Positions 1 to 41,022 of a stretch of DNA of 41,022 nucleotides are shown here, piece by piece. The position numbers and the translations under genes are program-made. Source of the DNA: Dongia deserti (GTDB lineage: Bacteria; Pseudomonadota; Alphaproteobacteria; Dongiales; Dongiaceae); the NCBI RefSeq assembly GCF_003574735.1, contig NZ_QORW01000031.1, forward strand, positions 1-41,022. Direction: 5' to 3'. Below the pieces are notes generated by a model. It saw nothing but the letters and a program-made list of their open reading frames with translations. It did no database searches and was not told the origin of the DNA. Position 1 is the stretch's first letter, and each line of letters opens with the position of its first letter.

Positions 1-10
1 ATGCCAATGC

Positions 11-24
11 GGATAAGCTTATCC
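11..24. repeat. 14-bp perfect palindrome
   Basis: The sequence GGATAAGCTTATCC is its own reverse complement. It lies at the left edge, about 160 bp beyond the end of pbpC, in a stretch (1-185) where I see no gene. It could be an operator for a gene outside the window or chance. Nothing else supports a function. Confidence 0.3.
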
Positions 25-149
25 ATGGACGGCTCCCTTCAATGAGATCTGCAACGACCTCATTCTGGCACATCGATGCCGCGCGGGGGCCGTCCACACC
101 ATCACGAGTTTGCCTGAAGCGACGCGGTCTCTCGCAACGAAGCTCGTAG

Positions 150-172
150 ATGGTCGGACCAAGTCCGACCAT
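150..172 (-). terminator. Stem-loop downstream of pbpC
   Basis: A perfect 10-bp stem (150-159 with 163-172) closes a 3-nt loop, 13 nt past the pbpC stop codon. There is no T-run after it on the minus strand, so it is at best a weak intrinsic terminator or an mRNA 3'-end stabiliser for the A2M-pbpC transcript. The rest of 1-185 holds no convincing gene. Confidence 0.4.
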
Positions 173-185
173 GACGGCTGTGCCG

Positions 186-2282
186 TCACTTGATCCACAC
201 CGCGCTGCTGGCGCTGTTGCCGTTGCGGTCGGTGACCGTCACGCGCACCTGGCCGCGGCCATCGGGGTGCCATTGCGCCTGGCGGCGGTAGGGCTGTGAC
301 TCGATCGGCAATCCGTTCACCAGCCAGCGCAATGGCAATGCGCCGCCATTGGCTTGCAGTGTCAGGGCCGGCAGAGGCTGTTCCCTCGGCGCCAGTTCGA
401 GCGTTGCGCCGTCGACGGGATAGGAAATCTGCACCGCTTTGGTCGATGCGATGGTGTTGGGCGCGGCGCCGGGGCGAACTCGGAACGTGCGCAGGTTGGC
501 CGGCAGGCTGGCATTGTCGGCGGCGATCACGTCGGCAGGCACTTTCTCGGGCAGCGCGGATGGCCCTTGTGGCAGCAGATCGAAGGCCTCGAACAGGATC
601 GGCGCTGCGTTGGCGCGGCCCATGCGCCCGGCCGAGAAGGTGCCGTCCGGCCGGCCTACCCAGACGCCGATCGTGTAGTCGCGCGTGTAGCCGACCGCCC
701 ACGCGTCGCGGAAGCCGAAGGATGTGCCGGTCTTGTAGGCGATCGGCTGCGCGTTGCGACGGTTGCCGGCAGCGAGGAAGCTTGGCGGCGGCGGTGTGTC
801 GAGCAGGATCTTCGTGATGTAGTACGCCGACTTCGGCGACATCAGAGGTTCGAGCGCCGGTGCGTCGCTGGGCGACTCGTCGACGCTCAGCGGCAGCGCG
901 CTGCCCCGGTCTGCCACGTCGGCATAGAGCGTCACCAGCCCTTCCAGGCTGATCCCGACGCCACCGAGCGCGACCGGCAGGCCGGGCACCTTCGCCTCGC
1001 TCGGGAAAGCCAAGGGCACGCCGGATTCCGATAAGCGCAGAACGAAGCGCAGCGGCCCGACGCGGTCGAGCAATGCGACAGCCGGGATGTTGAGCGACGC
1101 CTGCAAGGCCTCGCGCGCGCTGATCTGGCCGCGGAAATGACCGTCGAAGTTCTTCGGTGCATAATCGCCGAAGCGCAAGGCCACATCCGGCATCATCGTC
1201 TCGGGATGGGCGGCCAGCTCATCGAACGCCATGGCATAGATGAAGGGCTTGAGCGCGGAGCCCGGCGAGCGGATCGCCGTCACCATATCGTTCTGGCCGA
1301 AGCGGCGGTTGGCGAAGAAGTCACTCGAGCCGATATAGGCGCGCACCTTGCGCCCTTCGTTCTCCACCGCCAGCACTGCAATGGTCGCGTTCGGCTCGAG
1401 GTGCGCTTGATAGCGCCGGACGACCTCCAGCAAGGCACGCTGCAGATCGTCGTCGATCGTCGTCTCGATCACGCGTGCCGTCGGCTGTTGGCGCGTTAGG
1501 CGATCCGCGAGGTGCGGCGCGCTCAGAGGGAACGTCTTGCGCGCTTGCGGCACGGGGTCAGCCAGCGCCGCAGCAAGCGCACGCTCATCCACCAAGCCAC
1601 GCGCGCCCATCAAATGTAGGACCTTGTCGCGTGCCTTCTTGGCAGCATGCGGGAAGCGATCCGGGCGCACAGTCTCCGGCGCCTGCGGTAGGGCCACAAG
1701 CAACGCTGCCTCCGCATCACTGAGGCGAGTCGGCTCTTTGCCGAAATAGGCTAGGCTCGCGGCGCGCACGCCTTCCAGATTGCCACCATAGGGCGCGAAG
1801 GTGAGATAGGCGGCGAGGATATCGTCCTTGCTCATCCGCGCTTCGATCTGTAGCGCGCGGCCCATTTCCGCCAGTTTGGCGCCGAGGGTACGCGGGCTCG
1901 GCTCCATCAGGCGCGCGAGCTGCATGGTCAGCGTAGAGGCACCGGACACGACGCGGCGGTGGCTGAGGGCCTGCCAGGCCGCACGGCCCACCGCCAGCGC
2001 ATCGACTCCTGGGTGCGAGCGGAAGCGTTGATCTTCATAGACCAGCAGGAACCGGAGGAATTTCGGATCGACCTCGCTCAACTCCGCAGGCAGTCGCCAC
2101 GCGCCCTCGGCCGTCGTGTAGGCGCGCAGCACGCGGCCGTCGCGATCCAGCACGACGGTCGAGATCGAATCCAGGCGCTCGAGCGGCGGCGGCAGCATGC
2201 GATCGGCGATGAGCGCCGCCCCGGCTATTGCCGCGAGGGCAAGGCCGAGGGCGATCACCGTCGATCGCAAGCGCAGCTTCAT
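186..2282 (-). CDS. pbpC: Penicillin-binding protein 1C (peptidoglycan glycosyltransferase/transpeptidase)
   Basis: This is a bifunctional class A PBP of 698 residues, the usual length for PBP1C. An N-terminal membrane anchor (about 7-26) is followed by a GT51 transglycosylase domain with the catalytic Glu in EDQRF (E83) and the GASTLTMQ motif (114-121). The transpeptidase domain has SALK (S342, K345), SLN (S396-N398) and KTGTS (K517-G519), so all three penicillin-binding motifs are intact. The last ~90 residues fit the PBP1C-specific C-terminal domain (BiPBP_C). The ATG start lies 3 bp after the A2M stop, with a GGAG ribosome site inside the end of that gene, so the two are co-translated. 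The pbpC-A2M pairing is common in proteobacteria and suggests coupled cell-wall repair and protease defence. Confidence 0.93.
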   Translation of the reverse strand: MKLRLRSTVIALGLALAAIAGAALIADRMLPPPLERLDSISTVVLDRDGRVLRAYTTAEGAWRLPAELSEVDPKFLRFLLVYEDQRFRSHPGVDALAVGRAAWQALSHRRVVSGASTLTMQLARLMEPSPRTLGAKLAEMGRALQIEARMSKDDILAAYLTFAPYGGNLEGVRAASLAYFGKEPTRLSDAEAALLVALPQAPETVRPDRFPHAAKKARDKVLHLMGARGLVDERALAAALADPVPQARKTFPLSAPHLADRLTRQQPTARVIETTIDDDLQRALLEVVRRYQAHLEPNATIAVLAVENEGRKVRAYIGSSDFFANRRFGQNDMVTAIRSPGSALKPFIYAMAFDELAAHPETMMPDVALRFGDYAPKNFDGHFRGQISAREALQASLNIPAVALLDRVGPLRFVLRLSESGVPLAFPSEAKVPGLPVALGGVGISLEGLVTLYADVADRGSALPLSVDESPSDAPALEPLMSPKSAYYITKILLDTPPPPSFLAAGNRRNAQPIAYKTGTSFGFRDAWAVGYTRDYTIGVWVGRPDGTFSAGRMGRANAAPILFEAFDLLPQGPSALPEKVPADVIAADNASLPANLRTFRVRPGAAPNTIASTKAVQISYPVDGATLELAPREQPLPALTLQANGGALPLRWLVNGLPIESQPYRRQAQWHPDGRGQVRVTVTDRNGNSASSAVWIK

Positions 2283-2285
2283 CGG

Positions 2286-5200
2286 CTACTCCGCCATGCC
2301 GATCTGCGTCCGGGCGGTGCTGCCGCGGCCGCGATAGTTGGGCTTGTACATGTCCTCGATGGTCGGCGCCGGCACCTTGTAGTCGCCGGGCGTGACCGCG
2401 CGTACCAGGTAGGCGAAGGTGAAATCGCGGTTCTGGCCGCCGCTGCCCTCGTCATAGACATCGAAGGCCGCGACGAAGCGGTCATCGCGATATTCGAGAT
2501 AGAGCGCCTGGCTCAGCTCCGGCAGCCAGGAATAATCCCCAGTCTGCCGCGCGCTGGCGAGGCTCGCGATCTCCGCTTCGAAGCCGGCCGGCAGCAGATC
2601 CGTGATCAAGGCCTGATGATCGAGTCCGCTGGTCGCGCGGCCCTTGAGGACGACGACCAGGAGATCGTTCTGCTTCACTTGGCTGAGCTCGGCCTCCGTG
2701 CCATCCGGTGTGTAGAAGGTGCGCGTGATAGCGAAGCCTTCGTCCGCCGGCGGCAGATCCGCGCGCGGCACGCCGGTCACCGACGCCTTGGCATAGACCG
2801 GCACGCTACCGCTGTTGGTGTAGGTCTTCGCGGTGGGCAGTGACATGGCGGCCGGCATGTAGAAGGTCTTGTCCTGCACCACGCTGACACCGTCGGAGAC
2901 GTCGAGCTTGAGGCCTGTCGCCTGCCCCGCCGTCGCCTTGGCAGCCAACAGGACCCACACCTGCTCCTGCGTGCTGAGCCAGCGGTTCTGGCCCTGCATG
3001 TCGGCAACCCGGCCGATGAGTGGCGTCGGATCGAGTCCGGACTGCTTGCTTTCGGCAATCAGGAAGGCGACCGCTGCCATGTCGCGCAGCCTGGAGCCGT
3101 AGTCCCACCAGCCATAGCCGCGTCGCTCGGCCGCCTTTGTTGCGGCATCGAACAACTCGGTCGCGCGCTGCTGCTCGCCATTCATCGCCAGGGCGGCGGC
3201 GAGATGCGCGAGCGCCAGAGCCGGCGCAGAGCGCTGCGATAGCTGATCGGCGGCGTAGCGCAGATCAGCCAGCTTCGCCTGTCCCGCGCGCGCCAGCACG
3301 TAGTGTGCATAGGCCTGCGCCGACGGCCCGCGGCCATAGCGGTCATCGTCGCTGCTGACGCCGCTATAGCCAGTCGAGAGCTTGCGCAGGCCGTCCATGC
3401 CCTGCTCGATCGCGGATGGCGGGATGGCAAATCCCTTCTCCTTCGCGCGCATCAGGAAATCCATGGTGAATGCGGACAGCCAGGGTTCTGCCGGATCGAA
3501 CGCCGTCCACAGGCCGAACATGCCGTCGAAGCGCTGCCGGTTGAGCGTGCTGCGGATCGCCTTCTCAAGCTGCGCCTTGTCGATCTGCTTGTAGCGATCC
3601 TCCAGCGCCCACAAATCGGCCACATCGCCCGCCAACAGCAGCGGATAGGCTCTGGAGATGGTCTGCTCCAGGCAGCCATAGGGATAGTGCTCGAGATTGG
3701 CGAGGATGGTCTGTACGTCAAGGTTTGGCGTCGTGCTGAAACTCGCACGCAGGCTTGCGCCCTCGAGGAACGGATCGAGCGCCGCCTGGTTCAGCGTCAT
3801 CGACTCACCCGGCAAGAGCCGCATGGTGAGCGTCTCGGTCACCGGTGTGTTCGCAGGCCGCACCGGGATCGCGACGCTGCGGTCGAGCACATAGTCGCCC
3901 GGCCCTTTCAGGCTGAGCGTGATCTCGCCACTGCCGACCCGCTGCCCCAGCAGCGCGAGGCGCAGGTGTGTGGTTGCACCCTGCGCCAGCTCGACCTCGG
4001 CGCTGGCGTTCTCGCCCAGCTGCACATCGCCGCTGGAGCTGAACGCGACCTCGTAGCGACCCGCGGCGCCGTCGAGATTCTGCAGGGTGAGCGACAGGTT
4101 GCTCTTGTCGCCTGGCGCCAGGAAGCGCGGTGCGGAGATCTCGGCGATCACCGGATCGCGCACCACCAATCCCGCTTCCGCCCAGCCGACATTCTGCGCG
4201 TCATACGCAACTGCCATCAGGCGCAGGCGACCGTTATAGTCCGGGATGTCGAACGCGACGATCGCCTTGCCGTCCTGGCCGACTTCAACCAGGCCGGAAT
4301 ACAGCGCCACCAGTTCGATCTTCTTGGGCGCGCCGCGCTGGGAGAATTCGCTGTCGCCGCCTTCGCGGATCTGGCCGCGCCGCCCGGCCTTGCCGTCGAT
4401 GAGCTGCCCGTACAGATCCCGCAGTTCGACCTGCAGCCGCTTCTTGCCGAAGAAGTGCTCGACCGGATCGGGCGTTTCGAAATCGGTGAGTGTGAGGATG
4501 CCCTCATCCACCGCCGCTACGGTGAGGTAAGCGGCCGCGCCCGTGAAGTTCGACAGCGTAATTGGAATCTCGACCTTCTGGCGCGGCAACACTTTGTCAG
4601 GCACTTGCATTGCAACCTGGATGGTGCGCGGCGCGGAATCCACCGCCAGCCAGGCAACGCCGACCGCGCGGCCGGGCCCACGCTCCTGCTCCCGGCCTGG
4701 CCGGAAGGCGCTGGCCAGCACATAAGCACCTGCGCCCCACTGCGGATCGACTTCGATCTCGATCACCTTGCCTTCGGCGGGCAGCGAGACGACGCGCGTG
4801 CTCAGCACACGGTCGGTCGCGACGGTGATCAGCGCTTCACCGGCGAACGGCGCGCGCAATTGGATCTGCGCCGTCTCTCCCGCCAGGTATTTCTCCTTGT
4901 CGCTGACCACTTGCAGGCGGTCGGGCGATTCGCCGCTGCCCGGCTTTGCCGACCAGCCGGCGTGAAAGCGCATGGAGCTGGCGACGCCGGTGGCAGGGTC
5001 GTAGACCTCCAGCCGGAAATTGCCCCACTGCACCTGCTTCTCGAGCTTAGCCGGGCCGTTGGCGGTGGCGGCGATGGTGCCGACTTCGGCCGGGCCGTCG
5101 TTGATGGAGACGTGGTAGTCCCATGCGCCGCCGGCATAGAACCAGTTGTAGCGCCATTCCTCGCGCACCAGCCTGTACTGCAGTTCCGGGATCGCCTTCT

Positions 5201-7490
5201 CCTTGCCTTCAGCGTCGAGTGCGATGATCTCGAACTGCGCGCTGCTGTTTTCACTCACCTGTCCCTCGGGGAACAGCGGCTTGATGCCGAGATAGAGCGG
5301 CTTCTCCCGGACGGGCAGATCGACGCTCTCGATCACCGGGCGCCCACCAAACTCATAGACCTCGACGCGCAAGGTCGCCTTCAACGGCGCTTGCACATCC
5401 GGCACCTCTTCCAGAGCGACCGGCAGCGCAAACGCACCGTTCCCGCCCGTTCGCACGTCGGCAAATGCGACGCGCATCGGATCGGTTTGTTCCTCCTCCA
5501 ATCCGAATCGGTAGCCTTCCCATTGCGGGAATGGATTGGCGTCAGGCCGCACCACGAGGTCGGACTTGACTTTGAGGTCCGCAGCCGGAGCGCCATAGAG
5601 GAACTTGGCATCACCGGTGACAGTCAACGATTCGCCCGGAACGATCTTGGCCGCGGACGCCGTCAGCTTGGTCCCGATGCGCGCGGGCACAACCTCTTCG
5701 ACCAGGAAGCTTTGCGACGCGATCGCCGGCGCGTGGGGATCGATAAAGGCCTCGACCGTCCACTGGCCGGTGCGCGCCGCTTCGGAAATCGCGATGTCCT
5801 GCTGGAACCCGCCCACCTCGTCCTTCAGGTTCTCGAAACGTTGCGCCTCCACGCCATCCGGCCGCACCAGCCGCAAGGTGATCGGCAGATCGGCTACGCT
5901 CTTGCCGGTCCAGTCGCGCAGCAGTGCACCGAGATGAACGGTCTCACCCGGCCGGTAGACGCCGCGGTCGGTATAGAGGAACAGGTCCAGGTTGGCCGGC
6001 GCCACACGCCCGCCCACGCCGCGGTCGCTGAGGTCATAGGCCGCGCGAGTCAAATCGAGGAAGCTGAAATCGCCGTCCCTGCGGAAGGCCGTGACCGCCG
6101 TCGCGGTGCGGCCACCGGCGCCTTCGATCAGGCCGCGATCGAAATGTGCCCTGCCGTCGCGGTCCGTGGCGGTCTCGCTCAGCACTTCGTTGTTGCGGGC
6201 GAGCAGTTGCACCCGGACGCGGTTCAATGGCTCTGCCGTCTCAAGCGAACGCACGAAGACATTGAGCCCGTCCTCGCCCGAGAGGGTGGTGAGGCCGATA
6301 TCGGAAACGACGATCCACTGCGTCGCGTACTGGTCCCAGTAATATTGCGCTTGCTCTTCGGTTTCGTCGGGCTGTGCCGCCCGGGCCATCAGCAAATACA
6401 CACCGGGCTTGATCTCCGGCACCATCTCGATGACCGGCACAGAAGTCAGAACGCGAACGTTGCGCGCGCCCTCGATGGGCATCGAGCCTTGCCAGATCTG
6501 CTCGCCCGATTCATTCGCGACGCGCTGGCGGTCCCAGTCATAGAGATTGCTCAGGAAATTGCCGCGGTTGATCTCGTTGACGAGATTGCGGTCGTTGATG
6601 CGCAGCAATTTCAGCTTGGTGAAGCCGACATTCACGCTGGTCAGCGGCACGCCGGTCGATCCGACCTTGGGCAGCACATAGGCCTGCTTCTGGAAGCCGA
6701 CGCTGGGCTCGCGATCGCCGATCGCGACGTCGATCGCTTCGTCCTTTTCCAGAGCGCCGATTTCACCCGGCATTCCGCTTTTCAGCGTCACCTGGTAGGA
6801 GCTGCCGTAGCTCAATCCGTCCAGGCAGAGCTGGCGGCCGAGTGCGCGATAGGCGACTTGAGTCTCGGGCTCGACGCGCACGTAGTCGTCATACGCCAGC
6901 TGCCGCGTGCCCAGGACCCGCCGATCGAACTTCAGGCATACTTGCGGCCGGTCGCCGTCGGTCGAGGTTTCCGTCATCTCATAATGGAACGGGATCGAAC
7001 GGCTCAGGCGCTGATAGGCAGCGCGGGCGTCCGGATTCTGTGTCAACTGGACCGCCTCGTCATAGGCCTCCAGCGCTTCGCTGCCGCGATTGATACCCTC
7101 GAGCGTCCGGCCAAGCGCCAGGTAAGCCGCCGACTTCTGCTGCGAATCGAAGGCTGCCTCGGTGGCGATAAAGGCGGCATAAGCCGCCTCGAGCCCCTTG
7201 CTCAGCTTGGTCTTGATCTCAATCAAGCTCATCCAGAGCTGATAATCCTCGTAGCCGGCCGGAATCATGCTTTCGGCCAGCTTCTCCGCCGCTGCCTGAT
7301 CCGGCCCCGCCGCAAGCTCCTGCAGCTCTGCGTGAGCTTCAGCTGCGTCCAGGTCGGTCGCCGGCACGTTGTAGAGCCCGTTGCGGTACTCGTACGCCGC
7401 GGAGGCGAGCGAGCGCAGATCGGCGCTTGCCAACGGGATGGCGATGAAGACAAGCAGGAGACAGGCCAAGCGTCGCATGACGGCGGTCAT
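2286..7490 (-). CDS. Bacterial alpha-2-macroglobulin (YfhM-like), thioester-containing
   Basis: This is a large periplasmic protease-trap protein, 1734 residues from the chosen start. The open frame extends 30 codons further upstream, but ATG at 7490 has a GGAG about 10 nt upstream and starts directly on a signal peptide (charged MTAVMRR, hydrophobic LACLLLVFIAIPL, cleavage after ASA). No typical lipobox is seen, unlike the lipoprotein form in E. coli. The middle is built of repeated beta-rich macroglobulin modules. GCLEQ, with C1273, is the internal thioester that covalently captures attacking proteases, and it is followed by an alpha-helical thioester-domain region. The gene is first in a two-gene unit with pbpC 3 bp downstream. 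Assignment is firm; the trapped protease is unknown. Confidence 0.93.
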   Translation of the reverse strand: MTAVMRRLACLLLVFIAIPLASADLRSLASAAYEYRNGLYNVPATDLDAAEAHAELQELAAGPDQAAAEKLAESMIPAGYEDYQLWMSLIEIKTKLSKGLEAAYAAFIATEAAFDSQQKSAAYLALGRTLEGINRGSEALEAYDEAVQLTQNPDARAAYQRLSRSIPFHYEMTETSTDGDRPQVCLKFDRRVLGTRQLAYDDYVRVEPETQVAYRALGRQLCLDGLSYGSSYQVTLKSGMPGEIGALEKDEAIDVAIGDREPSVGFQKQAYVLPKVGSTGVPLTSVNVGFTKLKLLRINDRNLVNEINRGNFLSNLYDWDRQRVANESGEQIWQGSMPIEGARNVRVLTSVPVIEMVPEIKPGVYLLMARAAQPDETEEQAQYYWDQYATQWIVVSDIGLTTLSGEDGLNVFVRSLETAEPLNRVRVQLLARNNEVLSETATDRDGRAHFDRGLIEGAGGRTATAVTAFRRDGDFSFLDLTRAAYDLSDRGVGGRVAPANLDLFLYTDRGVYRPGETVHLGALLRDWTGKSVADLPITLRLVRPDGVEAQRFENLKDEVGGFQQDIAISEAARTGQWTVEAFIDPHAPAIASQSFLVEEVVPARIGTKLTASAAKIVPGESLTVTGDAKFLYGAPAADLKVKSDLVVRPDANPFPQWEGYRFGLEEEQTDPMRVAFADVRTGGNGAFALPVALEEVPDVQAPLKATLRVEVYEFGGRPVIESVDLPVREKPLYLGIKPLFPEGQVSENSSAQFEIIALDAEGKEKAIPELQYRLVREEWRYNWFYAGGAWDYHVSINDGPAEVGTIAATANGPAKLEKQVQWGNFRLEVYDPATGVASSMRFHAGWSAKPGSGESPDRLQVVSDKEKYLAGETAQIQLRAPFAGEALITVATDRVLSTRVVSLPAEGKVIEIEVDPQWGAGAYVLASAFRPGREQERGPGRAVGVAWLAVDSAPRTIQVAMQVPDKVLPRQKVEIPITLSNFTGAAAYLTVAAVDEGILTLTDFETPDPVEHFFGKKRLQVELRDLYGQLIDGKAGRRGQIREGGDSEFSQRGAPKKIELVALYSGLVEVGQDGKAIVAFDIPDYNGRLRLMAVAYDAQNVGWAEAGLVVRDPVIAEISAPRFLAPGDKSNLSLTLQNLDGAAGRYEVAFSSSGDVQLGENASAEVELAQGATTHLRLALLGQRVGSGEITLSLKGPGDYVLDRSVAIPVRPANTPVTETLTMRLLPGESMTLNQAALDPFLEGASLRASFSTTPNLDVQTILANLEHYPYGCLEQTISRAYPLLLAGDVADLWALEDRYKQIDKAQLEKAIRSTLNRQRFDGMFGLWTAFDPAEPWLSAFTMDFLMRAKEKGFAIPPSAIEQGMDGLRKLSTGYSGVSSDDDRYGRGPSAQAYAHYVLARAGQAKLADLRYAADQLSQRSAPALALAHLAAALAMNGEQQRATELFDAATKAAERRGYGWWDYGSRLRDMAAVAFLIAESKQSGLDPTPLIGRVADMQGQNRWLSTQEQVWVLLAAKATAGQATGLKLDVSDGVSVVQDKTFYMPAAMSLPTAKTYTNSGSVPVYAKASVTGVPRADLPPADEGFAITRTFYTPDGTEAELSQVKQNDLLVVVLKGRATSGLDHQALITDLLPAGFEAEIASLASARQTGDYSWLPELSQALYLEYRDDRFVAAFDVYDEGSGGQNRDFTFAYLVRAVTPGDYKVPAPTIEDMYKPNYRGRGSTARTQIGMAE

Positions 7491-7532
7491 GGCAGGGTTA
7501 CTCCGAGGAGTTGCAAAGATTTTCACGGTGGG

Positions 7533-7561
7533 ACTAGACCAGAAGGCGCGGCCGTTCTCAA
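7533..7561 (-). promoter_or_regulatory. Candidate sigma70-type promoter for A2M-pbpC
   Basis: On the minus strand, TTGAGA (7561-7556) is separated by exactly 17 nt from TCTAGT (7538-7533). The -35 matches 5 of 6 consensus bases and the -10 matches 4 of 6. It would give a leader of about 35 nt before the ATG at 7490. Prediction from sequence alone. Confidence 0.4.
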
Positions 7562-7658
7562 TGCTCCAGCCGCATCCCATTACATTCGCTTTGACTTTGT
7601 CGTTTTTTGGGCCAAAAGGAGCAGGCAGCCTTAGACCACACAGATTCCCTGCCCGTCA

Positions 7659-8810
7659 GTGACAGCCATCACGCATCCATCGACCGAACCCGCGCCGCGC
7701 CTCTGGCTGCTGTTCGGGGATCGCCGGGGCGACAATGCGCAAGTGCAGGCGCTGGCGGAGATGCTGGGCTGGCCCTACGAAATCAAGCAGCTTCGATGGC
7801 AGTCCGATTACACTGTCGATCCGGCCGAGGCCGGCATTTCCCTGGCCGGCCTTGATGTTGGCGCCAGCGATCCGTTGACGGCCCCTTGGCCGGACATGGT
7901 GATCGGAATCGGCTTCCGGTCCGCGCCGATCTCGCGCTGGATCGCGCAGCAGGGCGGCCGGATCATCAACATCCGCCTTGGCCGCCCGCGCACCGAGCTC
8001 AAGCCCTACGACCTGGTCATCACCACCCCGCAATATGGATTGCCGCCCGCGCCGAATGTGCGCGAACTGCCGCTGCCGCTGGTCAAGGCAAACGAGGCGG
8101 AGGTCGACAAGGCGGTGGCACGCTGGCAGCCGGCATTCGAGCAGCTGCCCAAGCCCTGGATCGCTGTCATGCTCGGCGGCCCCACGCAACACATGGCCTT
8201 CGACGAAGTGGTCGCCCGTAGCCTCGCACGCGATCTGCAGGTGCTTGCGCAGAGAACCGGCGGATCCTTGCTCATCACCACCAGCCCGCGATCGCCAGCC
8301 GGGCTGAAGGCGATCTTCGGAACGCTCGCCGTGCCGCATTTGTTTTCCGAGTTCCACGCGGGCGGAGAGAATCCTTACCTGGCCCTGCTCGCCCTCGGTG
8401 ATGCCGCGATCGTCACCAGTGACAGCGCGTCGATGGTTGCGGATGCCGCGGCTTTCGAGCGGCCGATCCTGATCTATGAGCTGCCGTGGCTCGGTCGTTC
8501 GAAAAAGCCGGGCTTGATCGCCGCCATCAAGCGCCATGTGCGCGAGCGGCGTGAGCGGCGTGGCATGGGAGGCCGTCCCGCCGATCCGCTCGACCGCTTC
8601 TACGATATGCTGACTCGCATGGGCCGCGCCCGCCCACGGCGCAATGTGCTCGGACTCAACCAGAAGCTCTATCAATCCGGCATCGCGCGTCCGTTCGACC
8701 CCCAGACCGCGGATATCAGCTGGCGCCCTGCCGCGGTCGCGCGCCAAATCCAGGATCAGCTGGTGGCGGAGATCAAGACGCTGTGGCGGGAGCGGCAGTC
8801 GTCTCGGTAG
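7659..8810 (+). CDS. Mitochondrial-fission ELM1 family protein (DUF1022), GT-B-like
   Basis: This 383-residue soluble protein belongs to the family of plant ELM1 that is widespread in alphaproteobacteria. The N-terminus WLLFGDRRGDNAQVQALAE is the typical opening of the family. The C-terminal half has the nucleotide-sugar-binding look of GT-B proteins (VTSDSASMVADAAAFERPI at about 250-268). The bacterial function is not established; an envelope glycosyltransferase is possible by fold. The start is GTG at 7659 with no clear ribosome site, and the next in-frame ATG would remove the conserved N-terminus. It is divergent from A2M across a 168-bp gap, and its 3' end overlaps the converging antiporter gene by 38 bp. 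Confidence 0.8.
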   Translation: MTAITHPSTEPAPRLWLLFGDRRGDNAQVQALAEMLGWPYEIKQLRWQSDYTVDPAEAGISLAGLDVGASDPLTAPWPDMVIGIGFRSAPISRWIAQQGGRIINIRLGRPRTELKPYDLVITTPQYGLPPAPNVRELPLPLVKANEAEVDKAVARWQPAFEQLPKPWIAVMLGGPTQHMAFDEVVARSLARDLQVLAQRTGGSLLITTSPRSPAGLKAIFGTLAVPHLFSEFHAGGENPYLALLALGDAAIVTSDSASMVADAAAFERPILIYELPWLGRSKKPGLIAAIKRHVRERRERRGMGGRPADPLDRFYDMLTRMGRARPRRNVLGLNQKLYQSGIARPFDPQTADISWRPAAVARQIQDQLVAEIKTLWRERQSSR

Positions 8811-10479
8811 CGATCCCTGCCTTTCTCAGCATCTCCAACGCCAACTCCCGCTCGCCCAGGATCGTGTGTGTCGCACCAAGCCGCATCAAATGCTCATGCT
8901 CGGCTTCGGAATGAGCTCGCGCAATGATGGGCACGGATGGATTGAGGGCACGCGCCCGCTCGACGATGGTGCCGGCCTCGAATGCGTCTGGAACGGCGAC
9001 GAAGACACAGCGCGCTGCGGCGGGATTGGCGGCCGCCAGTACCTCCTCATCGGCGGCATTGCCCTTGATGACCTCTACTCGTGCACCGTCGGCTTCGGGG
9101 ATTGCGGCCAGGCGATCCTCGATCACCAGCATGGGTGAGGCTGCCGATCGTAGCGCTTCGCCGATGACGCCGCCCACGCGGCCATGGCCGATCACGATGT
9201 AGTGGTCGCTCAATGCTGTTTGCGCGAGTTCGCCGCGCGTCGCGGTAGCGCTGTCCGGCGCAGCGTCCGCTGCCTTCGGCTCTTCCTTCGGTGCAAACCG
9301 ATCAAGTAGCACGAAGAATGCCGGATTGATCAGGATCGAGATGATTGCCGCCGCCAGGATCAGATCCTGGGCTTGTTCCGTCAACACGCCGAGCGCCAGG
9401 CCCAAACCCGCCAGGATGAAGGAGAACTCCCCGATCTGCGCCAGGCTGGCGGAGATGATGAGCGCCGTCGCCTTCGGATGCCCGAACAGACGCACGATCA
9501 GGAATGCCGCCGCCGACTTGCCGAACAGCACGATGATCATCGTGGCGAGCAGCGGCCAGAATTGGCCGAGCAGAACTGCAGGATCCAGCAGCATGCCGAC
9601 CGACACGAAGAACAGCACCGCGAAGGCGTCGCGCAACGGCAAGGTCTCCTGCGCCGCCTGATGGCTGAGCTCGGATTCGCTCAGGATCATGCCGGCGAAG
9701 AACGCGCCGAGCGCGAATGACACGCCGAACAGTGTGGTCGCGCCGAAGGCGATGCCCAAGGCGATCGACAAGACCGCCAGCCGGAACAACTCGCGCGAGG
9801 CGGAGTGCGCGATGTAATGCAGGATCCACGGAATGACCCGCCGCCCGACCAACAGCATGATGGCGACAAAGGCGGCGGCCTTGCCCAGCGTGATGATCAA
9901 GGCCCGCAGCAATTCGGCGATCTCCGGTTTCGCGCCGGCCTGGTCCATCGTCAGATAGATCTCGGTCAATGGCGGCAGCAGGACGAGCACCGCCACCATG
10001 AAAGTGTCCTCGACGATCAGCCACCCGACGGCGATGCGCCCTTGCGTGGTTTCCAGCAGCCGGCGGTCCTGCAGCGCGCGCAACAGGACGACCGTGCTCG
10101 CGACCGACAGAGCGAGGCCGAAGACCAAGCCGGCGATGGTCGGCCAGTCGAGCAGCCAGGCCAGCGCCCAGCCCAGCAGGGTCGCGACCGCGATCTGGGC
10201 GAGTGCGCCCGGCACCGCGATGGACTTCACCGAGAGCAAATCCTTGATCGAGAAATGCAGGCCCACGCCGAACATCAGCAAGATGACCCCGATCTCCGCC
10301 AATTGCGCGACCAGGTCCTGATCCGCGACGAAGCCTGGAGTGAAGGGGCCCACCACCACGCCGGCGAGCAAATACCCGACCAGGGGTGAGATCCGCAGGC
10401 GGTGAGCCGCCGCGCCGAGCAGGAAGGCCAGGACGATGCCGGCGACGATCGCGGCGATCAACGGCGTGTGATGAGGCAA
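8773..10479 (-). CDS. ybaL: CPA2-family K+/H+ antiporter with RCK/TrkA-N domain (YbaL type)
   Basis: This is an inner-membrane monovalent cation/proton antiporter. About twelve hydrophobic segments (roughly 5-385) form the Na+/H+ exchanger domain. A cytosolic Rossmann domain with GHGRVGG near residue 431 follows; it is the NAD(H)-binding RCK/TrkA-N regulatory domain. The open frame reaches back to 10575, but I start at TTG 10479, which has a GGGGGAG ribosome site 8-9 nt upstream and gives MPHHTPLIAA directly before the first membrane helix. The resulting 568 residues are close to E. coli YbaL. The upstream 32 codons are not membrane-like and lack a ribosome site. The C-terminus overlaps the ELM1-family gene tail-to-tail, which could couple their expression through antisense transcription. 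Confidence 0.87.
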   Translation of the reverse strand: MPHHTPLIAAIVAGIVLAFLLGAAAHRLRISPLVGYLLAGVVVGPFTPGFVADQDLVAQLAEIGVILLMFGVGLHFSIKDLLSVKSIAVPGALAQIAVATLLGWALAWLLDWPTIAGLVFGLALSVASTVVLLRALQDRRLLETTQGRIAVGWLIVEDTFMVAVLVLLPPLTEIYLTMDQAGAKPEIAELLRALIITLGKAAAFVAIMLLVGRRVIPWILHYIAHSASRELFRLAVLSIALGIAFGATTLFGVSFALGAFFAGMILSESELSHQAAQETLPLRDAFAVLFFVSVGMLLDPAVLLGQFWPLLATMIIVLFGKSAAAFLIVRLFGHPKATALIISASLAQIGEFSFILAGLGLALGVLTEQAQDLILAAAIISILINPAFFVLLDRFAPKEEPKAADAAPDSATATRGELAQTALSDHYIVIGHGRVGGVIGEALRSAASPMLVIEDRLAAIPEADGARVEVIKGNAADEEVLAAANPAAARCVFVAVPDAFEAGTIVERARALNPSVPIIARAHSEAEHEHLMRLGATHTILGERELALEMLRKAGIATETTAAPATAS

Positions 10480-10687
10480 GGCCGGCGCTCCCCCTTGGTC
10501 GGATGGTGGCACATACTTCGCAGAATTTTGCTGATGGGCAAAGCAGTTAGGTGGCTCCGGCCGGATGCTTGTCACCCCTGCCGGCGCATGTTATAGGCCC
10601 GGCCGGCCGCGTGTGCGGCCAAGCCTGGGCCCCTGCCGACTTGCTTCAGCCAGCGGACGCGCCTCGAATTCGGAGTTGGTTTTCTCG

Positions 10688-11971
10688 ATGTTGGTTTGGA
10701 TCGATGCGGCTCATCCGGCCGCTCGGCTACAGGTTTTCGGTTTGACGGTGACGGAGCGCCACCTGCAGGCGCTGATGCGGCTGGAGCCGAAGCCCACCCA
10801 GGTCATCATCGATGTCGGCAGCAAGGATCCCGCGGAGCTGCGGATTCCGGCGCGTGTCCTGAAGGCGCTGCCGGTCGTGTCCTCGCAATCCAGCGCGCCC
10901 TTTGCCGAGCGGTTGCGCGCGGTGCAGAAGCTCGCCGGCGATGGGCCGCTGCTGGTGCTGGACGGAACCAGCCTCGCCGACCAGCGCCTTCATGGGCAGC
11001 TCGTCCGGGCCGAGCATAATCTCGCGGTCTTCGCGCCCGATGCCAAGGAATCGGCGGCCATGCTGTTCCTCGGCATGGCGGGCTCGGTGGTGGTCCCGGA
11101 GGATGCAACCGACATCACGTCTCTCTCGCGCGGCCTAGTGAAGGCGGGTCTGACGCAGGAACTTACGCAGGACCAGTTCGACGGCTTCATCCGCAAGCTG
11201 CGGCGCACCGTGCCCTTCTACATGTTTCGCATTCTCGATCGGACCAAGGCGGCGGAGATCCAGCGATTCATGTTCTGGTCCAACTACAAGGGCTCGACCG
11301 ACATCTTCACGCGCTACGTCTATCCGCCCCTGGTTTGGCTGATGGTGCGGCCGCTGGCGCGGGCGCGCATCCATCCGAACCTGGTGACACTGGTGAGCAT
11401 TGCTCTCACCTTCGGCGCGGTGCCGTTCTTTGCCAATGGCAACTGGGTCGTGGGTTTCCTGATGGCGTACGGCATGAGCGTGCTGGATTCCGTCGACGGC
11501 AAGCTGGCGCGCCTTACCTTCACAGATTCCCGCCTCGGCAATTTCCTCGATCATGGGCTCGACATGGTCCATCCGCCGATCTGGTACGCGGCCTGGGCCT
11601 ATGGTCTCGGCCTGTCGGAGCAAGGATGGAGTTCGCCGCTCGGCTGGGCGACAGTCGCGATCCTGGTGTTCTACGTGCTGGACCGGTTGATCCTCAAGAT
11701 CTACCCGCGCTTCTTCCAGCGCGGCTTCCACACGCATTCAAAGCTGGACGCCACGGTGCGCAGCTTCATCGCACGGCGCAACATCAACCTGCCGATCTTC
11801 CTGCTGGGCTGCATCTTCGGCGTGGCGCGGGAGGCGTTCTTCCTGATCGCCGCCTGGCAGTTCGCCACAGCGGCCTATCACGGCATCCGCACCTTCTGGA
11901 TCCTCGCCGTGCAAAAGGCCCACCGCAATCCGCACGCCAAGCCGGTGCACTTGGTCGGGGATTTGGATTAG
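10688..11971 (+). CDS. CDP-alcohol phosphotransferase, paralogue A, with N-terminal extra domain
   Basis: This membrane enzyme is predicted to transfer a phospho-alcohol group from a CDP-alcohol to an acceptor. The full family signature D-x2-DG-x2-AR-x8-G-x3-D-x3-D is present (D267, D270, G271, A274, R275, G284, D288, D292), so the di-metal site is intact. Several hydrophobic segments follow residue 215. The first ~170 residues are not part of the standard fold and resemble a worn nucleotidyltransferase-like domain (LLVLDG near 90-95). The frame opens at 10565, but ATG 10688 has a GGAG 12 nt upstream and aligns with paralogue B at 32312. The cupin gene follows after 3 bp. It is about 9 kb from the ceramide genes but clearly the sister of paralogue B; the substrate is unknown. 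Confidence 0.85.
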   Translation: MLVWIDAAHPAARLQVFGLTVTERHLQALMRLEPKPTQVIIDVGSKDPAELRIPARVLKALPVVSSQSSAPFAERLRAVQKLAGDGPLLVLDGTSLADQRLHGQLVRAEHNLAVFAPDAKESAAMLFLGMAGSVVVPEDATDITSLSRGLVKAGLTQELTQDQFDGFIRKLRRTVPFYMFRILDRTKAAEIQRFMFWSNYKGSTDIFTRYVYPPLVWLMVRPLARARIHPNLVTLVSIALTFGAVPFFANGNWVVGFLMAYGMSVLDSVDGKLARLTFTDSRLGNFLDHGLDMVHPPIWYAAWAYGLGLSEQGWSSPLGWATVAILVFYVLDRLILKIYPRFFQRGFHTHSKLDATVRSFIARRNINLPIFLLGCIFGVAREAFFLIAAWQFATAAYHGIRTFWILAVQKAHRNPHAKPVHLVGDLD

Positions 11972-11974
11972 GCC

Positions 11975-12457
11975 ATGAAGGACAGAGCCGCCCGACCGAT
12001 CGCGATCAGGGCCGATGCCGTTGCGCCGCGCACCAAGCCATCGAACTACCCAGAGCCATTCTTCAGCCGCATGGCAAAACGGGAGAAACGGGCGCTAGGA
12101 GACTTCTTCGGGCTCAAGAATTTCGGCGTCAACCTCACGCGGCTGGCGCCGGGCGGCGAATCCGCGCTGCTGCATCGGCACAGCAAGCAGGATGAGTTCG
12201 TCTACGTGTTACAGGGCGAACCGACGCTCGTGACCGAGGCGGAAGAGATTCAGCTCGCGCCCGGCATGTGCGCCGGCTTTCCTGCCCAGGGCATCGCGCA
12301 TCAGCTAATCAACCGGACCCAACAGGATGTGGTCATCCTGGAAATCGGAGACCGCACGCGCGGTGATGAAGGCAGCTATCCGAAGGACGACATCCAGGCG
12401 ACCTTAGGTGCCGACGGCAAATGGGTCTTCACGCATAAGGACGGAACGCCGTACTGA
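11975..12457 (+). CDS. Cupin-domain protein
   Basis: This is a single-domain cupin of 160 residues. Motif 1, G-x5-HxH-x4-E-x6-G, is seen at G61, H67, H69, E74 and G81. Motif 2 is seen at G97, P103, G106, H109 and N113. The metal ligands H67, H69, E74 and H109 are all present, so a mononuclear metal site is expected. Such proteins can be isomerases, dioxygenases or small-molecule sensors, and the sequence does not decide which. It starts 3 bp after CDP-alcohol phosphotransferase A, so the two are probably co-transcribed. Its stop codon is 4 bp from that of the converging oxygenase gene. Confidence 0.85.
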   Translation: MKDRAARPIAIRADAVAPRTKPSNYPEPFFSRMAKREKRALGDFFGLKNFGVNLTRLAPGGESALLHRHSKQDEFVYVLQGEPTLVTEAEEIQLAPGMCAGFPAQGIAHQLINRTQQDVVILEIGDRTRGDEGSYPKDDIQATLGADGKWVFTHKDGTPY

Positions 12458-12461
12458 TCTC

Positions 12462-13316
12462 TCAGTATTTGTCGTCGCCCAGCGCTAGGTCGACTTCGCT
12501 CGCGTACCAGAAGCGTTGCAGGCGGCCGATCTGCTTCGGCTCGAAGGCCTTCACCGGCAGTTCCGCGATGAAATTGATGTAGCGGCGCGGCACGTCCGTG
12601 GTGTCGCGCGGACTGACGCCATGCACGGCTTCGGCTGAATTGACGAAGCAGACATAGGAATTCGCCCGATAGGGCACGGTCTTCACCAGCTCGACGTCCC
12701 GGTTGAGGGCACGATGCTTTACGAAGCGCGGCTTCCGCCGCCAATCGTACAGGTCGAGGTCGCCGCCTTGGCTCTGGTCGCGGGGATCGCGCATGTAGAA
12801 AAGGGCGGAGAAGATCTTGTCGCACAGATCGACATGCGCGGTCTTGACGCTGCTCTTGTGGGTGACTGGCGTGTTCATGACGAACTGGCAATCGAGGCGC
12901 ACATCAGCCTCGCCCGCAAAGCCGCGCGGCACCACCCGCCAGTCCTCGTAGGCGCGGCCCACCTTCTCCTCCAGGTCCGGGAACTCGCGGCGGAAATGAG
13001 TGGCGAATAGGCGCGTGACGTCCCGCCAGTAATCGGCCGAGGTGTGGTACTCGAAGAACTCACGCCAGAGCGGCGAGATGCGCCGATCCCCCAGCACCTG
13101 CTTCGCCGTCATGCGCACCGCTTCGTTCGACCCGATATCCGCCCGCTCGTTCACGATCACAGCGAGCGAGGGGAAGCCGGCAGCCAGCTCTTCATAGAGC
13201 GGCGCAGGCACGACATCGGCCCGCGCGTAGTGCGCGTAGGGCTCGGTGACGACGTCGCTCGGCTGTATGTCGGACAGCAGCTTTGGCGTGCGCGATGCGA
13301 CGACGGCGGCGAACAT
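12462..13316 (-). CDS. 2-oxoglutarate/Fe(II)-dependent oxygenase (prolyl-hydroxylase-like)
   Basis: This is a putative Fe(II)/2OG dioxygenase of 284 residues. The iron triad reads as HxD (H161, D163 in AHVDLCDK) and a distal His (H232 in AVHGVSPRD). An Arg about ten residues further (VPRRYIN) could bind 2-oxoglutarate. GGDLDLYDW between them is typical of the prolyl-4-hydroxylase/2OG-FeII_Oxy_3 group. The frame reaches back to TTG 13394 with ATG choices at 13367, 13358 and 13346. I chose ATG 13316 because CGGAGAG lies 4-6 nt upstream, the best ribosome site of the set. It follows the GT-like gene on the same strand after 108 bp. The substrate is unknown; surface polysaccharide or peptide modification is possible given the neighbours. 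Confidence 0.8.
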   Translation of the reverse strand: MFAAVVASRTPKLLSDIQPSDVVTEPYAHYARADVVPAPLYEELAAGFPSLAVIVNERADIGSNEAVRMTAKQVLGDRRISPLWREFFEYHTSADYWRDVTRLFATHFRREFPDLEEKVGRAYEDWRVVPRGFAGEADVRLDCQFVMNTPVTHKSSVKTAHVDLCDKIFSALFYMRDPRDQSQGGDLDLYDWRRKPRFVKHRALNRDVELVKTVPYRANSYVCFVNSAEAVHGVSPRDTTDVPRRYINFIAELPVKAFEPKQIGRLQRFWYASEVDLALGDDKY

Positions 13317-13424
13317 GGAACTCTCCGATGACTGAATATGGCTCATGTTAGCTTCCATGCTAGCCATGAAAGGACCGTCGGCAAAAATTGCCAAACGCCG
13401 CTGCGGCGATCGGCCGCGAAGAAC

Positions 13425-14324
13425 TCAAGCGGCCACTCGTGAACACAGTTCAAGGGCGTCATGTCGCACATGGTTCGCCGACATTTCGCGCCGCACCATC
13501 TCCTCCGTCACGGTGCCTTGCGCCAGGCATTCGGCAAGCAGCCCGAAGAACAGCCGCTCCTGATTGGGATCCGGATGCGGTAGATAGATCTCCGATTTCG
13601 GTTTCCTGGGTGCGAGCAGGTTCTTCACCTGCTTGAACACCGATTTTGGGAACGGGTAACGGCTGTAGTCCTTCACCCGCACCGTGAAGTCGATCGGCAG
13701 ACCCGTCTTCCAGGGCTGCGTGCGCCGGTAAGTGGTGTGGAGAATCCTCGTCTCCGGCGTCAGGCGATCGAAGTCATTCCACTCATTCTCGAGCAGGCCG
13801 ACGGTATCGTCCGGTTCGTACTCCAATTTGACCCACTTCAGATAGTCGGTCTTGGACGTGAACAGGTCGTTGAACGTCCGCTCCGCGTCCCAGTGGGTCA
13901 GCTTGCCGTTCTCCAGCAGCATCACGCTGGAAGCGCGATAGGCCGGCAGCTCCTTGATTGCAGGACGGATTCGGCACATCAGCGCCTTGCCCTGCATGTC
14001 GCGGCTGAGCAGGTCCCAGACGTCGCCGACCGCGAAGCAGTCGGGATCGATCACCACCGCACGCCCCTGATAGTTCATTAGCTTCGGTGGTATGAAGCGG
14101 AGCGGCGTGAAGGATTGCAGGTCGTCCCGCTTCCAGGTGCGCTGCTCGACACCGCGGAGGAAGGTCTGGCCTTCCTTGGCGTGGAGCCAGGGGAAATCAT
14201 TGTAGTGCAGGATCTGGACGTCGAACCGGTCCGCATGCCGGCTGTTGCGCCGCAGCGCATGGGCTGCCACCAACGCCCCCAGATACTGCTCATCGTTGGT
14301 CTGGATGAAGACCCTGTAATCCAT
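13425..14324 (-). CDS. Putative GT-A (GT8-like) glycosyltransferase
   Basis: This 299-residue soluble protein opens with RVFIQTNDEQYLGALVAAHA, like GT8-type enzymes whose first strand and helix bind the nucleotide sugar. VVIDPDCFAVGDVWDL (91-105) carries a DxD (D93, D95) expected to hold the metal and donor diphosphate. The C-terminal third (YSRYPFP, PHPDPNQE) is not one I recognise. The start is ATG 14324. It is divergent from the ABC exporter at 14552 and upstream of the oxygenase gene on the same strand. The combination of glycosyltransferase, oxygenase and exporter suggests a secreted glycan or glycolipid, but the product is not known. Fold assignment is moderate. Confidence 0.6.
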   Translation of the reverse strand: MDYRVFIQTNDEQYLGALVAAHALRRNSRHADRFDVQILHYNDFPWLHAKEGQTFLRGVEQRTWKRDDLQSFTPLRFIPPKLMNYQGRAVVIDPDCFAVGDVWDLLSRDMQGKALMCRIRPAIKELPAYRASSVMLLENGKLTHWDAERTFNDLFTSKTDYLKWVKLEYEPDDTVGLLENEWNDFDRLTPETRILHTTYRRTQPWKTGLPIDFTVRVKDYSRYPFPKSVFKQVKNLLAPRKPKSEIYLPHPDPNQERLFFGLLAECLAQGTVTEEMVRREMSANHVRHDALELCSRVAA

Positions 14325-14551
14325 CTGTCCCTAGCCCTTGGCCGACCGCCGATTCTGGCGACCGTCAGCATAAGAGATAACAGGAATCCACGGCAATCGA
14401 CCCGCGCGCAATGTGCCGTTTTGCCGCAAATCTCGCAGAAATTCAATTCGTTAGGGGCCTATTCGTTGACTTGCGCCGGAGGAATGCTATCAACCGGCAG
14501 CGTGATCGCGGCCCCGCCGGAGATGTGGGTGCCGCCAGCAACCGAGACAGG

Positions 14552-16306
14552 ATGACCGACCTTTCGCCACAAACCTCGACCCTCGCGGGCGCCATACGGA
14601 TCGTTCGCATCCACGGCCTTGCCCGCCAGGTGCCGCTGGTGTTGGCCATGGTGCTCACCGGGCTGCTGGAGGGTATCGGCATCGCGTCGCTCTTCCCGAT
14701 CCTTTCGATCGTCACTCAGGGGAACAGCGAGCCGACGCGCCTCAATCAGATGATCGAAGACGCACTGGCCTTCCTCCACTTGCCCCTCAATCTGGAGGTG
14801 CTTTGCCTGCTGGTCGGCGTGACCATCTGGCTCAAGGCTATCGTCGGCATGGTCGTTGCGCGCGCCCTTGGTCACATTGGCGCCAAGATCGCCCAGGAGA
14901 TCCGGCAGCGCCTTCTGCAGGCGTTGGTCGGCGCCAAATGGGCGTATTTCACGATCCAGCCGGTCGGGCGGTTCGTCGCCGCCGCGACCACGGAATCGGG
15001 TTGGGCGTCCACCGCCTTCCGCAATTCGTTGCAGGTGATCGAGCAATCGATACGCACGGCGATCTTCTGCGGCCTGGCACTGTTCATGGGCTGGAAGATG
15101 GCCGCGGTGGCGATCACCATGGGCGTGCTCATGGGCTTGTCGCTGCGGACGCTGACCAGGGCCGCCCACCTGGCCGGGCGCGAACGGCAGCGCGCGATGC
15201 GCAGTATGGTCGTCGAGCTGAATGACGTGCTGGCCGGATTCAAGCCGTTGAAGGCCATGCACCGGCATGCGGGCCTGATCGGCGAACTGATCAAGGATGC
15301 CAAGCGCTTGCGAAAGGCCGTCAACGGCTTGGTAGTGACGGAAACCTTGTCGATCGGGCTTCCCGACCTGATCCAGACCTACCTGCTGGCAGCGGGCGCA
15401 TACCTTGCAGCGCGGGTCCTCGGCTCGCCGATCGATCTGGTGATTGTCGCCGGCGTCATCTCCTTTGCGGTCATGACCAACATCTCGCGCGTGCGCAAGG
15501 CCATGACGCAGTTGGCGCAGTCCGACGCGAGCTATTGGACGCTGCTCAGCACGGTCGCGGAGGTGGAAAAGGCGACCGAGCGCTTCGAAGGCACGCGCCC
15601 TCCCACGCTTGCCGTCGGCTGCGAGTTGCAGAACGTCAGCTTCTCGTATGGCCGCGGACCCGTTCTGACCGACGTCACGCTCGAGATTCCGGCGGGGCGG
15701 ATCACGACTCTGATCGGCGAATCCGGCTCCGGCAAGACGACCATCGCCGACCTCCTGCTCGGCCTTTATGCACCGGACAACGGTACCGTCACGGTGGACG
15801 GCGTCGATCTGCGCGATATCGACATTACCCGCTGGCGCTCCCTGATCGGCTATGTGCCGCAGGAGATCATCCTGTTCAACGATACCATCATGGCGAACGT
15901 CAGCCTCGGTGATCAGGAGATCGACGAAAACCGCGTGCGCGCTGCTCTCGAAGCCGCGGGCCTGGGTGCATTGTTGGCCGAATTGCCGGAAGGGCTCCAG
16001 ACGCCGATCGGGGAGCGCGGCTTCAAGCTGTCCGGCGGCCAACGTCAGCGCATCGCCTTGGCGCGCGCCCTGGTCCATGAGCCGAAGCTGCTGATCCTGG
16101 ATGAAGCGACCAGCGCGCTCGACCCGACCACCGAAGCCGAAATCTGCGCGACGGTCGCCGCTCAGGCGGGCCGCATGACGGTGCTGGCGATCACACATCA
16201 GCCCTCCTGGGTCGAGCGCGCGGATCGCATCTACCTGGTCGAGAGTGGCAGGGTGCGCGCCGTGGAACGCGCAAGCCTTCATCGCGGCATCCGCGCCGCG
16301 AACTAG
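14552..16306 (+). CDS. ABC exporter, fused permease and ATPase (type IV fold, first of two)
   Basis: This 584-residue half-transporter has an N-terminal transmembrane domain of about six helices (roughly 15-320) followed by an ATPase. Walker A is GESGSGKTT (G389, K395), the signature is LSGGQ (493-497), and Walker B is LLILDEATSALD (D517, E518). A switch His is present in ITHQPSW, so it should be active as a dimer. The frame is open from 14411, but ATG 14552 follows GAGACAGG and begins a normal cytosolic N-terminus. The upstream region 14325-14551 holds a 23-codon ORF whose TGA overlaps this ATG. The gene converges on a second ABC exporter (16352-18052) with a 45-bp gap. Lipid-linked or glycan export is plausible; the substrate is not visible. 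Confidence 0.88.
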   Translation: MTDLSPQTSTLAGAIRIVRIHGLARQVPLVLAMVLTGLLEGIGIASLFPILSIVTQGNSEPTRLNQMIEDALAFLHLPLNLEVLCLLVGVTIWLKAIVGMVVARALGHIGAKIAQEIRQRLLQALVGAKWAYFTIQPVGRFVAAATTESGWASTAFRNSLQVIEQSIRTAIFCGLALFMGWKMAAVAITMGVLMGLSLRTLTRAAHLAGRERQRAMRSMVVELNDVLAGFKPLKAMHRHAGLIGELIKDAKRLRKAVNGLVVTETLSIGLPDLIQTYLLAAGAYLAARVLGSPIDLVIVAGVISFAVMTNISRVRKAMTQLAQSDASYWTLLSTVAEVEKATERFEGTRPPTLAVGCELQNVSFSYGRGPVLTDVTLEIPAGRITTLIGESGSGKTTIADLLLGLYAPDNGTVTVDGVDLRDIDITRWRSLIGYVPQEIILFNDTIMANVSLGDQEIDENRVRAALEAAGLGALLAELPEGLQTPIGERGFKLSGGQRQRIALARALVHEPKLLILDEATSALDPTTEAEICATVAAQAGRMTVLAITHQPSWVERADRIYLVESGRVRAVERASLHRGIRAAN

Positions 16307-16351
16307 GTGCAGCGGGATTGCCGTCCGACCGCGGGCGCTCGCCGACGGGAC

Positions 16352-18052
16352 CTATACCGCGTCGGTGGTGACCCGTCCCTGATCCATGCGCAGGATGCGA
16401 TCGGCGGCATCCATCCAGGTCGACTGGTGCGTGATGGCCAGGATGGTGCGGTTGCCGCGCAGTCCGCGCACGGCATCGCAGATTTCCCGCGCCGTCGCGC
16501 GATCAAGAGCGCTGGTTGCCTCGTCCAGGATCAGCAGTTCCGGATTGTGGATCAGCGCGCGCGCGATCGACAGGCGCTGCTTCTGCCCGCCCGATAGCAG
16601 GTTGCCACGCACACCGATCACTTCATGCAATCCCCGCGGCAGCGCCGACACGAATCCCCAGGCCCCCGCGAGCCGCAGGGCCTCGATCGCCTGCTCTTCG
16701 CTGATCGATCGATCGCCCAGGGTGATGTTCTCCTGCACCGTGTCATTGAATAGGATGTTATCCTGCGGGATATAACCGATCTTGGCGCGCCAGCGCGCCA
16801 GGTCCACATCGCTCAACGGCATGCCGTCAATCAGTACCTGGCCGGAATCCGGCTCATGCAGTCCAACGAGCAAGTCGGCGATCGTGGTCTTGCCGGCTCC
16901 CGAAGGCCCGATCAAGGTCGCAACTTCGCCGACAGGCAGCGTGAAGTCCGCGGACTTGACAATGCCCTTGTCACCATAGCCGAAGCTCACGTCGCGGAAG
17001 TCGCACTGCTTGCCGAGATGGGCGACCTTGCCGCCATGCAGCGTCTCGGCCTCCTCTTCCATGGCCCGTGTCAAGCGAACGATCGACCAGAATGCGACAC
17101 CGTCGATGGCGATGCGCTGCATGGCGCCGCGCATGGTGGAAACGCCGTTCGAAATCCGGCGCAACAGCCAGACGACGCCGATCAGTTCGACCAGGCCGAG
17201 GTTGAAGTAGGTGTAGCCGACGTAGAACCCGCCGATCACCATTGTGGCAAGAAGCGGCTCTTGGAGGGCGCGCACCGCCGTCTCGCTGTAGAACTCGCGC
17301 ACCGCCGATTTCTTGAGCTCGTCGACCTGCGCAGAAGCGAAGCGCGTGAGATAGGCTTGGCGATTCATCGCGCGCAGGCTCTTGATCGAGGTCAGCAGAT
17401 CGTTCATCGCGCTCGACAGCATATGGATGCTGCGCCACTTGGCTCGCCCTGCCCGCCGCGCCATGCCGACGAACCGCGCTACCGCCAGCCACAGGATGAT
17501 CGCAGCCACGATCGCGGCGACCGAGAACTGCCAGGAGATCCAGAGACAGCCGATGAGGTACGTCAGCGTCTCCGTCAAGCGCGCGGCGAAGTTGCCCGCG
17601 GCGCGGTAGGCGGACTGCGCGCGTTCCGCTTCGTCGCTGAGCGCGGCAGAGAGACGCCCCGCCGGCGTGCTGATGATGTGTGACCAGCGGGCGCGCACGA
17701 TGGCCTCGATCAGGCGCAGGCGCATATGCGTCGACATGCGCGCCACCTCGCGCCCGACATAGATGAGGCCAGCGCTCGTCAGGGTGAACTTCAGCGTGAT
17801 CATCACGCAGAGGAACAGCAGCAGCGCACCCAAGGTCGGCGACAGCCCGATGCCGCTCAGCAAGCCAGTGACGACCTCGGTCGCGGGCGACGGCTTGATC
17901 TCCTCGCCGGACGCGACGCCGATGATCGGCCACAAGCTGGCGATCGAGAGATTCTCCGCCGCCACGCCGAACAGCATGGCAAGCAGGATCAGGCACTGCC
18001 GCCGCCAGCCGGTATAGAAAAAGAGCCGGAAGATTTCGCCGATCGACTTCAT
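16352..18052 (-). CDS. ABC exporter, fused permease and ATPase (second of two)
   Basis: This 566-residue half-transporter has the same architecture as the exporter at 14552: about six membrane helices, then an ATPase with GPSGAGKTT (G382, K388), LLSGGQKQR and LLILDEATSALD. It is last in a three-gene minus-strand operon. Its ATG at 18052 overlaps the TGA of the ParB-like gene by 4 bp (ATGA), which supports this start over the longer frame from 18142. The pair of exporters is similar in plan but not a tandem duplicate, since they face each other. They may form a heterodimer or two homodimers; the sequence does not decide. Confidence 0.88.
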   Translation of the reverse strand: MKSIGEIFRLFFYTGWRRQCLILLAMLFGVAAENLSIASLWPIIGVASGEEIKPSPATEVVTGLLSGIGLSPTLGALLLFLCVMITLKFTLTSAGLIYVGREVARMSTHMRLRLIEAIVRARWSHIISTPAGRLSAALSDEAERAQSAYRAAGNFAARLTETLTYLIGCLWISWQFSVAAIVAAIILWLAVARFVGMARRAGRAKWRSIHMLSSAMNDLLTSIKSLRAMNRQAYLTRFASAQVDELKKSAVREFYSETAVRALQEPLLATMVIGGFYVGYTYFNLGLVELIGVVWLLRRISNGVSTMRGAMQRIAIDGVAFWSIVRLTRAMEEEAETLHGGKVAHLGKQCDFRDVSFGYGDKGIVKSADFTLPVGEVATLIGPSGAGKTTIADLLVGLHEPDSGQVLIDGMPLSDVDLARWRAKIGYIPQDNILFNDTVQENITLGDRSISEEQAIEALRLAGAWGFVSALPRGLHEVIGVRGNLLSGGQKQRLSIARALIHNPELLILDEATSALDRATAREICDAVRGLRGNRTILAITHQSTWMDAADRILRMDQGRVTTDAV

Positions 18053-18753
18053 TGCGCCGCTGCTTGGCTTTGGCCCTGACCCTGGAACGGCCGCAGCGAT
18101 AGCGCAATCGCCTCGAGCGGTCCACCCCTGTTCCGTCGGCAAGCCTGTTCCACCCAGGCCGGATCTGCATGGGTGACCATGCCGGTGACGAACGGCAGAC
18201 CCAGGAAATGCGCGCTCGCCAGGCGGTGCGTTCCGCGCCGCATGTGGACAATGCCGCCATCCGCCGTGATGCCGAAGCAGATCTCGTCATCGCCGCGATA
18301 GGCGTAGCCGTGCTGCTGCAGGCTGCGGAACAGCTCCAGATAGGTGAAGTAATAGTCCAATATCCGCTGCTCGGTGTCACAGAGGACGCCGCGCGCATTG
18401 ACGGGCATCCCCTCCTCCGCCGATTGCTTCAGCCAGCGATAGAGCCGGGTAGACCGATAGTCATCGCCATGGGCCGCGAAATCCTCGACATCGCGATAGG
18501 TCGGCAGCTCCGCGATCGGGCGCAGCTCGCGGGAGCTCCGCAGCGGCACCACAAAGCGCTGTTTGAGTCCCGCCATGGTGCGCGTGCCGAGCTTGCCCAG
18601 CACTTGTCGCGGATCGACGGCGATGCGCGCCGCTGGCTCCAGCTCGGCGCGGATGATGTCGCCATAGCGCCATGCGGGATTCCAACTACCCGGCGCAGCC
18701 GCCAAGGCAGCCCGCACCAATCGCGCGCGGATCGTTGCAGAGTCGCGGGGCAA
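18049..18753 (-). CDS. Hypothetical protein with ParB/sulfiredoxin-like motif
   Basis: I do not recognise this 234-residue protein as a named family. Residues 169-190 contain RRGTHRLASAHFLGLPF, which resembles the G-x-HR-x-x-A-x-x-LGL motif of ParB/sulfiredoxin-fold domains found as single-domain proteins in surface-polysaccharide clusters. No membrane segment is seen. The start is uncertain: TTG at 18753, 7 bp after the upstream stop, with only a distant GGGGA. The C-terminus overlaps the ABC exporter ATG (ATGA), so the two are translationally coupled. The context suggests a helper, kinase-like or nucleotide-binding factor for whatever the exporter moves. Confidence 0.6.
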   Translation of the reverse strand: MPRDSATIRARLVRAALAAAPGSWNPAWRYGDIIRAELEPAARIAVDPRQVLGKLGTRTMAGLKQRFVVPLRSSRELRPIAELPTYRDVEDFAAHGDDYRSTRLYRWLKQSAEEGMPVNARGVLCDTEQRILDYYFTYLELFRSLQQHGYAYRGDDEICFGITADGGIVHMRRGTHRLASAHFLGLPFVTGMVTHADPAWVEQACRRNRGGPLEAIALSLRPFQGQGQSQAAAQ

Positions 18754-18760
18754 GATCGGC

Positions 18761-20740
18761 TCAATATCCCCAGAGATGCTGCAATCCGACAGCGCCGTCC
18801 GGCGACAGCCCGATTACATGCGCGGTGAGGTCGGCATCGGCCGACAGAACCTGCAAGGCGGCAATGCCGCTCTCACCCACATGCTCCTTCAGCCGCGCCA
18901 TCACGTCGTCGAGCCACACGATCTGGCTGCCGAACGCCGGCAGCTGCATGTAGTGGCTGAGCCGCCGTCCCGCATGGTTGATGGCGGCGATCTCCACCTC
19001 GGCCGTCATGTCGTACTTGAGATTGCCGCTGCCATTGGCGACGAACACGCCGGTCCGATATCCATCGCGGCAGCGCACGCGGCCGATCACGTTGGTGCGA
19101 CCCATGACGCCGATCGACGGATGCAGCCAGTGCGGCAGTGTCGGGACCACCGCGCCCAGGTTACGCCAGCTCGATTGGAATTCGGTCGCGTCCTGATCGC
19201 CGGTTTCAAGGTGCCGGGCCACGAGGTCCGCTGTCGTCACAAAGCGCTGCGGCGCGATGCCGATCTTCAGATGGTCCGGGCAGATCATCGCCCCAGCCAC
19301 GCGGAACCGCTCGGGGCTGCCCCAGGCGTTCAGCACATCCTCGATGAAGGCCGGGCCGACGAAATCCTTGCGCCAGCGCATCTCGCCCAGGAACGCGCCG
19401 TCGACGCCGTAGAAGCGCAGCCAATAATGCTCGAACGGCGGGTTGGACGCGTCGAAATTGAAGCCGAAGGTCAGCTTCGATTTCCCGTGCGTGACCGGCA
19501 CGAAGCACGGCTGGATCATGAAGCCGGCCGCAACCGCCTGCTCCACCACGCGCAGCTCATCCGGGCGGAACGCCGCATCCGCACGATCGTCGACGCCCAC
19601 GCGGCACAGGTGATTGCCGGCGATGCTGCCTTGCTTACCGGGCTTGCTGAAGCAACCTTCCTCCAAGGCGTACCAGAACGAGGTGCCGTAGCCTTTATAG
19701 GAGGCGGCGAAATAGTCGCGCGCGTTGCTGGGCGTCTCGCGCCGCTCGAAATGCACCTCCTCCACGGGCCGCGTCCGCGAGCGCTTCTGCTCCTTCTTGT
19801 TGAGACCTGTGCCGATCACGATGATGTCGTCGGCACCCATGTCGAGATCGTAGTTTGGCACCGTCATCGCGACATGTCCGCCGCGGATCGCGGAATCGAT
19901 CAGGCGGAACGGCTGCTCCTTATTCGGATTCTTGAAGAACTGGTGCGAGCCATGGATGATCGTGAAGGAATCCTTCCAGAACACGTCGGCACACATGCGG
20001 AACCGATAGTGCCGTCCGCGCGTCAGGTTCGGGTGGCTGACGTAGACCTTCAGGCAAACGGGTTCCGAGCGCTCCCCCGCGAATTCCTTGAGGTTGATAT
20101 TGATCGACTGGCTGGGGCCAAGCACCTGGTAGCGCCGTTTGATCCCGTCCTCCGAAATGATCTCGAACCGGAATTGCAGCGGGTCCTTGATACCGAAGAA
20201 CTCCTCGAAGTGATTGAAGACCAGTGCATCGACGTCTTCGATCTCTTGCGGGATCGCGGCCGTGCCGGCGCAGAACTCCCAATTGTCCGCGATCCAATGC
20301 ACCGGCACCAGCGGCGCATGCGCCAAGGTGTTGCGCAGCGTCAAGCGGAACTTGGTCGCCACGTCCGGGCCGCCCACAACGACCGCTTGGCAGCTCTTCA
20401 AATGCTCGCCGGTGAGCGGCAGCGCGCCGAGCGGCTGATCGACCACGAAATCGTTCGACAGCCACAGGCACTCGATCTCGCCGGCCTGCATCTTGAACGA
20501 ATCGAAAAATCCCTTGTCGGCATGCACGCCGACTTTCGTAACCTGATCGGCGCGCAGCAGCTTCAACACGTCGGCGATGGACTGGCTGACTTGGGTCCTC
20601 TCGCTTGCCGGACCGCCCGCGGACGGATGCGTTCCTGCTTTGAATTTCGTTGCTTTCTTGGCATCGCCGAGTCCAAGCAGTGAACCCAATGACCGGCCGG
20701 TCTTGCCAGCTTCCTGTAGTTCTAGATCGGCGGTTTTCAT
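18761..20740 (-). CDS. Large protein of unknown function, first gene of the exporter operon
   Basis: I do not recognise this 659-residue protein. There is no signal peptide or membrane helix, so it is probably cytosolic. The N-terminal part (about 55-200) has a Rossmann-like rhythm (TKVGVHADKGFFDSF, CQAVVVGGPDVATKF). A beta-rich middle (about 200-330) is followed by a region with clustered His/Cys residues and a C-terminal beta-rich domain (about 520-650). The frame extends to 20797, but ATG 20740 fits better, since the extra codons come from a short tandem repeat (20773-20799). It heads a tight operon with the ParB-like gene 7 bp downstream and the ABC exporter after that. It is divergent from the acyl-AMP ligase gene, so the two units may share control. 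Confidence 0.75.
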   Translation of the reverse strand: MKTADLELQEAGKTGRSLGSLLGLGDAKKATKFKAGTHPSAGGPASERTQVSQSIADVLKLLRADQVTKVGVHADKGFFDSFKMQAGEIECLWLSNDFVVDQPLGALPLTGEHLKSCQAVVVGGPDVATKFRLTLRNTLAHAPLVPVHWIADNWEFCAGTAAIPQEIEDVDALVFNHFEEFFGIKDPLQFRFEIISEDGIKRRYQVLGPSQSININLKEFAGERSEPVCLKVYVSHPNLTRGRHYRFRMCADVFWKDSFTIIHGSHQFFKNPNKEQPFRLIDSAIRGGHVAMTVPNYDLDMGADDIIVIGTGLNKKEQKRSRTRPVEEVHFERRETPSNARDYFAASYKGYGTSFWYALEEGCFSKPGKQGSIAGNHLCRVGVDDRADAAFRPDELRVVEQAVAAGFMIQPCFVPVTHGKSKLTFGFNFDASNPPFEHYWLRFYGVDGAFLGEMRWRKDFVGPAFIEDVLNAWGSPERFRVAGAMICPDHLKIGIAPQRFVTTADLVARHLETGDQDATEFQSSWRNLGAVVPTLPHWLHPSIGVMGRTNVIGRVRCRDGYRTGVFVANGSGNLKYDMTAEVEIAAINHAGRRLSHYMQLPAFGSQIVWLDDVMARLKEHVGESGIAALQVLSADADLTAHVIGLSPDGAVGLQHLWGY

Positions 20741-20772
20741 GACCCCAGTTCCATGAACGTTATGATTAAAGC

Positions 20773-20799
20773 GCGATAAACGCGATAAACGCGGCAAAC
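20773..20799. repeat. Three tandem 9-bp repeats in a divergent promoter region
   Basis: GCGATAAAC occurs twice back to back (20773-20781, 20782-20790), followed by a variant GCGGCAAAC (20791-20799). They lie between the divergent starts at 20740 and 20921. A regulator-binding role is possible; slippage in a non-coding stretch is the plain alternative. Confidence 0.45.
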
Positions 20800-20920
20800 G
20801 GCCGTTCGGCCTTCGCCTTCGGGCAGCTTGCCGATTCGAGGCGCATTTGCTAAGCAGCGCGAAATCCTAACGGCGGCTGCGGCCCCTTTGCAATCAATCG
20901 TTTATGCGGCACAAGGTCCC

Positions 20921-22657
20921 ATGAGTCTACAGGCGACCCCCACCACTAGCCAGGGGCTGGCGACGCGACGGAGCGACTTCGACACGATTTGCGAAGCGCT
21001 GGACTACGCGGCGCGTGGCGAGACCGGCTTCAACTTCTTCACCGCCAAAGGCGAGCTGGCCCAGGTGCTGACCTACCGCGAATTGCGTGAGCGGGCGCGG
21101 GATTTCGCCCAGGGCCTCGTGCGGTTGGGCCTTGCCAAGGGCGATCGGGTGCTGCTGATCGCGGACACCGATCCCGAGTTCATGGTCGCCTTCTGTGGCT
21201 GCCAATATGCCGGGGTGCTGCCGGTGCCGGTGGCGCTGCCGATGACCTTGGGTGGCCGTGCCGCCTATATCGATCAGCTTCGGCAGCAAATGATCGGGTG
21301 CGGTGCTGCCGCCGCGATGGCCCCGGATGGATTTCTAACCTTCTTGACGGAAGCGGCGGAGGGCCTGGACCTGAAGCTGGTGGGTGGGCCGATGGACTTC
21401 GCCGCCTTGCCGCGCACCGGCGCCGATCTGCGTCCCTTCGGCAAGGACGATCAGAGCTATCTGCAGTTCTCTTCGGGCAGCACGCGCTTCCCGAAGGGCA
21501 TCGACATTCCGCAGCGTTCCATCATGGCAAACGCCAACGCCATCACGCTCGACGGCCTCGACATCAATCGTGGCGATCGCTGCACGTCGTGGCTGCCGCT
21601 GTATCACGACATGGGCTTGGTCGGCTTCATGCTGGTGCCGCTCACGACGCAGATGTCGATCGATTACATTGCGACCCGTGACTTTGCCCGCCGGTCGCTG
21701 ACCTGGCTGAAGCTTATCGCCGATTACGGTGGGACGCTCTCCTACAGCCCGAGCTTCGGTTACGAACTCTGCACGCGGCGCCTGCGCGAAGGCACGGACG
21801 TCAGTCTCGATCTCAAGCGCTGGCGCGGCGCCGGCATCGGCGGCGACATGGTGCAGCACCCGATCCTGCAGAAATTTGCCGATGCATTCGCACCCTATGG
21901 CTTCCGCCCCACGGCCTTCGTGCCGAGCTATGGCATGGCGGAGACCACGCTCGCCATGAGCTTCGCGCCATTGAACCAGCGCTATGTCGTCGACGAGATC
22001 GACCGCGAAGCACTGGCTCATCGGAACCTGGCGGCTCCTGGTCCGAGCGGCCCCAAGACCCGCGCCTTCGTCGCCTGCGGGCGCGCGCTGCAGGGCCACG
22101 AATTTCAGATCCGCGATGATGCCGGCCGCATGCTGCCGGAACGCAGCGTCGGACACATCTTCTTCCGCGGTCCCAGCGTGATGGGCGGCTATGACCGGCA
22201 GCCGGACCTGACGGCGGAAATTCTGAGCGCAGATGGCTGGCTGCAAACCGGCGATCTGGGGTATCTGCTGGATGGGCAGATCGTGATTACCGGCCGTGCC
22301 AAGGATCTCATCATCCTCAACGGCCGCAATATTTGGCCGCAGGACCTCGAATGGTCGGCGGAGGAACTGCCCGACCTGCGGCGCGGCGACGTCGCAGCGT
22401 TCTCTGTCGAGGAGAATGACAGCGAGACGGTGGTGATACTCGTGCACTGCCGGATCGGCGATCCCGACCAGCGCGAGAAGCTGCGGCGCGACGTCTACGC
22501 CTTGCTCCAGCGAGCGCACGGCGTCGAGGCGCGCGTGGTTCTTGTGCCGCCCAAGGCCCTGCCGCAGACCTCGTCCGGCAAACTCAGTCGCTCCAAGGCG
22601 AAGGCCAACTACCTGAGCGGCGCCTACGAGCAATTCGACGCTGCTGTGGGCGCCTAG
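20921..22657 (+). CDS. Fatty acyl-AMP ligase / acyl-ACP synthetase for sphingolipid synthesis
   Basis: This ANL-superfamily enzyme of 578 residues adenylates a fatty acid. The ATP-binding loop is SSGSTRFPKG (184-193), followed by SYGMAETT and TGDLGYLLDGQIVITGR, and the C-terminal catalytic Lys is in SSGKLSRSK. The family look is that of fatty acyl-AMP ligases, which load an acyl carrier protein rather than CoA. The ACP and serine palmitoyltransferase downstream support acyl-ACP synthetase activity feeding the ceramide pathway. ATG 20921 has AAGG about 5 nt upstream and starts the conserved region; the frame to 20828 has no better start. Its stop overlaps the GTG of the next gene by one base (TAGTG), so the genes are coupled. 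Confidence 0.87.
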   Translation: MSLQATPTTSQGLATRRSDFDTICEALDYAARGETGFNFFTAKGELAQVLTYRELRERARDFAQGLVRLGLAKGDRVLLIADTDPEFMVAFCGCQYAGVLPVPVALPMTLGGRAAYIDQLRQQMIGCGAAAAMAPDGFLTFLTEAAEGLDLKLVGGPMDFAALPRTGADLRPFGKDDQSYLQFSSGSTRFPKGIDIPQRSIMANANAITLDGLDINRGDRCTSWLPLYHDMGLVGFMLVPLTTQMSIDYIATRDFARRSLTWLKLIADYGGTLSYSPSFGYELCTRRLREGTDVSLDLKRWRGAGIGGDMVQHPILQKFADAFAPYGFRPTAFVPSYGMAETTLAMSFAPLNQRYVVDEIDREALAHRNLAAPGPSGPKTRAFVACGRALQGHEFQIRDDAGRMLPERSVGHIFFRGPSVMGGYDRQPDLTAEILSADGWLQTGDLGYLLDGQIVITGRAKDLIILNGRNIWPQDLEWSAEELPDLRRGDVAAFSVEENDSETVVILVHCRIGDPDQREKLRRDVYALLQRAHGVEARVVLVPPKALPQTSSGKLSRSKAKANYLSGAYEQFDAAVGA

Positions 22658-23604
22658 TGGGAAAACTCGCGGCCGTCACTGGCGCCACGGGCTTCATCGG
22701 CCGACAGGTTGTCACCGCCTTGTGGCGTCAGGGCTGGGGCGTGCGCGTCCTTGCGCGCCGGCATCCGGCTGAGCTGCTGTCTCCTCACCACGGCTTCCAG
22801 CTGGTGCTCGGTGACCTAGACGACTCGTCGGCCTTGGAGCGGCTGGTCGAGGGGGCCGATGCCATCATCCATCTGGGCGGCATCGTGAAGGCGCCGCGCC
22901 GCAGGGATTTCTACAGCGTCAACGAAGGTGGCACCCAGCGCCTGCTACTGGCGGCCGCCCGCGCGGCGCCCGCCGCCATGCTGGTTCACGTCTCGAGCAT
23001 CGCGGCACGCGAGCCTCGCCTCTCTCCTTATTGCGACAGCAAATACCGGGCGGAACAGGCCGTGCGGGGGCTGGCCGGCGACCGGATATGGACCATCCTG
23101 CGCCCGCCCGCGGTCTACGGGCCCGGGGATCGGGAAATCCGGCCGATATTCACGGCCGCCAAGCTTGGCATCGTCCCTTATCCGGCGTCACCCGGCGCCG
23201 CCCTGTCCATGATTCATGTCGCCGACCTCGCGGAAGCCATCGCAGCCTGCCTGACCCGCTCCGGGCCTCCACAGGCCACGTTCGAGATCGATGACGGCGT
23301 GCCAGGCGGCTATCGCTGGCCAGACATCCTGAGCGCCTTGGGGGAAGCTGTCGGACGCAAGCCGGCAGGCCTGCGCCTGCCCCGCGCCGGGCTTTTGGCC
23401 GTTGCCCAGGCCAACCGCTTGATGACGCGGATCGACGGACGGGCCCGCATTCTGCAGCCCCACAAGGTCGCCGAGATCTATTGGCCGGACTGGGTAGTCC
23501 ACGGAAATCGGCTGGAGCAGGTATCGGACTGGCGGCCGGCATTCGATATCTGGCGCGGATTCCGCGATGCAGCGAAATGGTATGCAGCTGCTAACATGGT
23601 TTAG
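22657..23604 (+). CDS. cerR: NAD-dependent epimerase/dehydratase family, ceramide reductase (CerR-like)
   Basis: This is an extended short-chain dehydrogenase of 315 residues. The Rossmann motif GATGFIG (9-15) binds NAD(P)H, and the catalytic set is Ser113/114 (HVSSIA) with Y125-x3-K129 (YCDSK). In Caulobacter a protein of this family, next to serine palmitoyltransferase, reduces the 3-keto group after N-acylation. The same neighbours here support that role. The start is GTG 22657, overlapping the ligase stop by one base, and the protein begins directly on the Rossmann strand. A gap of 166 bp precedes the ACP gene. Family assignment is firm; the ceramide role is inferred from context. Confidence 0.82.
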   Translation: MGKLAAVTGATGFIGRQVVTALWRQGWGVRVLARRHPAELLSPHHGFQLVLGDLDDSSALERLVEGADAIIHLGGIVKAPRRRDFYSVNEGGTQRLLLAAARAAPAAMLVHVSSIAAREPRLSPYCDSKYRAEQAVRGLAGDRIWTILRPPAVYGPGDREIRPIFTAAKLGIVPYPASPGAALSMIHVADLAEAIAACLTRSGPPQATFEIDDGVPGGYRWPDILSALGEAVGRKPAGLRLPRAGLLAVAQANRLMTRIDGRARILQPHKVAEIYWPDWVVHGNRLEQVSDWRPAFDIWRGFRDAAKWYAAANMV

Positions 23605-23640
23605 AAAATTAACCGGTTAGCCCTTTGATTCGATTGGGTT

Positions 23641-23658
23641 GTAACAATCGGTAACAAT
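23641..23658. repeat. Direct repeat GTAACAAT, 10-bp period, upstream of the ACP gene
   Basis: GTAACAAT is found at 23641-23648 and again at 23651-23658, one helical turn apart, in an unusually AT-rich gap (23605-23770). A 10-bp palindrome, TAACCGGTTA, lies at 23610-23619. Same-face half-sites are typical of a dimeric regulator or response regulator, so this may control the ACP-SPT unit. No regulator is identified. Confidence 0.45.
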
Positions 23659-23770
23659 TTGTCATTTAACCCTAACGCCCAAATGCAAGACATATGTGGC
23701 CCGGGGAATCGGCGGGTCTGTCATAGGCATGTCATCGCCGCAGTTAGCGACAGGAAAAGAGTTATAGATC

Positions 23771-24049
23771 GTGGGCACCGCAGCCATCCAACAGAGTTCA
23801 GCTCTGACCAAGGACGGAATTTTCGTCGAGATCGCCCGCCTGCTTGAGCGCTTTCGGGCCGGCGAGGCAACGATCACGTCGGAAACGGTGATCGCCGAGG
23901 ACCTGACGATGGATTCGCTGCAGGTCATGGATTTGATGATGGAGCTGGAAGACCGCTTCGACGTGTCCATCCCGCTCAATTTAGTACCGGAAATCGCGAC
24001 GGTCGGTCAGCTTGCCGACACGATCTACGCGAGCAAGACGGGGGCATAG
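23771..24049 (+). CDS. Acyl carrier protein dedicated to sphingolipid synthesis
   Basis: This 92-residue acidic helical protein carries the phosphopantetheine attachment motif MDSLQVMDL with Ser49 as the modified residue. It ends 8 bp before serine palmitoyltransferase. A specialised ACP next to this enzyme is seen in Caulobacter and Sphingomonas, where it delivers the long acyl chain. The start is GTG 23771 with a purine-rich AGGAAAAGAG somewhat upstream. It is about ten residues longer at the N-terminus than a housekeeping AcpP, which supports a special role. Confidence 0.9.
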   Translation: MGTAAIQQSSALTKDGIFVEIARLLERFRAGEATITSETVIAEDLTMDSLQVMDLMMELEDRFDVSIPLNLVPEIATVGQLADTIYASKTGA

Positions 24050-24057
24050 GGGGAGTT

Positions 24058-25281
24058 ATGGGTTTGCTTGATCGCTTTAAGACGATCCGTGAGGTGCACG
24101 GAGCCGTAAAGGCGTGCGGCGCCGATCCCTTCGGCGTGAAGATGGATCGCATCGTCTCCGCCACGGAAGCCGTCATCGAGGGCCGTCCGACCATCCTCTG
24201 CGGCTCGAACAACTATCTCGGCCTCACCTTCGATCCCGATTGCATCGCGGCTGCGCAGCGCGCGACGGAGGAGTTCGGCACCGGCACCACCGGCTCGCGC
24301 ATCGCCAATGGCTCCTACTTCTGCCACAAAGCGCTGGAAACCGATCTCGCCGACTTCTACGGCAAGAAGCATTGCATGGTCTTCACGACCGGCTACCAGG
24401 CGAATCTGGGCGCCATCTCCACGCTGGTCGGTCCCGGCGACTTCGTGATCATCGACGCCGACAGCCATGCCAGCATCTACGACGCGTGCAAGCTCGGCAG
24501 CGCGACTGTCATCCGGTTCCGCCACAACGACCCGGTCGACCTCGACAAGCGCCTGCAGCGCATCGCGCACGAGCCCGGCAACAAGCTGGTGGTGGTCGAA
24601 GGTATCTACTCGATGCTGGGCGATCACGCGCCGCTCAAGGAATTCGTCGAGGTCAAGAAGAAGCACGGCGCTTACATCCTGGTCGATGAAGCCCACTCCA
24701 TGGGCGTCATGGGCAAGACCGGCCGCGGCCTCCTGGAGCAGGAAGGCGTGGACGCGGACATTGATTTCGTGACCGGTACCTTCTCCAAGAGTATGGGCGC
24801 GATCGGCGGCTTCCTGGTCTCAGATCATCCGGACTTCGATATCCTGCGCGTCGCGTGCCGGCCCTACATGTTCACCGCTTCGATGCCGCCGTCACTGGTC
24901 GCGTCGGTGCGTGCCTCGCTCGCGAAGCTGCGCGCGCATCCCGAACTGATGGTGCGGCTGTGGCGCAACGTCGACACGCTCTACCATGGGCTGGAGGCCG
25001 CCGGCTTCAAGCTCGGCCGCCAGAAGGGCCCGGTGGTCGCGGTCCACATCAACGACCCTGCGCTCGCCGCGCGGGCGTGGCATGGCCTGCTGCAGAACGG
25101 CGTCTATGTGAACCTGGCGCTCCCGCCGGCGACGCCTAGCGGGACTGCCCTGCTCCGCTGCTCTGTCTGCGCCGCTCACTCGACGGAGCAGCTGCGGCGC
25201 GTGACCGACGTCATCACTAAGGTTGGCCTGGAGCTCGGCATCATCGCGGACCGGTCGGTCCGGATCGCAGCCGCCGAATAA
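24058..25281 (+). CDS. spt: Serine palmitoyltransferase (alpha-oxoamine synthase)
   Basis: This PLP enzyme of 407 residues condenses serine with a long-chain acyl thioester to give 3-ketosphinganine, the committing step of sphingolipid synthesis. Seen features are GTGTTGSR (about 79-86), the cofactor-stacking His in DSHASIYD (H137), DEAHSMG (D210, H213) and the Schiff-base Lys in TFSKSMGAIGG (K244). The fold alone would also fit KBL or BioF, but the dedicated ACP 8 bp upstream and the ceramide genes around it point to SPT. ATG 24058 has a strong GGGGGAG just upstream. A clear terminator follows at 25304-25337, where it converges on the headgroup operon. Confidence 0.9.
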   Translation: MGLLDRFKTIREVHGAVKACGADPFGVKMDRIVSATEAVIEGRPTILCGSNNYLGLTFDPDCIAAAQRATEEFGTGTTGSRIANGSYFCHKALETDLADFYGKKHCMVFTTGYQANLGAISTLVGPGDFVIIDADSHASIYDACKLGSATVIRFRHNDPVDLDKRLQRIAHEPGNKLVVVEGIYSMLGDHAPLKEFVEVKKKHGAYILVDEAHSMGVMGKTGRGLLEQEGVDADIDFVTGTFSKSMGAIGGFLVSDHPDFDILRVACRPYMFTASMPPSLVASVRASLAKLRAHPELMVRLWRNVDTLYHGLEAAGFKLGRQKGPVVAVHINDPALAARAWHGLLQNGVYVNLALPPATPSGTALLRCSVCAAHSTEQLRRVTDVITKVGLELGIIADRSVRIAAAE

Positions 25282-25303
25282 CAGGCATCTCTCCAGAATT
25301 CTG

Positions 25304-25337
25304 AAGCAGCGCGTCTCGCACGAGGCGTGCTGCTTTT
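25304..25337 (+). terminator. Intrinsic terminator after serine palmitoyltransferase
   Basis: AAGCAGCGCG (25304-25313) pairs with CGTGCTGCTT (25326-25335) with one G-T wobble. The loop holds a smaller CTC/GAG stem, and a TTTT run ends at 25337. It lies 22 nt after the SPT stop and between converging genes, so it may also slow minus-strand transcription. Confidence 0.75.
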
Positions 25338-25354
25338 GATTCGTCCATGTGTCG

Positions 25355-26266
25355 CTACCGAAATGCGCCGCGGCGGTAAAGCTTCCAGGCCAAGACAGGC
25401 GCCGAGAGAAGCGGATGGCGCCGCTGCCAGTCCGTTACCGGCAGCACCACGCCGGAGTGCCGCTTCACTTTCCACAGCACGTAGTCGAGCGCACCATCGA
25501 AGGTAAACGTCGCTTTGACCAAGCGCGCGAAGTTGAGCAGTTTGCTGATCCGCCGCCTCCGGCGCCAGGCCGCAGTGAACGCCGCTGCGTCGGCTTGGCC
25601 TTCTTCGCCGATGATGCCGCGCACCAAGGCATGGACGCGCCGATAGCGCTCCGCATCCGCGTTCACCAACTCGGTCGCGCGATCGCGGCCTTCGGATCGC
25701 ACTTCGGCGCGATAGGTCTCCTCGAATGCGCGCTGCCAGATCGCGTCGGCAGCCGCACTCCGATCGACCAGCGGCAGTACGCTAGCAAGCATCGTCAGCG
25801 TCGCTTCGGTGCAAGCGCCTGCAACGGCTTGCAGGACCTGCGGATTGCGCGACCATACCAGCCGGCTTTGCTGCGAGAATCGCGCCCACAACGACACATT
25901 GTCCGTCGTGCGCGACGTGCCTTCCTGAAACTGCGCGAGCGAGATCACCGCATATTTGCACCGGAGCGTCGCGCCTTCGTGCTGCGCCTCGAGATAGAAC
26001 ACGTTGGGCGGCAGGATCCGGTTGGCCAGCGCCGTCATAGCGCCGGCGTAGGCCGTCTTGTAGTCATCGACCAGCAGATAGAAGTCGAGCAGTGAATCCG
26101 CGAGCAGGCTTTCCGGACGCCGCAAGCAGGAACCATAGAACAGCACCGCCAACGCTGCGTTGGGATGGCGCGCGCGAACTGCATCCGCCATGGTTCGCAC
26201 GGCGGGCGCGACCGGCTGTGCCAGTTCTTGCGCGATAAGGGCAGTCAGTTCCGCGCGCGCATCCAT
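25355..26266 (-). CDS. Tam41/Mmp37-like nucleotidyltransferase (putative lipid cytidylyltransferase)
   Basis: This 303-residue protein has a pol-beta-type nucleotidyltransferase core. FYGSCLRR gives the Gly-Ser motif (G45, S46), and LLDFYLLVDDY supplies acidic metal ligands (D61 and D67/D68). The following ANRILPPNVFYLE resembles Tam41, the mitochondrial CDP-diacylglycerol synthase. It is last in a minus-strand operon with a ceramide-kinase-like and a CDP-alcohol phosphotransferase gene, a gene set also found beside serine palmitoyltransferase in Caulobacter. I infer that it activates ceramide-1-phosphate or a related phospholipid with CTP. The ATG is 9 bp after the kinase stop. The fold is fairly sure; the substrate is inference. 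Confidence 0.75.
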   Translation of the reverse strand: MDARAELTALIAQELAQPVAPAVRTMADAVRARHPNAALAVLFYGSCLRRPESLLADSLLDFYLLVDDYKTAYAGAMTALANRILPPNVFYLEAQHEGATLRCKYAVISLAQFQEGTSRTTDNVSLWARFSQQSRLVWSRNPQVLQAVAGACTEATLTMLASVLPLVDRSAAADAIWQRAFEETYRAEVRSEGRDRATELVNADAERYRRVHALVRGIIGEEGQADAAAFTAAWRRRRRISKLLNFARLVKATFTFDGALDYVLWKVKRHSGVVLPVTDWQRRHPLLSAPVLAWKLYRRGAFR

Positions 26267-26275
26267 GATGGCCGC

Positions 26276-27235
26276 TTAATACCGGTGAAACTCGATCACG
26301 GGCCCGGCGCTCAGCTCGACATGGCCGTGCGGGCCCGGATCGAACACCTCGCCATCCACCACGATCGGACTGGTGAGGTGCAGCGAGATGCGATCGGCCC
26401 GCGTGCTGGCATAGCCGGCATGATGCATCCACGGGCGCGGGCGCCCGCGCACCACGGAAAAGGCAGCACGGCCGAAGCGCGGTGCCGGAGAGGCGATGGT
26501 GGTGAGCTTGATCGCGCCGTGATCGTGGCCCCAGAACGGCATCACGCCCGGCAGCAGGCGCTCGAGCGTCGTCGCGAGTATGAAGAGATAAGGCGCCTCT
26601 TGCGGCGGCGAGCCATTGAGGCCGATTGCCACGCGCTCGCCGCGCAGGCCGGACCGCTCGCCCTCGCCGTGCAGCAGCAGACGCATCACCGACCACACGA
26701 TGCCGGCCTTGGTGGCCAGACTTTGCCGGAAGCCGACGCGGTGCATATCCCGGCGGGTCAGCCGCGTGCCCTGATAGAACCCCACCGCCCCAGCGAGGAA
26801 GCCATACTCGGTGCGACCCCTGCCGCTGCACTTCACGGCGATGGCCGCGCGCCGCATTGTTTCCCCCGGGTCGCCGCTGCGCGTGCGGCTCAGGATGCGC
26901 CGCAACGCATCGACCGGTGAATTGGGGACACCGACATCGTGCGCGATGACATTGGTCATGCCGCCGCCGACCAGCGTAACGCGCGGCAAGTGCGAAAAAG
27001 GCGAGCGTTCAAACAGCTCGCCGAGCACGGCTTGCACCGTGCCGTCGCCGCCATTGATCACCAGATGCTCGACACCCTTCCTCTCGAGTGCCGCCAAGGC
27101 AGCGGGCATCGCATCGATGCACGTAAAGCTCCTGTGCGTGACGTCGGGGAACTCCGCCATCATGCGCTCGATCGCCGGCAATGCGCTCTGATTGCGGCGG
27201 CTGTGCGCATTGCTGAGAACGCCCACGCGCATCAT
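26276..27235 (-). CDS. cpgB: LCB5/diacylglycerol-kinase family lipid kinase, ceramide kinase CpgB-like
   Basis: This 319-residue protein is a member of the diacylglycerol/sphingosine kinase family. The nucleotide-binding motif NGGDGTVQ (N61-Q68) is intact, and VGGGMTNVIAHDVG (about 90-103) matches the second conserved loop. The C-terminal beta-sandwich is present, including the DGEVF motif. In Caulobacter the homologue in this gene context phosphorylates ceramide and is called CpgB. The start is ATG 27235, overlapping the stop of the upstream CDP-alcohol phosphotransferase (ATGA), so the much longer open frame from 27616 is a shadow. Family call is firm, ceramide specificity is inferred from the operon. 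Confidence 0.82.
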   Translation of the reverse strand: MMRVGVLSNAHSRRNQSALPAIERMMAEFPDVTHRSFTCIDAMPAALAALERKGVEHLVINGGDGTVQAVLGELFERSPFSHLPRVTLVGGGMTNVIAHDVGVPNSPVDALRRILSRTRSGDPGETMRRAAIAVKCSGRGRTEYGFLAGAVGFYQGTRLTRRDMHRVGFRQSLATKAGIVWSVMRLLLHGEGERSGLRGERVAIGLNGSPPQEAPYLFILATTLERLLPGVMPFWGHDHGAIKLTTIASPAPRFGRAAFSVVRGRPRPWMHHAGYASTRADRISLHLTSPIVVDGEVFDPGPHGHVELSAGPVIEFHRY

Positions 27236-28386
27236 GTAGGGGACGACCCTGCGTGCGCCTGCAGCCAGGAGACCGGCGCGCGTCCGCGCAACTGCGCGGC
27301 GAAAGCCTGGCCGATCCGGATGCAGTGGAAGATGAAGCTCGCGATCATCCACCAGGCGACCGCCACCAGTCCCGTGTCCGGCGCTTGCAGCAGTGCGGCA
27401 ATGGTCAGGATCAGCAGGTTTGGATTGCGCCGTGCAGTGATCAGGCGGAACCACGAATCCACCGGCCGCCAGGTATGGATCTCGATGCCGAAGCGCCAGA
27501 TGAACAGGCCTTCCTGCAGGCGGCCGGCGATATAACCGAAGATCACCACCCACAACGCCCACTCCAGGCTCGGCGCGAGGTACGGCCCAAGACCGAGGAA
27601 CCACGCATAATACCAAAAGGGCGGATGCAGCAGGTCGATGCCGTGATCGAAGACGTCACCAACCTTGGTGGACGTCAGCGTGCAGCGCGCGAGCTTGCCA
27701 TCGACCGTATCGAGAAAGCACATCGCCCATGCCGCCAAGAGCCCAGTGATGAACCAGGCCTGCCAGAACAGATAGGTAGCCAGCAGCACGAATCCGAAGC
27801 TGACCCAGGTCACGACATTCGGCGTGATGCCATGGCGCGCGCACCAGCGCGTCGCCGCCAACGCCGGCACCGGCCAGACGTATTTCGTGACCACATCGGT
27901 CACGCCTTTGTAGGAGCTGCCGAACAAGGCACGCTCGACCGCGGCCGCGTCTGCCCCGTCCAGCGGCAGCAGCACCGGCTCGGCCCGCTTACGCAGCGCC
28001 TTCTGATAGGCGCTGGCGAGGGTCGCGGCGTCCTGCATAATGAAGTTCGCGGCGGCGGCTTCATCCAACTCGGCGACGAGCGCGAACGCGGCACGAATAT
28101 TCTCCGCGCCCTCGCCATGCGCCGCGACGATCTCGCCGTTCTCCGCCTTGAGCGCCACGCCGGGCGCATTGATCATCGCCTTGATCAGTGCCTCGTCGAA
28201 GGCGTAGTCGGCGCGGATCGCCACCGCTGACCCCTGGCCCGACTCAAGTTCGCCCGCCGGCAGCTCCGCCTCGACCCCGGCGCGGTGAAAGGCACGGCGC
28301 AGGCGTTCACGGGGCGACAGGCTGAATAGAGTGAGGTCGCTGTCGCCGATCAGGCAAAAGGCGATGCTGGCGCGCTCGGCCGACAC
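27232..28386 (-). CDS. CDP-alcohol phosphotransferase, paralogue C, first gene of the headgroup operon
   Basis: This 384-residue membrane enzyme carries the complete CDP-alcohol phosphotransferase signature (D226, D229, G230, A233, R234, G243, D247, D251) in an IDLLHPPFWYYAW context shared with paralogues A and B. The N-terminal ~150 residues are a soluble domain, more diverged than in A and B but in the same place, ending in the shared SSYKGVTD/SNYKGSTD junction. The start is GTG 28386 with GGAG 9 nt upstream. The kinase gene overlaps its stop by 4 bp. It is expected to join a phospho-alcohol to a CDP-activated partner in making the ceramide headgroup. The exact donor and acceptor are not known. 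Confidence 0.85.
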   Translation of the reverse strand: MSAERASIAFCLIGDSDLTLFSLSPRERLRRAFHRAGVEAELPAGELESGQGSAVAIRADYAFDEALIKAMINAPGVALKAENGEIVAAHGEGAENIRAAFALVAELDEAAAANFIMQDAATLASAYQKALRKRAEPVLLPLDGADAAAVERALFGSSYKGVTDVVTKYVWPVPALAATRWCARHGITPNVVTWVSFGFVLLATYLFWQAWFITGLLAAWAMCFLDTVDGKLARCTLTSTKVGDVFDHGIDLLHPPFWYYAWFLGLGPYLAPSLEWALWVVIFGYIAGRLQEGLFIWRFGIEIHTWRPVDSWFRLITARRNPNLLILTIAALLQAPDTGLVAVAWWMIASFIFHCIRIGQAFAAQLRGRAPVSWLQAHAGSSPT

Positions 28387-28544
28387 AAATAGGGACTCCG
28401 GTGGGATCGATAAGCGGATGAGGAATATCGGGCGCCGGAGCCGGCGTCCATAAGGAAATTCAAGTACTTCCGGGCAGACGCCAAGGCTTGACGCAAGCTC
28501 GAAAATACGGCCAAACAGGCGCCCAAGATAGGGATTCCACGACC

Positions 28545-29459
28545 ATGTTTGCCCTTGCCCATCTATCGGACCCGCATTTGGCTGGCTGGTCGGTTGACCG
28601 GCCCTCGGCTTTGGCCAACAAGCGGGTCACCGGCTGGCTGTCTTGGCGCCTGAACCGCCATCGGATCCATCTGCCGCAGGTGCTCGACCTCATGCTGGCG
28701 GACATGGCGGAGCAGCCGATCGATCACATCGCCGTGACCGGCGATCTAGTGAATATTTCCTTGCCGCAGGAATTCGAAGGTGCCGCCCGTTGGCTGCGTA
28801 ATCTCGGCACTGCCGACATGGTGACGGTGATTCCCGGCAATCATGACGCGTATGTGCGCGTGCGCGGCGATGAAGGTATCGCACGGTGGCGCGACTACAT
28901 GACCGACATGGCATGGGAGCGTGCCGATGGCGCGCCACCAGCCGATCCCTTTCCATTCGTGCGCAAGATCGGGCCGCTGGCACTGATCGGGCTGTCGAGT
29001 GCTGTGCCGACGCCGCCCTTCTTCGCCTCCGGTACGCTGGGCTCCTCACAACTGAGCGTGCTGCGCGACATCCTGGCGCAACTCGGCGCTGAGGGCGTGT
29101 TCCGGGTCGTGCTGATCCATCATCCGCCGCTTTATGGGAAGGGGCATCGCCGCAAGGCCCTGACGGACGCGAAGGAGTTCAGCGAGGTGGTGCGCGCAGC
29201 CGGTGCGGAATTGGTCCTGCACGGCCACATGCACATGGCGAGCCTGGGCCACATCGATAAGATCCCCGTTATCGGAGTTCCATCCGCGTCCGCCCTGCGC
29301 TGGCACCATAAGGATGCCGCGGCATACAACATCTATCGAATCGGTCAGGCGAACGGGGCCTGGCGATTAGGTGTTGAAGTTCGCGGATTAACGAATAGCG
29401 AAGATCGCTTCGTACCCAGTGGCAGCTACGAGTTAACCATTCCCGCATTGCGGCATTGA
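28545..29459 (+). CDS. Calcineurin-like metallophosphoesterase
   Basis: This 304-residue enzyme has all metallophosphoesterase motifs: DxH (D9, H11 in SDPHL), GDxxN (G66-N70 in TGDLVN), GNHD (98-101), the HHPP loop and GHMH near the C-terminus. It should be a two-metal hydrolase acting on phosphoesters, with no signal peptide. The frame opens at 28488; ATG 28545 starts exactly at the first core strand and has GGG 11 nt upstream. It is divergent from the headgroup operon and leads the plus-strand group with HIT, LptF and LptG. In this setting it could remove phosphate from a lipid or nucleotide intermediate; that is inference. Confidence 0.85.
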   Translation: MFALAHLSDPHLAGWSVDRPSALANKRVTGWLSWRLNRHRIHLPQVLDLMLADMAEQPIDHIAVTGDLVNISLPQEFEGAARWLRNLGTADMVTVIPGNHDAYVRVRGDEGIARWRDYMTDMAWERADGAPPADPFPFVRKIGPLALIGLSSAVPTPPFFASGTLGSSQLSVLRDILAQLGAEGVFRVVLIHHPPLYGKGHRRKALTDAKEFSEVVRAAGAELVLHGHMHMASLGHIDKIPVIGVPSASALRWHHKDAAAYNIYRIGQANGAWRLGVEVRGLTNSEDRFVPSGSYELTIPALRH

Positions 29460-29557
29460 CATTCCGGCGCAGCACGCGATTGTGCTAGCAAATCAGGGAA
29501 CCGGTCGTCGGATTTCGGCGCCGACCTGAGCTTAAAAGACAGGGAAGCTGAGGGCAG

Positions 29558-30001
29558 ATGGCAACCCCGAATGCGACGGCCGTCAAGTTCGGCCATCCGG
29601 CAAGCTTGATTCGCGAGTACCGGCACTGGCTGGTTCTGGCTCGTCCCCAACAGGTGACCCTGGGGTCGCTCGTGCTGGTGTGCAGCAATGCGGCGCGCGC
29701 CTTCTCGCAGATCTCGGTCCGGGCGTTCGAGGAGCTGGCGCAGGTGACGGCCGATCTGGATGCCGCGCTTACCCGCTGCTTCCAACCGGACAAGTTGAAC
29801 TATCTGATGCTGATGATGGTCGATCCTGACGTCCATTTCCACGTTCTGCCGCGCTATGGAAGCGCGCGCGAGTTTGCCGGACGGAGCCATAGCGATCGCT
29901 TCTGGCCGAAGCCGGTCGACCTGACGCAGCCGGTGGACGCGGACGCTGCCCTCAGCACCGCCGTGCGGGACGCGTTGCGCGCCGCCTGGCGCAAGGATTG
30001 A
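29558..30001 (+). CDS. HIT-family protein with altered histidine triad
   Basis: This 147-residue protein is HIT-like, with the motif DVHFHVLPRY at 91-100. Aligned to H-x-H-x-H, the first His is Asp91, while His93 (the nucleophile position) and His95 remain. The N-terminal WLVLARPQQVTLGSLVL matches the HIT strand with conserved Pro and Gly residues. It is likely a nucleotidyl hydrolase or transferase, for example of CDP- or AMP-linked compounds. ATG 29558 has GAGGG close upstream. LptF begins 13 bp after its stop, so it belongs to the same operon. A link to clearing CDP-activated or acyl-AMP by-products of the pathway is possible but not shown. Confidence 0.75.
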   Translation: MATPNATAVKFGHPASLIREYRHWLVLARPQQVTLGSLVLVCSNAARAFSQISVRAFEELAQVTADLDAALTRCFQPDKLNYLMLMMVDPDVHFHVLPRYGSAREFAGRSHSDRFWPKPVDLTQPVDADAALSTAVRDALRAAWRKD

Positions 30002-30014
30002 GGCGCCGGGCGGG

Positions 30015-31217
30015 ATGTTCAAGCTGTCGCTCATCGATCGGTACATGCTGAAGCGCGTATGCTGGCCCCTGGCAGGCGCGATCGTGATCGGCATGGCGGC
30101 ATTGCTGCTCGAGCGCCTGATCCGGTTGCTCGACCTGTTCGCCAATCGCGGCGGCCCGCTGACATTGATCCTCAAGATGCTGGGCAATCTTGTCCCGCAT
30201 TACCTCGCCATCGCAATTCCGGCGGCGTTTTTCGTCGGCATCCTCTATGCGACGCTCCGCCTCTCCAACGATAGCGAGCTCGACGTCATGCGCGCGAGCG
30301 GTCTTTCGCTGCGCCGGCTTGCCGCGCCGATGCTGGTGATGGCGGTCGTTCTCACCGTTGCGTCCGCGATCATCCTGGGGTTCCTGCAGCCCTATACACG
30401 CTACGCTTATCGTGCGCTGGTCTATCTGGTGACCGAGACATCGTGGAACTCAGCGATCGAACGCGGCGCCTTCTTCAGCGGCTTCGGCGGTAAGACGATC
30501 CTGATCGGCGACATTGCCGACGGCGGGCGCACGTTGCGGCGGATCTTCATCCAGGAGACGGACGAGAAGGGCAACAATATCGCGCTCTCAGCCCAGACCG
30601 GCGAGCTCAGGAACGATCCTCGGACGTTCTCCCTGACCTTGGTCCTGCGAGACGGAGTACGTGTCGATTCCAAGCCGGACGGCACCGGCGGCAAGGCATC
30701 CACTTTCAAAGAGTCCAGCCTGCCTCTGGAGGTGGTCGCGCCCGAGCCATTCCGCGAAAATCGAAAGGAATCGGAGTTGTCGTTGTTGCAGCTCGTTCGG
30801 GCTCATGTGGAGAAGTGGCCAGGCGTGGACCGTGAGGACGTCCTGGCCGAAATCAATTACCGCGTCGTTCGAACGTTGACCGTTTTGTTTCTGCCGTTGC
30901 TCGCCATCCCGATGGGCCTGACATCCCGACGCCAGCCGACGAGTATCCGGATCGTGGTCGGTATCGCAATCCTGATCATCTATTACCAGCTGCTGCAGTT
31001 CGGGAAGGACATGGCGGAGAATGCCCGCATGTCCAGCTTCCTCGCGCTGTGGGTCCCGTTCTTCGTGTTCGCCCTGGGCAGCACATATATGTTCCATGTC
31101 GCGAACTCGCGCCTCAATCAGGATCCGTTTGCGGTGCTGTTCGGCAGCATCGAGGATTGCTCGCGCTGGATCAAAGGGCGGTGGGCTTCGCTGTTCCGCC
31201 GCAAGCGTACGGCATGA
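30015..31217 (+). CDS. lptF: LptF-like permease
   Basis: This is a YjgP/YjgQ-family inner-membrane protein of 400 residues. Three N-terminal membrane helices (about 15-35, 55-78, 100-122) are followed by a periplasmic beta-jellyroll (about 140-270) and three C-terminal helices (about 285-380). LptF and LptG form the membrane part of the LptB2FG transporter that lifts LPS from the inner membrane. It overlaps lptG by 4 bp. The place is unusual: it lies among sphingolipid genes rather than by lptD/surA. It could be the sole LPS copy, or a paralogue for ceramide lipids. The ATP-binding partner LptB is not in the window. Confidence 0.87.
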   Translation: MFKLSLIDRYMLKRVCWPLAGAIVIGMAALLLERLIRLLDLFANRGGPLTLILKMLGNLVPHYLAIAIPAAFFVGILYATLRLSNDSELDVMRASGLSLRRLAAPMLVMAVVLTVASAIILGFLQPYTRYAYRALVYLVTETSWNSAIERGAFFSGFGGKTILIGDIADGGRTLRRIFIQETDEKGNNIALSAQTGELRNDPRTFSLTLVLRDGVRVDSKPDGTGGKASTFKESSLPLEVVAPEPFRENRKESELSLLQLVRAHVEKWPGVDREDVLAEINYRVVRTLTVLFLPLLAIPMGLTSRRQPTSIRIVVGIAILIIYYQLLQFGKDMAENARMSSFLALWVPFFVFALGSTYMFHVANSRLNQDPFAVLFGSIEDCSRWIKGRWASLFRRKRTA

Positions 31218-32305
31218 TGACCTTCACACGCTACGCGCTTAAAACGTTCCTGTGGAACTTTGGTGTCCTGTGGGTGAGCTTCACCTCGATGCTGCAGATC
31301 GTCGATCTGCTCAACAACAGCGACGAGGTCCTGGACCGTCACCCGCGTGATTTCGGCGCCGTGGTGGAATATGCCGTCTGGCGCCTGCCTGAGCTCGCAG
31401 TCTTCCTCATCCCCTTCAGCGTGCTGATGGCAGCGCTACTGTCCTTGGCGAAGTTCGAGCGCAGCAACGAGACGCTTGCCCTGAAATCAGCTGGTGCACC
31501 CTATTACCAGATCCTCCTGGCCTTCCTGCCCGCGGTCGGTCTGGTCGCGGTCCTGCATTTCGCACTGACGGATCAACTGGTCCCCCGCGCCATCAATCAC
31601 CTGATGGAACGCGACCTCTACGTCGACAAGAAGAGCAAGAACGACGAGGGAGAAGACCAGCGCGTCTGGGTGCAGGATGGCGACACGATCGTCGAGGTCG
31701 GCCAGGTCGAGAATCAGGGGCTTGAGCTCTTCAACATGCGCCTCTATCGGCGCGACGATCTCGGCAACATCACGGATCAGAGGTTCGTGCGCCACGCGAC
31801 CTTTGACGTTACGACGCGCAAGTGGACCTTTGAGAAGATCGAGGACACGAAAGTCCTGCCCGGCCGCCCGACCGAGATCACGCGGATCGAGACAGATACC
31901 TGGGACACAAAGCTGGGCCCGCAAGAGTTCTCGGAGCTGATCGAGCGGCCGCAAGCCATGACCACCGCGCGTCTGTGGAGCTTCGCCACATCCGCGCAGA
32001 TCGGCGTGCGCCCGACCTACTTCTATGAAACGTGGCTGCAGAAGCGCGTCGCCTTGCCGGTCAGCTCCATCCTGATGATCCTGTTGGCGGCACCGGTGGC
32101 GTTGAGCTTCGGCCGGCGTGACAAGGGCGTTGCTTCGGGCATGGCGATCGGGTTCGGCCTCGGCTTCCTCTATTTCATCACCGAAGGGCTCGTGCAGTCC
32201 CTGGGTGAGAGCGGGGCCGTGCCGCCCTTCTTCGCGGCGTGGCTGCCGGCCCTCTTGTTCGCCAGTATCGGTGGACTCTGGTTGATCCGGCTCGAAGGTT
32301 TCTGA
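31214..32305 (+). CDS. lptG: LptG-like permease
   Basis: This 363-residue partner of LptF has the same six-helix plus jellyroll plan. MMTFTRYALKTFLWNF and LLNNSDEVL at the N-terminus are typical of LptG. The start is the first ATG (31214), which overlaps the lptF stop as ATGATGA; the in-frame ATG at 31217 is equally possible. The longer open frame back to 31049 lies inside lptF. CDP-alcohol phosphotransferase B starts 6 bp after its stop, so transport and headgroup synthesis would be on one mRNA. Confidence 0.87.
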   Translation: MMTFTRYALKTFLWNFGVLWVSFTSMLQIVDLLNNSDEVLDRHPRDFGAVVEYAVWRLPELAVFLIPFSVLMAALLSLAKFERSNETLALKSAGAPYYQILLAFLPAVGLVAVLHFALTDQLVPRAINHLMERDLYVDKKSKNDEGEDQRVWVQDGDTIVEVGQVENQGLELFNMRLYRRDDLGNITDQRFVRHATFDVTTRKWTFEKIEDTKVLPGRPTEITRIETDTWDTKLGPQEFSELIERPQAMTTARLWSFATSAQIGVRPTYFYETWLQKRVALPVSSILMILLAAPVALSFGRRDKGVASGMAIGFGLGFLYFITEGLVQSLGESGAVPPFFAAWLPALLFASIGGLWLIRLEGF

Positions 32306-32311
32306 CCCCTG

Positions 32312-33514
32312 ATGTTCATTGTTTGGATCGATGCCGCGCGCGGCGCCGGTGAGCGCGTATTTGGATTGACTCTTCTGGAGCGGCATCTGAAGGCGCTGAA
32401 ACATCGCAAGCTGCAGCCTGGCGAGGTGATCATCGACCTGGGCGAGAGCGCGGCCGATGATCCGCCGGAAGCCAAGCGCAAATGGCCCTTCCCGCTCCGC
32501 GTCGTGCGTCATGGCGGCACGATCGCGCAGCGCATTGCGCGGGTTGCCGGTGGCGCCCGCATCCTGGCGCTGGATGCGCAGACTTTAGTGGATGCGCGGC
32601 TTTATGATTTTCTCGTCCAGCAGCGGCACGACCTGGTGGCCGAGGATGGAGATGCCGCGATTGCCTGGATCGGCGATCCCATTTTACTCGACGCGAATGC
32701 CGCAGATCTGCGCAGCGCGGTGAGCGGCTCCCTGCCGCGACTGACCCAGGCCGAGTTCCCCGGCTTCATCCGCAATCTGCGCCGCACGCTGCCGTTCTAC
32801 CTGTTCCGCATTGGCAGCGTCGAAGATCGGGCGAAGGTCGAGCGCTTCCTGTTCTGGTCGAACTACAAGGGCTCGACCGACTTCTTTACCAAGTACGTCT
32901 ACCCGCCTCTGGTCTGGGTGATGGTGCGCCCCTTGGCACATGCTCACGTGCACCCGAACTGGGTGACCATCATTTCCATCATCCTGACCTTCGCCGCCGT
33001 TCCTTTGTTCGGCGGCGGCTATTTCCTCGCCGGCTTCCTCTGCGCCTATGGGATGAGCGTGCTGGATTCCGTCGACGGCAAGCTGGCGCGCCTGACCTTC
33101 ACGGATTCGAAGATCGGAAACGTGCTGGATCACGGGCTCGATCTCGTGCACCCGCCTTTCTGGTACTGCGCCTGGGCCTACGGATTGTCACAGGGCGACG
33201 TTTGGTCGCCGGTCTTCCTGGCCTCGCTGGTGATGCTGCTGCTTTATATGGTCGACCGGCTGATCCTGAAAATCTATCCGACGCGCTTCGGACGCGGGCT
33301 CCATACCCATGGGCCGATGGATGGCTTCGTGCGCACCTTCATCTCCCGTCGCAACATCAACTTACCTTTATTTACAGTTGGTTACATCGCGGGCTTCGGA
33401 ATCGAGACGATCTATCTGATCGTGGCGTGGCAGGCTGCCACCTGCCTCTACCACGGGGCCCGGACCGCGTGGATCCTGGCTTATGACCGGCCGGCGCCGG
33501 CGGGGTCGGCATAG
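32312..33514 (+). CDS. CDP-alcohol phosphotransferase, paralogue B, with N-terminal extra domain
   Basis: This 400-residue sister of paralogue A has the full signature (D252, D255, G256, A259, R260, G269, D273, D277) and the same junction SNYKGSTDFFTKYVYPP. Its first ~160 residues match the A domain in plan (FIVWIDAARGAGERVFGLT, EVIIDLG, ILALDAQTL, GFIRNLRRTLPFYLFRI). This is a nucleotidyltransferase-like outline without the usual GxGxR/PK donor loop. The core shares a 41-nt run of identical DNA with paralogue A. ATG 32312 is 6 bp downstream of lptG. Together with the cytidylyltransferases at 35549 and 36354 it likely completes a headgroup; the alcohol is unknown. Confidence 0.86.
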   Translation: MFIVWIDAARGAGERVFGLTLLERHLKALKHRKLQPGEVIIDLGESAADDPPEAKRKWPFPLRVVRHGGTIAQRIARVAGGARILALDAQTLVDARLYDFLVQQRHDLVAEDGDAAIAWIGDPILLDANAADLRSAVSGSLPRLTQAEFPGFIRNLRRTLPFYLFRIGSVEDRAKVERFLFWSNYKGSTDFFTKYVYPPLVWVMVRPLAHAHVHPNWVTIISIILTFAAVPLFGGGYFLAGFLCAYGMSVLDSVDGKLARLTFTDSKIGNVLDHGLDLVHPPFWYCAWAYGLSQGDVWSPVFLASLVMLLLYMVDRLILKIYPTRFGRGLHTHGPMDGFVRTFISRRNINLPLFTVGYIAGFGIETIYLIVAWQAATCLYHGARTAWILAYDRPAPAGSA

Positions 33515-33524
33515 GCCGCATAAC

Positions 33525-33553
33525 TTGCGATAAATCTTTGATTCGCTTAGATT
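33525..33553 (+). promoter_or_regulatory. Candidate promoter before the hydroxylase gene
   Basis: TTGCGA (33525-33530) and TAGATT (33548-33553) are 17 nt apart in an AT-richer 89-bp gap. Each box matches 4 of 6 consensus bases. It could give the hydroxylase, ceramide-synthase-like and nucleotidyltransferase genes their own start. Confidence 0.3.
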
Positions 33554-33603
33554 GCGGTCCACATTCAACGCAGCCATTTCGCGCCGAAAGCTAAAGAGTT
33601 CGC

Positions 33604-34395
33604 ATGGTCCGCTGGGGCTTCTGGAAGAACCGTACGCACAACCTCGCCCGCATGTCGATGGGCGATCTGATCGTTGCGTTCTTCAGCTACTACGCTGTGC
33701 TGGTCTATCTCGGCTTCGCGGGTGCCAGCCTGTGGCTGACCGCGCTATGGTTCGATGGCTGGTTGGCGCTGATCGCCGCCGGCATCTTTGCCGCTCTGGT
33801 CTATCCGCTCTCCTGGTATGTGCTGCACCGCTGGGTGCTGCATGGGCAATATCTCTATCGTTCGCCGCTGACGGCCAAGGTCTGGAAGCGGATCCACTTC
33901 GATCATCACCAGGATCCGCACAATCTGGTTGTGCTGTTCGGCGCGCTCTATACGACGATCCCGACCATCGCGCTGGTGACCATTCCGGTTGGATACTTGA
34001 TCGGGGGCAAGTCGGCTGCCGCCCTCGCGTTCGCCATGGGCATCCTGTCGACGCTGTTCTACGAGTTCTGTCACTGCGTGCAGCATCTCAACACGACGCC
34101 GAAGAGCGCCTTCATGCGCCAGATCAAGAAGTACCATCTGGCTCATCATTTCCATAATGAACAGGGCAATTTCGGCATCACCAATTTCCTGTGGGATCGC
34201 ATCTTCCGCACCTATTACGCCGAGCCGAAGCTGCGCCCAAAGAGCACCACGGTTTTCAACATCGGCTACACCGACGAGATGGCGCAGCGTTATCCCTGGG
34301 TCGCGGCGCTCAGCAACGGCACGCGCGGCGATGCCAATCCGCGGCGGTTCCGCTCCGAACAGGGCGAGGCGCCGAGCCCGCGCGCCGGCCACTAA
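33604..34395 (+). CDS. Sterol desaturase / fatty acid hydroxylase superfamily protein
   Basis: This 263-residue membrane di-iron enzyme has the eight-histidine pattern: HRWVLH (H75-H80), HFDHH (H98-H102), HCVQH (H157-H161) and HLAHHFH (H178-H184), with about four membrane helices. The order and the GNFGITNFLWDRIF tail are typical of the hydroxylase group that includes FA2H/Scs7, which makes 2-hydroxy ceramides, and sphinganine C4-hydroxylase. Its position 11 bp before the ceramide-synthase-like gene suggests hydroxylation of the ceramide acyl chain or long-chain base. The start ATG 33604 has AAAGAG upstream. The reaction site cannot be read from sequence. Confidence 0.85.
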   Translation: MVRWGFWKNRTHNLARMSMGDLIVAFFSYYAVLVYLGFAGASLWLTALWFDGWLALIAAGIFAALVYPLSWYVLHRWVLHGQYLYRSPLTAKVWKRIHFDHHQDPHNLVVLFGALYTTIPTIALVTIPVGYLIGGKSAAALAFAMGILSTLFYEFCHCVQHLNTTPKSAFMRQIKKYHLAHHFHNEQGNFGITNFLWDRIFRTYYAEPKLRPKSTTVFNIGYTDEMAQRYPWVAALSNGTRGDANPRRFRSEQGEAPSPRAGH

Positions 34396-34406
34396 CGCCG
34401 TATCCG

Positions 34407-35552
34407 ATGTCTCCCGGTCCAGTCGTCGTCCAGCCGGTCGCGAGCGGTCGCGATCTCGATGAGTTCGTCGCGCTGCCGAAGCGGCTCTATCTCGGACAGA
34501 AGGGCTACATCGCCCCGCTCGATCTTGAGCGCAAGGAAACCCTGAACCGGAAGAAGAACCCGTATTTCCAGCACGCCGATGCTGAGCTGTTCATCGCCCG
34601 CCGCGCCGGCGAGGTCGTGGGGCGCATCTCCGCGCAGTTCTGCCGGCTGCACCAGGAGAAATATAGAAACGATGTCGGCCATTTCGGCTGGATCGATACG
34701 ATCGACGACATCAACGTGATGCGCGCGCTCTCAGGCGCCGCTGAAACCTGGCTGAAGGCGCACGGCGCCAGGCGCATCCTTGGTCCCTTCAGCTTCTCTT
34801 CCAACGAGGAATCCGGCCTGCTGGTGGACGGATTCGATGCCACGCCGATGTTGATGATGCCCTATCACCTGCCCCATCAAGGCAGGTTGATCGAGGCTTG
34901 CGGCTTCGCCAAAGCCAGGGACCTGCTCGCCTACACCGTCGATAAGGCGACCTATCACGCGGTCGGCAGTAACCGCATGCTGGACAAGATCCAGAGTGAC
35001 GGCCGCATCCGCCTGCGCCCGCTCGACATGCAGAACTACAAGCCGGACCTCTCCGCGCTGCTGCAGGTATTCAACGATGCCTGGTCCGGCAACTGGGAAA
35101 TGGTGCCGTTCGCGCAATCGGAGATCGAGGCGGCCGCAGCCAGCATGAAGCCGCTGATCGACCCCGACTTGGTGGTGATCGCGGAGATCGACAACGAAGT
35201 CGCCGGCATGCTGGTATGCCTGCCGAACCTGTTGGAAGCGATCCGTGACCTCGACGGCAGCCTGCTGCCGTTCGGCTTTGCGAAGCTGCTGTGGCGCCTG
35301 AAGCGCAAGACACTGAGGACGGCGCGCGCTCCATTGATGGGTATCCGCAAGAAGTATCACGGCACCCTCACCGGCGCGGCGCTGCTGCCGCTGCTGTTCC
35401 ATCGGCTGAAGGAGCCATTCTTCGCGCGAGGCCTCGAGCAGGTGGAGCTATCTTGGATCCTGGAAGACAATCTGCCGATGCGCCGTGTGCTCGAAGGCAT
35501 CGGCGCGAAGGTCTACAAGACGTATCGCGTCTACGAAAAGGCGATCACGTGA
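34407..35552 (+). CDS. GNAT-like acyltransferase, bacterial ceramide synthase (bCerS)-like
   Basis: This 381-residue protein is of the type often annotated as an N-acetyltransferase or dATP pyrophosphohydrolase. Halves with GNAT character can be seen: AELFIARRAGEVVGRISAQFC near 51-72, and LVVIAEIDNEVAGMLVCLPN near 254-273, with a C-terminal VELSWILEDNLPMRRVLEGIGAKVYKTYRVYEK. A member of this family is the bacterial ceramide synthase in Caulobacter, which N-acylates the SPT product and is unrelated to eukaryotic ceramide synthases. The surrounding SPT, reductase and hydroxylase support that role. The frame opens at 34191, but ATG 34407, 11 bp after the hydroxylase stop, begins the conserved part. 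Its stop overlaps the next GTG. Confidence 0.78.
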   Translation: MSPGPVVVQPVASGRDLDEFVALPKRLYLGQKGYIAPLDLERKETLNRKKNPYFQHADAELFIARRAGEVVGRISAQFCRLHQEKYRNDVGHFGWIDTIDDINVMRALSGAAETWLKAHGARRILGPFSFSSNEESGLLVDGFDATPMLMMPYHLPHQGRLIEACGFAKARDLLAYTVDKATYHAVGSNRMLDKIQSDGRIRLRPLDMQNYKPDLSALLQVFNDAWSGNWEMVPFAQSEIEAAAASMKPLIDPDLVVIAEIDNEVAGMLVCLPNLLEAIRDLDGSLLPFGFAKLLWRLKRKTLRTARAPLMGIRKKYHGTLTGAALLPLLFHRLKEPFFARGLEQVELSWILEDNLPMRRVLEGIGAKVYKTYRVYEKAIT

Positions 35553-36319
35553 ACGCGCTGATCCTGGCCGGCAGCCGCGGCCCGGACGACCCGATGGCGA
35601 AGGCGGCCGGCGTCTCGCACAAGGCTCTGCTGCCGGTGGCCGGTGTCCCCATGCTGCTGCGCGTGGTGACGGCGGTGCGTGCCACACCCGGCATCGAGCG
35701 GATCCATGTCTGCATCGAGGATGCACGCGTGATCGCTCAGGTGCCGGAGCTCGAGGCCCTGCACCGCGCCGGCACGTTGGACGTGGTGCCTGCGGCTGAG
35801 AGCCCAGCCGCCAGCGTCGCTGCCGCCCTGCGCCGCATCGACCTGTCGCAGCCGTTGCTGGTCACGACCGGTGATCATCCGCTGCTGACGCCGGCGATCC
35901 TGCAGCGTTTCCTGGAGGCTGCGCCCGCCGCATGCGACCTCGCCGTTGCGCTGGCGCCTTCGGACGTCGTTTCGGCCGCCTATCCCGGCGCGATCCGCAC
36001 CTTCTATCGCCTTGGCAAGCGGCGCTTCAGCGGGTGCAACCTGTTCCTGGTGCGCTCGCCCAATGCCGCGCGCGTTGCCGAGTTCTGGCGCCGTATGGAG
36101 GCTCATCGCAAGCGCCCGCTGCGCCTGATCTGGGAAATCGGGCCGCTGGCATTGATCAAGGTCCTGCTCGGCCTGATGGATGCCGGGCAGGCTTTCGCTT
36201 ACCTGTCGCGGAAGGCCGGTGCGACGATCCGCCATGTCGAGCTGCCGATTGCGGAGGCCGCTGTCGATGTCGACAAGCCGGCGGATCTGGAACTGGTGGA
36301 GCGGATATTGCAGCGCTAG
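35549..36319 (+). CDS. MobA-like NTP transferase domain protein (putative alcohol-phosphate cytidylyltransferase)
   Basis: This 256-residue GT-A-fold nucleotidyltransferase begins NALILAGSRGPDD. The usual GxGxR donor loop is stretched, and the Lys in SHKALLPVAG is the probable phosphate-binding residue. LLVTTGDHPLL (about 108-118) holds the metal-binding Asp. The start is GTG 35549, overlapping the upstream stop as GTGA, so it is translated together with the ceramide-synthase-like gene. A CTP-dependent enzyme making CDP-glycerate is known for ceramide phosphoglycerate synthesis in Caulobacter (CpgD), and this gene is a candidate for such a function. That assignment is inference from context. 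Confidence 0.72.
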   Translation: MNALILAGSRGPDDPMAKAAGVSHKALLPVAGVPMLLRVVTAVRATPGIERIHVCIEDARVIAQVPELEALHRAGTLDVVPAAESPAASVAAALRRIDLSQPLLVTTGDHPLLTPAILQRFLEAAPAACDLAVALAPSDVVSAAYPGAIRTFYRLGKRRFSGCNLFLVRSPNAARVAEFWRRMEAHRKRPLRLIWEIGPLALIKVLLGLMDAGQAFAYLSRKAGATIRHVELPIAEAAVDVDKPADLELVERILQR

Positions 36320-36353
36320 CACTGCACCCGCTGCCTCAATATAGGCGCGAGTG

Positions 36354-37082
36354 CTACGCCCACTCCTCGACCAGCTTGCTAACGCGCTCGAGGTCGGCGG
36401 GGAAATCCACCTCGCCCCAGGTCAGGCCTTCGATGTTGCAGGTGAGCACGTTGGCGCGCTCGGCGATCTGGCCGATCGCGCGCAGGTACCACCACTTCAG
36501 CCCTTCGGGCGTATGCATGATGTCATCGAGATAGTGGGTGAAGAGCTTCGGCCCCTCCCCGCGGAACAGCAGCATGCCGATGGATTCGCCGTCGGTGCGC
36601 TCGGGCGGCAGTGTCTTGCCGATATCCAGCAGCTTCTCGCCCTTCAGGTGCACTTTCATGTCGTCGGAATCATAGGATTCCTTCTTGTCGATGGTGACGG
36701 TGATGGGCGCCGCCGGGCTCGCCAGCAGCTTCTGGAAGATCCTGGGCTGGATCACGGTGTCGCCGTTCAGGATGACGAAGTCGCGGTCCATCTCGTGGCG
36801 CGCCATCCAGCAGCTCGCGAGATTGTCGGCGAGCTTGTAGAACGGATTGAAGATGGTGCGGATCTTGAGGTGCGGCCCTTCCAGGCGCTTCAGCAGCTCC
36901 TGCACGTCGCGCGCGTGATAGCCGACGACGACGGCAATGTCGTCCACGCCGCCTTGGGTCAGCGCCCAGACCTGCCACTCGATCAATGTCCGCGGGCCGA
37001 TCGGCAGCAGGCACTTTGGCCGTCCTTCGGTCAGCGGCAGCAGGCGCGAACCCTGACCCGCGCTCAAAATGATTGCCTTCAT
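36354..37082 (-). CDS. Nucleotidyltransferase (sugar/alcohol-phosphate type)
   Basis: This 242-residue protein has the canonical donor loop LSAGQGSRLLPLTEGRPKCLLPI (R13, K23) and the metal Asp in VILNGDTV. SCWMARHEM and WGEVDFPADLERV at the end are typical of phosphocholine or inositol-phosphate cytidylyltransferase-like members. It should couple CTP (or UTP) to a phosphorylated alcohol or sugar. It is a single gene converging on the previous nucleotidyltransferase with a 34-bp gap. It differs from that gene in having a standard donor loop, so the two probably use different substrates. The ATG 37082 lacks a strong ribosome site. It may supply the CDP-alcohol for one of the three CDP-alcohol phosphotransferases. 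Confidence 0.82.
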   Translation of the reverse strand: MKAIILSAGQGSRLLPLTEGRPKCLLPIGPRTLIEWQVWALTQGGVDDIAVVVGYHARDVQELLKRLEGPHLKIRTIFNPFYKLADNLASCWMARHEMDRDFVILNGDTVIQPRIFQKLLASPAAPITVTIDKKESYDSDDMKVHLKGEKLLDIGKTLPPERTDGESIGMLLFRGEGPKLFTHYLDDIMHTPEGLKWWYLRAIGQIAERANVLTCNIEGLTWGEVDFPADLERVSKLVEEWA

Positions 37083-37214
37083 GGATTGAACACCAAAGCA
37101 CCCCGGGTAAGCGGCGCACCATTGTGAATAGTGCCAAATCTGTCAACCCCTTAGGGTGCCGCACCCGCCATTGGCCTAGGGCCGGGCCGGCCCTTGCTGG
37201 GCGTGGCAAAAAGG

Positions 37215-37243
37215 TTTACAGGCCGGAATCACGCGGTTATAAG
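37215..37243 (+). promoter_or_regulatory. Sigma70-type promoter of tRNA-Asn
   Basis: TTTACA (37215-37220) and TATAAG (37238-37243) are exactly 17 nt apart. Both boxes match 5 of 6 consensus bases. Transcription would start near 37250, about 38 nt before the mature tRNA. The rest of the 37083-37287 gap shows no gene. Confidence 0.7.
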
Positions 37244-37287
37244 CTGCCCCCTCAGGCTGCGCGGAGTCCGACCGCGCCGGGACCTGA

Positions 37288-37362
37288 TCCCCGGTAGCTC
37301 AGCGGTAGAGCAACCGGCTGTTAACCGGTTGGTCGCTGGTTCGAATCCGGCCCGGGGAGCCA
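37288..37362 (+). tRNA. tRNA-Asn (anticodon GTT), CCA encoded
   Basis: The cloverleaf closes fully. The acceptor stem is TCCCCGG (37288-37294) with CCGGGGA (37352-37358). The anticodon stem is ACCGG/CCGGT around loop CTGTTAA, with anticodon GTT at 37320-37322. The T-arm GCTGG-TTCGAAT-CCGGC spans 37335-37351. Discriminator G37359 is followed by an encoded CCA. It is 75 nt with CCA. A strong hairpin starts 6 nt downstream, and phage-like genes lie beyond, so its 3' end could be an integration site. Confidence 0.97.
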
Positions 37363-37367
37363 GTTTT

Positions 37368-37404
37368 ATCAAGGGGTTAGAGAGCACATCTCTAACCCCT
37401 TGAT
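37368..37404. terminator. Perfect 16-bp stem-loop after tRNA-Asn
   Basis: ATCAAGGGGTTAGAGA (37368-37383) pairs perfectly with 37389-37404 around a 5-nt loop. TTTT precedes it and a weak T-rich tail (TGCTTT) follows. It likely ends the tRNA transcript. Its perfect symmetry means it works on both strands. Confidence 0.7.
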
Positions 37405-37493
37405 TGCTTTCCAGGGGGTCAGGACAACGCGGGGGACAACAAACGGCGAATTTCGGCAGGGCCGCCGATCGGCCGCTTGACCAGACGCGAATG

Positions 37494-37534
37494 AAAAGCC
37501 CCGCCGCACGGCCGGGGAGGCAGGTGCGGCGGGG
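37494..37534 (-). terminator. Intrinsic terminator of the phage-like genes
   Basis: On the minus strand an 11-bp GC-rich stem (37534-37524 with 37509-37499) with a 14-nt loop is followed by GC and TTTT (37497-37494). It lies 24 bp past the stop of the last minus-strand gene (37558). The stretch between the tRNA and this gene otherwise has no supported gene. Confidence 0.7.
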
Positions 37535-37557
37535 CGGATCCGGCGCAGCGAGGGGCG

Positions 37558-37944
37558 TTATGCGGCGCCTGGCGGATTGCGCGGCGCGATCGGCGGGGGC
37601 GCCTCCAGCCATCGGCGCGCGCGGTCGGCGAGGATGAAACCTAAACTCAGTGATTCCTCATCGCGCGGGCATTCCGGCCCGATCACATCGAAAACCAGAA
37701 ACGTCAGCACGGCGTGTACGTCTTCGATGTCGTGAATCGCCCCGCGAAGGATGCGCCGCTCGAGCGCCTTCACCTTCTCATGATGCCGGACGCCTTGGAG
37801 CTGCGCGCTGTTCGCTCCGATCGGATGGAGCAAACACCCGAGCTCGGCGATCGGGCCGGCCAGGCTTTCCGCCGGTGGCGCTGGCGGCGCCGACCAGACG
37901 AGCTGCAGCTTCGCGCGGCGATCGGACTCGAGAAGATCACGCAT
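37558..37944 (-). CDS. Small hypothetical protein, phage-like module
   Basis: I do not recognise this 128-residue protein. It begins MRDLLESDRRAKLQLVWSAPPAPP, has a Pro-rich linker near 15-25, then a helical region with HHEKVKALERRIL and a hydrophobic VLTFLVFDVIGPE. ATG 37944 lies inside the end of the upstream HTH gene (8-bp overlap), so they are coupled; the frame beyond it is a shadow. It is the last gene before the terminator at 37494-37534. Confidence 0.6.
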   Translation of the reverse strand: MRDLLESDRRAKLQLVWSAPPAPPAESLAGPIAELGCLLHPIGANSAQLQGVRHHEKVKALERRILRGAIHDIEDVHAVLTFLVFDVIGPECPRDEESLSLGFILADRARRWLEAPPPIAPRNPPGAA

Positions 37945-38398
37945 GGCACACCTGCTCGCCGGCGGCGCGCCTGGCACGCACCATGCGGCGCACGACGCGG
38001 TTTGCGCTCTTCCTGTGCATGCCAAACAGCGCGGCGATCTCCGCGTCATGCCGGCCGGCCGCTGCGTGCCGCAGGATGCGCTTGTCGCGAAGCCGGCGCA
38101 CCGCGCGACGGCCTTCGACGGAGCGCCACCAAGCGGCCAAGCGCACGCAATCCATGTGAAATCGGCGCGCGATCAGGCCGGCGGCTTCGTCGGGCTCCTT
38201 GCCGAACAGCACCAACCGGGTGACCAGCGCCGCGAGCTTGCGATAGCGTTCATTTCCTGCCCGCCGGCGCTCGAGCTCGCGCGTCAATTCATCGTCGCGA
38301 TCGGCAGCTGCAAGCAGCTTGGCACCCAGCTCGGCCAAGTAGCGACCGATCGCGGCCTGCGTTGCCGGATCCGCCTTGGCGAAAATTTCCTCAAGCAT
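37937..38398 (-). CDS. Helix-turn-helix hypothetical protein, phage-like module
   Basis: This 153-residue protein is strongly basic in its C-terminal half. The first ~60 residues form charged helices (MLEEIFAKADPATQAAIGRYLAEL). HDAEIAALFGMHRKSANRVVRRMVRARR near the C-terminus reads as a helix-turn-helix, suggesting DNA binding such as a small terminase-like or regulatory role. ATG 38398 has GGGAGAGGG about 8 nt upstream, which is why the longer frame to 38899 is not used. A 7-bp stem-loop (38421-38439) lies in its leader. Confidence 0.62.
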   Translation of the reverse strand: MLEEIFAKADPATQAAIGRYLAELGAKLLAAADRDDELTRELERRRAGNERYRKLAALVTRLVLFGKEPDEAAGLIARRFHMDCVRLAAWWRSVEGRRAVRRLRDKRILRHAAAGRHDAEIAALFGMHRKSANRVVRRMVRARRAAGEQVCHA

Positions 38399-38529
38399 GT
38401 TATGGCCCTCTCCCGATGGAACCAGGGTGCGGCCCTGGTGCCGGGGGCTTGGAACAGCCGTCAAGCTGCGGGCTTCTTCCCCTTTCGGGTCTTCTATCCG
38501 CCGCACCCCCGACTCAGAATCCGGGCATG

Positions 38530-38553
38530 AAAAAACGCTGGCTATCGGGAGCG
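38530..38553 (-). terminator. Weak hairpin with T6 between tail-like and HTH genes
   Basis: On the minus strand a short CGCT/AGCG stem (38553-38536) runs directly into TTTTTT (38535-38530). The stem is only 4 bp, so termination would be partial. The 241-bp gap 38399-38639 otherwise holds a 7-bp hairpin and a 27-codon plus-strand ORF without support. Confidence 0.3.
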
Positions 38554-38639
38554 CGGCCGTTGACGGTGTGTTCCAAGCACCAGGACGAACAATACGCCGC
38601 GCGCGCATAAGTGGCAATGGCATAGCGCCACGGCTTTTG

Positions 38640-40721
38640 TCATGCCACCTGCTCTCCGCCGATCGAATAGAAACCGCCCGGGTCGTTGACGTTCGAATAT
38701 TCCGCCGCGATCCAGTCCGCACTGAGCGCACCTGCCCGCAGATAGACAAACCCCACCTTGCCGCGCCATTGCTCGTTGTTGCTGTCGTCCTCGCGGCCGA
38801 CCAGGACCGTGTCCAGCGTGCTCGGCACGGCGTTGATGGTGGTCTGCGTGTTCTTGAGTGCGCCGTCGACATAGATCCGACGTCGGGTTGTGCCTTCATA
38901 GACGGCGTGCACGCGATAGGCTTGGTTGAGCGTCGGATTGATCGCGGGGCTGGGCTCGAGCCAGGAATTGTTCACGTCCCAGATCGCCAGCGATGGCGTC
39001 GCGCTGCGATAGGCAATGACTTGCCGAGTGTTGGTCGTGCCGGCCGCCTTGCGCCAGTAGGAAACAGCCGTGCGGTTCTGGCCGGCGGAGCTCATGGCGA
39101 TGGTGGCGCCCAACGTGTAGGTCTGCAGCGATGCGCGGCCGGTTGCTTCCAGGTTCGCATCCGCCGCGAAATCGACGCCACCGCCAGCGCCACGCGCCAT
39201 GTCGATCGGCTTCCACAGCGAGACATTCTCCGCCGTGCCGCCGTCGACCAGTTGGGCGAGCGCGTCACCAGCAGACCCAACGCCTTCATAGTCGCCGCTG
39301 GTCGCCTGCCCGAACAGCCCACTTTGATAGACCGTGCCGTCCCGCAAGACGCGGAACGTCTCGTCGAATTCGTCCGATGCCAACCAGAATGCCCCGCGCC
39401 ACCAGGCGATACCCTGCCACTTGAAGCCGCTGAAGTTGGTCGATCCGATCGCGGCCGTCAGTGCAACCGAGCCTTCATAAGAACCGTCGACCGGATCGTA
39501 TTTGTAGAGGGTCGCGCTGTTGACGTAATCGGTCACGTAGAGCAGCCCGTCGACCGGGCAATAGGCAATGCCGCTCGCCTCGTGCCCCTGAGCATCGATG
39601 TTGAAGGCCTGGATAAATGACAGGTCGGAAGCATCGAAGACCGCGATGTGGGGGTGATCGTAGCTTCCGCCCTGGTAGTATTCGATCGGGATGTAGAGCT
39701 TGCCATCGTGCACTTCTGGCGCGCCGCAATGGTCAACCTGCGGCGAAGTCGAGATGCCGCTGGCGCTGATCGGATTGGTGTTCTCCGCCACCAGAGTCCA
39801 CGACAGATCATATTTCTTGATTCGGTTGGTGTCGGTCACGTAGTAGTGCGTGCCATCGGACGTTGCACCTTGGTGCGCGTTCAGATCGGGCGATGTCTCG
39901 ACCTTCTCGAAGAAATTCGGATCGCTGTTGACCTGGATCGGATCCCCGCCGGTCCTATCGTCCGATGTCTCGCCAAACAGGAACACGGACTCGTAATCCG
40001 ACCAGACGGCGTTGCGGCCGTTGGTGTCCGTCGCCGGCAGGAGATTGAGCGCGTGGTTGCCGTAGTGGATCTCCCACTCGTTATCAGATGCCGCAAGGAC
40101 CGATGCGGCCTTGAAAAACAAGACGCCATCGTGATCGTGATAGTCGAACCGCGCCAGATCGATCGGCACTAGGGCGCCGCCGGTCGTTTTCACGCGGATG
40201 TCCCCGCCATCTTCCTTGACGCGCGACCAGAAGATCGATGCCATGTCGGATAGGCGGACCATCACAGGAAAATCCGTGAGGTCGGCCGCCACTTCGCCGG
40301 ATGCGATGGTGATGGTTGCTTTGCGCGGGGTGGCTGGTGCGGCTGCTGTGATTACTGCGCCGGGAATGCCGATAGGGAACGCGCCGAGCCTGAAGGGCGC
40401 GCCGTTGTACGTTGCAAACGGCGCCGCAAAGGCCCCCGCCGCAAGCAACCGGCTGTTGACGGTATCGACCAGCGCCCAATAGGCGGCGTCGCCATCGCCA
40501 GTGCAGAGGCCGTCATTGAAGCCTGCGATGGTGACCTCGCGGCCCGACGGCGAGCGCGCCGCGGGCGCCGAGATCGATGGCGCAAGCCTGTTCCCCAGGC
40601 TGAACGTGCTGGTCGCCGCGAGATAGGTCGCCGGCAGGGCCGAACAGATGTCGATTCGGTTCACCTCGTTGGTGAGGACCTCGAGGCCTTCATCGAGCAC
40701 ACGGTCATTCAGATAGCTCAC
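38640..40721 (-). CDS. Phage tail-fibre-like protein with DUF2341, beta-propeller and LamG-like parts
   Basis: This 693-residue protein looks like a receptor-binding or tail-fibre component. Residues 1-120 (SYLNDRVLDEGLEVL, NRIDICSALPATYLAAT) are of a type found in alphaproteobacterial prophages. Residues 133-225 fit DUF2341 (ATITIASGEVAADLTDFPVMVRL, WEIHYGN). About 265-510 has repeated short motifs of a beta-propeller (SDGTHYYVTD, HDGKLYIPI, VDGLLYVTD). The C-terminal part (about 515-690) is a LamG/concanavalin-like sandwich (RRRIYVDGALKNT, WRGKVGFVYLRAGALSADWIAAEY). There is no signal peptide. The start is GTG 40721 with GGGAG 9 nt upstream, 12 bp after the cold-shock gene. Partner tail genes are not in the window, so the phage origin is likely but not proven. 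Confidence 0.7.
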   Translation of the reverse strand: MSYLNDRVLDEGLEVLTNEVNRIDICSALPATYLAATSTFSLGNRLAPSISAPAARSPSGREVTIAGFNDGLCTGDGDAAYWALVDTVNSRLLAAGAFAAPFATYNGAPFRLGAFPIGIPGAVITAAAPATPRKATITIASGEVAADLTDFPVMVRLSDMASIFWSRVKEDGGDIRVKTTGGALVPIDLARFDYHDHDGVLFFKAASVLAASDNEWEIHYGNHALNLLPATDTNGRNAVWSDYESVFLFGETSDDRTGGDPIQVNSDPNFFEKVETSPDLNAHQGATSDGTHYYVTDTNRIKKYDLSWTLVAENTNPISASGISTSPQVDHCGAPEVHDGKLYIPIEYYQGGSYDHPHIAVFDASDLSFIQAFNIDAQGHEASGIAYCPVDGLLYVTDYVNSATLYKYDPVDGSYEGSVALTAAIGSTNFSGFKWQGIAWWRGAFWLASDEFDETFRVLRDGTVYQSGLFGQATSGDYEGVGSAGDALAQLVDGGTAENVSLWKPIDMARGAGGGVDFAADANLEATGRASLQTYTLGATIAMSSAGQNRTAVSYWRKAAGTTNTRQVIAYRSATPSLAIWDVNNSWLEPSPAINPTLNQAYRVHAVYEGTTRRRIYVDGALKNTQTTINAVPSTLDTVLVGREDDSNNEQWRGKVGFVYLRAGALSADWIAAEYSNVNDPGGFYSIGGEQVA

Positions 40722-40733
40722 CTGGTCGACTCC

Positions 40734-40955
40734 CTACGCCGCTTCAGCGCTTGCGATGATCCGCGCATCCTTTGCCTGGAAGCGGCCGTCAGGCGCGCGC
40801 GCGATGGTGAATTCGATCGTGTCGCCGGCGTCAGGCTGAGTGCCGGGCGCGAAGGCGCTGATGTGGCAGAAGGTCTGCGTGCCATCGGGCTGTTCGACGA
40901 ATCCGAAGCCCCGGCCACTGACCCATCGCACGATCGTTCCTTGATGCTTATCCAT
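40734..40955 (-). CDS. Cold-shock domain protein
   Basis: This 73-residue single OB-fold protein has the RNA-binding motif GRGFGFVEQ (RNP1-like KGFGFI) and FCHISAF (RNP2-like VFVHISA). The first motif has Arg in place of the usual Lys, and the second Cys in place of Val, so it is a diverged member. It starts 16 codons' distance from the terminator of the preceding gene and 12 bp before the tail-like gene, in the same operon. AAGGA lies 5-6 nt before ATG 40955. It may help translation or act as a host-takeover factor; this is inferred from its neighbours. Confidence 0.85.
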   Translation of the reverse strand: MDKHQGTIVRWVSGRGFGFVEQPDGTQTFCHISAFAPGTQPDAGDTIEFTIARAPDGRFQAKDARIIASAEAA

Positions 40956-40969
40956 GGCGGTCCTTTTTC

Positions 40970-41002
40970 AAAAAAACTGCCGAGGCGAAAGTCATTCGCC
41001 TC
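40970..41002 (-). terminator. Intrinsic terminator upstream of the cold-shock gene
   Basis: On the minus strand GAGGCGAA (41002-40995) pairs with TTCGCCTC (40989-40982) around a 5-nt loop, followed by five bases and a T7 run (40976-40970). It should end a minus-strand gene lying beyond the right edge, so the cold-shock gene probably has its own start close to or inside this stretch. Confidence 0.72.
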
Positions 41003-41022
41003 ACTCGGTTGGACTCGGCCGG

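Follow-up and report, generated by a model that had tools for sequence, protein, structure and literature searches.

The sphingolipid block of Dongia deserti is likely to make and export an anionic, probably hydroxylated ceramide lipid, which would replace LPS in the outer membrane and be carried by a dedicated LptF2/LptG2 pair acting on the Lpt bridge. Since the LPS genes seem to have been lost from the genome, the sphingolipid has probably taken both the position of LPS and its transport machine. The window analyzed here is a stretch of 41,022 nucleotides (assembly GCF_003574735.1, contig NZ_QORW01000031.1, forward strand, 1–41,022). The block under study, which the first-pass annotation placed at 20921–36319, was extended to 37082 and contains 16 genes (20921–37082). 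Its core order is aasR-cerR-acpR-spt, then the Tam41-like, ceramide kinase and CDP-alcohol transferase genes, then phosphoesterase-HIT-like-lptF-lptG, then the ceramide synthase gene, and finally two nucleotidyltransferase genes.

All five ceramide genes (aasR, cerR, acpR, spt, and cerS) are present in the block. The predicted fatty acyl-AMP ligase/acyl-ACP synthetase of the CC_1165 type (aasR, 20921..22657, +) matches PF00501 and scores 816.9 bits against NF006624 (cut-off 600). It is followed by a putative ceramide reductase of the CC_1164 type, an NAD-dependent epimerase/reductase-like protein (cerR, 22657..23604, +; PF01370, 82.4 bits) assigned by position and by 40–42% identity to its counterparts in the loci L183 and L184, and by an acyl carrier protein with a GTG start and a DSL site (acpR, 23771..24049, +; PF00550, 36.8 bits). 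The product of spt (24058..25281, +) had been called a serine palmitoyltransferase (SPT) in the first-pass annotation, a call to be given up if it fell among KBL/BioF; NCBIfam profiles and PDB ranking confirmed it. It scores 657.6 bits against the SPT model NF047599 (cut-off 500), the bioF and KBL models stay below their cut-offs, and the top solved structure is the SPT 2x8u (E 2.8e-146) vs. an E of 2.1e-64 for the top KBL, 1fc4; a KBL/BioF identity was thus rejected. Further downstream lie a putative di-iron fatty acid/sphingoid hydroxylase (fah, 33604..34395, +; PF04116, 75 bits; motifs HFDHH, HCVQH, and HLAHH) and the predicted ceramide synthase (cerS, 34407..35552, +). The latter matched no Pfam or NCBIfam family; its predicted model (pLDDT 87.4) gives tandem GNAT matches (best E 3.0e-14), and proteins of 46–47% identity occupy the same place in L183 and L184.

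The head-group genes begin with a Tam41-like nucleotidyltransferase of the CC_1161/CpgC type (25355..26266, −), which is proposed to be a CDP-ceramide synthase. No Pfam family scored above its cut-off for this protein; the five best PDB matches of its AlphaFold model (pLDDT 90.8) are all Tam41 (best E 3.4e-7, TM 0.36–0.50), the residues YG..D.Y are invariant in a 20-sequence alignment, and the counterpart in the same place of L183 and L184 is 35–38% identical. Next come a predicted ceramide kinase of the CpgB type in the LCB5/DAGK family (cerK, 26276..27235, −; PF00781, 44 bits; GGDG motif) and a CDP-alcohol phosphotransferase of the CC_1159/CpgA type (cdpA, 27232..28386, −; PF01066, 33.4 bits). 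A second CDP-alcohol phosphotransferase (cdpB, 32312..33514, +; PF01066, 35.4 bits) is absent from L183 and L184, and both transferases carry the complete D-x2-DG-x2-AR-x8-G-x3-D-x3-D catalytic motif. The remaining genes encode a calcineurin-like metallophosphoesterase of the CC_1158 type, in the same place in L183 and L184 (28488..29459, +; TTG start, possible ATG at 28545; PF00149, 40.6 bits), a HIT-like protein in the position of CC_1157 (29558..30001, +; PF01230, 16.2 bits, under the cut-off of 21.5; DVHFHV motif), a MobA/CofC-like nucleotidyltransferase of the CC_1153 type (35549..36319, +; PF12804, 60.8 bits on a longer ORF; NCBIfam CTP/GTP transferase matches all under cut-off), and a putative cytidylyltransferase of the CpgD/CC_1152 type (36354..37082, −; PF00483, 53.9 bits), the last assigned by comparison of its GxGxR...K and GD motifs.

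The loci of relatives repeat this gene order, as do L183 and L184 among the four loci of Caulobacteraceae type, and chance ORFs were therefore rejected as the source of the block. A few kb upstream of it, the window also carries two ABC exporters. The ceramide/ceramide-diphosphoglycerate (CPG2) cluster of Caulobacter crescentus spans CC_1168–CC_1152, and its published CC_1165–CC_1152 order matches that of the block (PMC11324152; for CpgB, PMC10331486; for CpgD, PMC12275187). Between aasR and the CpgD-type gene the two agree in gene families and in their order, LptF2/LptG2 among them, a likeness shown by L183 and L184 of the four fetched loci and by the published C. crescentus order. In contrast to the Caulobacter order, the D. 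deserti block has two additions between lptG and cerS, namely, the second CDP-alcohol transferase and the di-iron hydroxylase; the Caulobacter hydroxylase CC_0202 is located elsewhere and belongs to the DesA family (PMC11324152). Every protein type named in the first-pass annotation was recovered at 20921–36319 by profile searches, motifs, and predicted folds, and its proposal that anionic, possibly hydroxylated ceramide lipids come from this single locus through families known from Caulobacter is supported by sequence, predicted fold, and gene order. However, its inventory was incomplete, omitting the metallophosphoesterase, the HIT-like protein, LptF, LptG, the MobA/CofC-like nucleotidyltransferase, and the CpgD-like enzyme beyond its end. 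Its account of the locus thus lacked LptF/LptG, the CpgD-type cytidylyltransferase, and the lack of lipid A genes across the genome, which alter the probable role of the block.

The block encodes two ABC permeases of the Lpt exporter, LptF2 (lptF, 30015..31217, +; PF03739, 231.1 bits; TIGR04407, 235.9 bits, cut-off 230) and LptG2 (lptG, 31214..32305, +; PF03739, 228.4 bits; TIGR04408, 230.8 bits, under the cut-off of 240). They are the only two PF03739 matches in the genome and hence the sole LptFG pair found, and no canonical pair was found beside lptD. In a genome rated 100% complete, family searches for LpxC, LpxK, and WaaA found none of the three; lipid A synthesis therefore appears to have been lost. 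LptA, LptB, LptC, and a single LptD are present, and both the lptC-lptA-lptB-rpoN and the lptD-surA-ksgA loci are kept. Only one LptC was found in the genome (G000), at C48 beside lptA-lptB-rpoN. In trees of LptF and LptG (LG+G4 without mixture; the pairs of G018, G045, and G048, in which a partner or part is missing, excluded), the sphingolipid-linked alphaproteobacterial copies lie on one starred side, with the pair of the window among them; the tree label D means a place observed beside lptD for G004, G005, G006, G010, and G042, and elsewhere “not at SPT locus” or “SPT-less genome,” and eight rows are unlabeled. A Halieaceae pair lies near SPT, yet it groups with Halomonas outside the alphaproteobacterial sphingolipid-linked clade; a single origin for the two found no support, and the branches are long. 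Paralogue-specific residues, considered as marks of a different cargo, were almost absent, with two in LptF and none in LptG.

The comparison set comprised 61 genomes scored for SPT, LpxC, and LptF/G copy number, in which LpxC was matched in 41, LpxK in 42, and WaaA in 41. All six genomes with SPT and LpxC have 4–5 LptF/G matches, 14 of the 15 with SPT and without LpxC have one LptFG pair above cut-off (in G014, tallied as 2, the third match does not reach it), and 29 of the 35 with LpxC and without SPT have exactly 2 matches (the split genes of G041 and G043 counted as listed). No LptF/G was found in the fifteenth SPT-encoding genome without LpxC, which is 68% complete. Within the family of D. 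deserti, LpxC, LpxK, and WaaA were all not found in 13 of 17 genomes, most of them rated 97–100% complete. In the family, members that encode LpxC carry two LptFG pairs, the first adjoining lptD and the other within the sphingolipid block, and LPS-less members keep only the latter. The lptD locus reads pepA|lptF-lptG|lptD in all four LpxC-encoding members, and pepA|lptD, with 187–914 bp between aligned ends, in eight of the nine LPS-less members whose locus was fetched, as well as in two outgroups. A grouping of the LPS-less members as one clade was rejected (p-AU 0.0002, in a test without the rearranged G011 and without G001, G003, G015, and G016, whose lptD locus was not fetched); assuming no regain of lpx genes, the trees would need at least two losses of lipid A genes within the family.

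Searches of 19 Reyranella/Enhydrobacter-type genomes encoding SPT recovered no LpxC and no LptF/G, and head-group genes were found in 0 of 54 loci of this type. Thus, an LPS-less sphingolipid maker can dispense with an LptFG pair. Halomonas ventosae (L071) encodes LpxC and SPT with a single pair, and, together with the Reyranella-type genomes, it led us to reject the rule that sphingolipid synthesis always comes with a dedicated LptFG. The survey containing Reyranella and Halomonas took 41 of 80 loci, short contigs excluded, and eight of the 41 (G061–G067 and G089) repeat genomes of the 61-genome set, as identical match coordinates show.

In the model that we consider likely, AasR transfers a fatty acid to AcpR, SPT joins the acyl chain to serine, CerS attaches a second acyl chain, and CerR reduces the acylated product to ceramide, with the hydroxylase adding a hydroxyl group to the lipid. 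CerK would convert ceramide to ceramide 1-phosphate, and CDP-ceramide would be formed from this by the Tam41-like enzyme, in a reaction analogous to that of CDP-DAG synthase. One CDP-alcohol transferase may then combine CDP-ceramide with (phospho)glycerate, the phosphoesterase may trim the product, and the other transferase may add a second phosphoglycerate from CDP-glycerate, which the CpgD-like enzyme would make. Finally, LptF2/LptG2 with the shared LptB would extract the lipid from the inner membrane onto LptC-LptA-LptD. On balance, we favor a cargo swap, in which an old LptFG duplicate became a dedicated anionic-sphingolipid exporter on the shared LptC-A-D bridge and enabled the deletion of lipid A synthesis and of the canonical LptFG in favor of a sphingolipid outer leaflet. 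As parts of this same reading, taken jointly, such a deletion would have occurred at least twice in the family, with other solutions in Vineibacter, the LptFG-less Reyranella-type genomes, and Halieaceae, and the Tam41-like CDP-ceramide synthase with the two CDP-alcohol transferases would supply the condensing enzyme described as missing for Caulobacter CPG.

LPS may instead be gone while LptF2/LptG2 carries some other outer-membrane lipid or glycan, its position in the block being inherited synteny without functional meaning. In Reyranella-type genomes SPT occurs with no LptF/G found, and the two upstream ABC exporters put other export systems at hand. Nevertheless, copy number tracks SPT, the second pair being present in all six genomes with SPT and LpxC and in few with LpxC alone, the pair remains in the block across families, and the cofitness of the LptF2 (CC_1156) mutant with the head-group gene CC_1159 is 0.60 (PMC11324152), all of which makes this explanation unlikely.

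It is somewhat less likely still that the block is an ordinary Caulobacter-type cluster in a cell that continues to make LPS with undetected or strongly diverged enzymes and exports it through LptF/G. LptF and LptG are named after LPS, LptF2 scores above the NCBIfam LptF cut-off, and the lipid A search covered the three families LpxC, LpxK, and WaaA. However, none of those three separate families, each of which matches at least 40 of the 61 genomes, was found in the 13 family genomes, the canonical pair beside lptD is missing in exactly those genomes, and the kept pair falls in the sphingolipid-linked clade. Assembly or binning gaps are a highly improbable cause of the missing lpx and canonical lptFG genes. 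Fragmented MAGs are common in the family, the completeness of G001 is 68%, and a genome with LpxC, G004, yielded neither LpxK nor WaaA; on the other hand, the D. deserti genome is rated complete, the eight lptD loci are contiguous with pepA directly adjoining lptD, and the Dongia mobilis isolate (L011, which shares contig coordinates with G011) is likewise without LpxC and has one LptFG pair, although its lptD locus is rearranged (L195).

Caulobacter differs from D. deserti in keeping both its LPS genes and a canonical LptFG, and in having a second LptC (CC_1168), a gene that varies among species and that N. eutropha, A. vinelandii, and P. luteola are reported to lack (PMC11324152). LPS-lacking Sphingomonas and Rhodothalassium salexigens resemble D. 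deserti, as predicted from its genes, in combining sphingolipid synthesis with an LPS-less diderm envelope; the Sphingomonadales genes are reported as scattered and the R. salexigens ceramides as unphosphorylated (PMC11324152, PMC11762602, PMC10964400). By contrast, D. deserti holds synthesis, head group, and LptFG in one block, and its LPS-keeping relatives show the step before the loss. The D. deserti pair belongs to the LptF/LptG family of the LPS exporter (LptB2FGC-A-DE), whose lptC-lptA-lptB-rpoN and lptD-surA-ksgA loci it retains, but it falls in a separate sphingolipid-tied clade, and a cargo other than LPS is proposed for it.

Two papers describe as unknown how bacterial sphingolipids are carried to the outer membrane (PMC11324152, PMC11087976). 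Among the papers listed in the literature searches, with subscription papers mostly outside coverage, PMC11324152 alone mentions LptF2/LptG2 in connection with sphingolipids, and no title or abstract listed for Dongia or Reyranella dealt with their lipids. Sister genomes, some with both pairs and some with the sphingolipid-linked LptFG alone, form a natural experiment that points to this carrier, and the proposal is testable since isolates exist in the relevant lineages (Dongia mobilis, Vineibacter terrae, Reyranella, and Enhydrobacter). If true, it would explain how LPS can give way to another lipid in a Gram-negative cell that retains the LPS machine.

The assembly of Dongia deserti (6.13 Mb, 51 contigs) is rated 100% complete and 0.69% contaminated. 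Sixteen genes lie within window 20921-37082, beginning on the forward strand with aasR, cerR, acpR and spt, followed on the reverse strand by genes for a Tam41-like protein, a lipid kinase and a CDP-alcohol transferase; a metallophosphoesterase, a HIT-like protein, lptF, lptG, a second CDP-alcohol transferase, a di-iron hydroxylase, a GNAT protein and a MobA/CofC-like transferase then follow on the forward strand, and a reverse-strand nucleotidyltransferase ends the block. Identities were assigned from Pfam and NCBIfam, a PDB sequence search (SPT) and motifs, with predicted structures for the two block proteins having no Pfam family over the cut-off; the HIT-like protein is weakly assigned, scoring 16.2 bits against a cut-off of 21.5. 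The closest named SPT is that of the MAG Rhodospirillum sp. PB1.008 (95% identity), followed by that of a Dongia mobilis isolate (79%). In Caulobacter, published work describes CC_1165-CC_1152 as aasR, cerR, acpR, spt, CpgC, the ceramide kinase CpgB, CpgA and a phosphoesterase, and onward as LptF2, LptG2, cerS, a CofC-like protein and the phosphoglycerate cytidylyltransferase CpgD (PMC11324152, PMC12275187, PMC10331486, PMC11087976). The C. crescentus cluster was compared through this published description, and four loci were fetched from genomes in the same family as a Phenylobacterium MAG. Two of them (L183 and L184) lack the hydroxylase and a second CDP-alcohol transferase and otherwise keep the window's order, L184 stopping short of the last gene; L182 and L185 hold parts of the cluster only. 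Because the Caulobacter cluster and L183/L184 share the window's order, the first-pass annotation's reading of a near-complete, Caulobacter-type ceramide pathway is upheld, as judged from gene content and order. The Caulobacteraceae-type genome of L182 (G109) has two SPT copies, one at a locus where the hydroxylase directly adjoins aasR and head-group genes are absent from the stretch.

Elsewhere in the window, a third CDP-alcohol transferase protein (10565-11971, +; PF01066, 468 aa) lies 9 kb upstream of the block, directly followed by a cupin protein (11975-12457, +). A penicillin-binding protein with a BiPBP_C domain adjoins a bacterial alpha-2-macroglobulin of 1764 aa (186-7580, -), a tRNA-Asn is located at 37288-37362 (+), and an Rfam sRNA-Xcc1 match lies beyond the block (38432-38513, -; 57.1 bits against a gathering threshold of 53).

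A whole-genome search found two LptF/LptG genes, both inside the block; lptC-lptA-lptB-rpoN (C48) and lptD-surA-ksgA (C2) lie outside it. The lipid A search, which covered the three families LpxC, LpxK and WaaA, found none of them in this genome, and its controls in E. coli and C. vibrioides were positive every time. Among the 17 genomes of the family, this one included, SPT (true, at least 64% identity) and LptD occur in all, LpxC was not found in 13 (hereafter LPS-less; one, G001, is just 68% complete), and LpxK and WaaA were each not found in 14. The fourteenth, G004 (94% complete, 160 contigs), has LpxC; the failure to find LpxK and WaaA there reflects either an assembly gap or a decaying lipid A pathway.

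Among 61 genomes searched, those with SPT and LpxC have 4 or 5 LptF/G matches (6/6), and those with SPT and no LpxC have one pair (14/15; none in G001). Genomes with LpxC and no SPT have exactly 2 matches in 29 of 35 cases (the remainder 0, 1, 1, 1, 3 and 4). Where both are absent, two of five genomes have 2 matches and three have none; both genomes with a pair encode LpxK and WaaA, so LpxC may just be absent from their assemblies. Fisher's test on the SPT-containing genomes with any LptFG (p 2.6e-5) is descriptive only, because relatives are not independent.

A further sample comprised 33 named genomes with SPT, given without completeness figures. LpxC is present in seven, six with 4 LptF/G matches and Halomonas ventosae with 2, and was not found in 26. 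Vineibacter terrae, five Halieaceae MAGs and one Paracoccaceae MAG lack LpxC and have 2 matches; in 19 Reyranella/Enhydrobacter-type genomes searched whole (G068-G084, G086, G087), neither LpxC nor any LptF/G was found. As these last illustrate, an LPS-less bacterium that makes sphingolipids can lack LptFG. Their SPT cluster is short (aasR-cerR-acpR-spt-phosphoesterase-cerS; loci L012-L069 less L059, L063, L065 and L068), and since kinase, Tam41-like, CDP-alcohol transferase and CpgD-type genes are missing from all 54 loci (32 of them at least 17 kb), their lipid product may be different. In the gammaproteobacterial Halieaceae (L074, L077, L079, L081, L082; G094, G096, G098, G100, G101), with SPT, one LptFG pair and no LpxC found, the pair is near SPT wherever the locus shows it.

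In trees of LptF and of LptG (57 sequences each), all 25 sphingolipid-linked alphaproteobacterial sequences fall on one starred side (LptF 98/99, LptG 98/97), with the remaining 20 labelled sequences from Alphaproteobacteria on another (LptF 100/100, LptG 99/99). The window's pair groups with those of ten other LPS-less family members (100/100); the Halieaceae pair groups with Halomonas, on long branches. The four LpxC-containing family members have pepA, lptF, lptG, lptD, surA and ksgA in succession. Of the nine LPS-less members whose locus was fetched, eight have pepA followed by lptD, surA and ksgA; the aligned ends of pepA and lptD lie 187 to 914 bp apart, which leaves too little room for the two genes; the ninth, G011, has a different setting around lptD. 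Outside the family, pepA also adjoins lptD in the LPS-less G028 and G054. In a tree of pepA, lptD, surA and ksgA from 14 genomes, the LPS-less G007 falls next to the LpxC-containing G005 (100/99), and a single clade of LPS-less members is rejected (p-AU 0.0002), which together point to at least two losses in the family, unless lpx genes were regained.

Acyl-ACP supply, SPT, CerS, CerR, the CpgB kinase and the CpgD cytidylyltransferase have been demonstrated in Caulobacter (PMC11324152, PMC12275187, PMC10331486, PMC11087976). The Tam41-like protein may form CDP-ceramide, as its fold suggests. PgpA-like phosphatases act downstream of phosphatidylglycerophosphate synthase, and the phosphoesterase may act in a similar manner. 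After CDP-ceramide, the two CDP-alcohol transferases would each serve one of two condensations, one of which, according to PMC11324152, has no known enzyme. Upstream of the block lie genes for two ABC exporters, each with its membrane and ATPase domains fused (14411-16303, +, and 16355-18142, -); one of them could be the flippase required by the pathway. PMC11087976 states that no transporter is known, and PMC11324152 puts LptF2/G2 forward as carrier, as a hypothesis. Copy number, location, phylogeny and the missing pair beside lptD likewise suggest that LptF2G2 would carry the lipid, with an anionic sphingolipid replacing LPS on the Lpt bridge.
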